Assembly: GCA_019925105.1 (NCBI GenBank)
Contig: JAHGAU010000014.1
Span: forward strand, 1,116,001-1,180,000
Direction: 5' to 3'
Length of the DNA: 64,000 nt
From: Niebla homalea
Lineage: Eukaryota > Ascomycota > Lecanoromycetes > Lecanorales > Ramalinaceae
Made by a program: the position numbers and the translations under genes
Notes under the pieces: generated by a model
Databases searched by the model: none
What the model was told of the DNA's origin: nothing
The model's input: only the letters and a program-made list of their open reading frames with translations
In this document: positions 1 to 64,000 of the stretch, in pieces
Position numbering within the stretch: the first letter of the stretch is position 1
How the letters are laid out: the number at the start of each line of letters is the position of its first letter

Positions 1-2349
1 ACCTACTCCGTGGTATAAATATACTTAAGATTAACGGTATTAGCCTTAAGTTGTTCCCGTAATTAATATAATTGAATACTTATATACTTTATCCTTATAT
101 AATATACCGGGTTTTTAACCAGTAAAATAGCCTTTTAATTATTATTATAGATCGTAATAATAAATATATATTTAGATTTATTAAGTTATATTTACTAATA
201 ACCTGCGTTTATCCTATATATTTAGCTTTATAAGTAAATAACGTTATAGTTAATTGCCTTTTTAAGGATTAATAAATCGGTATACTTTTTACGTTAAAAA
301 GGTAACTTAAAATTAACTTATAAATAGAATTAACCGTAAAATTAAAGTTAATATATTTATTAAGAACTTTAAGCTTACCCTTATATATTAACTGGAAATA
401 CATAATAATCCGTAAATAACGTATAATTTACCTTATATATAACCAATATTAATAAGACGGATTTACGGAATACCGGCTGATAATTACCACCGTATAGATT
501 ATGTCCGGTTATATACCAAGCATGGTATATATTAATAAACTTACGGCCAACTGGTATTATTATCTGAACTCCGGCTTTACTTAGTAGTTCTTAAGTAACG
601 GTTCCGGCCTGAAATTAACTTATATAGGTATATACGTCGGGTAAACCTTTTATTAATTGTAATCTTATATTACCCTTTTAATATAGGCTTCCTGGTTAAA
701 ACGGATTATTTAATTTTATTAATCTTATATAATAATAATATTTAAATAATAGCTTATTAAACCTAAATTAAATATACGGAATTCCTAATTAAATATAATT
801 TTTAAGTTCTGAATCCCTTATTTAAACGGATTAATTATTAAGATATTATTTATATATATAATTATAATCGTACCGGTTTTAAAATAAAAAAATACGTAAT
901 AGTCCGTATAAATAAATTTAAAACCTTATATAGCTATAAACTCCCAGAAATAATTATATTATAGTTATAATAATTACTTTAATTTATATAGGTTTTTTTT
1001 AAGCTTATAATAAAGTTTTTTACCGTCCTTATTAATCTTTTTTTATCCTTTTAATTATTCTATATATATTTTTTTTTTAATAAAATTATAAAGGAATATT
1101 ATTTTAACGTTTATTTACTTTAAATCTTAATTATTAACCGCTATAAAAATAAAAAGAACCTTATAACTTATAAGTTTTATTATTAAAATAAACGTTTTAT
1201 TATAGTTAATACCCTTACGTTATTTAAAACCATATATTACTTATCGGGTTTTATAGTGAATTATATTGCCATTAACTTTACATTTAAGGGTATAAACCTA
1301 CCGTCTTTATAATATCGTTACGCCGGCGGGGATTTAATTCCGCGTAATTAAGATTTAAGTATTATTTTCTTTAAAAGAACCGTATTTATTACCTTCCGTT
1401 AATTCCTAATTTATCCGGGTATATTTATTTATTATAGCTTCTTTATAAGTTTTAAGCTTAATAAGTTCCGGGATTATTTTAAGGAATATTAAGGTTAAAA
1501 AGTATAACGGTTTATTTTTATTATAAGTTAATAAAACCGAAAAAAAGAGTGGATTTAATAATATATTACGCGGTTTATCCGGAAATATAAGGCCGGGGTT
1601 ATTTTTAATTAAGTTCTTAATTTATTATTTTTACCCTTAATTATAATTAATTTTTAAGTTTTTAATTATTAAGCTTAAAGGGTCTGGTAAAGTTATTTAA
1701 TAAATAAGGATTATAACCGGATATATAGGTTACTTAATAAAAATAAAATTTATATTAATAATATCCGTTTTAATTAAACCGTAATTCCCGAACTTCTTTT
1801 TTAAATTAAAATCTTATTAAGGTTTTTTTATTTTCTTAAACTTTTAAATTTAATTAATAGGCTTTTTATAATCCGAATTATCCAACGGTATTACCCGTCT
1901 TTCCTTAATATATACATTATATACGTTTTTTACTATAAAGTTAAACCGTTTTACCCGTAGATTAATTATTTTAAAGTATTTATTAATCTTTTTATTAAAA
2001 CTTATTAAGATATACGGTTTTAATTTATTATTAAGTTTAACTTAATAACCTATAGTTCTTATATATATAATTAACTTTAAAGTCTATATATAGGATACGT
2101 CCGATTTTTTATTATATTAAGCTTAATATAATATTACCTTTTTAAGCCGTATATATGGTATTTATATAATTATATAGTTTACCGTTTAAACCAGCTTTAA
2201 TTAAAAGCTTTTAAATATATCCTTTATTATCCGTATAGCCTTAGTTTTTTTATTAATCTCCTGGTTAATTTTTTTATTGATTAAATTTTATTTAAAGCTT
2301 TTACATATTATTACCTTAAAGATAATCTTATATTATTTTAAGTAATTTA

Positions 2350-2800
2350 AGAAGGCCTTAAATATATATTTACCCCTATTGTCGGCCTAAAAACGTTTAA
2401 TTTTTTTAATCCGGGGGTTATTTATATTTAACTTTAAACTCCTTAAACCGTTAAATTACGTCCGATTTATATATTAATAAATAGACCTTTAATATTATAA
2501 TCTTATTATTACGGAAGGTTATATAATATATTATTCCGTTATACCTTTAAAAATTAATTATCCTTAAAAGGTTTATATAGATAAGCTTTAATAGGTTTTT
2601 TATACGTTTAAGGTATCTTTTATATAATTAAGAGTATAACCGTCCAATAATATAATATATATAATAAACGTTTTCGGCCCTATTATTATTATAACGTTTA
2701 CGTTTAAGATTTATTTTAATTAATACGTCCGTTAACTGGAACAATTTCTGAGCTCTAAGGTAGCCTATATATGTATATTAGGTAAATATAGCCGAAAATA
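2350..2800 (-). pseudogene. Copia integrase core remnant
   Basis: Reverse-strand frame giving YRAQ-like text, then the integrase core: a short hydrophobic strand (YYITF), RFKEFKVKY with basic residues, then a block fitting RSDNGGEY around 2365-2400 once G->A and C->T changes are undone. The integrase joins element cDNA to host DNA with a D,D,E triad; the second D sits in this block. The first D cannot be trusted because GAT and AAT are interchangeable under RIP. Dead: TAA/TAG at several positions. Confidence 0.6.
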
Positions 2801-3159
2801 CGTTAAACGCCGTTATAATAAGGGTAAATTCCTATAAATCAATTATAAATAAGCCGTTTTATTTATTATAAATAAGCTTTTTTTAACTATACGTTATTAT
2901 CTAGACCGTTTACGTTATATTAAGTTAAACCTTATAATTTAAAAGTTACGTTTTAAATATAAGATTAACTAAGTTTACCGGAAAATATACCGTATCCGTA
3001 AATTTTACCTCGACGGGCTTATAATAATACCTATACCCCCTATATAACTTATTCTTACCAGTTTAAGCCTTAAAGATAAGGATTAATAGGGTCTTAACTC
3101 CCCTTAAAAGAATCTCCTTTTATAAAAAATATATTAATTATAATTATTATTAAGGATTA

Positions 3160-3570
3160 TTAACTTTTATAGCTTTATTAAGATAACCGATATTATTATT
3201 ATTAATTATTATATATACGTTAATAAGTAGAAGTTAATTATTAAAAGGTTTATAAACGTAATAATTTTTTTAATAATTTTAAGCTTCTTAATACGGAACT
3301 TTATAGGCTTTTTTTCGGGATAAAGGTCTTAATATTTATCCTTAATATATTTATTATTACGCCCTTTCTAGGTATAATGTTAATAAATAGGCTTTTCCCA
3401 AATCTTATTAAAGGTCCTTTTATTATAACCCTTTAACGTATCCTTATAGGCTTATATTAAGATATTTAATTATTAAATAGCCGCCCGAGCTTTCTTATTA
3501 CGGGCCCTTTATATAATATCGTAAAATTTAAGGGCACCCGGGCCTTATTATACCGCCGTTTAAGTAAATA
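3160..3570 (-). pseudogene. Gag/protease-region coding remnant of the Copia element
   Basis: A very clean reverse-strand frame, with text such as GPGALKFYDII, ARNKKARAAI and NKIWEKPIY-HYT-KGRN. It lies between the gag start and the integrase core, so it should belong to gag or protease. It is in a different frame from 5050-5253, so an indel lies between. No family-level match known to me. Confidence 0.45.
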
Positions 3571-5049
3571 TTAAATATTACGTTTATTATAATTCCTTTA
3601 ATTTATTTAAAAATATTTAAATAACGAGGTAATCCGGGATAATTAAAAAACTATTAATCGCCTTAATTTTAATATAGACTTTCTGGTGGCAATTATTATA
3701 CTTATTAATTATTATATTTAAGGTTTTTTATAAATTTATAAGCTTTTATATAAACTTTATATATAGCCCGGACCCTTATAATTTATATTAATCCTTAAGT
3801 TATTTTTAGATTATATCCGGGCTTTCTATAATATCGATTAAATACTTAATATTAATACCGTAACGGTTCTTTAAGGCTATATATACCTTAAGGGTATCTT
3901 TTTCCTTTAACTTTTAAAGGTTATTAATCGTTATTTAATCCTTTATTTATTAACTCTATAATATTTATTGCCGTTAATTTATTAATAAAGGGATTAAGCT
4001 TAAAGGAAAACCCTTTATAATAAAGTCTTTTTTAATTATTATTATTAATAAGGTATACGGAAGATAATATTAATAAAATATTAATTATATTATAATTATT
4101 AATAATATTTAAGTTTAAGTTTAACGACGTTTAATATATTAAAGACTTATTATTTAAGGATAATAAATAACTTATATTAAATAATGGTATCTAATTCTTA
4201 ACGTTTATATTTAACCTGAAAATAATAGTATTTAATAAGTCGTTTAAAGGTTTTTCAGATGCTTTTAAGCTAAAGCTATTATACGACTTTAATATTTACG
4301 GTAATAAATAATCCTTATTTTTAACTTAATCTTTATTAATTAAATTAAGATAGTCTTCCTTCCTTAAGTCTTTAAATATAAAGGGAAAAAGGGTACTTTA
4401 TATATAACGATATTACTGAATAATAAGGTTTAAATGCTATACTTTATACGGGACTATTATATAGTTTGGGGTAATAAGTAATATAAAGCCTTATTAATTA
4501 AAGTATTCTTTATTCCGGTTAAACCTAGAATAAAACTTTATAACGTACTATAATATTATATATATACCCTTAAGATTACTACCTTTTTCTACTTAAAGAC
4601 CCTTAATTTTTATAATTAAAGTATTTAAACTCGTTTTAATTATTTTATTTTAATTTAAGGGCTTTAATCTCTACGATCCGTAATAAGTGGGCTCATCTTA
4701 AGTTTAATTACCTATTAAAGAATTCTATGGTTAATTCTTAACCCTTTTTTCTTAAGGATTAATCCTTATTCTAGGAGGGTTAACCGTTAATTACCTATTC
4801 CGTCCCGTATTTACTTTCTGAAATTAGATTAAAGCGAGTGATTTTAGGCCGTAATACGTTTAAATCCGAGTAATTTATTTCTAATTAATCTTAAAAAAAT
4901 TTAATTTTAATATAGTTTTTAAGGCTTTAAACTTAATAAAATTTTATAATATATTTAATATTTATTTAACGTTTTAAATTTCTTATTTAAACCTTAGTTA
5001 AGGCTTTACGTATATATATTAACCTTAAAGGCTTTACGTTTCGGCTCCG

Positions 5050-5253
5050 TTAATTTAATACCGGCTTAACTTCTCCGGTATATAAACGTTTACGGCCCTT
5101 AATAAGGTTAAGAAATAACGGTCTATATATTCTCGTTAATAAAACGTCCTCCTTTTTTAATTTAGGAATATAAGTGATTAAATAAGCTTCTTTATTTATA
5201 GCCGTAATATTATACGTCTGGCCAGGTCGATTTTTTAATAATATAACCTGCAT
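5050..5253 (-). pseudogene. Start of the Copia gag-like reading frame
   Basis: A 67-codon open stretch starting MQVILLKNRPGQTYNI. The frame carries on past its TAA for several hundred codons with only TAA/TAG stops, as expected for RIP-made stops, so the visible protein is only the N-terminal end of a longer product. It starts about 115 bp from the LTR border at 5370, a normal distance for a gag start after leader and primer-binding site. I do not recognise a gag domain. Not translated usefully in its present state. Confidence 0.55.
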
Positions 5254-5352
5254 ATAGGTATCGTTTACGGGTATATTTTACATTATAAGTTTATTACCGT
5301 TTATAAGCCAATTTAAATATTAAGAAAACGTTATTTAAGTACTTAAACGTAT

Positions 5353-5369
5353 AATCCGGGCTTATAACC
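5353..5369 (-). promoter_or_regulatory. Primer-binding-like site next to the Copia LTR
   Basis: Reading the reverse strand, the LTR ends AATTTTAATA (CAATTTCAACA before RIP) and is followed directly by GGTTATAAGCCCGGATT. A GGTTAT-AGC type sequence right after a CAACA end is what Copia elements use to prime reverse transcription from a tRNA. It gives the element's direction independently of the integrase frame. Which tRNA is not decidable by eye. Confidence 0.45.
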
Positions 5370-5497
5370 TATTAAAATTAAAAGGTATAAGTTACTTAAT
5401 TATTATTATATATAAAGTAAGATTATATATAAGGCTATATACCGCTATCCTACTTGGGTCTAGCACGTCCGTCTTATTTAATCTGATCCGCGTCACA
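5370..5497 (-). repeat. Short Copia-type LTR, copy 1 (RIP-mutated)
   Basis: About 128 bp. Aligns without gaps over about 100 bp to the copy at 57376, with differences such as TGTTGAAATTGAGAGGTG -> TATTAAAATTAAAAGGTA and GGCCATATG -> GGCTATATA. Nearly all are G->A or C->T, mostly in TpG/CpA. This copy borders the primer-binding-like site and so is the 5' LTR of the reverse-strand Copia element. Its right border, ending CGTCACA, is set by analogy with the copy at 57376. Confidence 0.65.
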
Positions 5498-6183
5498 TGA
5501 TCTCCCAAGTGGCGATCCTGCACATTCAATATATTAATAATAAGCTCACGTAAGTATCATAATTAAAATATCGATAGGCTTATCTGCGAAGTCGATTTTA
5601 AAAGTGTTAATACACTGTATTACGGGTAGGGCTATTAAGTATATACTTTCGTTACGCGGCTTAATTAAGGGACTTTTAACGATAGGCTTATCTACGGTGT
5701 CGTTTTAAATGTTCTTCCTTAATTTATTTATCTTTATCTTTATCCTTATTTTAAGTTTTAATTAACTTAATTATTATTAATGTTAACCGTTTATTCCAGT
5801 TATTAACTATTTATAATCTATAGGGGTCTCCACTTTTGGTTCTTATAGCTACTAACGTCTTATAAGCTCGTAATGGCGTATTTACTATACGGCTTACTAA
5901 CTAACTATATACGCTCTACCCCGGCTACTTTAGCCGGCTGACTAATAATATTATTTTAATAAAGTACGAATGCTAAGAGGCTTATAACTAACCTCTTATA
6001 TATAAGGATAGCTATTATTATATTAAGGAACTAATATATAAAGTCTAGCTATAAACGGAATAATAACTATAATGGTATTTATGGTACAGGATATACCCAT
6101 TATATGAGTATGGGTGCCAAGGAGCTAGTCCTTATGGGGTAAGTAGGCCGAGGCTGGGAGCAAGGCCTGCTGGAACCATGACA
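5498..6183 (-). repeat. Candidate 3' LTR / terminal region of the interrupted Gypsy element
   Basis: A partly RIP-spared stretch with CpA-rich islands (for example 5820-5835 and 6090-6183). It lies where the 3' LTR of the reverse-strand Gypsy element should be, beyond its integrase. On the reverse strand it would start TGTCATGGTTCC at 6183 and end near CA at 5498. It holds two copies of a 31-bp direct repeat. Against the call: no purine-rich tract precedes 6183 on the coding strand and no second copy is seen in the window. Confidence 0.35.
5572..5710. repeat. 31-bp imperfect direct repeat, 108 bp apart
   Basis: CGATAGGCTTATCTGCGAAG... at 5572-5602 recurs as CGATAGGCTTATCTACGGTG... at 5680-5710. 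Both run on into GTCG-TTTTAAA. They lie inside the candidate Gypsy LTR, where duplicated blocks often act as promoter elements; that role is a guess. Confidence 0.6.
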
Positions 6184-6189
6184 ATATAA

Positions 6190-7574
6190 CTTAAAAAAAA
6201 AAACATAAATTATAAGGTAAATACGATAACTTATAAGGAAGAAAAAGCGGTACGTTTATTATTTAATCTTATTATTAATTTTAAAGGGTCTAATAAATTA
6301 AAATATAAGTTTCTTATTTAATTACTTAAGTTTAAGGTTCTTAATATTTAATATTATTAAATCGTTAACGTTATATAACTTTAATTAATATTTTTTATTA
6401 TAAATTTATTTAATCGATTTTAATATATAGCGTTATTATTCCGTTAGCTTTTTATAAATATCATTTAAAATTTTAACTTTTTCTTTTATTACGGATATTT
6501 TTTCTTTAATAAGTTTATCCTTAAACTTAAAGTAAATTTTAAGATTATATCCATAATTAACGTGAAAAAGGCTATATCTTAAACTTAAATAATATATATT
6601 TATATAAAAATATTTAATTATAAGTAATAAATTTATTTAATTCATTTACTTTAAACTAATAAGTATTTTTAAGTATTACTTTATTCCTTAATTTTAACGT
6701 TTAGTTTATTTATTAATTTAAGGGTAAAATACGGTATTAAGTTTACGTACCATCTTTAAATAATAATATATTAAACCTTAATAACTATTTATAAAAACGG
6801 AGTCTTTATTAATAATAATCCCGTTTAATACGCTATACCTAAGGAAAACCTCCTTAAATAATAGTTTAATTAATATAACGGTATTTATACTCTTTATTAT
6901 AGGTAAGTAATAATATATCTTTATATAGCGGTCTACGATTATTAAGATTAAGTTATAAACTTACCTTTTATATTTATTAAAGGGTAAACCGGTAATAAAG
7001 TCTATAATTAACTCTTTCTAGGGTTATACCGGGGGAGGGAATTAAGTTAATTCGCCGTAAGGGTAATAATAATATACCTTAATTCTTTAATATATATTAT
7101 ATATCTTAATATAATCCGTTATTTAAACTTTTAAACCGTTTTAATAATATTTCCAGGTTAATAGCTTATAAGTTTTATTAACGTTAAAGTAATCCGTTAA
7201 CTTATTATTATAATATTTATTAATTAATTCCTTTTAAATTACTCCGTTTTTAAGGATATATAGCCGGTTATTATACTTAACGAGACCGGTTAGGTTAATA
7301 TTTTAAGCTTTATTAAATTATAAACGATCTTAAACCAACTTAATAACGGTTTCTTTAATTTTATAAATAAACTTATTATTAATCTATAAATCTTTAATAA
7401 ACCGTTATATTAAAATTAATTTTTTATAAACGTTTTTAAATAGTTAACGTATTTCCTTCCGTGGGATAATAACTTAAATATTTTTTAATATAAGTAAAAA
7501 CGTATAATTTATAGTTATAACCCGTTAACGTTCCGGTAACTCTTTTAATCAAAGAATAAGCTTATTTTATAATA
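6190..7574 (-). mobile_element. Gypsy retrotransposon, 3' half (integrase and C-terminus), cut by the Starship
   Basis: Reverse-strand pol. From the Starship border downward: a linker, then the H2C2 zinc-binding part (about 7300-7180, YNNRLYILKNGVI then KLTDYFNVNKTYKLL), then the integrase core (about 7060-6620) with PW-E-L-MDFITGLPFNKY, LIIVDRY, GIIINKDSVF and a PQTDGQTER block reduced to P-INK-TKR. Then FHVNYGYN (VNYGYNP class) and a basic tail toward 6420. This is the standard Ty3/Gypsy integrase order and belongs with the RNase H at 56443-56850, from which it was split. Many stops; dead. Confidence 0.85.
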
Positions 7575-7577
7575 TAA
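7575..7577. repeat. Left target-site duplication TAA of the giant element
   Basis: TAA abuts the left inverted repeat and matches TAA at 56440-56442 beyond the right one. Keeping one copy and removing 7578-56439 joins the Gypsy RNase H and integrase frames in phase. Three bases alone would be weak evidence; frame restoration is what supports it. Confidence 0.7.
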
Positions 7578-7591
7578 ACGGGGGGACGGCC
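7578..7591 (+). repeat. Left terminal inverted repeat of the Starship
   Basis: ACGGGGGGACGGCC, exact inverse of 56426-56439. Similarity stops after 14 bp (15 if the adjoining A is counted). The GC-rich CpA-containing sequence just inside is unlike the body of the element. Confidence 0.85.
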
Positions 7592-7758
7592 AAAGGGCAG
7601 CGCTTTCCGGCTTCTGGGTTGGCGTTCTCTCAATTAGGATACGCGCGTATATATCGGTAACATCGCGTTTCACCGTTTTATCTCTTATATAAATACGGCC
7701 TTCCTTTTGCACTTCCTTCTTTTTTCCTTTATTTTCCGTTTAGCGTTTATATTAATTA
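7592..7758 (+). promoter_or_regulatory. RIP-spared left end with promoter-like sequence
   Basis: About 165 bp that keeps CpA and TpG (GGCAGCG, TTGGCG, TCTCAATT, TTTCACCG, TTTTGCACTT). It contains TATAAAT near 7688 followed by a pyrimidine-rich run, the usual layout of a fungal promoter, and leads into the ATG at 7759. Both subterminal recombinase sites and a promoter could lie here. Confidence 0.5.
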
Positions 7759-9060
7759 TGCAGTTAACGGTTTTATAACGGCTTGCTCGGACTTCAATTA
7801 TAGCCCTTTTATTAATCGATATAGCTGCGGCGGTTCCTTTAACTTTAATACTAACCTTTACCTACGTTCTTCTTAATCCTTTTAATCTTTATTAATTTTT
7901 CCTTATTTTATATGATATTATAATGGGCGTTTTAACTAGTTATTTTATTACCTTAATTACCTTACTTTTATAGTTAGTTAAACGATCAGCGCGGTCAATT
8001 AATAACGTTAACGATATTGGGTCCGTATTACCCTTAAGGTAAGGATTAATTGAAAAAATGCCTTACTTTTTTTAAGTAAATTTTTATTACGCCGTTAATA
8101 CTTAATTTAAAGTTAAGCAATTAAATAGGTTATTAAACTTTTTTATTAATTAACTTAATTTAACGACTATAATAAGTAATATTACTTAGATTAAGAATTA
8201 AAACCGAGGAGGCATATATAATTTTAATTAAAGTCCTTTAAGCGTTATAAATCGTGGTAGCTTAACTAAACTATATCCTTATCGTTTAATTTAAAGGCCT
8301 TATCGGGATTGAACCTTTATAGAGTTTTTAAATAATTATTTCTCGGATAAAACGGCTAAGGAAAATTAATTAATTAAAATTAAAATATAATTTTAAGAAA
8401 ATCTATTTACTTATAAGGCGTATAAAAACGTTAATTAAACGATAAAAAAGCTTAAAGAAAGAAATTATTATAACTAAAATTTATAATTAATACGCGTAAA
8501 GTTATTGAATAAAAGCCTTTTAAGTTATTTATCCGTTTTATATAAAGGATTATAGAAGAATAATACCGTTAATACGTTAAGGGAAGGCTTAACTTAAAGA
8601 TCTTTTTACTCCGATAAATATAGGTCGAAATATATAAACGTTTTTAAAAGGCGGTAATAAAACTCGAGTTACGTTAGCGGTTAAAATAAATATGAAGTTT
8701 TAACGGTTAAAAGGCGTACCCGCGTATATTAGTTAATATAAGGATTAACCGGCGATCAACGATTAAGTACCTTAAGTAATCTTATAGTTTTAAGTATAAA
8801 AGGCCCTTTTCTTACCGTTTTACTCTCTATTTTAAAGTTCTTATTTAAACCTCCTTAACTTAAATAAGTCGATACGTCTGAATCGCCCGGTTCCTTTTAT
8901 AAGTTACGTTTTAAAATAGTTTTTATTAATATAAATATTATTAATTTTTACGATTAATTATTATTGAAAGCGGACCCGTATAATAAAAAGCGGCCTTTAA
9001 TATTTAACGGTAATATTCTTATTATTAATAAATAATGCGAGATTCGTTAAACTTTTAAAT
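7759..9060 (+). pseudogene. Left-end cargo gene, unidentified, RIP-degraded
   Basis: From ATG at 7759 (MQLTVL-RLARTSI) the same forward frame can be followed to about 9060 with nearly all stops TAA/TAG. Clear stretches include NRGGIYNFN, LTKLYPYR, TFIEFLNNYFSDKTAKEN (about 8310-8370), TYKAYKNVN-TIKKLKERNYYN, TVKRRTRVY and IRLNRPVPFISYVLK. A TATA-like box and pyrimidine run lie just upstream. I know no family for it. A second recombinase was considered, but no TGxRPG-like block is present. It is the last gene before the element's 3' terminus. Confidence 0.5.
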
Positions 9061-9164
9061 TAAGTAACTAATTAAATATTTAAAACTATAATTTAATTAA
9101 AGTAATAAATATAATTACTTTATTACTTAATAAACTCCTTAATCCTTTTAATAAATTAAGATTA

Positions 9165-9480
9165 AATATCGAAAATACCGGAGCCGATATTAAAGGTAAA
9201 TTATTTTATTTTATAATACGGATAATAATTAATAACTTTATAAATATAGTAAAAGAATTAGGTCTTAACCGTAAATACCGTTATATTGGTAACGATATTA
9301 ATTAAGACCTTTTAAGCCTTAAGGAGATTTTATTTAACGTTAAGGAAATAAAAGAGTTATAATAAGCGGGCGTAAGTAAAAACTTAACGGAAATTCCCGC
9401 GGTAAAAAATAATTAAAAAGGATATATTAATTTTAAATTTAAATAAGTTAAAAACAGAAATAAATATATTAATTCCGCTT
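9165..9480 (+). pseudogene. Unidentified coding remnant
   Basis: A forward frame reading LNIENTGADIKGKLFYFI, then FINIVKELGLNRKYRYIGN, LLSLKEILFNVKEIKEL and AGVSKNLTEIPAVKNN. Stops are rare and all TAA. It lies in a frame different from the gene at 7759 and may be its continuation after an intron or indel. No domain recognised. Confidence 0.4.
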
Positions 9481-10066
9481 ACCGTTAAATATTATATTAA
9501 TAACTTATAAAAGAGCCGAGACTTTAATATAATAAAAATTTAAAGATTTACGATAAATAAGACGTTAAGCGATAAAGTAACGATACTTAAAAAGCTCCGC
9601 GAGAATATATTAATATCCAAGATATTAAGCGAGAGGCTATTATTATTAATATATATATAAATAACGGTTTATTTTTTAAAGAATAAGATAATAAATACGG
9701 CGGAAAGCGGAGTTTATTAAGAATTCTACTGACTTCTATAGGGGGTATAGAAGCTAAATAAGATTTATACTTTATTATAATAACCTTAATACTAATAAAT
9801 TATTTCCTTTTAAAGGTTTTACTTTATATCGGAAGAATAAACTTTTATTATTATATTTTTCTCTTTTACGTTATAACTCTTACGTTTTAATAATAACCTA
9901 TATATTAATTTATATATCGATTATTAAAAGTTATTATAATAACGGGAATTATCTTTTAATTAACGGAAATAAAAGAGTTCAATAAGATAATAAAGCGGTA
10001 GAAGTAAAAAACGTAAAAAAGGGACTTTTAAGGGATTATAACGTAAAAAACGCTTTACCGCGTTTT
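9481..10066. other. RIP-mutated stretch without assignable gene
   Basis: AT-rich with short open runs in several frames and no motif I can name. Probably still coding remnant between the pieces at 9165-9480 and 10067-10500. Confidence 0.3.
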
Positions 10067-10500
10067 ATAAAGAAAAAACGTCGATTTACCATAAGGAAAA
10101 AGTTATTTTTAAAACGTTATATCCAAAGACGTCACTTTTTATCCCGATTCTTTTTAGATAAAGAAACCGAAATAGGGGCTAAATTAAATATTAATAATTA
10201 CGCGCCTATAAAAATTTATTATATTTTAAATTTTTTACCCGCCTTTTACTCTCCCTTTTCGATCGGTTATTAAAAAGAATTAAAACGTAATAAGAAGCTT
10301 AAAAGAACGGTAATTATTTATAAATAGCAATATTAAGAAAGGGAAATCTTATAAAAAAGAAATATAAAATAAAAACGTAAAAGGCCTTAAAAGTAATACT
10401 TAATTCAATAGAAGGAGTCCTAAGTATACGGTATCTATTTTATAGCTCCGAAATTAATATAAAATTAAAGGGAAAAGAAGGCCTTAAAAAGTAAATAATA
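10067..10500 (+). pseudogene. Unidentified basic, charged coding remnant
   Basis: Forward frame with IKKKRRFTIRKKLFLKRY, then FFLDKETEIGAKLNINNYA, FYSPFSIGY, then a charged part (KELKRNKKLKRTVIIYK, EREIL-KRNIK-KRKRP) and VYGIYFIAPKLI. Restoring TAG/TAA to W/Q gives a Trp- and Arg-rich C-terminal part. Family unknown. Confidence 0.45.
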
Positions 10501-13455
10501 ACCTATTAATAAAGCAAAGTTATACCTATTTTATTATATGATAAAAACTATAAACCTATATTTAACTATCTTTTAAGTATAAATTACTTAATTAATAAAA
10601 AGTTTATTATTATAGCTTATCCGGTAAAATACGTTTATTAAGAATTTCTATAATTATATCCTCGTAACTTTATAAGAATTATTTCCGGTTATAAGAAATT
10701 ATTTTTAAAAACTTTTATTTAAATAACTTAGCTATTAAAGCTTAATAAGATACCTTTTTATTAAGAATATTACTTTAAGATATATTTAATATTGACTTTA
10801 ATAATAAATACTTAATATATTTTATATAACCGTAAATAAAATACCCCCGTTATAATTAGCTTTTAACTTATCTTTATACGTATAATACTTTAATCGCCGT
10901 ACCCTTTGAGGTTTCTTTTTTACCTTCCTTTTATCTTCCTTAACTTATTATTCAGCTATATATATTATTTTTATCGCTTTTATTACCTTTATTATTACTC
11001 CGTCTATATTTACTTCCTTTGGCTCGAGTATAATCCTTTTTTAACTTTCTTCGTTTTCCTTTTAATAATTTATAATTTAGAGTAAATTATCCTTATAATA
11101 AATTCTAGTAAATAAAAGTATTATAATATAGGTATATAAATTTATATTTATAATATTCCGTCCCCTTTTAATAGGGACGGAATACTTATATAATATATTA
11201 ATAATAATAAACTTGGGGATTACCCGGTAATTAAAAGTATATACTTTAGATTATCCCTTTTTTTCCCTTTCTCTCTCCGTTTATATTATATATATCTAAA
11301 ATACTTTACGTATAAAGTTAAATAAAATCTTATAAAATTTTAATTAATAGTTTCTTTAAACTTAAAGTAATAAATAGTTTTTTATGCTTTAAGCTAATAT
11401 CATAATTAAGGGTAATTTAAGCGGTATTTAAAGTTTTATTTAGCTTTTTATTCTTATAATCTATATTAAAATGAATTTCTATAATAATAACGCGTATTAT
11501 AAAAAGTATAATAATAATTAAAAGGAAAACCTATTATATTCTTTAATAATATATATATAACGGAGGCTTTAAGTTATTAACTTTAAAAAGGAAATATTAA
11601 GTTTATAAAAGTCTATAAATTAATACGAGATTTCCGATTATTATAATTAAGGTTATAAAATAAAAAATCAAAGTTAAAATTAAGATATTTTTCTTAATGC
11701 TTTTTAAATTAAATATTATTACGTAATAAATAAAGCTGAGAAATAGGAATCCGGCAGAATTAATTATAAAGGCCGTTTAAAAATAGAGACCTTCATTAAT
11801 TAAGCTATAACGTAAGCTATAATCTGAATAAGTATATAATAAACTTTAAGATAAATTATATTAATACTTAATAAATAATATTATTATAAAGAAGTACGTA
11901 ATAAAAATAGAAACGAAAATAAAGCGATAATAAGCCTATTTATATTTAAGATAAAAGTTTACTCCCTTACTTACGTATAATAATTGTAATTATCAACGCA
12001 CCTTCCTAGATTCCCGATTTAAGGCTATTATACCTTTATAGCTATTATATATATAAAGGAAAATTGAATAAAAAGCTTTATAGTAAGTTCGCTTCCTAAA
12101 TTATTTAAATATAGATCGTATAAAGTAATCCTTTATTAATTATTAAATATTATGAATAAGACCTTTAAACTAAGTAAAATAACTAGGGTAATATTAACCG
12201 TATATTTTAATATCGTAATCCTTATTTATAATTAAGAAAGTAATTAAAGTATAAACTTAATACGGCCAGACCGTAAATAAAAAGGGTATAAAATTACCAT
12301 AAAGAAGACGAGAATATTAATAAGGACGTTAAATTAGATGGTTAGTAAAAACCTTTCTATAATAGAAAGGTTATTACGTAAGTAAGAATTAAAGAAACAA
12401 GGTTAAGCGAGGTCAGGAAGCCAGAAACTATAGATAAAGAGTAATAAAGGAGTCTAAGAAGTAAATAGGGCAATAAAGTATATAATTTCTTATAAGAACT
12501 TTTCTATAAATATATAAAAGCGTAAATAATATAATAACCGTCTTTCTACCTTATAAAATCGGGGATTTAATATAAATACTTTTGAATAATATAGGCTCCG
12601 CCTTATTAATACCGTTATTAAATAGGAGTATAAACTCTTAATAAAAAGCGAACCTTATAAGAAAATAATCTAAACGCTTTAAAATATAGGTATTTATATT
12701 AAATCTCGTAAGAATTTAAATATATTAATAATATATATAAATAAAAACAGGATATTCTATTAATAAAATATTAATAAGGTAATTTAAGATATTTTAAGCG
12801 TAATATTATATAAAGCCGTATAAATTACGGATTTAAATAAGGTTTCATAAGATTCTTTTAATAATATATATATTTATAATAAGTAAATCTCCTTTAAAAA
12901 GGTATTTATTAATTAATATAAAAATTATATTATTAGGAGACTTTACTTAACGTCTTTATAATAAAAGCGGACTTAAACGCTTAAAGAAATTAAGCTCTTT
13001 ATGTTAATAGTGTCCGATAAAGAGAATAACGGAACCCCGGTATAAATAAATAAATAATTAACTAGGATCCCGATAATATAGCGATATATTAATTAATTAT
13101 AGACGTTCTAACTTAGTTTATTAACTTTTTAAATATTATAACGATATTACTTCTTTAATAAACTTAATCCTCCCCGTATAAATAGAATTAATAATCTCTA
13201 ATATCCCGTTATCTATTTATATAGCATTTCTTATATTTAAAACCTCTTTGCCTTTCGGCTTATAATTTTAATTATAATAAATAAGATAATATATATATAA
13301 TAAGCGAAAATAAAATAACGATAAATAATACTTAAAGCCTAGTTTATCTTAATCTTATATCCTTTTTATAAAGTAACTCTATATAAAAAACTTATAAATT
13401 TATTTAGAATTAAGGCTTATAATATGATAATTAAAATAAGGCAATATAATATTTA
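10501..13455. other. About 3 kb of RIP-degraded sequence, unresolved
   Basis: No recognisable motif. Two less-mutated islands keep CpA: 11985-12035, and 12390-12480 where a forward frame reads IKETRLSEVRKPETIDKE. A short hairpin lies at 12350-12372. GTCCGATAAAGAGAATAACGG near 13008 is another GC-richer patch. Some of this is surely old coding sequence. Confidence 0.35.
12350..12372. terminator. Hairpin, 10-bp perfect arms, 3-nt loop
   Basis: AACCTTTCTA-TAA-TAGAAAGGTT. Fungal genes do not use hairpin terminators, so it is listed as a structure only. It sits just before a CpA-keeping island (12390-12480). Confidence 0.25.
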
Positions 13456-13860
13456 TTAAAAGGGGGGAGGAATATAAATTCTAATATATTTATAGCCGCG
13501 ACTTTTAATTAAGGTTCTATAAGTAGATTTAAAGTTACTATTAATGATATTTACGTTAATTATTTCCGCGATCTTAATTATAAATTAATAAACGGAATTA
13601 ATAAAGAATATACTTATTATTTCCCCGAATTAAGTAATATTGATACTATAAATATTAATAAGTTTTACGCTTAATATTTCCTTAAACTTAATTAAGATAA
13701 TATTATTAAAGAATTATATTTAAAAACGTATTATAATTTAATTAATTAAAAAATTTTATTCCTAAAAGCTTAAAAATAAATAAATTTAATATTTAATCTA
13801 TTAATATCTATTAACCAGTATTATTATTATTAAAGTAATCTTAACTTATTAAATATAATA
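13456..13860 (+). pseudogene. Unidentified coding remnant
   Basis: Clean forward frame: INSNIFIAATFN, SISRFKVTINDIYVNYFRD, then NGINKEYTYYFPELSN and DTINI-KFYA-YFLKLN, ending in KELYLKTYYNLIN. Acidic and aromatic residues look like a globular domain. No family known to me. Confidence 0.45.
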
Positions 13861-15419
13861 ATAATAAGATACCTCCCCCTTTATATACTGCCTTTAGTTT
13901 AATATCTTTAAGTATTTCTTAAGCTTTCTCGACTTTCTAATTTATAATAATATTTACCCTGTCTTAAGTAATTATAATATTTAATAAGTTTTTCTTTTTA
14001 ATTAAGATAGCGATATACGGTAAACGTAGATATAATATGTTAATACCGGGACGGGTTATATAGATACTTTATCTATATATTTTCCGTAAACTTTATCGTT
14101 ACGTTAACTTAATATATTATATTAATAATATCTCCTTAAAATCCGTATATACTTTTTTATAGAATTTATAATCTTAATATATTTCTTTATTAACTAAAAG
14201 ACCTAAAATAAGGCCGTAATATTAAGATTTAAATTATCGTATTTACTCTTTATTATATTGATTAAATTCAAATTAATATCGGTATTAATATAAATATAAA
14301 TAATATCTGGATAAAAAGATATAATATTATATTTTAATTAAATGCGATAAAATAAAGTTAACTAAAAATATTTATTTTAAAAGTACCCTTTTTACCGTCG
14401 CTTAATTAATATACTATTATTTCATTATATAAGCCGTTATAATAAAATTTAAAGATAACGATTAATAAAGTGCGAAATACATACGTTTTACGTAAGGGAT
14501 TTAAAATAGGGCAAGGCGAATTTAACGTAATATATAATTTAAGGGGAGACCTTATTAAAGTCAGACGTTTATATTCAAATTAAAAGCAGCTTTAATTATG
14601 GTAATAAGTTATAGGGTAAGTAACATTTTTCTTATTATTAATTAACGAGATAAATTATTAAGCTAATACCTTATAAATTTTAACTGGGGAAATAAGCATA
14701 ACGGTAAAAAAGCTTAAAGCTTAATTCCTCCTTATCTTTTAATACGTTAATAAATAAAACGCGGTTTTCCTTCTTAATGAAATTGACGTATTTTTAAAAT
14801 AACGCTTAACCTTTAACGTTCATAATAGTAATTAATAGTAATAACGGTTTATATAAATCTTATAAAGGTAATAACGGTAATAATAATATAAAAGTATTAA
14901 CTTAAAATATTGCGATATATATTACGATAAATATATTCCGATAAATATTACGATAAATATATTACGATAAATATTACGATAAATATGGCTTTAAAGGTAT
15001 ATTACGGGATGAATTTAGGGGGTAACTTTGGGGGTGAAATATTGAATTAATGCCCAATAATAATAATGGTATTTATGAACCTTATAAAAATAATAATAAT
15101 AAAAACGGTATTTATAATTACTATAATAAATAATACGATAGATAATACGATAGATAGTATAATAAATATTATTGTAATAAATATACGGTACCGACTCCAA
15201 TAATAAATATTTAACGTATCTTATATAGCCGTAAATAAAATACCTTAACATTAAAGATACCTGGCCTTTTACTTTTAAAAGTTTAATATTATTAACCTAT
15301 AGTTTATTAATTTTTTAGCTTTTTTAACGTTTGCTCGGCTATTTATATAAAGGAAGTGGTTAAGGTAATTTCTTATAAGGCTAAAAAGCTTAACTAATTA
15401 TTATTTTTTTTAAATATAG
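13861..15419. other. RIP-degraded stretch with simple repeats
   Basis: No gene recognised. Around 14905-14985 an ATTACGATAAATAT-type unit is repeated several times, and AATACGATAGAT is doubled near 15130-15155. The open frame on the reverse strand at 15015-15251 is Tyr/Ile-rich low complexity produced by this repeat-like DNA and is not a gene. Confidence 0.5.
14905..14990 (+). repeat. Short tandem repeat, ATTACGATAAAT(AT) type
   Basis: Units TATTACGATAAATAT / TATTCCGATAAAT / ATTACGATAAAT follow one another about six times with small changes. AT-rich microsatellite-like array. Confidence 0.6.
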
Positions 15420-17500
15420 ATTTAATATTTAATTACTATAAATTCTAAAGTATAAATTTAAAGAAAAAAGTAGATTAAGAAAGGTTAAAACTTATATCGG
15501 TTAATAAATTATCGATACTTAAATATATTATTTTATAGAGTTTTAATGAGTAATAATTATAAACGTTTTTAACGAATTTATAAGTAATCCACTTTTCTTT
15601 ATTATTTAAGGCCGTAAAGCTAAACTTATGGATTAAATAATAATAAAAGGTAATTTTATCTCCTTTAATTATAAGGTAATAGCCGTAAATCCTTACCGAT
15701 TTATAATTATACGAAATAAAAAAGGTAAGGATCTTTTAATTTAACTCTTTCTTATACTTTACCGCTTTATAAAGCTTAATAATACTTTTTATAATAACGG
15801 TTATATTATATACGTTTTATCGGTCGGTAACGTTAAGCGCCGTAACACCATATTTAACTTCGTAAGTAAAAAAGGGAAAATATATCTATATCGTAATTAT
15901 AAAGTAAATAATAAATTTGGACCCGGGCTTATTTATGAAAGGTTTAAGCTTATTTAATTATTTTTAATTAAATATAGATCGCTTAAATCCTATAATAAAG
16001 TCGGGTTATAATTGAATTTTATATAAAGGGAAAAAGATTATGTTATTTTACCCTTTATTAATTATTTTATAGAGATAATTAAAGTAATTAACGTTATAAA
16101 TTATTAATATTTAAGCGGAAGAAACGATTAATAAATTAATATCTTAAATAATTATAACCTTATTTTTATTTTATATTTTCTAGCAAGTTTTTTTAAATAA
16201 GTTATTATAAAATAATGAATTTTAAGGAACCGGCTAATCTATTTTTAATAATATCCGGCAGAAATCTTTAATATTCTTTAGAATATTATTATTATTAAAT
16301 TCTTATATATAATTGCTTTTATTTTTAAGCTCAATTATATAGTCCGGATTCTTATATTAAGCGCTTTTAATTTCCTGTAATAGTTAATTATTAAATATTT
16401 AAAGACTTAATAATAATTGCTTATAATAAAGGGAAGTAAAGAACTTCTTCCTTATAAAGAGATAATATAGATAAGTAAAGGTATATATAACTCGAAACGG
16501 CTCTTTAATATAATATTCTTATAATTAATCCCTTTATCCCGGCTCTTTTAGTAACTTATTTTTTTCGAAATCTTCCTTAACTTAACCGTTTTACTTAAAG
16601 TACTCTTTTTATTACTTTCCAGTTTAAATTTAGTATTAAAGTAGGTTAATATTACCCTCGTTAATATTATTTACGGATAAAATTCACAGTTATTTTAAAG
16701 GAGGTTATTCTTAAGTTTGAAATAAAGGATATTTAATTTCTTACTTTTTTTATCCTTATTCCCGTTTTTAAGAAGGTATAAATAGTTTATAAAGGGTTTA
16801 TAGGCGTTATAATGCTTTAATTAAATTAGCGTTACGGTATAATAAGAAAAGCAATAACGGTATTTACTTTTCTACCCTCGGGAATATTATTTATTAATAA
16901 AGAAAGAAATACTTATACTTCCTAAATATAATTACTTTTAAATAAGAATTACTTATAAGATTCTTATATTGCTTATAAGCGTAAGCTTTTACGAAGGGAT
17001 TACTGTTTTTTAATATTTTAAGGCTGCTTTCCTATAAATAATTAATTTAAATACTTAAAGTATAAAACCTGAATATTATACCTTAAACCTTTAATCTTAA
17101 AGGTTATTACCGGCTTCGCTTAATATTTAATTTTACATAATTACGGGCTATATTAATTAAAATAAAATAGAAAACCGTTAATATACGATAACTATAAAGT
17201 ATAAAAAGTCTTAATAAAATATTAAAAAAATATTAAGATTACGTAAACCTTAATTCTCCGTTTATATAGTTATATTAAATATAAATAAATAGTAGAGTAG
17301 GATCGGGTAACGGATAGCTAAAATATAAAGAAGTTAGTAGGATATAAATTATTAATAGCTATATAGGGGAAATAACTAGAAGCTTTTTAACATAATTAAT
17401 TTATTTAAGACTATACGGCCGAGTTTCGTAAGGCGTAATATTTTTACGTAGCAATTATTTAAGGGGTAACGGCGTACGGATATATTAATATTTAGCTCTT
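15420..17500 (-). pseudogene. DUF7924-like fungal gene, RIP-degraded
   Basis: The C-terminal part is very clear on the reverse strand (about 15930-15430): IYFPFFTYEVKYGVTALNV, then ITVIIKSIIKLYKAVK, ILTFFISYNYKSVRIYGYYL, KGDKITFYYYLIHKFSFTAL and NNKEKWITYKFVKNVYNYY. This order (EVK-G..AL.VADRQN; RGIVEL; SHDH..VRIYGHYP; FYRHPI.KFDFT; EKWTAYKFTKNVY) is one I know from fungal proteins with a DUF7924-type domain, thought to have a nuclease-like fold and common in repeat-rich regions. Reading upstream to about 17500 gives patchier text (SENRGNIKYQLYTKRAKY) where the N-terminus should be. Family name from memory, moderate certainty; start unknown. Confidence 0.55.
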
Positions 17501-19704
17501 TTAGTATAAAGCTGGTACTTAATATTACCACGATTTTCCGAAAACGCTTTTAAAAGAATAATTTATATTAAATATATATTATAATAAATAAGTTAATAAA
17601 TATAATAGCTTTTTCTTATATAAAGTAACCGAATAATACGTTCTTTAACCATAGTATATTAACTTTAAAATAATCCTTTATAACCTCTTAACGGCGTATT
17701 ATTAAGCGATTACTAATAGTAATTAATCGTTATTTTTTAAACGAAAAACTTTAAAAATAGAGTATAATTAAACTACTTAATAAAATAATATAAAATAATT
17801 AATATATAAAATAAAACGTAAAACGGGATAATAAGTATATTCGTAATATAGATTATTAATCTTAATTTTATTTATTTATATTATTACTTTATTATTCTTA
17901 ATCCGTTTTATTACTTAATTTATTTCCGCGATTTATTCCCTTTTCTATTATCTGCTTAATCTCTTTTAAAATAAGCTATAACCGCTATATATAGTCGTAT
18001 AGGTTCCTTAAATCCTTTTATAAAGCGTTAAGCTATAAGTACTTAACGTTTAAATTACTCGAATTAATTAAAAATATTTATAGCAATCTATTTATAGCGT
18101 ACCGTCTTTTTTAACTCTCTACCTCCTTTTTTACTTAATTAATTTCTATTAAGGAAAATATAATATCTTTATTATTAAATCTATAGCTTTATAAAAAAAT
18201 AAGAGCCGTTATCCCCGGTTTAACGGTAAAGTCGTTTATAATAAAAGTTATTAATTAATAAAAGGTATTATTTATATAATTAACGTTTCTTAAATTGGCG
18301 AAATCGGATTTATTATTATAAGTACCCTTAAAGACGTTCGGTAAGTCGTTTATCTTATTTAATATTATATTTTATTCACTATTATTAATCCGGGTAAAAT
18401 CGAACATTATTATATAGTAAATAAAATAAGTATAAGAGATTTAGTTAATTTTACGGTTAAATATAAAAGGAAAGAAAGAAACGTATTTTTCGTTATTAAA
18501 GTATCCGTAAGAATTTTATTATCCTTTATTAAAATATAATAGAGGAAATCTATTATCCTTTATTAAAATAGTCTTATTATAAATCCTATAAAATCTATAG
18601 GAAACTTTATTAATGGATATTAAATAATTTTTAAAATATATTAAAGGGGGGAAGGCTTATTAAGCGTTAATTTTCTATAAATATAATATAATAAGTAATC
18701 TTCCTTTCTATAGCTTTTTATTATTATTAATTAAAGATATTAAAAGACTAAAACTAAACTTTACGTAATTAAATAAGGATTATAATAATCCTTTAACTAT
18801 TCTTACGGGTGAATATTACATAAAAGTAAGAATTATATGAATTTAATTTTACGTAATACGGAGATTACTCCCGTATTAAAGATACTTTTATAAAGTTTAA
18901 TTAATACGTTAAAGAGTAATTAATAGTTTTTAATATTAAGCTATTTAATAATAATAATAAGGATCTTTCTATATAAGAGGTATTAAGTAATATCTTAAAA
19001 TCTTAATATAATATTAATTATTTAATTAAACTATAAATATAATTAAACCTAAAGGTCCGGTTTTTTAGTTAAGCCGTTAAATTATATTTAAGGCCGAAGT
19101 TAAGCTATAAATTAAAAATGGTTTCTTTAACCCGGTATACTTTACTTAAGGTAATATAATAAATACGAGCGGGTAGGCTTTATAGTCCTATATATTAAAT
19201 TATTATTAACCTAAGATAATCTTATATATTATCCGTTACCCGCGTTTATCGCGTAAATAACTACGTTAATAAATATTAATTACGTTTTTAACGTTAATTA
19301 AGATTAATATAAGGTAACGGGCACCGGTAATAGCTTTACGGGTATAATATAAATATTATATTATATAGCTATATTTAAGTTAAAGATTAATCCTAAGTAT
19401 TACTTTCTTTTTATTACCGACGGTTATAATACGTAAAACTATTAATAGCCTACGTAATCTTAAAATATAATTTAAAGAAATAATCTTTATATAAGCGCGT
19501 ATGTAATTAAAATTAATATAATATTAAATTTTTACTTAAAATATAACCTATATTAAATAATTATTTTAATACGTTAAACCTTATAAGGATTATAATCTTA
19601 ATAAAATAATAAATTAAAACGTAATAATTAAACTTAAATATACTCTATTTTATACTTAAGAAAGTTATTTTTTTTTAAAAAATTACTTCAAAAAATTATA
19701 TTAA
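17501..19704. other. RIP-degraded sequence, unresolved
   Basis: Nothing recognised on either strand. Composition is like the rest of the element body, with scattered CpG and almost no CpA. Confidence 0.3.
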
Positions 19705-20560
19705 GGAACTTAGAAGACTTTAACTTATTATCCGATAAAGATTTATTACTTTTACCCTTAATAATATCCATTATAAGTTCTATACCGTTCTGACTGCCTT
19801 ATTCTAACCCTTTATAGAACGCAAAAATACAATATAAAGTACTATTTTCGGTCCGGGCGTTAATCTCCGATATTATAAACCTTTAAAATAAAACTTAAGT
19901 TCTTAACGGTAAACTATAAAGCATATAAAAAGAAAACTAATAAACGATAGCTTGCCTTTAGCAGGTTAAATAGGGCCAATCTTAAATTATAAAAACGCTA
20001 TAATAAACTTAAGATAAATTATAATAATAAAATTTAAAGTTAATTAATAAAAAGAATAATATTATATTATTAAGAAGTCGCTTAAATTTGAATTTATAAT
20101 GTACAGAAAAACTAAGGTTTACCTTAAATAATAATATAAGCTTAATTATAAAATTATCATATTCCTTAATAACTATATATAGACCCAGAATAATAAACGA
20201 TTAAACGATATTAAACTTAATTCCGCTTTAATAAAGAATTATATTTTAATAAAAGGACTAAAAGCGATAAATCTTAAGTTATAATATATAAGGGATTATA
20301 TAAAAAAAAAGCAATAGCTCTTAAAATAAAAGGAATATAAAATAAAGGCCTTAAAAGAAGAGTTATCGTATTATAATAACGTAAAATATAAAAAAGCTTA
20401 AGTAATATATGAAGGTAGCGAATAAAATATATTATAATTTATAAATCTTCTTCTTCTTTTTCATATTATTATTTATAATTTTATTACGGTTATTATAGTT
20501 ACCGCCGATTCTTTTTTTAATTATTTTCCTTTATTATTTAAATAAACTATATAACTTTAT
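19705..20560 (+). pseudogene. Coiled-coil coding remnant, unidentified
   Basis: Forward reading with an acidic N-terminal part (DFNLLSDKDLLLLPLI, SSIPF-LPYSNPL), VLFSVRALISDIINL, then a charged heptad-like region with many restored Q/R. Later, in another frame, come KEYKIKALKEELSYYNNV, KAQVIYEGSE and ILQFINLL. The regular Leu spacing in the second half suggests a coiled coil. The frame changes in the middle (indel or intron). Function unknown. Confidence 0.4.
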
Positions 20561-22199
20561 TTAATCGTTTCTATAAATATAATATTATAGGTCCATAAAT
20601 ATTTAAATTAAAGTTATCGATATTTATTAATAACCAGATTTTAATCTACTTATATTTACGGTTATAATTAAAGCAAAAAATATTATGCTTATTTAAAGAA
20701 TGAAGACTATTATTAACGCTTTTTATAAAGTCGGAAATTTCATAAGATATTCCGTCTTCTTTAATAGAAATAAGTATTAAGCGATATTTATTATATTATT
20801 ATTTTACTGCCTTATAATATATTATTTTTAATAAGCTATTTAACTTATATAACTTATTAAAACCGGAAACAATTATTATATTAATAGTATTTAAAGAACT
20901 ACCCTATAATACTTTAAAGGGCTTATTAATACCCGTAAGATCCATTATTTCATTATCTTATATAAGTTTTATAAGTAACGTTTCTTACGTAAATTTAATT
21001 TCCTTTATAAGCTTAAGCGCTGGTATTATACGTAGCAATTTAGGCTAAGTATTTAACGGATTTATTTTAAGCCAATTAAGAAAAGCTTAAAAAAAAAAAA
21101 AAAACTGCTTAATAATAAATAAGGTTATTGAAATACGCTTTTACTATAAAACTTTGAATTTATTAACGTATAATAAAAATAAAAATTCTTAATTTAATCG
21201 GAAGGAATTATTATAAAATATATTATAATAATACTTAATATTTTAACCGCAATTAATTAACGGAAGTTAAAAATTTAAATTTATAAAAATTATTTAAAAG
21301 TTTTAAATTGTTATATAAATAATTTTATAGCTCTTTAAAATAGTTTTACTTATATATTTATAAAATAATAACGAATAAATACGAAAAATAAAAGTATTTA
21401 TTATAGCCTTTATTAACCTTAATTCATTATTTTTATATAAGAAATATATAAACCCGGATAACTTTATAGTCTATAATATCGCTTATTTCCAGATAAGTTT
21501 AATAAATAACGTAAGAGGAATAAGCTCTTCCTTATCTTTTTATAACCTTTAATTTAATATTTTAAGGAAGTATCGTAATTTAAAGAATTATAACTACCAA
21601 TATCCTATAATTTTAATTACTTTAATAAATACTAATTATTAATTTATATTATGAGTTTCCTATATAAATAGCGGCCACCCGTATTATAAGTTATATAACT
21701 ATATATATTCTCGGTAAATAGATATTCTATATATACTTAAAAGTAAACTCTTTATAACCTTAATATATAGCTTTAGAAGTTTTATATCTTTAAGGAAAAT
21801 ATAAATAAAAGGGATAAAGCCGTTAATTACGTAAATCTAATTAAAAATATTAACTCGCTTATATTCTAAAAGAAGTAATATAATTATTTTTAACTTACGT
21901 TTAATTATTAGCTTATTATTAATATAATATTTAAAGAATAAGCCTTAAACGATAAAGATAGTTTTAACGTTTAATTTCTATTGAAAATCGTTACGATTAT
22001 TAAGGATTTTATCCTATATAGTTTAAATTTATCTGAGATACCGGTATATCTCTTAAACGATATCCGTTAATACGTTAATTATTCGTAAGCTTAAATTATA
22101 TTTCCGGGTACTATAATAAAAAAATCCTATAGAAAATCTTAATTTATAAGGCTAGTTATAACCCGATAAAAAGGAAGAGGACGTCGAAGTTTTCCTATA
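20561..22199. other. RIP-degraded sequence upstream of the phospholipase gene
   Basis: No gene recognised; an A-run (14-15 As) near 21091. The promoter of the patatin-like gene should be near the right end but shows no clear TATA or pyrimidine tract. Confidence 0.3.
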
Positions 22200-25100
22200 G
22201 GTAATATATTTAAGTATCTTTATATATCCGCTTTTTTATTTATAATAAGTCTTTTTTCTTCGTTACTGAAAGTATTATTAGTTATTTTTACTCCTATTCT
22301 TTATCTTTATTTTTTAATATTCGCCGTTAATATTTATAGATATTTTTATTATAGAAGTTTTTAATATTTATATAACTCTCTATTAATTAACGCTTAAAGG
22401 CGTCGTCCGTTATTATAGTTTTACTCTTTAACGTAACCGTATTAATTAAGGTTAACGGACTTACCCGTATATACCTTAATAATCCATTAACGATCGTTGG
22501 GATAAAGAAATCTTTACGTAGCCTTAATCCGATAATAGTTATATAGGTATATTAGCTGCTTGCTCGGTTTTAATTATTATAAAGTATTATTTATGTTTTT
22601 ACTTCTCGGTATTATATTTTACGTTTTAAAGGTTATAACTATAGGTACGTAATTTTACCGGTTTAACCTTTAATATTTTATTAACTTATAAATCTCTATA
22701 AGCTTAACGACGTTTTTAAGATTTAGCTACCGGGGATATTATTTAATTAATTACGGTTATAAATAGTTTAAAAAGTACTTTATAATTATTAAGAGTTTAT
22801 ACCGTTATTAAAGCCTTACTATAACCGCGTTAACTATTAATTATATCGTCTTAAAACGGATTATGTTAACGTCCGATATCCCGGACTTTTAAGATTATTA
22901 CTTTTAAAGCCAGCGTATAAACCTTATATAAAGGATTTTAAGGCTTTATATAATTATTACTTTGTATATTGCTCCTTTAGATTTAATTATGGACTTAAAT
23001 ATTAATATTTTACCGTTATTTTATTTAAGTTATTACTTCCAGGAGTAGCGATATCGTACTTTAAAATTACGGTAAAGTCTTTCGCGTTATAAGAAAGTTA
23101 ATTAATCTTTTACTTTAACGGCCTTTTATTTTATTATTTATTAACCGACGTATTAAAGATTTTACCCTCTGTAAGCTTTTCTTATAGAATAACCTTAAGT
23201 ACTTAAGACGCGATAGGATTATTATATTAAGATTAAATAACGTAACTTTATATATAGATTTCCTTATCCTTTTTACCGAGAATAACCCTCTCTGAATTAA
23301 GGTTTTTAATAACGGAAGAATAACCTATTATAAGATTATAGTCTTCCCCGCTTAATAATAGTTATTTAATAGTTAAAGCTTTTATAACGTTGTTTATGCC
23401 CGGATTCTATATTTATTTATTAATATATTATATCTATTTATAAACGATTTTAAAGATATTAAAGATATAGTTTTACGGTTATATTTATAGTTTTTACTTA
23501 ATTATATAATAATATAATTTCTAAGAATACGGCCTAACGTAATCCTAATTAAGAATAAAGTAAAGTCGGGACCCAGCTCGTTATTCAATTTATTAACGGT
23601 TAATTACCTTTATAATCAGTTTAAAAAGGCTTTCGTTTTTATTATTTTCCTATAATTAATAAATTAATAAATTTCCCCGGCTTTTTGGTATAAACGATTA
23701 AAAAAGTTAATATAGAGGTATACTAATAAGTCCCGATATATTAAGTAAAGTTCTAACTATTTATTTACGGTATTATATCTTAATTATTTTATCGGACTTA
23801 ATATTAAGTATATTATATGGAGTATTATTGAGTTATTTAACTTTATTACCGTAAGTCGTATTTATAATCCGTTAAATATTAAGTTCGCGGAATATCTAAG
23901 CCGCTTCTTATATATATCGACCTTTTTTTCACTCCGTAAAAAGATGATCCATATAGCCTCTATTATTTTACTAGACGCTTACCTGCCCGGTATATACGGT
24001 AAGTTACTAACTTCTATAAAGCTTTATTCTTATTAATTAAGTGAAGTCTTTAACTTTATCGACGTTTATAAGTATTTATATATACCGATATATTATTAAG
24101 CACTTAAAGGTATTATTAAAAGGCCGGTCCTTATTTATTATTAATATTAATTAATTAAGGAGTAATTAATCGATAACTTTATTAACTTATAGAATTCACG
24201 CCTTAAATCGGTTAAAGTCCACCGATAAAGCTTAATAAGCTATTAAATTCCTTAATTGAATATCTTTAATAATAATACCTACTTATATTACTTACGTTAG
24301 AGGTTAAAAGCCTTATTCCCTTACGGATATAACCTTTATAATATATATATTTAAATCTTTAAGGAGGCCGCTTTCAATTCAGAGTATATATATGAAATAC
24401 TTATTTACCTTTTTTACGTAATTAAGGACTTAACGAAATCCTTAAAGCCTTTAATTACCGGCGTAAGAATATTAAGTATTAATAAAAAAGGTTCACGCAA
24501 CGTAATCTTATTTAAGTTTCTCTCGATCCTTTAAGGCATTTTTGGTAAAACCTATTTAATTTATAACCTTTTTAATCTTGTTTTTAGTATTAACTTAAGT
24601 CCGTTACCGATGCTCTAAGGTCGGTTATAATACTGATACGCTTTAAAGGGACTTATTATATTAAGTTTATTTATTTAATAATAAAATATTATTTATTATT
24701 TAAATATATTTAACGCTTTTAATCGCGAACTATTTAATAATAAGAATTAGAATAAAAGAGGCTTTTAATATATAGCCCGCCGGTTACTCCGGTATTAATT
24801 ATTAAACGGGCTATATAGTTTTACTGCTTTAAAATTAATCCTTTAAAAGTACCTTAATATAAGTAAACGGATATTTAACGTAAAATCGTTTAATACTATT
24901 AAAATAGCCGTTATGGTAATAATAATTTCCGATACCTTATTTATTATATTGCCGAACTATAATAGGTTAACGTAAAAGCGCTTAAACTATAATAAATAAA
25001 TAACCTCGGGCTATAATTATTTTTTTAATTAATAATAAGTTATAAGCTCCTCCGCCCGACTAATATTAATAATAAACTTTATGTATAAAAAGCGTAAATC

Positions 25101-26560
25101 TTAAACCTTTTTAATAAAGCTTTTAATTATTAACGATAATTAGGGTTAAAGTAATATTTACTATACTTAAATAAATCCTTCTTCACTATTTATTTTAATA
25201 AAATTAATTTCCGCTTTTAAGACTTTTTTAATTAATTAAATTATTAATACTTAAAACTTTTTAAAACGGTAACTTAAAGTATAATAATCTTATTAATTTA
25301 ATACTTTAAGAAAGCCGTTATATCTGGTTAACGTTTACGTAACTTAATATCTTCTTATCCTTAAAAATAAGTTCTTACCTTAATAAAACCCCGTTTTCCC
25401 CTTTAAATTTCCGGTATATTTTATAAAATAGATTTATATTACGTTTATAACGTTTTTTTATATTGTCCCTTAATAAGTAAATTACGTAACGGGATCTATA
25501 GAATTAATTTAATAAAGTTTTTAAAGACCGCTTTTTTTATAATAATATATATTTAAATAACTTAATAATAATTATAGACGATATACGTTAAATAACGAAG
25601 TTATAGGCTTATATTTACGTAAGCTCGTACTTAAAGCGGTTTTATACCGTAATAACCTTTACCTTAATAATAATAACGTTTTTCTTTAAATTAAGTAAGC
25701 CGTTACTCTTTTAATACGGTAAACTTTATTATAAAAATATTATTAAATACCGCTTAAGTAGCTTAATTATCGGTAATACCGTAACCCGCGTATACCCCGT
25801 AAGTTTTCTCTTTATAACTAAATCCGAGATACTTAAAACTTATAATATTAATAATAATATATATAACTCTTATTATCGGTATAGAAAGTATATTAAGTTT
25901 ATAATATAATATATCGATAAGCCCTTTAATATCTTTTTATAAAGCCTTTATCTTAGGAAAAGGATAATTAATGGTTTTCTTTAAACTATAAAGTAATTTT
26001 AAAATTAATAATTTTTAGAATTAAATTTCAGCTCGTTATCTTATAATCCTCCCCGGCACTATAATTAATATATTTATCGCAATCCTTATTAATATAGTCT
26101 TTTACTTAAATATAAAGGAGGGCCATATTATTTATTTAATAATTTAAAATAAAAGCGCTATTATATAAATTAATTTAAACGATAATTTAACTACTTAAAG
26201 AAAAAGTTAATCGGGTTTCTATACGTACCTATAGGACTTAATAAAAATAAATAATATTTTTTAAAGAAGGGCATTTAAGTTAAATAGGGATTTTTGAATT
26301 TTATATAAGAATTATTAAATTTAGCGATACTTAATAAATAGATTTTAATAAGTATATTTTAAATAGCTTCTAAGGAAAATAGTTTATTTAATTAATATAA
26401 AGAACTATAAATTAAGGTCCTTAGCGATTTTATCCCTTTTCTTAATATTATAGATGTTAATCCTTCTTACCGTACTCTTTAAACGTAGTCTGTCTCCGTA
26501 AATATAGGCTTTTAAGTACGGAACGGATTAAGCCTAAAGACTGAATATTTGCCTGATTAT
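22200..26560 (+). pseudogene. Patatin-like phospholipase (PLP) cargo gene, RIP-degraded
   Basis: One forward frame (codons starting at positions that leave remainder 1 on division by 3) can be followed for over 4 kb. N-terminal region: a family-typical part with YLFINDFKDI, LLDAYLPGIYGKLLTSIKLYS and FINL-NSRLKSVKVHR. Patatin core: VRILSI + AAT AAA AAA GGT TCA CGC AAC at 24481-24501, which is DGGGSRG after undoing G->A; then FKFLSIL-GIFGKTYLIYNLFNLVF and AGT ATT AAC TTA AGT at 24586-24600, which is GTSSG, the nucleophile elbow with the catalytic serine. Further on come KIAVMVIIISDTLFIILPNYN and ITSGYNYFF-VISSSAR, matching the A.RATSAAP part. Patatins are serine lipid hydrolases; long forms are recurrent Starship cargo, role unproven. 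Here both catalytic motifs are destroyed and many codons are stops. Start and end approximate. Confidence 0.8.
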
Positions 26561-29500
26561 ATTATCCTTAATAATACCTTATTAAATTATTAAAAATAGC
26601 TTACGTAAATTTTTAAAATTTTATAAAATATTATAATATAACTCTTATAAAATTTTAATCTTTCTTTAAAATAAAGGAATAGGAAATAATTAATTGGGCT
26701 TTATTCGTCCGTAATATTATAGATAACTTAAAGAAATTTAAAATACCATAATAATAGTTTAAGTAAAAGTAAATCCTTAACCTATATATAAAGCGATTAA
26801 AATATATCCTATAGAAGAGTTTTATTGCTTATTTAATAGTTTATATTTTTTAAAAGACGTTTAAACTATAAAAAAAAACTTCCTTTTTAACGTACCTTCT
26901 TAAATTATATTATTTAATTAAATACCGTAAGAGTAATTATAATTAATATTAACTTTTTAAGCGATATAACGTTTTAAAAATTTATTAATAAACTTTAAAA
27001 AATATTATAGCCCTTTAAGGAATATATTTAATAATAAAGTAAATCCCTTAAATACCTTATAATATCTCCGCGAAAAAAATTCTTTAAGACGACGAGGAAA
27101 AGTAATAAATAATTACGTTTTTACGTAAAGGATAAAAAATTATTACGATAAGCTAAATTAATTAACTATTAATCTAATAGATATTTAAATTAATTAAATA
27201 TACCTTTATATACGGATAACTTTAGATTCCTATATTAAAATATTATTAAGAATCTTAAGAAGGATATTAAGAACTTATGATTTTTTATTAAAGCTTATAT
27301 TTAACTTAAAGATCGGTAATTATATACCGTTATAATAAGAAAGTTAATTAATAACGTATAACCTAATTTAGTCCTTTTTTCTCTTATTATTATTAAATCC
27401 TTTTTAAGGAGTTCAGATAACTTTTTAGTTTTCTTAGCTTTTAAGCTTATTTACTTTTTATAATAAAAACTGAAAAGTAATTTATTAATTAATCTTAATT
27501 ACTTATATAGCCAGAAATTAAAAGTAAATATAAAAAGATAACGGTTTTATAATAATGAAAAGTCTTATAAAGGCTTATTTTATTAATTTTACGATCTATT
27601 TAAGTACTTAAATAACTTTAAAAGTAATAATATAGTTTACTTTATTAATTTAAATAATACGTAGCTTTAACTTTTATAAGATTTTATTTAAGAAAATAAC
27701 TATTAATAAGTTATATCGGTCCGGATAAACGGGAGTTAATTTATATTATTACGTTATAATAAGTTTTTATAAGAATTATAATCCGTATAATAAAGATATA
27801 AAAAGAGCGTAATTCATTAAACCTTAAAATATTTAAGGTTAAATAAAGTCTATAAAGCGTTAATTAAATTAATAATTTACCCAAAAAGAAAAAAGCACTT
27901 TAATTATATCCTTTAATAGGCTTTAAGGCTTATATAAAGGTTAAGATAATAATATAAATATTAATATCGATTTATTATTACGATTAAGGGTAAGATTATT
28001 TAAAGGAATTCTATACCCTATTAATATAACCTGCTTTTAAGGATAATAACCTATCGCCCCATCTTACTATATAACGATAAATAATCTTATAAATATCGCC
28101 GTAACCGATATTAACGAGTATAAAAAAATATAAAGTTAAAAGTTTAATAATTTAAATAAGACGAAGTAGGATATTATATAATTATAAAATAATAAAGGAA
28201 AGTCGCTTTTATACCTTTTATTAATAATAAAAAAAAGTATTATTTTTACTTATAAAATATATTAATACCTTTCGTTAAGTAAAGTTAAACCTTTATCTTT
28301 TATAATTAACTATAAAATTTTTATAATTAACTATAAAAAATAAAGGCTATACGTAATTAATTATAAAGGTATATAAAGGAAGCTTCCGTAATAGCCCCGT
28401 ATATATAAGTAAATATATAAATATTAAAAGGCAATCTATTTAATATTAATTATGGGTTTCTTTATTAAAAACCCTTAATAAGGATTATTACGTTAATTTA
28501 CTGGTTAAAAGCGTTTTATAGTAAAAGTATATAGCTTAATATAAGAAGTATAGAATCTTTATACTTACTTTAAGATACTTTATAGCGCTTTATATTATTT
28601 AGAGTAATTATATAAACCTATAAAACTGTTTTTAAGGATTTTCAATAACGTATTAATTGGATTTTAATCAATAATTAAGAATAAATAGCTTAATAAGCTT
28701 TTCTTTTATTTAAATCTTTTTATTAATAAAATAGAAGGGTTATTTATGAATTTTAGTTATCTTTTTTAATAATATAAATGGGTTACGTTAATATAATAAC
28801 GGCTTTTAATCCTATTAATAAATATATAATAAGACCCTATTAAGAGTAATACTAACTTTAAAACGGAAGCTATATATTGTTTATTTAATCTTACGTTAAT
28901 TTACTTATTATATTTACGTTAAATAACGTTATATTATTAATCTCGTAATAGTTATTATAATACGGAGAATTATTACGATAAGCTAAATTTATTAACTATT
29001 AAACCTAAGCTTAAACTAACTTAAAAGTACGTAAAGGATAATCGGAGCTTTATATAGGCGTACGCTTAATCCGGTATAATTCGATAATAATATAATAAAG
29101 CCGTTTTTAAAGCTTAGGTCTTAATGCGTAAATAAGTGAAAAAAGGATTACTTATTATAAAGCGAATATTAAAGGTTGGATGAAAATAGGGAGTAACTTT
29201 AATATAATTATTTTTAATCTTTAATAAATTTATTTAATATAGCTTATAAATAAGTTATATATAGGATGAGGAACTTAATATAATTTTATATTTAACTTAT
29301 TAATATATACTACTTAATATAATATTCTCCTTTATTATTTCGTCTTTAACCTTTATTAATATATTAACTTATTTACTATATTACCGTATCGCGAAGTCCT
29401 TTTTTGCCTTAATTTTACGCCTCTTCATAAAGGCTTAAGGGCTTATAATTTTAAAAGATTAATATACTCTGGAACGGGACCGTTAGGGTATTAATCTTTA

Positions 29501-32099
29501 TAAGTCGTAATTATATAGAAGAATATTATCGCGGTTGGCTTAGTTTATATTATTAAAACATATAGCCTATTAATAATCTGAGACTGCTTTTTAACCAGCT
29601 ATATCCATATTTTACTTATAGTATTACGCTGTTCTTAAAGTACCTTATATTTTATATAAATATATAGTCTTTAACTAACGTATATATTAATATTAACCTC
29701 GGCAATTAAGTTAACGGTTAAAAGTAACGATCTATAATACTTTAATTATATATATTTTTTATCTTTTATAGTTTAATATAAAAGATAGGGGGGTTTTTAA
29801 TATCTTTTTTAATAACTTTAATCCTATTAAACCCTTATTTTATTATATAAAAGGAAGAGATTTTATTATAGTTTATTTTAATTAAATTAGAAGCTATTTA
29901 TTTATAGTTAATATTTATTTACGACGTATATAAAAGCTTAAATAAAACGTTTTATAAGTTAATTCTTTAATTCTTATAAATAATAATATTAAATACGGAA
30001 TTTTTATATCGTTTAATTTTTAACGAGCTTTTATATATTTTTTATATTTATTAATAAAAATAAAGCACTAAAAAATAAAGGTATATATAATGAATTTAAA
30101 AAGGGCGAACGCGTTTAAGAACGGTCTTAAAGCCGTTAATCTTTTAAAATAATAAAGGGATAATATTAATTTTATAATAAGATAAGCTTAATAATATATT
30201 GCTATTAAGAAAAATAATATTTAATAAAGTACTTTAAGATACGTTTACTATAAGTCTTTATAAACGTTAAAGCCATTTACTGCTTTAACTTACGTAGCCC
30301 TTATTATATAATATTATTCTAGTTAAATTAAAAGCGTTAACCGGGTAAATATATATTTATATTACTTTAAGCCATTATAGTTACTTTAAAAATATTTTAA
30401 ACGGAATAATAAAGCGTTTATAAGGCGTTATATTAAGAAGATCCTAACGTAATAAGTTTAATATATTATAATAAATCTTACTTTTAAGGCCGTAATATCC
30501 GTACGGGAGGCCTTTTCCCTATATTAAACCGTATTAACCTAATAATAAATCGAATATCTTTTAATTTCTTAGAACGGCGGAAAAAAAAAAATCGTTAACT
30601 TACCTTTAATCCGATACTTTAATTTATAGATTCTTTAATCTCTTTAATATATAAAGCGTTTTCAATATTGATTATAATCCGTTATTATTTAATCTATAAT
30701 ATTAGAATCTTATATTAAGCGAGTTACTCTTATATCCGTTTTTACTTATAAACTTTATATTTCTTATATATTTCGGATTCAAATTAATTATAAAATATAA
30801 AATAATAGTCTTAATATTTAACTTAATCCGTTAACGATTTACCCTCTTATATAATAAAGATAAGATAACGATATTCTTATAAATTATATCTCCGATAACG
30901 ATCGATTATTTTATCTTATAATTTAAGAAGTATATCTTATTGTAAATAATAATAACGTCGTATATCCTTTTAAAAATTATGAAATACTTATTAATTAGAT
31001 TCTTAAGTAGAAAGGATTATTTATTTAATTTTAGGCTTTAACTTTTAGTACGTAATTATTCCTTAATATTACTTAAGGACCTCTTATAAAAAGAACGTAA
31101 AAGAGGGCGGATAATAAAGTTAACCGTTATCTTTTAATAGACTTTATAAGCCCGCTCTTTATAATACTGAGCCTCTTTTATAAATAACGATAAATCCGAA
31201 GAAGGCGTTAACGCGGGAATATATTTAAATAGGTCTTTAAGATAATATATTAATAAACGGGGTTTTAAGATATTAAGAAAAGCTTTATTAAAGTGCTAAA
31301 TATAGGGTTTACGTATTTAAAGTATATATCTTTTATTATTCTTTTTTATATATTATTAAATTAAATATATAAACTTAAAGTCTAAAAATAATTAATAAGC
31401 TTTATATTATATCTTAATATAAAAGTTTTTCTATTCTGATTCCGAATATATTGATTATTTTAAGAACGTAATAACGCTATTTTAAAAAAGGACGTTAATA
31501 TAATAAGTTTATATATAAGTTCCTTTATAAACGTAAGCTATAAACCTAAAATTACCGTACTCTTTGACGGTCTAACGTACGATTATTAAATTATTATTTA
31601 AAGTAAGTATATTAAATTATAAATCGTATATAAAACGGGAATTATATATTAGCGGTAAAGCGGTATAAATATAAATTAAGGTTAAAGACTTAAACTAATA
31701 AAAGACAGAAAGAACGATGTAATGGCTTAATAATAACCCCTATATTAAATAGTAATTAAATTAATTATAAAATAATTAAGATTATTATTAATATATTTTA
31801 ACGTTAACGATAATAAGGAGCTAATCCGTTAAACTTATTATAAGTCGTATATATAGACTATTATAAAGGCTACCTTAAATATTTCTTACGTAGTTATCCG
31901 AATACTAAGTTATATAGAATAAATGCTATATATTTAATACGATTTAAAGATAATAAAAACGTTAATGAATAAGATATTTATATAGTAAGTATTAAAACTT
32001 AAAGTCGTAACGTTGCCCGTTTCTATTTATCCTTACGTAATATATTTTTTATCTCCTTTTATTCCGTAAGTATAAATGATTTTAAGGTCTTTACTATTA
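26561..32099. other. About 5.5 kb of RIP-degraded sequence, unresolved
   Basis: I could not assign a gene. Suggestive pieces: 29450-29640 keeps more CpA/TpG than its surroundings, and a forward frame around 31095-31310 reads RKRGRIIKLTVIF then NNDKSEEGVNAGIYLNRSLR and KRGFKILRKALLK. This space is large enough for two or three cargo genes. Confidence 0.35.
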
Positions 32100-33663
32100 T
32101 AACCCCTTAAGATAAATTAAATCTTATAAGGAGAACTATAAACTTAAAGGAAAACGCTATTTTTTATTATAATTTTATTAAAAATACTATTACGGAAAAG
32201 CTTATTATTAATAATAAGGAATTTACGTTAATTTTATTATGCTTTTTTAAAAGCCATTTTTACTTAAGTAATAATATTATTTTGTCCTTAAAGACGATCT
32301 TAAAGAATCTTTATAAAGGGTAATAATTTAATATTAACCTAAAATCTTACGATATTCTTTTAAAATATCGGGGAACTCCGGATATTAATAACTATTATTT
32401 TACTATTATAATTATAAAAGATTACCGTTTAAAGCTTATTAATATATTAAAATTTAAAAGCTTTATTAACTATAATAATTAATTAAAAATAAACGGCGGA
32501 CGGATATAAAGTAAATACTATTTAATTAATTTAACGTAAGAAAAAACTGGCGTAAGATTATTATTTATTTTTTTAATAAATTTATTTTTAAGATTGACTT
32601 TCTTAATTATAAGAAGGATTATCCTGAATATTAAGTGAATCTATATACTTTTATTAAATAACGGACGCAGTAATAATGCCTTAAATTATTATACTTAATA
32701 TAGCCAGTTTCTTATTTACGGTAGCTTTTAATTAACCTCGGACTCTTAAGGATAAACTTATATATTTTAATAATAAACTAATTAAACGTAGCAGCTACGT
32801 ATTAGTCTATTATTTCGTATTTGCTTAAATGTTTTAAGTATATATTATTAAGAAGTTTATCCGGTTTTTTAAATACCCCGAAAACGTATAACTTTATAAA
32901 ATTTAAAATAAGATTATAATAATAAGAGATAATCCTTATATAAGCTTACGTATATTTTACGGTAAACGTAAATTTAATATTTATAAAGCTTAATATTATA
33001 CTTATAATTAATTTCCGAAAAACGCTTAAGCTGCTTTTTATTATATCCTTATATTTACGTAATAATTTATCGGACGTAAAAGTAAATAAATTATAATATA
33101 TTAATACTTTTTACTAAATACTTTTTAGCCTTCGATATTTTTATAAACGTAATATTATATATTAAGATTTAAAGCTAGAAAACGTTCTTATTATAAAGCC
33201 GTTTAAGATTATTATTATAGACTTTAACCTTTTAAAATTAATATTAAACGGGGGTTTCTTATAGTTTAAGTTAAAAACTTACTTTTACGCTGTATTTAAA
33301 ATTTATCGTAAATGCGGGTACGGCTCTATAATAAACTTATAGTTTATTAATATTATAATTATAAAACTCTTATATTATCTCTTAAATCGGATCGAAGTTA
33401 CCAAGCCAGGAAGTTATAAATAGGTGTAAAAATAGGTAAATATACTTATTTATATGGCCGAGGATATTAATAAAAATAACGACCGAATTACCAGTATTCT
33501 TATTAAAATTATTAAATATCGACTTAAAAGAAGGTTAACGGTAAACGAGTACCTAAAAAAAGGATATAAAAACGGTATATTTAAGAAAAACGTTAATAAA
33601 AATATTAAGGACGTAAATACTTTAAGGGATAACGATTATATTAATAGAGCGTCGACGCCTTAA
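32100..33663 (+). pseudogene. FHA-domain serine/threonine protein kinase, RIP-degraded
   Basis: N-terminal part (about 32110-32330): INLKENAIFYYNFIKNTITE and IINNKEFTLILLCFFKS. An FHA-like phosphopeptide-binding domain follows (about 32342-32490): KSYDILLKYRGTPDINNYYF then DYRLKLINI-KFKSFINYNN, fitting CDI.L...GTP.IS..HF.ITFD. Kinase domain in the frame of 33454: LRYFYKRNIIY-DLKLENVLI at 33133-33190 is HRDLKPEN after reversal; IIIIDFNLLKL with GAC TTT AAC at 33223 is DFG; IYRKCGYGSIINL-F at about 33301 is the Y..K.GYGPPVDLWS helix-F region. The C-terminal tail RLKRRLTVNEYLKKGYKNGIF is the usual end of fungal kinases of this CHK2/CaMK-like group, and the frame closes at 33661-33663. Catalytic H and G are lost and internal stops abound. 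Confidence 0.8.
33454..33663 (+). pseudogene. Open C-terminal piece of the FHA kinase gene
   Basis: A 69-codon open run from an internal ATG (MAEDINKNNDRITSILIKII). In frame with the kinase domain upstream, so this is not a separate small gene but the kinase C-lobe end and tail. It escaped RIP-made stops because it has few CAA, CAG or TGG codons. Confidence 0.75.
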
Positions 33664-34927
33664 TGCTTAAGATTAACGAAAGCTTTATTTATTATTACCG
33701 TTATAAATAAGGATATTTAAGATTACGTTAATAACCGTTAATCAGATTTAATAAAGTTATAATTACCTTATAACCGATTAATAACTCCTATTTATAATTT
33801 ATTAAGGACCCCCTCGCGTTAAACGACGAGACATTAAGGTATTAATAAGAACCATCGTAAGACATATAGGGGAGGAATTTTAAATCTTAATGTAAAAAAA
33901 ACAATTAGCAGAAGTTAAGAAAAAGGTTATTAAGCTATTACTTTTATTACTTTAAAAACGTCTTAATATATACGTTCCGATTTGAAACGAAGGACTTATT
34001 AAAGTTAAGTATATTAGTAAATATAACGTTTTATTGTTTATCGAGTAGCTTTTAAACCGTAATAGTATTAATAATATTATAATTAATATATCCGCTTAAA
34101 GCCGGGTATCTTTTATGACTTTTTATATTACGTAATTTCTCTCTTACGTTTTAAAGTATTAAATATATTTTATATTAAAAAAAAATTTTATTTTATATAA
34201 TAGATTTAACCTTTTAAATAATAATAAGCCTTTAACGTTACGATTTAATCTTTATTATTAAGCGTTAAATTATAGGTTACTATGTTATCGGACCTTATTA
34301 TTATTAAGGCATATAATAATATTTATATTACGTTACTTATAATTAATGATATAAAAGTTAAATACAATAGCCTTAACCTTAATATAATTACTTTATATAA
34401 AGCCTTTTAGTTATAAGAAAAGTACATTAAGATTATCGATTACGTAAAGTATTAATATATTTATATAATAATAACTTGAATTTTACTCCTTATTAAACTT
34501 ATATAATAATAAAATCCTCGGAAAATAATAGGATATAGTCTTATAGTCTTACTGTTAAGGGCTATTTTAGATTACTTATTAATACCCTATATATTAATCT
34601 TAATTAATATAGATCGTTTACCGTAAATAGTAACGACTTAAAGTAATTATATTATTACCATAAATTAAGGTACGGCGGCCGTTTAAGATATTACTTAAGA
34701 TATTAAGCTGGCGGCGGTAAACGTAAAAGGGGGGTTTTTCTTAATATTATAGGGATAAAATATTACTCGTACGGTCGGGCGGGATAGAATAAAGTTAATC
34801 TTTAATAAATTTTATTTTATTACTACGCCCTTATAGTATTAAATCCTTTTATACCTTATATTTATTCCAGCTTTTAAGTCTTAAATTATTATTTTATAGC
34901 TTTCTATTTTCATTAATATTTATTACC
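33664..34927. other. RIP-degraded stretch downstream of the kinase
   Basis: No gene recognised. A CpA-keeping part lies at 33790-33930. A GC-richer part at 34668-34790 carries GGCGGCGG and a G-run but no clear promoter. Confidence 0.3.
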
Positions 34928-35143
34928 TTTAAAGTAATCTATATATTAATATTAACTTCAGTAAAAACGGGTATATAACCATTTAAAGTAATCTATATAT
35001 TAATATTAAATTTAACGAAAACGGATATATAACCTTCTTAAGTAATTTATATATTAATATTAAAGTTAATAAAAAAAAGTATATAATCCTTAAAAATAAT
35101 TTCTATATTATTATTAAGTTTATCGAAGAAGGGTATATAATCC
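34928..35143 (+). repeat. Minisatellite, four 54-bp units
   Basis: Units 34928-34981, 34982-35035, 35036-35089 and 35090-35143. Each starts near TTTAAAGTAATCTATATATT and ends near GGTATATAACC. The first two are nearly identical; the fourth is most diverged. 54 bp is 18 codons, and each unit reads like FKVIYILILTSVKTGI-P, so it may be an 18-residue protein repeat in a lost gene. Confidence 0.8.
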
Positions 35144-37968
35144 TTTTACTGGAAAGTTATATTTATAAAGGTACCTTTGGAAATTCCATCTATAAGGTAT
35201 TATAACGATAGTTAATATAATGCCGAAAAACTACGCTTATACTTATTAAGAGTACCCTTATATTACGTATAAAGTGCTAAAAGGTATTAAAGTAACTATA
35301 AATGAATAAGGGAGAAGGCTTATTTATTATTACTTATATCTTTTGCCCTTTAAACTCTTAATACTTTAAGAGATTAAGGTATATAAGTATTATAAACCTT
35401 TTTTAATAAGTTAAAGTTAAGTATATATAATCTTATTACCGGTATTATAAAGCTTAAGCCTTTTATTCGGTCAAAGGTAGGGCTTTATCCTAGATTTCGG
35501 ATTTTAGTAAATATTTTAATTATAAAGTTAACTAATTAAGGCTTTAAATATCGACTTAATAAAGGTTCCTATGCGCCGTTACGCTATACTATTATAATAT
35601 GAGAAGTTCTTTATTATAATAGCGGTAAATACGTATTATTATATTATTTTTAATACTTTTTAAATTAAGACGTTTTCCCTCTTATAAGTTATATTATTTA
35701 CTTAAGCTTATTTATTATTCATTTTAACGTTATAAAATCTTTATAATTTACTTTATAAAAAAGCGTAAATTCTAAAGTTAAAATCGCGGAGATTATATTT
35801 AAATTAAGTAACCGTTTAAAGATGAATAATTTAATTCTATCTTTAATTATAGATTTAATATATCGTTCCCGTTTAACTATAAATTAAGCCTTCTTTAAAT
35901 TAAAATATTATTAAAGATATTTATTTTATTACTTTAATATTATTATTAAATCTTAATATAGCTCGTTAAGTCTGGAAAATCCGCGGGTATCGATTTCTTA
36001 TTAAAGGTATTTAGACGTTAAAGACCGTTAACTTAAAACCTTTTATAATTTAATATCTTAAGATAATAGTTTTACCTTATAATTGAAATTAATAATATTA
36101 TTTTAATAATTTAATTTAACTATAAACTTAACGATATAATATTAATCTCGCTTAAAAGTATATATCAGCTTCTTTATAATAGATATTTTCTATATATCTT
36201 AAATATTTAAACGTAATAAAGATAATAAATATAAAGATTCTATAGCTGATTAAATGACTATTTAAACCCTTTTAAGGACCGATAGAGGCCCGGCTTAATA
36301 AGACTTAAATCGATCTTAAGAAGCCCGGCGAAGGAGTTTTAAAGTATTAAGGATTTATTTATCTTTATTATAAAATATATTGGATATAACGTTAACGGGG
36401 TTATAAGCTATTAAAACCCTAGTCTTTTATAATTAACTATAAGAATTCAGGGTATTTAAATAATAAGATCCTTATTACTTAATTTTAAGCTAATCGTAGC
36501 CACTATTACGGCCGGCCGGTCGCGGAAAGAATAATATAAGGTATTATCGACTTTTTACCCTTAATTAGAATCTTAAGATTATTAAATAAAGCGCTCTTTA
36601 CCTTTTTTATATATATATTTATAGTTTAAGTATTTATAATAACCTTTAATTTTACGTTTAGGACTTTACGTAATAAATTCTAATTTTATTTAAGCCGTTA
36701 ATAACTTCGTAAATATTCTTATTCCTATTTTAAATATTAATACCGATTTATATATTTTAATTATTATTGCGACTTCTTACTATTAATATAATCTAATAAG
36801 TTCTTTTAAAAATAAAGATTCTAGCGTAAAAGGCTAAATCTTTAATTATCGCTTATTATACCGGAGTTTAACTTAGTCCGAATTAAATATTCTAATTATT
36901 ATTTATAAGGTTATAATAAGCTTATTAAATTACTTAATAAATAATTCTTAATCGTCTATAAATCGTTAAAAACTCTATTAAAGAAATAAATATAAATAAG
37001 TTAAGGTATATTATAACGAGTAACGTAAATAATAGTATAATAAATAATAATAAGAGTAATATAATAAACGATAAATAAAATAGTATATTTAGTAACGTAA
37101 AGGATAATATACTTATTAAAGATGAAGTTAATAGATCAGAAAAAATAAGCTATTTAATCTATATTTTAAGAAACGGGTTTTAAGAAAAGAATAAAGCCGT
37201 TATATTTATTATTATCGGTATTAATATTATAAATGGTAAGTTAAATAAATCGTAAAATATATAATAATAAAGATTTATTATAATAAAGCATTTTTATCCT
37301 TTATAAGGTTATTATCGGCTTTACGTATTAATAATAAGGATAAAGTATTAAAATTATAATATTTATTAATAATTTATAGTATTAAATTTATACGTTTTCT
37401 TTCTGGCCGTTATCGTTACTTTTTAATACCGTATTAAGGTTAAAGGGTTATAAATAATAAATATGATTTATATTATACCCAGAGTTAATTAATAAGTTAT
37501 ATATTATATTATGCTTATTATTTCCGATATTAAAGGTAATTATTATTTATACTCCTTTAATCGATAAATATAAAATTATTTATTCCTTCGTATAATTAAT
37601 ACTATATTTACGTTATATAGTTACGTAAGTTTATCCGCTTTTTTTTATAAAGTTTAATTTCTATTTTATAAATTGTTAAGTTTTAACTTTTACTTAATAC
37701 GATATATTAAGTTTAACGATTATAAACTAAAATAATAAATTATAAGGTAAAATCCTTAAAATAAAGCATTTTTTATCTCGGACGGTTTTTAATAATAAAT
37801 TATAGTTTTAAGCGGTAATAATTTATAACTTTAGTTAACGGCTTAACGTTAAAAGTAACGGCCGATTATTTTTTACTTAAAATGCTATTAATTTACTTAA
37901 TATAAAAACTTTAAACTTAAAGTTATATAATTAAAAAGATATATCTTTTAATTCTTACTTTTATTACG
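35144..37968. other. RIP-degraded sequence, unresolved
   Basis: No gene recognised. 36480-36530 has a GC-rich patch, GGCCGGCCGGTCGCGG, out of character with its surroundings. The rest is ordinary element body. Confidence 0.3.
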
Positions 37969-38196
37969 TTGTTTTTTGCCTCCGAATCTTATAGTATTAA
38001 TATAAAGGTTATTTACGTAATATCCTTAAGTAATGCCGCTATAATATTAAGTAACATTATAATATTAAATAGCGTTATAACATTAAATAATACTATAATA
38101 TCGGGCAGCGTTATAATATCGGGTAACGCTATAATATCGGGCAGCGCTATAATATCAGGCAATACCGTAATGAATTCAGTACCAGAAATACTATAA
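37969..38196 (+). pseudogene. Open reading frame made by an 18-bp minisatellite
   Basis: A 75-codon open run starting MFFASESYSINIKVIYVISL, then a six-residue repeat: SNIIIL, NSVITL, NNTIIS, GSVIIS, GNAIIS, GSAIIS, GNTVMN. If ever expressed it would give a hexapeptide-repeat (beta-helix-like) or low-complexity segment. More likely one exon or a repeat region of a lost cargo gene than a complete small gene. Confidence 0.4.
38041..38166 (+). repeat. Minisatellite, seven 18-bp units
   Basis: Seven back-to-back 18-mers from ATAATATTAAGTAACATT to ATAATATCAGGCAATACC. Units 4-6 (38095-38148) keep CGGGCAGCG and are almost identical; units 1-3 have TTAAGTAAC/TTAAATAGC. The difference is largely what RIP would make from CAGG/CGGG-type units. 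Confidence 0.85.
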
Positions 38197-39312
38197 TTTA
38201 AAGTAACAACCTATAATAAGCCTTTCTACCCCTTGTTAATATATATTACGCCTAAATTTTAATAAAAGTAAATTATAATCTTTTTATTTTATCCCGTTAC
38301 CGATTACCATAATAAGTCATAAAATCCGGGTATAACGGATTATATTTTAAGCGTTAAGAACTTTAAATCTTATTTTTAGTTTTACGTTATAATTAATATT
38401 AATCCTTTAAAAATATATTAAATATTTCTTAACCTACTATATATAGGCTTAATTTTTAAGGAAAACGTATATTAATTAAAATTAGGATTCTATAAAAATT
38501 ATATTTTTAATAAAAATTCTATAATATTTATTACGCTTTTATATTTATTAAAATAATATAAAAAAAGTATTATAAGGAAATTTATAAACGATAATAATAT
38601 AATATAATTTACTTATTTATTAAATAGTTTTTCTATAAATAAATAATATATTATTTATTATATTATTATACTTTCCGTTACCTTAAGATATCTATTTTAT
38701 CCGTAACTTTTTAATCGCATTATAAGTATTTATTTATAATTTTAACTTCTAAATATATCTTATAAATAAGGGTATAATTTATATATATTTTATTAATTAA
38801 TCGATATTATTAATAATAAAGGAAAAAAATAAATATATTAAATAAAATATAAAAGGAATTAAGCTTATTATATTTAAAATTAATATTATAAGAAAGAGTA
38901 ATTTAAGTATAAACTTATATATATTATTTAAGTCGATAAAATATAATAATTTATTTTAATTTATATATTAATAGAATTAATATATAAAAGGAATATAATA
39001 TTTATATAAATATTAAGATTAATATTTTATTATAAGACTTAAAATTTATAATAACGTATATCTTTTTAATTATAAAACATTTTATTTATTAGAAACCTTT
39101 CCTAAAAAATTACATTAAATATTTTAGATTTTATCGGTAGTCTAATACGGAATTTAATTATCGAATATTTATAAGCTATATAAAAAAGTATATTTATTTA
39201 AATTAACGCTTTTTATAATAACTTCTCTTATTAACGCTTCGTATATACTCGGGTTAAGAAGCTTATAAAATACTTTAAAGCTTATTAAGCCTTTATTATT
39301 AAAAAGACGGGG
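38197..39312. other. RIP-degraded sequence, unresolved
   Basis: Very AT-rich, few CpG, nothing recognised on either strand. Confidence 0.3.
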
Positions 39313-39825
39313 AAATTTACGACGTAATTAATTATTAAGTCGGCTTAACGGAAGCTTAAGCGGATATCCGCTTAATTTATATACGTAAAAGATTATAAAG
39401 TATATTTTCTTAATACTTAATAAATACTATATATTTAAAAGCAGGAGGGATTTTAAATATATATATAAGTAATTAATAAGGTAAAGTTTAACGTTAAATT
39501 TAACGTAAGAAACTTTTACGGCCTTTTAGGAGTTTAAAGTACGTTTAACCCGTACGGGCTTTTATAACTGGATTTTACGATAAAGTCGTAACTTATTAAC
39601 GCGTATTTTAATACCTTAAACCTTACGGTTATTTTAATACGTAAGGTATATAAAACCTTTATAATATTAAGTAACCGTATACTTAATTAAAACCTTAAAA
39701 GCCGAATTAACCCTACGGTTAAGGAATACCTTAAGGAAGCGGTATACCCTATAATACCTATATTTTTACTTATTATTAAATAATTTAATAAGAATCTATA
39801 ACGCTTACCTAGACTTTAAGGTTTA
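39313..39825 (+). pseudogene. Unidentified cargo gene remnant
   Basis: Clean forward frame: KFTT-LIIKSA-RKLKRISA, FIYVKDYKVYFLNT, VINKVKFNVKFNVRNFYGLL, STFNPYGLL-LDFTIKS, YFNTLNLTVILIRKVYKTFI, then INPTVKEYLKEAVYPIIPIF. Alternating hydrophobic/charged pattern of a folded protein and GC-richer than its flanks. No family recognised. Confidence 0.5.
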
Positions 39826-40909
39826 TATTTTAAATATAAAATATTATTTTAATTAATAATTTTCTTACTTTATGATATTTAATTTAATATAAATATAAAA
39901 GGAGAGCTAGAACTTAATTAAATAAAGCTTATATAAAGCTTTAAATACGAGAAACCTTCCTTACCCTTTTTTTTTTATTATTAATTAATCTTATATCCTT
40001 AAGAATATATTGAAATTCTGCTTATTAATTATAAAATTTATTTATTTATTCCTATATAATTATAATATAATAATATATTTTATCGATATAATCGTCCTTA
40101 TTATAATCTTTTATTATAGCGTTAATCTGCTTTTTAACCTTACGTAATCGCTTTTCATAAAACTTTTAAAACCTTTTTTAAGTTAATTTTATCGTATTAT
40201 AATACCTTATAAAAACGATATTAGTATTTCAATAATAATCGGGCTACTTAAAGTATTTCCGTTTATTAAAATGACCTAAGGAATATTAAAACGGTAACTA
40301 TTAAATAGGAAATATTTAAAAAGGGTATTAATAAAGTTAATCCGTAAAGTTACTTATTACTTTAATATAGATATAAAGGTAAATATTATAGCAGATTCTA
40401 AACCGAGTAAAGCGATAGGTTCTTTATTAATTAAATCGTTATAAACGGTTAAAGGTATTATCGTTAAAATTAATAATAAATAATAGCTTAAAATATTAGT
40501 TATTTAAGTTAAGTTATAAATTAAGAAACTATTTATTATTAAAGAAAGCTTCGAGTTAATATTAAGCTATTTAAGTCCTTTTATAAGTCCGATTTCTATT
40601 ATAATAGTACTAGCTATCTTAAGGGTTAAAAGAAGTCTCGTATCCGACTTTATAAATCTATAAAAAGGCGAAAGTTACGTTAAAAAGTTTACGTTTCCTA
40701 TAATAAGGGGTTTATTATATAATTCGTTAATAACGTTAAGAATATTAGTGAATATAAAGAACTTAAATTAAAAGTTAAGATCTATACCGTAATAAATAGA
40801 GGTACGTAATACTTAATGATAACGTAGGTTAAGAAATTAAGGGAAAAATTAAAACGTAAGTATTAAGCTATAAAATAAAAAATCGAAGAAAGAAGATTAC
40901 GAGTCCGCC
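39826..40909. other. RIP-degraded sequence, unresolved
   Basis: No gene recognised. Confidence 0.3.
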
Positions 40910-41110
40910 GCCCTTTATACCTCTTCGGCTTAATATCCTTACCATCTAGTTAATTATTAAGGCTCCCCCTTTTCCCCCCCCCCTCCTCTCCCTTCCCCTC
41001 CGATCGTATTATATTTGCCGATTATTAATCTATAATAACGATCGTGGCAACCGGTTAAATCCCTTGTTTAACGCCGGTCCCGGCATTTAAAGCCTGCCTT
41101 AAATATTTAC
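40910..41110 (+). promoter_or_regulatory. Pyrimidine-rich, RIP-spared promoter-like block
   Basis: A near-pure C/T run (about 40965-41001, CTCCCCCTTTTCCCCCCCCC and on) inside 200 bp that keep CpA/TpG (TTTGCCG, GTGGCAACC, GGCATTT, CCTGCC). Such runs lie upstream of transcription starts in filamentous fungi. It precedes the forward coding remnant from about 41320. Confidence 0.45.
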
Positions 41111-41319
41111 TTTAATATTAACTTAAAGTATTAATAAATATAATATTTAAATAATCTTATTAATATTAATCCCGAAAAAGTCTTGGGGGATTTAAATAAC
41201 GGGCATTTAAGCGTTAAGTATATTAAGAATAAAAACGTTAAATACTTACTTAATAACGTAATTATAGTGGTAAAAAGCTTTCTTTATAACTTATTAATAA
41301 AAGGTTAATTACTTACGGA

Positions 41320-41690
41320 AGACTAAAAGAAAAAAACTTATATAAGAACTTTTACGATTAAATTCTCAGTTAATAAATAATACGTAATACGTGAGTTTAC
41401 CGTAATTAATATATAGGTGGATTTAAAACTAAATCGTAAAACCTAAGGATATAATCGTAATTACGGCTTAACCGATATAAGCGTAACGTAAGGCAGTATC
41501 TTAAATAAAAAAGTAAAGTCTTATAAAATAGAGTTATTATATATAAACTTTTATGAATAGTTAATTAAGTATTATAAGATAAAGAAGTCTTTTATAATTA
41601 TTTTATAAGACGTAATACGCTTTATACTGAAAGCTTAATAAAAAAAGGTTAAATACTATTAAAGTAAAGGCTACGATTAAAAAAGCTATA
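41320..41690 (+). pseudogene. Unidentified coding remnant
   Basis: Forward frame reading KKKTYIRTFTIKFSVNK, IREFTVINI, VDLKLNRKT-GYNRNYGLTD, LNKKVKSYKIELLYINFYE and KSFIIIL-DVIRFILKA. It follows the pyrimidine-rich block by about 300 bp. No family recognised. Confidence 0.45.
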
Positions 41691-43330
41691 ATAAGGTAAA
41701 TAATCCCTATAGGATATAGTTAGTATTATAAACTCGATAAAGGATTAATAATTTATCCGACTAATATATATTAAGTTCGTATAAATTAGGTAAAATATAA
41801 ATTAATTTTAAAATTTTACGTTTATTTAATATTAATATTAACGGCGTAATAATATTTCCTAACGGGAAAGGATATAATATTAAAAAAGATTAAGCGGCTA
41901 TATAAGGCGCTTAACGCTTATAAAAAATGCCCGTAATATAAAAAAAAATAAAAAATAATTATTACTTTTTAAAAGATTTTACGTTAAGATTTAAAGTATA
42001 AAATTGACCCCGTAATATATTTAATCGATTATTATAGTTATATTAATAAAGATAATTACGGTAAAAAAGATTTATAAAAAGAGAAAAATAAAGTAAAGCT
42101 TCTAGATATATATATTAACTTAAAAGGCTTAACTTAATTTTAATTACTATATGAATAGTTAAATCGTAAATAATATAAGCGCCGTTAAAATAATTAATAT
42201 ATATTAAGGTAATACGCCTTAAATTAAGTTAAAAAACTATTTAAGAAGCTTAATTACTTTAAATTAAATACCTTTAAAATAAGTAAATTAAGAAAGATAA
42301 CCCGTAAAAGTAATAAATAACGCTTAACCCAAATTAAGTATTATTACGTATACCGTTATTAAGCTTAATCTAAGATAAATTTCTTATCACTTTAAATTAT
42401 AGTTTTTATAATTAAAAAAATCGGTAAATACGTTAAGAACTTTAAAGCGAAAGTAGTATACGGTTATATAAGGGATAATTTATATTATTAGATACGTATT
42501 AATTAAGCGATTAAACTCTATAATAACGGTAATCTTTACGGGTAATTACTTAAGCCTTAAGATATCGGTTATGATCTCCGCGTTAAGCTTCATAATTTCC
42601 TCGCGGTAATATTAAATTATATCGACCGTTTTTTTTTACGGAAAGTAACTTAATAATTAACGTTTATAAAAACTTATAGTTTCCCGATACGTAAATTTTA
42701 AATATCTTAACCAGATTCCTTCCGGCGGCTTAATTATATATTAATTAACTTAATTATTATAGGCCCGTAAAGTATTTAAAACTTAAAGTATCTGTAATTA
42801 TAATTTAATAATACGTATAATAAACAACGTTTTAAATACTTTAAATTTATTAATAAGCTTTTTACGCCGTAAGAACTTATTTTAAAAAGCAATATTATCT
42901 TTATAAAGTTAAATTCAATTTACTCCGTAACCTACCATATTATATACTTTAAAGAGAGCTTTAATATTTATATATTTTTACGGGATACCCCTTATTAAGA
43001 TTGTTAATATACGTTTTAAAGATTAAAGATATTATTATTAATAAAAGATAAAAAGACGGGTTTCGGTTTAAATTATAAGGCAGAAATAAATATAAAAAAC
43101 GACCTATAATATTAAATAAACTTAATAAATAAAATTATAAGAAGTTTCTATACCGTTTTAAGTAAAGCGGTTAAATCCTTAAATATCGGATTTTACCGAT
43201 CGGGTTATATTTAAAAAGATTAAAACGGGCATTATTATAAATATTAAAGGTAAAAATAACTTTATAATTAACCAAAGATAACGTCAGAAAAAGAATTTAT
43301 TTAACCTGTATAAATTAAGGTATAACGTCC
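41691..43330. other. RIP-degraded sequence, unresolved
   Basis: No recognisable product; probably contains the rest of the gene at 41320. Confidence 0.3.
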
Positions 43331-43855
43331 GTTCCGAGAAAGTAATATAAATTACTTTAATTATACGACGGTTAAATACCAGTAGTATTATAAGGCCCCT
43401 ACTTTTTAAGTTAAGATTACCGTTTAACTTAAATAGGTCTGGCGCTTTTAATTAATGGTATTATTTTACTTAAAGAATATAAAAACAATAATTTTAATAA
43501 TAAAAATTATTATAAATATAATTAAGGAAGCCAGTAACGAGTAAACTATTATACCTTAAGCCTTTTAAGCGGACGGAGAAGTACTTTATAAGGATTCTTA
43601 TATATTTATCGGAAATATTTTGAACTTAAATTATAAATATATTGGAAAACGTATTATAAATAACGTTCTCTTATATCCGTTATAATAAAAATTTAATGGA
43701 TAATAAATATTAAATCTAAAGGTAAATATTATTAAAATATTAAAAAGTTTAAAATCGGACGTTAATAAATACTTTAATTACTTAATTTATATATAACGTA
43801 AAGTTCTTTATAATCTATTTAAGGTATTTCTTAATTTATGCTTTTTATTATTAAT
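43331..43855 (+). pseudogene. Unidentified coding remnant
   Basis: Forward frames reading EKVI-ITLIIRRLNTSSII, RPLLFKLRLPFNLNRSGAFN and, after a frame change, GEVLYKDSYIFIGN, YIGKRIINNVLLYPL, NLKVNIIKILKSLKSDVNKY and KVLYNLFKVFLNLCFL. Convergent with the kinase-like remnant at 44170-44720. Family unknown. Confidence 0.4.
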
Positions 43856-44169
43856 ACGGTAAATATGTATAGTTTAAAATAAGTATATAAATCTTTATTA
43901 AAGTCCAGAAAGCTATATTAATTAACTTATTAACTATCGTTAATCGTAAAATATAAAGCGTTTACTTTTAATAGTCTTAAGCGTAACGTTTATTAAGTAA
44001 ACTTTATAAAATCTCTTATATTTATCTTATTAAATTAATTTTCCGGATAATTTAACTTAATAAATTTACGATTTAATATATATATTTAAATTTTTATTAA
44101 TTTAATTATTATATAGTTTATACTTTATAAGTTTATTTTCTTTTTTTTATCCGTATAACGTTATTACTT

Positions 44170-44720
44170 TAAATAATAGTTTTTATATTAACTTTAAAAT
44201 ACTATTAAAAAGGTTAAAAAACGGTTTAAGGGCCATACCTATTTTAATCTGCCCGTTATGGTTGAGCATTATTATATTACTTTTAAAGTTATCGTAATAT
44301 AGTTGGTAATTATAGATAAATATAAGCCCCGTTAATACCTGCCGTAAGTATAAACTTAAATCCTTTAAAGTATTAAAGTACGTATTTATTTCCTTATAGA
44401 CCGCTTTTATCTTAAACGCCTTTTATTCCCGTTTAAGTATATTATTAAGTATTTAAAGTAAAATATTTATCTACTTATAAACTATATAAACCTCGGCCCT
44501 TTTTAACTGGATATCCTTTAATCTTATTATATTATTATAGATAAAATCCTTAAAACGGGGTAAAAACGTTTTCATTATTTTATTACGTTTAATCGCTATT
44601 AAGCGGTAGTCCGGAGTATTGCTATTTACGATAAAGGTTAAGCTTATTTAATCGAGCTTTAGGAATTTATAATAATAGACCTTTACTTACTTGAAATATT
44701 GTTTTTTCTTCGGTAACGTT
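44170..44720 (-). pseudogene. Kinase-like domain remnant
   Basis: Reverse frame: TFIVNSNTPDYRLIAIKR, MKTFLPRFKDFIYNNIIRLK, KRAEVYIVYK-INILL, AVYKEINTYFNTL, then LRQVLTGLIFIYNYQLYYDN and IIMLNHNGQIKIGMALK. This follows the fungal kinase-like pattern (lY.VFEYM...; VLDGL.YL...G.EHGSLTCSNILL..DGDVKIA). It corresponds to subdomains V-VII of a protein kinase whose HRD motif is replaced by HGS in that family. A different gene from the FHA kinase at 32-33.7 kb. Ends are uncertain; stops are relatively few. Confidence 0.55.
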
Positions 44721-45190
44721 TAGCTTTATTAATTAATCTTAAACGATAAGTTATTAATTAAGATTAATAACTTTTTTTTCAGAGTATTTAATGTTATTTT
44801 CTGGCTTTTAAGCTCCGTTATAGTATTTAAGATTATTATAAAGAAATCCTTTAACTTAACGAAAAAAAATCTTTTATATTCAACAGAAAGCTATAGCGGT
44901 TTATACTTTAAATTTAACGGGTACCCGATTTACGTAATTCATTTACTATTTATAGTTAATATAATTTTTTCGGAGAATAATAATTAAAAAAGAGTTAAAA
45001 TAAAATCCTTTATTTTTAAAGCTATTAATAGTTATTTTTAACGCCTTAAACCTTTATAAATTAAATATTATTAATAATTCTAATTATTATTTCCCAATTT
45101 CTAAATACCATAAAAAGCGTAAACTTAAAATAAAGTTTTCTACTTTTCCTTTAATACTTATTATCTTTTACTATAGGGTCGGTAATTGGG
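44721..45190. other. RIP-degraded intergenic or coding remnant
   Basis: Nothing assigned; probably the N-terminal side of the kinase-like gene and the promoter of the gene at 45190. Confidence 0.3.
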
Positions 45191-45665
45191 GGAAGTTATT
45201 CCCCCTTTAAATATAAGTAAATGAACCTTATTACCAGGAGTTACGACCAGTAAATCCTTATTCTTAAAGCGAGGACGTTAAGTAACCTTCGTATTATTAC
45301 CCGAGGATTCCGTTTATCTAAGGTATCTTACTTACCGGCCTTAATAACGGCCCTTTTCCGGTTACGTAGGAAACGTTATAGCTCTTGATTACCGTATTGC
45401 GTATTATGGTAAGACTACGTTAACATTAAAGGATCTCCCTTACCGTTTACGTAAAAAGAACAATAAGTTATATTTATTATAAAGTCGTTTTAAAGATCTT
45501 ATAAGGGAGAACAATTACTTAAGGTAGGAGTTAATTTATTATAAAAATACCCGTGAAGTATTAATACGGCTTTATAATTCTGTCCGATATTTATATTAAA
45601 AAATAAAGGTAACCCTTAATAAAGCGTTAAAGGGCGTCACTATATTAAAATAGAGATTAATCAAT
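45190..45665 (+). pseudogene. Coiled-coil protein remnant
   Basis: Forward frame: LLPGVTTSKSLFLKRGR-VTF, VLLPEDSVYLRYLTYRP, GYVGNVIALDYRIAYYGK, LTLKDLPYRLRKKNNKLYLL, SRFKDLIRENNYLR-ELIYY, KNTREVLIRLYNSV, KALKGVTILK. Matches the pattern of an uncharacterised fungal coiled-coil protein (RKENNELRLLRSQFKDLIRENNYLRQEL...). GC-richer than its surroundings, with the CpA-rich region 45230-45440 little mutated, so this may be the youngest or least RIPed cargo gene. Function unknown. Confidence 0.55.
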
Positions 45666-46060
45666 TATTAAGTAAATTACGTTAATAATAAAAGTAAAAA
45701 AGAATAATTTTTTTAAATATATAATTTTATATAAAAGGTAATATAAAGTATTATTCTCTATAATAATTACCGAATATTCGCTTTATATCTTCAATATATA
45801 ATATATTTCTCTTTAAATATATTATTCCTTTCCGAGTATTTATATTAATAATACCGCGTTTTTACGATACCTTAATTAAAAGCCTATATATATTTAATGC
45901 CCGAGCTTTTATTATTATATTAAGGTTAAATTAATTCTGAATATAATTATTAACGTTAATCTATAAAGTAATTAAGTTATAAATTGCTTTATTTACCGTT
46001 ATAGTCTTAGAATAAGTAAAAAGCTGGTACGGATAATAATAAAATTAGATTTTATTAAAT
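45666..46060. other. RIP-degraded sequence between convergent remnants
   Basis: No product recognised; may hold the 3' part of the reverse-strand gene starting at 46285. Confidence 0.3.
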
Positions 46061-46285
46061 TTATAACGGCGTTCTAAGTAAATTTTTTACCGTATTAAAG
46101 TTTAAATTTAAATTAAAGAATATTATATAAAGATATAAACTTAAAGTTAAGTAAATACTTAAATAAAAGTTTACGATTAATACTTGAATATTAAAATCCT
46201 TAATAAGGAGGGTCGTAATAAGTAAACTTACCAAACCTTTTCTAATTATAATATATTTATATTCCGTTAAAAAAAGTTTATCCAT
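46061..46285 (-). pseudogene. N-terminal piece of a hypothetical reverse-strand gene
   Basis: A 74-codon open run from ATG at 46285: MDKLFLTEYKYIIIRKGLVS, then IKDFNIQVLIVNF and a Leu/Asn/Tyr-rich part that would be Ser/Pro/Thr-rich before C->T changes (L from P or S codons), ending RTPL. The start codon with a CpA-poor leader is plausible, but no domain is visible. Confidence 0.35.
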
Positions 46286-47899
46286 CTTTAATTTTTATTA
46301 AAACCTATATAGATATAATAATAAGTTAAGGGGACTTATATATTTATAAGTATTAAATAAGTCCTTATAATCTTTTTTAAATTTACGTATTTATTAAAGT
46401 AAATAATAAAGATAATAACGTTAATTAAAGAAAATAATATTAACGTAGCTTTACGTAAAATAAGTAACGTTTAATAAGATAATAGTATAAATTATATTAA
46501 ACTGGATAATACCACTTAATAATAAAAAAAACGTCTTAAATAGCGAATAACTATAGATTTACAATATGGATTCTCGTAAGATCCGAAAATAATTTATAAT
46601 ATTAACTGTGGCCATTATTTATAAAGGCCTTTAATCATAATAAATTTAATATATACGCCGTATATTTATTATATAACGTTAGTCCTAAAATTAAAGTAAT
46701 ATATAAAAGTAAATATAAATAAATACGCTTAATATAAAAGGCTTAATTATATTGTTCCTTAATATAATAACGTTAATCTCGGTATTTATCGTAATAATCT
46801 TACGCTTATAATTTAAGCGACTTAAACAAACCAGACTTCGGTTAAACGATTTTACTATCGTTATCGTTTTAATAAGTTAACGTAGTTTTCTATTAACTTA
46901 TATTAATAATTTAATAGATTTTTTAACTTAATTAAAGTATTATTATTATTATTAATAAGCTTAAGTTTACCTTAAAACTCTTAAAGTTAAATCGTGTAAA
47001 TAAATATAATCCTTAATAAGGCCAGCTATTATTAAAAAGACTTAACGTTAATAAACGTTATCTTATTACGTAAAGTAAGCTTACTTTTATATTAATAAAA
47101 AAAAAGGTATTAATATCTTAAATAATTATAATTATTATATTGCTTTAAGTAACCGTTAATACCTTTATTAAATTGTTAATCCTTTACCTTTATATAATAT
47201 TATTCTTTATAACGTAATTATAAAGAATAATTATTACCGTAATAATTATAATTCTCGTTTATTAAATAGTTATTGTAATGTCCCTTTTTTTTTTATGTTT
47301 TCCCTTTATTTATTTATAAGATAAAAATATATATAACGGGTTTTACGTAAATTAATAAGCAGAATATATAAGCTTCTTAATTATTAATTTATTATTCGAC
47401 GGGGCTATAATTATATTATTTCTTTATATAATATAATAGATCCGGATATTAAAGGTGAAAAAAAATTATAATTTCCGTAATATTTAAATTTAATAACATA
47501 TAAGTTTATTTAATTATAATCCGTATAAGGTAGTTAATGAAGGAATAGTATTTACTTTATTATTATTCTTAGAATTGTATCTTTCGTTTCTTTTAATTAC
47601 GTTAATATTATATATAATATATTATCGGAAGCGATTTAAAGTAATTTAAAAATATACCTTAATATAATTAACGTTTATTTATTTATATTTCGCCCCGTAA
47701 TATATTAAATAAAGCTTGGCTTTAGCTTTAATTGGGATAGTTAATTATTGAAATTAAATCCGTAAGTTCCGATTTAATAACGTTCTTAATCCGTAAAAGG
47801 CCGGTAACCGCTTAAGGTAGTAGTACCTCGTAATACCTCGAAACCTCTTCTTAAAATACTTAATATATAAGTAAATATTACTTTAATTATATAAGTAAT
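46286..47899. other. RIP-degraded sequence, unresolved
   Basis: Nothing recognised. A CpA-keeping patch lies at 46555-46640 (TACAATATGGATTCTCG, ACTGTGGCCATT). Confidence 0.3.
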
Positions 47900-49244
47900 A
47901 TATAAAATCTATTTATCTCTTATAAAGGTTTATTTAAGTAATACCGTATCGTTTCTTTAGATATAAGGGTATATTTATAATTATTTATTAATTATTTTCG
48001 CTATTTCATAAAGGCTCGTTATTATTAAAGAGGATTACTTATATATCTTAAAATACTTTAAGTTTCTCTTTAATCGTTTACGGTTAATTAAATAACTCCT
48101 ATTTAATTTAAACTTCCTTAATAACCTATAACTCCTCCTGCTTACTTTAAACTTCCTTAACGTTTTATAACTTACTTTTTATTACCGTAAGGTTCCTTTA
48201 ATCTGCTTATTCTACGTTTTCCTTTATATTTAGGCTAAAGGTTCTTTTTAAACCCTTATTAACCTTAAATACTTCTTTTATAATTAAAGGTATTAATAAG
48301 GATCTTAAATAGCCGCGTTATTCGTTAGATTCTTACCGCGTATAACGATCCTCCATTTATATTGTTATATTAAAGATAACCTTAGCCTTTTAATTAAAGG
48401 TAATTATAAAGAATAGCCGATAAAAGGTTATTCTTATCTTAAGGTTATAATCTATGTTTTTTATTACTTTAATATAGTCCTTTTATAAGATTATTATTAA
48501 TACGGATTTAAAGCGCTTAAATTTATTTAACGCCCCCTTAATTTTATTTCTTTGCTTATCCGTTTTATTAATATACGGATTCTTTAACTTAAGATCCATA
48601 ATATTAACCGGATCTTTTTATTTAAACGGAAATATTACGTTAAGAAACGCTTTAATATCTATTAAAGAATATTTAAAGATTATTCAATTTCCTTTATGGA
48701 TTTTAAGTTTATTAAATTTAAGTTTAAGTTTTATTAATATATTTATCGTAAGATTACTTTTTAAATCTCCCGTAAAGGCTAATTTATTCCTATACTTAAC
48801 CTTATTAAGTAAACTATATTTAATAATAACTTCGGGCCTATTATAAGGGTTTATTTTATAGTACTTAACCTTTTATTTCTTTTTTTTAATTATAAACTCT
48901 ATTGATTTAATTAGGATTACGCCTTTATTATTAACCTTATCGTTATCCTTATCCTTATTAAGATCGTTAAGTTCATAATCATTATTATCAATATTATTTA
49001 TAAAAATATCTTTACCCTTTATATCGGTTAATATAATAGCCGGTATATTTATAGTTTAGCCTCTTATAAAGTTATCGGTATTATCCGTACTTATTAGCTT
49101 TAATAAAGCTTTTATATTATTTCCTATTATATTAATTAATTTATTTATATTTTTAACGTCTTTAATATTATTAATATCGGGTATTTCCTTATTAAAAACG
49201 TTTAAATCCGCTTTAATCTTTATAATACGAGCTTCGTTTTTCAA
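47900..49244 (-). pseudogene. Unidentified charged protein gene, divergent pair member
   Basis: From ATG at 49244 (MKNEARIIKIKADLNVFNKE) the reverse frame is open to 49056 and then continues through RIP stops: an acidic part (INNIDNNDYELNDLNKDK), KGVILIKSIEFII, YNRPEVIIKYSLLNKVKYRN, MDLKLKNPYINKTDKQRNKI, KGALNKFKRFKSV and a Glu/Lys-rich C-terminal part near 48000. Very hydrophilic; no domain named. Shares its 365-bp upstream region with the forward gene at 49610. Confidence 0.5.
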
Positions 49245-49609
49245 TTTTTATATATTTTTAAGCTTTTTTATAATGGTGTGTTTCCTTTTATTTAGTGTTT
49301 TTTTAATTAACTTATTAATTTTTAAGTTTGATTTATTCTTATTTAAGTTTAATTAAATATTAAGCTTATTTTTTTCTGCGTTAAAAGAAATTAGAAATAT
49401 TATTATTATAAAAGATTAACTTTAAGTTAATCTTATATATAATAAGAAATGATTTCTAAAATTAATTATAGAAACTTTATATTCCTATAAAAAAGCTATA
49501 TATAACTTAAGAAAATTGGAGTTAAAATTAATTTTATAACGTATATTTTTATACTTAAATATAATTCTATTATTTATAAATTTATAGAATAATAATAAAG
49601 AAGCGAATA
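49245..49609. promoter_or_regulatory. Divergent intergenic region
   Basis: 365 bp between two outward-facing ATGs (49244 reverse, 49610 forward). No clean TATA box survives. A conserved role as a shared promoter is inferred from layout only. Confidence 0.4.
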
Positions 49610-50110
49610 ATGTTTATCGCTCTTATGATATTCTCCTTTATTACTTTAAGTATAGCCTATACCTTTATAACGTTAATTAAAATTATAACCTATCGCTTAA
49701 TCCTTATAATTACTTTACTTACCTCCGTAAGTATATATTCTTTTATATTTACGGAGCTTTTATCCTTAAGTATTAAATTATCTTTATTAAGTATTTTAAT
49801 ATTAAGTTTAATATTAAATTATAATGTTACTTCGTATTAAAATAGCCTAATATTTACTTTAATAAGTAACGGATTTTACGTATCCATAAATAGCGGAGTT
49901 TATATATCGGCAAATAACGGATTCTTTATATCGGTAAATAGCGGTCTACCTTTATTAAGCTATTATAATATATTAAACGAAACATTTTTTAATACTTTAA
50001 TATTAACCCCGTCAGGTCCCGTTATTATGCTGTTTAAAGGTTTTAACGTACGCTTTACTTATAATTTGGGTTTACGTAAAATTATGCTTTTAATAATATA
50101 AATCATTTAA
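49610..50110 (+). pseudogene. N-terminal piece of a forward gene, originally Ser/Thr/Pro-rich
   Basis: 76 codons open from ATG (MFIALMIFSFITLSIAYTFI). The present Leu/Ile/Phe excess is what C->T makes of Pro, Ser and Thr codons, so the original was probably a low-complexity Ser/Thr/Pro-rich N-terminus and not a membrane protein. Then three near-repeats of ATATCGG(C/T)AAATA(A/G)CGG at about 49890-49945 give a short duplicated peptide. Family unknown. Confidence 0.4.
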
Positions 50111-53100
50111 AATCGGATATTAAATAGCTTATTTACTTAACTAACTATAGAGTAATAGATTTTATACTAATCTATAGTTATATAGAGATAATATAATATA
50201 CTGGCTAAAAAATAAAACGCTTATAGCACTATTAAGTCTATTAAGATTTCTTTAATTAACTATATTTATAAAAGTTCGTTTATGAACCTTTTTATTTATT
50301 AATTACGCTTTTTAATCGTTTATATTCCGCTTTAAGGTTATCCCGCTTAATATATAGAATAGTATACTCGACTTAAATATATATCTTCCTTTAACTATCG
50401 GATAGTTCAGGATTATTAATAGAAAAGATATAAAGCTACTAAGTTAATATCTTTATTATATTAATACTGGCGTTAATACATATTTTAGCTTTTTAACGGA
50501 GGTTTTATTTTTATTAAAAAAGTTAATATATATTATTATATGCTTAATAATTAAACTTTACGTTAAACTCGGCTTCTTTATATATTATTTTTAGTTATTA
50601 AAGTATATAATTATTATTACGGTAGTATTTATTAATAATATTTAATTATTAAGTAAAATTAATATATTTTACGGCCAAATTCTTATGCCGTTTTTTAAGT
50701 ACTTTATAAGTATTATTTAATCGCTTAAGGTCTTTACTTATAATTTATAACCTTTAAGCCATTAATTATAGCGACGTATAATAAGGAGTATTTAAGGGAT
50801 AAAAATTATATTAAGCTATTTAAATAGCAATAAATTAACTTAAAAATTAACTTATTATAAAGTAGTTAACTATAATATTACTACGTTAAAAGTCCTTTAA
50901 GCGTTTAACATTTTATATATAAATAAACGGGGTATAAATTTAAGGTAAAAAAGGCGAATAAAAAACGGTAAAAGAAGAAAAATAGCTTTATTTTCTTATA
51001 AACGGTATTTTAAAATAAAATATAATAAGGGGTATATAATATTTTATTCTTTATATATATAACTTAATTAACGCTTAAAATATAATTATTATTCTTTAAT
51101 ATTTTAAGCCAATAAATTCAAGGAGCTATAATAGCTTTAATATTTATATTAAGCGCCTTTACTTTATATTTAAGGGGGGCCTACTTATCCAAGGGCGTTT
51201 AAGAAGTTATAGTAACGGTAAAAATCATTATATACGTTAAGAAACTTTTAGCTTTATTATTATTAATTTATATTTATTATTAAGCTTTATTATCTATGCT
51301 TAAGTAAACTAGAAATAATGCTGGAAGGCATTAAAGCTATAATCTACCGTAAAGTTAGCGGTTTATAATTATTATAAGGATTTTAATTTATAAATATATT
51401 TAATTATTTAATTACGATCTTTAATAACCTACTTCTTAAAATACGAAAACGTAATATATTAAGCTATATACTCGGAATATTGTTATAATATAATTAAATT
51501 TAAATAAATTAATTAATAATAATACTTATAATTTATTCTTTATTTAACGGTTATTTTAATCTTTAAACCGAGGTATAAATATAATATCGATTAACTTAAT
51601 ATATAATTACGTAGAGATCCGAATTAATTAAGTATATTAATTTATAAGCTTTCTTAAAGAAATTCCGTTTACGTTTACGGGACTTCTTTTAAGTCGCTTT
51701 TTACTTTAATTTAAGAGTTATTTTAAAGATAGAATCGTTTATAACTACTATAAGGGGTTAAAGCGGCTATTAATTCTAACTTAAGTTAACGTTAAAAACG
51801 GCTTTATATTTAACTATAATATTTCTGTTTTTCTTTATAAGCTATATTATATTAATATTATATTATTTAAATAAATATTAAATTTAAAAATAACGCTTAT
51901 AAATAAAAAGAATATCGCGTAAATATATACTATAATTATTAAAGGAATCTTTGGTTTATTAATAATCTTTTACTTTTATTTCGTAATATTAATATTACTC
52001 CGGAAGTTAATAGCTTTTACTTTAACTTATTTAATCTACCTTTGGGGGTTACGTAAATTCAGCTTTATTAACCTATAATTACGGGTAGGTTTCTTAATAC
52101 GATTAATATTTATTAACTTTAATATTTTTTATAGTGCCTTCCGGGTTAATTCTATATTAATAGTAAATATACGTATTATAAATCTCGTTTTAATTAATTT
52201 AATTCCTTTATTTTTCGGTCTTTATTATAGCTTTATTGCTTTAATATTAAGTATATTTTTAGATAGTTTTTATTAAGTTTATAGTTCCTTTATAGGGATT
52301 AATATAATACTTAAGACTATTTATACCGTTTTAAGTGTTTTATAGAAATAATTCTTAAAGTAAAATTCCGATTAAGTATACGGATTAATTATAAGTCCCT
52401 TTTCCTTTATAAATAGGGATAATTTATTTATTAATAATAAACTATTTATACTATAGTATTATTATTACTCTTTACGGTATTATAGATTAAGCGATTTTTA
52501 TATAAGATTTTTTTATAAGGTTATTAAGTATATATAAGGATATTAATATTTATTATTTAATGCTATTTAATATAGTAATTAACGTTTTTAACGCTTTATT
52601 TCTATATTTTATTTAATATCTTTTATACGTTAATTTTTCTGAATACCGTTTTATATTTTTACCGGAACTTCTCCTTTAATTATGGTTTTTCTTAAGTTAT
52701 AGTTTATATAGTTAAATGATATATTAAAATCGATATTAATATCCCCCGCTTAATAAATATTCGCCCGGGGTAATATATTAATATTTAATTATTATAAGCC
52801 GGCTTTAAATTACTATTATAATTATATCTGTTTATAGTTATATTTTAATATATTCCGGATACGGGCCCTATATATTTATAACTATTAATAAAACCTCGCA
52901 ATAAACTTATTAAATAACTATACCGCCTCTATAATAATTATATTGAGAAAATAACCACGTATTAATATCTCGTACTTTACGGAGGGCCCTATAATAAAAA
53001 TAAATCTTTAAGGTAATATAAAAGGGTACTTTTAATCGTATTAAAATAGGGTATCGTTACGTTTTTATTTTACTTTAAAGATATCTTGGACGGGTATATT

Positions 53101-53139
53101 TAATACCTAGTTATAATACGTCGAACTTATCTAATATAG
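50111..53139. other. About 3 kb of RIP-degraded sequence, unresolved
   Basis: The continuation of the gene at 49610 is expected in the first part. A reverse frame near 52790 reads ITPGEYLLSGGY. Nothing identified. Confidence 0.3.
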
Positions 53140-53640
53140 TTATTAAGGAATAAAGGTAAATCTTTTATAAGAAGAAATAAATCCCTTTATTTAACTTTTA
53201 ATAGGTAATAAAAAAGCTATATAAGAGTTTTTAAATAAAGCGTTAAAATAAAATACTTATAAAAATAACTATATAAGTAAAGGGTCTTATAGCTCGGATT
53301 AAGTCTTTAACGATACAGATATTATACGTATTTATCTATTATATAGAAGCTGAAAATAATTAGCTTACCTTTAACGGAAAGCACGCTTATATTACGTATT
53401 ATTACGGGCGTCCCAATCTTAAAAACTTAATCGATATAAAAATAATTAAGGATTATTATTGTTTTATAAAGGGTAAAATTAAATAAAGAATTAAAAAAGA
53501 AACGGGTAATATAATTATTATAAATAAACCTAAAGACTCCTATAATAATCTTAAGCTAAATATTAATATCCGTTAGGAATTCCGTATACGAGGAATTGCG
53601 ATTATTGGTTAACGCTAAAGTTAATAAAGGGTTTCGATTT
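53140..53640 (+). pseudogene. Unidentified coding remnant
   Basis: Forward frame: VIKKLYKSF, VKGLIARIKSLTIQILYVFI, YYIEAENN-LTFNGKHAYIT, YYYGRPNLKNLIDIKIIKDY, CFIKGKIK-RIKKETGNII, INKPKDSYNNLKLNINIR. Faces the captain gene (convergent). No family recognised. Confidence 0.45.
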
Positions 53641-54399
53641 ATATAGATATAATTCTAGCCATTAAGTATATATAGTTAATATTTATAATTATTAAATACC
53701 TTTAATAATAATATACGTAAGATATAAAATATTCTAGGGTAAATTAATAAAACCTTTAAGTCGCCCTTATAATTTAATTATAAATTATAATATAGCTCTT
53801 ATATATTCTTATATACAATAATAGTTATCTACTTAAATTTTTAGTATAGTCTTTCTTAAGTATATTAATGAGTTATAGACTTTAATAAGAATATCTCCGG
53901 TTAAATTTAAAGATAATAAAACCTTTTATAAACTTACGAATTTATTTATAAAACCATTAAGTCCGTGTTATATATATACTTTCTATATAATTTTATAGAA
54001 GCGTTATACTTTTTAAAACCACGTTATATCTTAAATAAGGATAAACGATTAATTAACTTTCCGGATAATAACGGAAATACTTATAATAAAAGTGCTTTTT
54101 AAGGTTACCGCGAGTTAAGAAAGTCTTAAGGCGATTATTATTTAATAAACCTTTATTCCCGAGGCAAAAGATGTATTACGTAATTTTATATTTAACCGGG
54201 AGCGTTTCCGATAAACTCCTTATTAAAAAAATTAATATCTGTTCCTTTTTAATCTTAAAGTTTACTTTAAGGCGGCGGAAGCTTTAGCTTTTTTACTTCT
54301 TATAGAGTACGATTAACGTATTAATAATTATTCTTTACCGTTAATACTCCTCTTTGGTTAATAATTTAATAAAAATAAAAAGCATATTAATAACGTAAA
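53641..54399. other. RIP-degraded sequence 3' of the captain
   Basis: Nothing assigned. Confidence 0.3.
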
Positions 54400-56200
54400 C
54401 CCTTTCCGTAAAAATAAAATTAATTATTTAAAGAGCTTTTTATTTTGCGACCGGTAATCCTTTTAATTATTATTAAATATTAATTATTAATTATTCTTTC
54501 TTATATTTCTTTTTAATCTTTATTAATAAAGCTTTTTTTATATTATTATTTTAAATTATAATAAGCTTAATAAATCTGCCGGTAATTATTATATAAAAAG
54601 GTCCCTTTTATATTAATAATAGAACGTTTCTGATTTTAGAAGATCTATAGTAATGACTTTAACCTCCGACGTAAAAGTTTTACCTTTAGGTAATAATTGA
54701 CTTTAGTTTATTGCGTAAAATTAAGTTTCCGCGGCCGTTAAAAATCAATAATACGACTTATCCTATTAACGGTTTATATTAAGGTGGTTTATAATTTTAA
54801 ATTATAATAAACGGCTTAAATATTAAGTATATATTTTAAGGCGTAATTCTTTTAAAAAACGGAGAAGTTATAATATTATAGGATAATATTCCGCTACGCG
54901 TCCGTAATCCTACTTATATACCTATAAATACGACCTTCGATTAACGATCGTTGTTTACTTATTATTATTATTAAGAGCTTATTTATTATTACATCGAAAG
55001 GTATATAAACCCGTAAAAAGTTCTATACCGGTAATACTCCCAAGTTTAGTTATTTAAGGTCGGAGAATAATATTAATTAAAGCTTACTCCTTAAAGATCT
55101 ATATACTCTTTATAATATTTTTATACCGCTAAAATAAAGGTTTATCCGTTATCTCCTTTTTTAAAGGCATTAACAATTATTTCTATTTTAAAGTAATTTA
55201 AAAACGGAATAACTACTCCGGTAAAGTTAAGGAGGAAGTAACGAAAGCTTAGTTTATAAAGAGTAAAACGAATATAATAATATAAGGATAAAGTAAAAAA
55301 TACGGTTTATTCAGGACATTAAGAATCCTGAATTTGTTTTTATTACGCTTATTAATAACCGTAATAATATTGGACGCTGTAATAAATATAGTATAAAAAA
55401 AGAAGATATACGTATTTTTCTCTCCGAGGTAGTTTTTAGTATAATTAAATATAATCTTAAATAATACCCGAGGCTATTTTCCACCCTTAGGGTCCGGTAA
55501 TAAAATTACTTTAATATATTAATAACGGACCGCCAATAGCGTACCTGGCTAATTACCCGTAATCCCAGCAAGTTATATAATTAAGGTTAATTATACACGG
55601 TAACGTTTATAAGGGAAAGCCGTCTTTATAGAGGTATAAAGCGTCTTTAAAAGCTCGAATTTATCTTTTATATATAATACGGGCTTTTTCTTCTTATCCT
55701 TTTTAAGGTTATATACGATCGTTAGCCGTTATTATACTTAAGGATTATTAGCCACGCCAACTTTATAAAGTGACTAAGATACCCTATATATTTAACTTTT
55801 AATAAAGGGATCGATTTAATAACGGCCCGTTTCCTACTTCTATAAAAGGCAGAAAGTATTTTAATATATTTATAAAGAATTAACCGTATTAAGGTTATCC
55901 TTACGCTCCCTTAATAGTTAATTAAAGAAGGCGTATAGAATATTAATAAAGATATTTTTAAGGGTGGTTATAAGGTCCTTCTTAATGAAATAATAATATT
56001 TAACGGTACCAATAAGACTCAAATCGGTCTATTAAAAAGGGGCTTTTACTGGTATTAAAAGCTCTTAATTAAGCTTAATAAATACTCGCTACCCTTTCCG
56101 TAGATTTATTGGGTGAATTTTAAAATATTTAAGTTATTTTTTATGTACCGGTAGTACTCCGGTAAATACTTTATAATATATATTATAGCTTAATTATGCT
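54400..56200 (-). pseudogene. DUF3435 tyrosine recombinase (Starship captain), RIP-degraded
   Basis: The captain excises and integrates the element. Reverse frame: YIKDKFELLKTLYTSIKTAF and PYKRYRV-LTLII-LAGITGN, then ITGN-PGTLLAVRY-YIKVIL at about 55520-55565. The latter fits the DUF3435 hallmark GxTxxRPGALLALRYRHIxVTLL (stop = R), followed by LPDPKGGK-PRVLFKIIFNYT and KNYLGEKNTY, matching FEFTKxFLGxKxANTFPIPE. Further down: LTLPE-LFRF, TKLGSITGIELFTGLYTFR (LRPWIKRIGEITGFE..TxPYxLRYG), which carries an Arg of the active site, and the region of the expected His-Arg-Tyr set near 54850-54990. The C-terminal charged part runs to about 54400. It is the first gene from the right terminus and reads inward, as captains do. 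Many stops; inactive. N-terminal border not fixed. Confidence 0.85.
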
Positions 56201-56425
56201 TTTAAAAAGCTATATAGTCGGTGGGTTAAATTAATTAATAGTAGTATAAAAAAAAAGAAAGGATAAGGAGAGCGGCGGTCCTATATTAATTATATTATAG
56301 AGAGGGGAGGAAGGGTCTTATAGCCGGGCTGTAAGCCACGTATTTTAATATAGGAACGGGAGCGATTATCCGGTAAAAAGGATGTTAAAAGCGGCGCCCG
56401 GACCAGCCAAAAATGGCCATTCTCA
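56201..56425 (-). promoter_or_regulatory. RIP-spared right end, captain leader region
   Basis: GC-richer sequence that keeps CpA/TpG (GGACCAGCCAAAAATGGCCATT near 56400). Read on the reverse strand, a pyrimidine-rich run (CTCTCCTTATCCTTTCTTTT) lies near 56270-56245, the usual fungal promoter layout ahead of the captain. Subterminal recombinase sites may also be here. Confidence 0.45.
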
Positions 56426-56439
56426 GGCCGTCCCCCCGT
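56426..56439 (-). repeat. Right terminal inverted repeat of the Starship
   Basis: GGCCGTCCCCCCGT, exact inverse of 7578-7591. Followed by TAA (56440-56442). Confidence 0.85.
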
Positions 56440-56442
56440 TAA
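56440..56442. repeat. Right target-site duplication TAA
   Basis: Matches 7575-7577. On the element's own strand it reads TTA before ACGGGG. Confidence 0.7.
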
Positions 56443-56850
56443 AATTTATAAATAGAAAAGTAATATTAAAAGGTAAGATTCCTTTATAATTTAAACGTTT
56501 TAATAATAGATTAATAAAGTTTATTTTACTTTAATAATAAAATACTTTAAAGTTATAATTAATAAGTTTTAAAGTTTATTTAATTTAACGTGGGCTTAAA
56601 GTTAGTTACTTTATAAATTTTTAAAGGTTATTATAATCCGTTTATACTTAAATAATTTTAACGCTTTTTTTTAAGTGATAACGTTATTACTTAAATATTA
56701 TAACGATAACGAAAAACTCTTAATTATACGTTTTATAATTTTATTTAATAGGTTATATTTTCCGGGATTAATAAACTATTAAATATTAATAACTTTCCTT
56801 AAACTATTAAAATAAAATACCGGTAATAGTAAAAATTGGACGTATTAATC
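56443..56850 (-). mobile_element. Gypsy retrotransposon, RNase H part, cut by the Starship
   Basis: Reverse frame: INTSNF (ETDAS class), VY-SRKI-PIK-NYKTYN-E (YRSRKM.PAE.NYE.HD.E), IFK--RYHLKKSVKII (FK.WRHYLEGS), TDYNNL-KFIK (TDHNNL.KF), then LINYNFKVFYY-SKINFIN (YDFKI.YR.GK.NPADALSRRPDY) and TFLFINF at the border. This is the end of a Ty3/Gypsy RNase H. It continues at 7574 with the integrase linker. RT, which should lie above 56850, is missing: an LTR copy starts at 56852. Confidence 0.85.
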
Positions 56851-56851
56851 T

Positions 56852-56975
56852 CTTGAAATGTGAGGTATAAGTTACTTAATTATTCTCTATGTACAGAAGT
56901 GCGACTAAGTACTCCTGAATCCCGGCTACCCCAATTGGGTTTAGCTTCGGATCATATTTAATCTACCTGAGTACC
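56852..56975 (-). repeat. Short Copia-type LTR, copy 2
   Basis: TCTTGAAATGTGAGGTATAAGTTACTTAATTATT aligned to the other two copies in parts not exceeding their shared core; then diverged CTACCCC-ATTGGGTTTAGC and TATTTAATCT in common with copy 1. It abuts the Gypsy RNase H start exactly, so it inserted into, or truncated, that element. Right end uncertain; no internal Copia sequence beside it, so probably a solo LTR. Confidence 0.55.
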
Positions 56976-57375
56976 GGGTAATTAATATAAGTACTTTTAA
57001 TATTCCCCTTCAAACTTTAATATATATTACCTATATAATTATTTATTTATAATATTATATCCCGTTACTGCTTTTCAGCTTTAATCTTTATATAACGTAT
57101 ACCCTATTTAAGTAATGTTTTCTATAAGCTATTAAAACTCCTTTATAGTAATAATCTTTTACTTCCCTATACTATAACGGTAATCCTTTCGCGGTAAAAA
57201 ACCTTGGAAGATTATACTTATAGCCCTAAATATATACTACTTACTCCTTTAAGTTATAAAGCCGGCGCGGCGACGGTAAACTCCTTTATATCTTAAATTA
57301 TCCTTTAATAACCTTTTAAAGTATGTGATTTCATCCGGGTATATTCCGGGGTAAATATTGTTTTTTATGATTTAC
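56976..57375. other. Spacer between two LTR copies
   Basis: About 400 bp with islands that keep TpG/CpA (57190-57215, 57325-57375), and GGCGCGGCGACGG near 57265. No reading frame recognised and no RT motif, so not obviously the missing Gypsy RT part. Confidence 0.35.
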
Positions 57376-57499
57376 TGTTGAAATTGAGAGGTGTAAGTTG
57401 CTTGATTATTACTATGTATAAAGTGAGACTATATATAAGGCCATATGCCGCTATCCTACTTGGGTTTAGTACGTCCGCCTGTTATGGTAGGAAACAACA
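57376..57499 (-). repeat. Short Copia-type LTR, copy 3 (least mutated)
   Basis: 124 bp, bounded by TGTTG ... CAACA, a perfect 5-bp inverted end as in LTRs. It keeps TpG/CpA (TTGCTTGATT, CCATATGCCG) and serves as the pre-RIP reference for copy 1. The sequence to its left has no primer-binding-like motif, so it is a solo LTR or a 3' LTR. Confidence 0.65.
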
Positions 57500-58160
57500 T
57501 AGGGGTTAGTGCTTACCTCGTGACCCTAGCGTAGCTGGGCCATAGGAATACTTAATACCTATCCTTCCCACTTTTCCTTTTACTTCTTTAATAATTAATT
57601 TACTTATTAAATATATTATTTATTAAGGCTATATATATATTTTATATTATTATATTATCCTTAAGCTTTAAGCATATATTTAATTTAATATTTTAATTAT
57701 TATTAATTTTTTTAGAGGGTAATAATCCGAAATACTAAATTATACGTATAATTAAAAAGGGAAAGAACCGTATACTTCCCGTACCTAGGTTATATTTATT
57801 AATATAATAAATCCTAATACTTTACGTTAAAGAACTTAACCTGAAGGGGAAGATACCGTATTTTTTATCCTTTAAATTTAAGAAATCTCTTTTAGGTCTT
57901 TATTTAAATTAAAGTCCGTAATTATTAACAGTAAAGGTTAACGTTAAATATCCCGATTTAAGTCCGTCGCGCTTTTTCCTTATAAGTAAAGACGGATACG
58001 GTTTAAGTCCGTATTAAACTCTTCTTAAAAATAAGAACGTTAAAAATAACGATCTGAGTCCGTTACGCTTATTCCCCCGGAGTAAAACCTTCTTCCTTTA
58101 AAATAAATATCCTTTATAAACGTATATTATAATAAAAAAGAATAAGGTTTTTATGTTACC
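57500..58160. other. Possible 5' LTR/leader of the forward Gypsy element
   Basis: The first 60 bp are RIP-spared (TGCTTACCTCGTGACCCTAG, TGGGCCATAGG); the rest is mutated. LTR borders could not be found because no second copy is in the window. Confidence 0.3.
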
Positions 58161-59400
58161 GTTGCGTAAAAAGAAGAGGAATTAAATAAAATAATTTATT
58201 AAACCGAGTTTTATAAGGTAAAGCTTTATAAATAATTTACTTATTTAAATAAATAAGTATCGGAGGCTCATTCCGTAGATTCTTAAAGTACGCGTAAATT
58301 ATTATTAAATTATACGGTATAAGCTAGAACGCTTTATCCGATCATTATTAATCGTAAATTTATATTATTGGATATTTATAAATAAACCGTAAGCAAAGCT
58401 TAAATTAAAAGTCTAAAAAAAAAATCCTATAATTATATTAAGGTCCTTATATTCCTTAAGTATAAAAGTAAAAGTATTAAAGAGTTTTAAGAATAAATTA
58501 AAAACGCTTTTATAACTTTCTCTTTAAACTTTAATTATAATACGGATTATATCCGTATTATATAAGTTTTGCTTTCCTTAAAAGGTAAAATCAAAAGTTT
58601 ATAAGCGTATTATAAATATAAATTTAAATTTGATTCTATATTAACTTAAAAGGGATTTATTGAATTCTTAGGTTCCTTAATATCGGACTTTATTAATAGA
58701 AAGATAAAAGTTTAACTTTAATATATAAGCTTAAAATAAAACGAAAAATAGTCGGTTTATAACTTTAATATATAGATAATATCCTTAAAGAATTAATTCT
58801 TAAAATATATAGAAAAATAGCGAACTATTTATTTATTCTATAAACTTAAGGAATAATTACGTTATATAATAATATAAGCGTTAAACGGGGTTCCCTTTAC
58901 GTATAATAAAATCATTATATATATAAGTTATCTTAAATTTAACGATATAACCGTTTATTCTTTATAAAAGAAAAATAAGGAAAAACTATTAAGAATAAGT
59001 CTTTAAAAAAGGAATTTAAACCCTTTATAAGTCGGTTACCAAATTAAAGCTCTTTATAAAGTTAATAAACGGACCTTTCCGATATAATATATTATTATTA
59101 TTAAATAAAAAGGCATAAAAATTTAAATTATCCGTTATTTAAGAAGAAATAAAAAACTATTAAATCCGCTTTATACGTAAAAAGGGAGAATAATTCGGGA
59201 AACGCCAGCCCTATAATAAAAGCTCCATTAAAACACGGAGGCCGTAATTATTAATCTCGGAAAAAGTTATTATTAATAAAAGTTAAATATTCTTTAATAA
59301 TATTAAGAAAAAGAATATAAAAATTTATTTTAATATAGAAGTAAAGATTAATATAATTAATTAAAACTTTATAATAGAAAAGGATTTATTTTATATTTAA
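58160..59400 (+). pseudogene. Gag region of the forward Gypsy element
   Basis: Forward coding text is patchy; KVNK-TF near 59060 fits the gag C-terminal end. No CCHC knuckle could be confirmed because Cys and His codons (TGC/TGT, CAC/CAT) are turned to TAC/TAT by RIP. Assigned mainly by position upstream of protease and RT. Confidence 0.45.
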
Positions 59401-59529
59401 AACGTAATTTTATTAAAGTTTACTTAAATAAATAATAATAATATATTCTATTATAACGCTTATTTATTAAAACTTTATATATACGATAGTTAAGGGTAAC
59501 CGGGAATAATAAAGATTATTATATATATA

Positions 59530-59610
59530 ATAAATAAATAAAGTTCATTAATAAATTTAGGGATACTAGGTTTAATTAATTTAAAAATTAAATTAAACTT
59601 TAAGGGAAAA
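59530..59610 (+). pseudogene. Retropepsin active-site region
   Basis: SSLINLGILGLINLKI, which fits the aspartic protease active site D-S/T-G (LIDSGA.G..D) after AAT->GAT and TTA->TCA. Just upstream of the RT domain. Confidence 0.45.
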
Positions 59611-59937
59611 AAGTAACGCTTTAAGGTTAATAAGTAAGCTTTTTTAAATTAATAAATTATATATATTTATAATAATATTAGAAAATAAGCCGGTAATATA
59701 TATTTTAATAATTATAAATTTATTACTTGGAAGTTAAATTAATTTAAAAGTAATCGAGAATTATACGGGCTATAACTTAACCGTAAAAAGACCGTTTTTA
59801 CCAGCCGAATTATCTGAATATACGGATATTTTTTTAATAAAAGAAACCGGTAAGCTCCCCGCGTATATAGGATATAATTACGTAATTAAAATCATTATTA
59901 AACCGCCGTACGGACCCTTATATAATTTATTTAATAT

Positions 59938-60480
59938 GGAATTAATAACTCTTTAAGTTTACTTAAATAAAGTATTAATAAAAAGGTAAATACGGTATTC
60001 TATTAATTTTACGGGTTTATTAATCCTCTTTATATTTAAGAAAAACGGGGGTTTATACCTTTACGTAAACTATTAAGGGCTAATTAACTTTATAAAGTAA
60101 GAAAATTTATAAAGTTTAATCTTAAAGATACTTATTATTATATACGGATTAAAACGAATAATAAATAAAAAACTACGTTCCGGATACGTTATAGTTACTT
60201 TAAATATATAATTATACCGTTTAAATTAATAAACGTATTAATAACTTTTTAAGCTTATATTAATAAGTCGTTAATCAATATTATTAATAAATTTTACGTT
60301 ATATACTTAAATAATATCCTAATCTTTTTATATATTAAAAATGAATATTTAACGTATATAAAACGGGTCTTAAAACGGTTTTAAAAGTTTAGACTCTTTA
60401 TAAGTTTTAAGAAATATAAGTTTTTATTATTAAAGTAGAATTTCTGGGATTTATAATATTAATTATAAGCGTAATAATAA
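59938..60480 (+). pseudogene. Reverse transcriptase of the forward Gypsy element
   Basis: Forward frame: YLNKVLIKR-IRYSI..., LFIFKKNGGLYLYVNYRGLI ([21 protein letters not shown]), then TTFRIRY-YFKYIIIPFKLI ([24 protein letters not shown]) and FYVIYLNNILIFL. The YLDD-type catalytic box lies at 60304-60315 (TAC TTA AAT AAT), now YLNN because both GAT codons became AAT. Polymerase dead. Confidence 0.9.
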
Positions 60481-60599
60481 ATAAAAATAGGGTAAATATA
60501 ATTATATTATAACTTAAGTTTAAGTCTTTTTATAATATATAGGTTTTCTTTAATTTTATTAACTTCTTTAAGCGTTTTATTTATTATTATTCCGTAAAA

Positions 60600-61130
60600 A
60601 CGGCTCCTTTAACGGAGTTATTAAAAGGGAATATAAAGGATATAAAGTACGGTTTATTTACGTAACCTCCAATAATAGAATAAGTATTTAAAAAGCTAGA
60701 TAAAGTATTCTTTAATATCCCGATTTTACGTTATTTTAACTTAAGCTTTTAAATTAAGATTAAAATAAATATATTTAACTTTAATTTTATAAATATCTTA
60801 TTTTAATTATATTAAAATAAATAATAATAATTTATCGCTTTTTAATCCTATAAAATAACGGACGTAAAACGTAATTATAAAATTTATAATTAAGAATTAT
60901 TAATAATTATTATAGCTTTTAAATAATAACGTTATTATTTCGAAAATAATTTTTATATAATTAAGGTATTAATTAATTATAATAATTTAAGAAGTTTTAT
61001 AAGGGTTATTATTTTAAACGGTAGGTAAATATAATAAGTAATAAAGCTAGCTTTATTTAATTTTATTATTAAGTACCAATCGGGTATTTTTAACCCGGCG
61101 GATACATTTAATTAACGACTTAATTACGTA
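60600..61130 (+). pseudogene. RNase H of the forward Gypsy element
   Basis: Ends with YNNLRSFIRVIILNGR, LALFNFIIKYQSGIFNPADT (DHNNL..FM....L..RQ.RWA..L..FDFII.Y..G..NPADAPSRR). The last motif sits at about 61085-61115. The upstream half is less clear. Confidence 0.75.
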
Positions 61131-61743
61131 TTTATTAATATATAAATATTAAAGTTATTATTTACGTTATAAAAGAAATTAACGATTATAAAAAGTTTAA
61201 TTAATTTTATATTTTAAAAGATCTTAAAAATCTATAAATGAGCCTTAATTAATTAAAATAAAGCGGTATAAAAACGTAAAAATAACGTATATAAGCCGTT
61301 AATAATTATTCTTTTTTCAGAAAAAACGATTTAGAATTTAATAATTAATATTATTTAAAAAACGTACTTAAAATCGGTATATTATATGAAACATAAGGAC
61401 CCTTAAACTTTAGAAGAAGGTAATATTATAAGTACGTAGGCTATATATATTTATAACGTAATTAAAGAATAACTTAATTTTATTATTAAGATTATTAATT
61501 ATAAATAATTTATTCTACGTATTATTATCCGAATTATAATAACGTATAAAACGGTATATAATCCTAAAATTAAATTTATAATAAAATTTATTAAAGCGCT
61601 TTAAGTTAAAAATACCTTTATTTTAAATTATAAAAGCGTTAAGTTTATAAGTAAAATATTTAAAAGAATTAACGAATATATATTTAATTTAATTGGTCTT
61701 TTAAAATATAATAAGCGCTTATATATCCTTATTAAAGAAACCG

Positions 61744-62440
61744 TATAAAAAGAATTATTAAAACGATATTATAACGATCCCGCCTTAAAATATTTTAAAA
61801 ATAACCGTATTAAAGAAATCCTTAAAAAATTTTATATTTAAAAAATATAAATATAAATATTAAATTATACGTTAATTTATATAATATTTATTAAAGAGTT
61901 AAAGTTTTTAAATATAAACTTTATAATAAGTTAAATAATTTATTAATATTATTATATCCTTTTTAAGAAATTATTATAGATTTTATTATAGATTTATTAC
62001 TTAATAAATAATAAAACTATATATATAATATAATCTTAATTATAATTAATTATTTAATTAAGAAATTAAGATTATTTCTTATAATTAAGAAAATTATTAT
62101 TTTTAAATTAATTAAATTTTTTTTTTAATATATATTTTAAGAATATAGGGTTCTTAAGGATATTATAATTAATTAAGGCTTACTTTTTATAAGTTCTTAT
62201 TAATCCGAAATATATAACGTAATATATACGTTCCGTATATTAAGTATTTTTTTTTATTTTTAAACGGATAATTAAACGGAATAATAGAATTAAACTCTTA
62301 AGTATTATTTTAAAATATATTATTATAAGAATTAAAACGATTAAGCTTTAATATTAAAAATTATAAACTTTATTTATTTTATAAGTAATAATATTATAAT
62401 TAATAAGCCTTTATTGGAAGCCTTAATAAGGTATTTTTTA
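61744..62440 (+). pseudogene. Integrase of the forward Gypsy element
   Basis: H2C2 part at 61744-61840: KELLKRYYNDPALKYFKNNR, IKEILKKFYI (DDPLAGHFG..KT.ELL...Y). Core: YPF-EIIIDFIIDLLLNK with the first Asp near 61980 (PQEPW..ISMDFITDLP), YNIILIIINYLIK, GFLRIL-LIKAYF (GFP.TIVSDQGS.F) at about 62150-62190, then TDN-TE at 62264-62281 (TDGQTE) and IINFIYFISNNIIIN (EFAYNNS). D,D,E order as in retroviral-type integrases. Dead by stops. Confidence 0.88.
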
Positions 62441-62599
62441 ACGTTTTAAGAGCAAATTAATAATAAATTAAATAAAATAAAAGTCCCGGCCGTAATTAAA
62501 AGAGTTAAAGAGTTATTAACGGTATAAAATAATATAATAAAGTATTAATAACGTATTAAGGAAACGAAGATAAGGTCTTATAATTATAAGTATAAAACC

Positions 62600-63010
62600 C
62601 AGAAATATAAAATTAAAAATATAATTATATTATCTATAAAAAACATTAAATAAAAATAATTAAATAAAAAATTTTTATATAAATTTATTAACCTATTTAC
62701 GGTTCTTAAATTAATTAGATATTAAGTATATTATTTAACTTTATTATTTACTTATAGGATATATAATATATTTTATATATTTTTACTTAAATTATATAAA
62801 AAGCGGCTTAAGATTAAAAATGATTATTTATTACCGGATCTTATTAATAATAAACCAGAATAAGAAATTAAAAGATTATTGAATTATAATAAAATTAATA
62901 AAAAGTTATATTATAAAATTAAATAAAAAAGGTTTTTAACTATTTATAATAAGTAAATTCCAATAAAGAATTTAAAATATATAAAGGAGTTATAAAGTAT
63001 ATTTAATAAA
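62600..63010 (+). pseudogene. Integrase C-terminus and chromodomain
   Basis: YKIKNIIILSIKNIK (YKVGDMVMLSTKNI) and FINLFTVLKLI (KF.GPF.VLE.I) make the GPF/Y module. LLPDLINNKPE-EIKRLLNY, KINKKLYYKIK-KRFLTIYNK then follows as a chromodomain (EWEVE.IL..R.....YLVKWKGY...). This domain directs chromoviruses to heterochromatin and classifies the element. Confidence 0.8.
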
Positions 63011-64000
63011 AAGTATAAATAATTACGGTATAAAATATAAAACGTATAACTTAAATATAAAGCATTTAATTTTATTATAGGGATAAACCCCAATATAAAT
63101 ACGAGAGTATTATTACTTATATATATATATTAAATATTATTAATTTATAATCTTTTAAACTTATTATCCTTTATACTTTTTTATTATAATTTACTTATTA
63201 TTTATTTAAACCTTATATAAAAATTAGTATTTAAATTTATAATTTCTTTATAATAAAAACGTATCTTAATTAATTAAATAACTTATAATGCTATATAACG
63301 TAGAGTAAGCGTATTTAAGAAGTTATTATTTTATAAGACGGCTTATAATTAAAGGCTTATTAATGCTTTTAAGTACGAATATTTATAATCCGTTAAGGGG
63401 CCGTAAGGGGTCCAATATAATATAAGGAAATCGGGTTATAATAAGTTTATTGAAAGAATAACAAAAGATATTAAAGAAAACTTAAAATTAATTAATAAAC
63501 GTAAAGTTTATAAAATAAGTATTAAAGACGGATAAAGTATTAATAAGGTAAGAATACGTTATACGGGCGACCCGCCGGTATTTATAATAAATAAATTACG
63601 TTTAAAAAAGGGATTTTTACGTATTAATCGCTTAAACTTTATATTAAAATCCGGAAATTAAAATAAATTAAATTTAAGTTATAACGCAATTAATAATATA
63701 TAAGCCGCGATAAGGATATACTTATAATAAAGCGACTTAAATTAATTAATTACTTAAATATAAAAGTTATATAATTAATATTATTAATTATATTACGTTT
63801 ATATTTAATTAATATTAATACCTTAATAATATTTTATTAAGAAAGCTTTAATTTTATAATAATTAAGAAACGTAAGAACTTTATATAATATTTAATAAAG
63901 TTCATTTATATATTTTTATATTATTCTTTATTTTTTTTAAATATTAAAGTAAATTAATAACGGTATAAAAATATATGATTTATTTAAATATTTAACTTGG
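63011..64000 (+). other. Unassigned RIP-mutated end of window
   Basis: The 3' LTR of the forward Gypsy should start here but was not delimited. A forward frame at about 63480-63700 reads RKVYKISIKDG, INKVRIRYTGDPPVFIINKL, RLKKGFLRINRLNFILKSGN and looks coding, of no family known to me. It may belong to the next repeat, beyond the window. Confidence 0.4.

What the first reader, a model, noticed from the sequence alone, without database searches (positions are those of the whole stretch)
7575..56442. A 48.9-kb RIP-killed Starship inside a Gypsy pol gene, with both ends defined to the base
Exact 14-bp inverted ends (ACGGGGGGACGGCC) are 48.9 kb apart and flanked by TAA on both sides. The reverse-strand Gypsy RNase H frame enters the right border and the integrase linker frame leaves the left border; deleting the element and one TAA joins them in phase (…TFLFINF | IL-NKLIL-LKELPER…). 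Finding borders by a host-element frame does not depend on comparison with an empty site. Fully degraded Starships are hard to find with captain searches because the recombinase frame is broken, so this may be undescribed.
Basis: partly seen in the sequence, partly recalled or inferred. Interest (0 to 1): 0.95.

Follow-up and report, generated by a model that had tools for sequence, protein, structure and literature searches.

The report
RIP-mutated Starship giant transposon with borders
A giant "Starship" jumping element of about 49,000 bases once landed inside an older jumping element in what is probably a lichen fungus, spread to several places in that genome, and was then wrecked by what looks like the fungus's own repeat-mutating defence; the borders first proposed were 1 and 7 bases off and can be corrected.

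Summary
Confirmed and corrected. The window holds a Starship of 48,870 bp (7577-56446), RIP-degraded throughout, inserted between the RNase H and integrase domains of a Gypsy pol gene. A DUF3435 captain runs inward from the right end (56189..53960; tblastn to an intact Teloschistes relative, E 4e-152). The ends carry a 15-bp TIR and a short direct repeat, and empty target sites exist in paralogous repeats. A full copy (C1) and an interrupted one (C21) sit in two other repeats. So the "TAA" duplication is spurious: the repeat is TATA (7573-7576, 56447-56450), and AAAATT beyond the captain-side TIR belongs to the element. C14 and C1 differ by 6,642 transitions but only 56 transversions, so they were nearly identical before mutation. 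RIP-derelict Starships are already in print; this is a new, well-bounded member of a known kind, apparently in a lichen fungus (Lecanoromycetes).

The parts
7577..56446 (-). The Starship, 48,870 bp; captain-proximal (5') end at 56446, captain-distal (3') end at 7577
   Evidence: Ends by TIR and by ungapped fit to empty paralogs at three insertions; collinear with copy C1 at 85-88%
7573..7576 (.). Direct repeat TATA, captain-distal side
   Evidence: TATAA precedes the 14-mer at 8 of 8 distal ends read
56447..56450 (.). Direct repeat TATA, captain side
   Evidence: TATA at 6 of 9 captain-side ends read, ATA at 9 of 9
7577..7591 (+). Terminal inverted repeat AACGGGGGGACGGCC, captain-distal end
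56426..56440 (-). Terminal inverted repeat AACGGGGGGACGGCC, captain-proximal end
56441..56446 (.).
   Evidence: Absent from the paralogous empty sites aligned at three insertions; AATTTT, AAATTT, ACTTTT or TTATTT at the 9 captain-side ends read, captain orientation
53960..56189 (-). Degraded captain gene (tyrosine recombinase, DUF3435), inward from the right end
   Evidence: tblastn of P0004 (679 aa, Teloschistes) covers aa 9-55, 55-351, 355-493 and 511-679 in order, E 4e-152
54958..55671 (-). DUF3435 profile 1-213, with 15 in-frame stops
   Evidence: E 2.4e-32, 8.5e-33
54432..54911 (-). DUF3435 profile 213-370 in another frame
   Evidence: E 4.2e-10
21717..22407 (-). Probable remnant of DUF3723, a known Starship accessory family; two collinear pieces in two frames
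   Evidence: E 4.8e-4 (19.4 bits, cut-off 22) and E 0.034 (13.3 bits): each below the curated cut-off
15547..16197 (-). Cargo remnant with DUF7924
   Evidence: E 2.3e-54
33001..33561 (+). Cargo remnant with protein kinase domain
   Evidence: E 4.3e-8, 33.3 bits, just over the cut-off of 31.7
6183..7576 (-). Left (3') part of the split Gypsy: integrase H2C2 at 7233..7105, Tf2-type SH3 at 6363..6244 (both weak)
56451..56850 (-). Right part of the split Gypsy: RNase H at 56818..56555
   Evidence: E 8.9e-8

Best explanation
A Starship giant transposon whose captain tyrosine recombinase inserted it at a TATA core in an already repeated Gypsy copy. Likely steps: the captain binds the two 15-bp inverted arms and joins the ends; strand exchange over a short TATA-like core inserts the element, leaving TATA on each side (borders shown here; enzyme action inferred from family knowledge). 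The inferred circular junction would be arm - TATA - AATTTT - inverted arm, i.e. two 15-bp inverted arms around a 10-bp AT spacer. Its copies (three with both ends, plus several partial) reached different sites while nearly identical, became a target of RIP as repeats, and were mutated separately, leaving captain and cargo dead (order inferred).
For: Captain; a DUF3435 match within about 2 kb inside 8 of 8 captain-type ends found with the exact TIR. Borders. Empty paralogs running through the joint: 15 of 17 (C14), 38 of 38 (C1, two self halves and one weak 81-bp row left out), 40 of 40 (C21); these are the scored rows of capped lists. Three different target repeats speak for transposition, not segmental duplication. 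RIP: composite index 0.88-1.42 in 64 of 64 1-kb bins; C14 against C1 has 6,642 transitions and 56 transversions over 48,798 sites. DUF3723.
Against: No allelic empty site from another strain could be examined; all empty sites are paralogs. DUF3723 is below its cut-off; no patatin, ferric reductase or NLR was recognised. No circle was seen. C10, a related element with both ends, has GATA on the captain side against TATA on the other, so the core need not match fully.
Confidence: 0.95

Rival explanations
1. A DDE-type DNA transposon (for example PIF/Harbinger-like, recalled) with TIRs and a 3-bp TAA target duplication, swollen by nested insertions.
For: TIRs plus an apparent TAA on both sides.
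Against: TAA is not the duplication. The one recombinase found is a DUF3435 captain next to one end. No transposase or reverse transcriptase domain was found in six frames inside, while the same kind of scan detects RNase H in the flank; but it finds the equally mutated integrase H2C2 only at E 0.027, so a mutated transposase could be missed. The 48.9 kb is collinear with C1 apart from one 5.8-kb insertion in C1, so it moved as a unit.
Confidence: 0.02
2. A Starship with borders as the reader gave them (TAA duplication), the 9-nt difference from paralogs being a later small insertion in this Gypsy copy.
For: TAA flanks both TIRs in the window.
Against: The same 12-bp offset appears at three unrelated target repeats, and similar bases lie outside the captain-side TIR at the 9 ends read.
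Confidence: 0.02
3. Not one element but a chance pair of TIRs from different members of the family, with rearranged DNA between.
For: Many family ends exist in the genome.
Against: C1 matches the whole 48.9 kb end to end, and both flanks belong to one Gypsy family with contiguous paralogs.
Confidence: 0.01

Closest known systems
Starship superfamily (captain DUF3435 tyrosine recombinase)
   Same: Captain at one end reading inward, TIRs, short direct repeats, tens of kb of cargo, DUF3723-like accessory remnant. In A. fumigatus 18/20 high-confidence Starships have TIRs and 19/20 have direct repeats of 2-12 bp (passages of PMC12153272).
   Different: Several copies in one genome and RIP throughout; host probably a lichen-forming fungus; captain family name not assigned here.
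RIP-affected derelict Starships (in P. variotii IMV00236 and Spiromastigoides, PMC11623301; GtA elements of Gaeumannomyces, PMC11905480, PMC12134995)
   Same: Starships heavily affected by RIP (passages read).
   Different: GtA strains have a single such element each, with average CRI 0.2-0.3; here several copies, with CRI 0.88-1.42 per kb, and borders fixed from paralogous empty sites in the same genome.
Sanctuary (Bipolaris sorokiniana), PMC12506042
   Same: The 3' direct repeat is invariant while the other, as I read the cut passage, varies; here 8 of 8 against 6 of 9.
   Different: ATACCT there, TATA here; no shared sequence tested.

Membership tests
Starship | DUF3435 captain recombinase at one end, reading inward | tested here: met
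   homology starts about 250 bp inside the TIR on the inward strand; broken by stops
Starship | Flanking direct repeats from the target | tested here: met
   TATA on both sides
Starship | Terminal inverted repeats (usual, not universal) | tested here: met
   15 bp exact
Starship | Empty insertion site | tested here: met
   Met with paralogous sites; an allelic site in another strain could not be tested
Starship | Same element at more than one site with conserved borders | tested here: met
   C14, C1, C21 with the same 12-bp joint; the middle of C21 was not searched
Starship | Accessory genes (DUF3723, patatin, ferric reductase, NLR) | tested here: inconclusive
   DUF3723 only, below cut-off
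Starship | Captain necessary and sufficient for movement | not testable with these tools
   Needs a bench assay; this copy's captain is broken
Named captain family (Phoenix, Hephaestus, Tardis and others; some names recalled) | Captain phylogeny with reference captains | not tested
   No reference set on hand; the best named hits are lichen fungi, then among others Zasmidium, a Dothideomycete (capped candidate list)
PIF/Harbinger-like DNA transposon | 3-bp TWA duplication and DDE transposase (recalled) | tested here: not met
   TAA is not the duplication; no transposase domain found, though a mutated one could be missed

The most novel reading that the evidence does not exclude
RIP leaves the attachment sites of dead Starships usable. 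Pooled over 11 RIP-mutated ends, the outermost 50 bp are markedly poor in RIP, and the TIR itself contains no CpA or TpG, so dead copies could still be moved in trans by an intact captain of the same family elsewhere. Odds lowered from 0.15 to 0.12 on checking: some of the 11 ends are partly mutated, and ends were found by their exact TIR, so ones with a damaged TIR would have been missed.
Probability: 0.12. Interest if true: 0.65.

Novelty: new member of a known kind. Interest (0 to 1): 0.5.

Why it matters
It shows that a wholly RIP-mutated Starship can be bounded to the base within a single genome by using other copies of the repeat it landed in, without a second strain. Three insertions give a consistent junction: 15-bp inverted arms, TATA core, 6-bp asymmetric tail. 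That is a concrete prediction of the circular attachment site, and the circular form of Starships is stated to be unproven in a 2025 paper (passage of PMC12506042). It also documents a multi-copy Starship family mutated by RIP, apparently in a lichen-forming fungus.

Tried and rejected
TAA as target duplication: rejected. My own first correction, a 5-bp repeat TATAA/TTATA, was revised: the last A matches the other end's TIR, and in C21 it differs from the target in the 3 paralogs aligned, so the repeat is TATA and the TIR is 15 bp.

"The 3' repeat travels with the element" was considered from C21 and is not proved: the deciding base is the TIR's own 15th base; only C10 (GATA against TATA) and the 8/8 against 6/9 asymmetry remain.

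Protected ends by selection or by bound captain: not needed. One end of an unrelated 525-bp repeat shows a similar RIP-poor edge (14-17 CA+TG per 100 bp in its first 50 bp, 1.6-2.4 in the middle, 4 copies), so an edge effect of RIP is the simpler reading. This control is imperfect: the adjoining 100 bp of flank is also fairly high (5.5-6.5) and the repeat's other end shows only 4-5.

Pfam scan: six frames of 7578 to about 56446, stops as X, 18 stretches of 5,000 residues plus 6 of 1,334; matches at E up to 0.1 on 6 of the 24; a weak kinase (0.031) and SRF (0.031) hit were not counted.

The exact TIR hit at C36:86056 was dropped as not an end (G+C-rich, no family sequence). Of 17 one-mismatch hits (the reversed control gives 7) only C10:936504 and C16:114402 were examined in sequence, and C39:95982 by its captain's position.

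Captain family naming: no reference captains on hand. Three founding papers (DOIs 10.1093/molbev/msac109, 10.1093/nar/gkae327, 10.1073/pnas.2214521120) were not held, so nothing was seen of them.
Full report
Setting. The window is C14:1116001-1180000 of a 50.6-Mb, 52-contig genome. G+C is about 22%, and 64 of 64 1-kb bins have a strong RIP signature (composite index 0.88-1.42). The eight hits to the captain of a less-mutated family member (C16), where named (7 of 8), are from Gallowayella, Teloschistes, Heterodermia, Psora and Xanthomendoza. Named hits to a cargo-type protein from a related element include Lecanora helva, Varicellaria, Trapelia, Circinaria and Xanthocarpia, besides a distant bacterial one (most of the 59 hits bear no species name). 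Teloschistes and Lecanora are Lecanoromycetes, so the host is probably a lichen-forming Lecanoromycete (inference).

Observation. The inverted 14-mers are exact and unique of their kind in the window. In the genome the motif occurs 16 times, its reversed control 0 times. These 16 are 7 captain-distal ends, 8 captain-side ends and one unrelated site. 8 of 8 captain-side ends have a DUF3435 match within about 2 kb inside.

Host gene. Both flanks match the same Gypsy family: 15 of the 17 right-flank Gypsy hits are directly joined to a left-flank hit. The Gypsy copy is cut again at 56850 by a 525-bp repeat (56851-57375).

Borders. Two other members give independent tests: C1:1003326-1057980, whose flanks join across 38 of 38 scored paralogs of another repeat, and C21:735101-893132, whose flanks join across 40 of 40 scored paralogs of a third repeat. 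In the paralogs aligned base by base (7, 3 and 3), each lacks exactly 12 bases beyond the TIR-to-TIR interval. A scan of 0-20 dropped bases peaks at 12 at all three sites. Since the TIR is 15 bp (AACGGGGGGACGGCC), the simplest account is: direct repeat TATA at 7573-7576 and 56447-56450; element 7577-56446; six element bases AAAATT between the captain-side TIR and the repeat. TATAA precedes the 14-mer at 8 of 8 distal ends read; at the captain side TATA stands at 6 of 9, AATA at 2 and GATA at 1. Of these 17 ends, 15 come from the exact-TIR search and two (C10 distal, C16 captain side) have one mismatch.

Captain and cargo. An intact 679-aa captain from Teloschistes chrysophthalmus (P0004, DUF3435 E 9.1e-137) aligns to the window in four ordered pieces covering most of residues 9-679 (E 4e-152), at 56189..53960, minus strand. 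The captain is broken: 15 in-frame stops in the first DUF3435 half alone. Six-frame scans found DUF7924, a protein kinase and a weak two-piece DUF3723; no transposase, integrase or reverse transcriptase domain was found inside. That absence is soft, since the mutated H2C2 of the flank scored only E 0.027. DUF3723 is a listed Starship accessory family (passage of PMC12506042).

History. C14 and C1 align over 48,798 sites with 6,642 transitions and 56 transversions (0.115%). RIP-type changes therefore explain nearly all the difference, and the copies were almost identical before. By context the differences are 3,050 CpT, 1,892 CpG, 948 CpC and 751 CpA; the low CpA share is not the textbook bias and probably reflects exhaustion, as only 233 CpA cytosines survive in both copies. 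The left Gypsy flank differs from its paralogs by 0.22-0.57% transversions (7 copies, about 1,390 sites) and the short right flank by 0-1.0% (7 copies, about 400 sites), in line with a Starship landing in an older Gypsy, though the right flank alone is too short to tell. Other copies or pieces are C21 (interrupted), C30, C47 and C32, C8 and C15. More distant relatives are C10:902851-936517 and probably C16:114402-167337 (its two ends paired by inference), both partly unmutated.

RIP-poor ends. Pooled CA+TG in bases 14-50 from the end is 6.3 per 100 bp at four distal ends and 12.3 at seven captain-side ends, against 0.8-2.4 beyond 100 bp inside and 0.9-3 in the flanks. Individual ends vary: C8 and C47 (captain side) and C15 and C21 (distal, from about base 36) show some mutation within the first 50 bp. 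One end of a 525-bp repeat behaves somewhat alike, so an edge effect of RIP is the default explanation; continued use of the ends in trans is possible but untested.

Known or new. RIP-affected derelict Starships and multi-copy Starships are in print (passages of PMC11623301, PMC11905480, PMC12134995, PMC12153272). Two searches for Starships in lichen fungi listed no such paper in the held library (6 of 6 listed; 12 of 231 listed); I recall that work on Xanthoria exists as a preprint, unseen here. So: a new member of a known kind, with unusually well-fixed borders and a testable junction.

Noticed in passing
G000:C10:902851-936517 (L029-L032): A related 33.7-kb Starship, partly not RIP-mutated, with degraded captain and ORFs for a caspase-domain protein and a CHAT-domain protein.
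   Followed up: partly
G000:C16:114402-167337: Probably a related 52.9-kb element: captain-side TIR ends in CGGCA, distal TIR in CGGCC; G+C about 0.5 near its distal end. The two ends are paired by inference.
   Followed up: partly
G000:C31:788700-798658 (L041): Next to a distal Starship end, ORFs of normal G+C for an NPHP3_N domain, a winged-helix plus ankyrin protein (together NLR-like) and a FAD-binding monooxygenase-like protein.
   Followed up: no
window 7577-7627 and 56390-56440, and nine more RIP-mutated ends: Pooled, the outermost 50 bp of the Starship ends are poor in RIP, while both flank and interior are mutated; some single ends are partly mutated.
   Followed up: partly
window 56851-57375: A 525-bp repeat with 22 other copies among the scored hits interrupts the Gypsy; its left 50 bp are also RIP-poor.
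   Followed up: partly
window 34921-35146: A 54-bp tandem repeat, 4.2 copies, inside the Starship.
   Followed up: no
G000:C1, about 1045620-1051425 (L037 3120-8926): A 5.8-kb insertion in the second full copy, absent from the window's copy.
   Followed up: no
window about 7840-11070, and C39, C4, C10, C16: The distal 2-3 kb of the Starship is shared at 65-73% with other places in the genome, some of them family members; no Pfam domain was found there.
   Followed up: no
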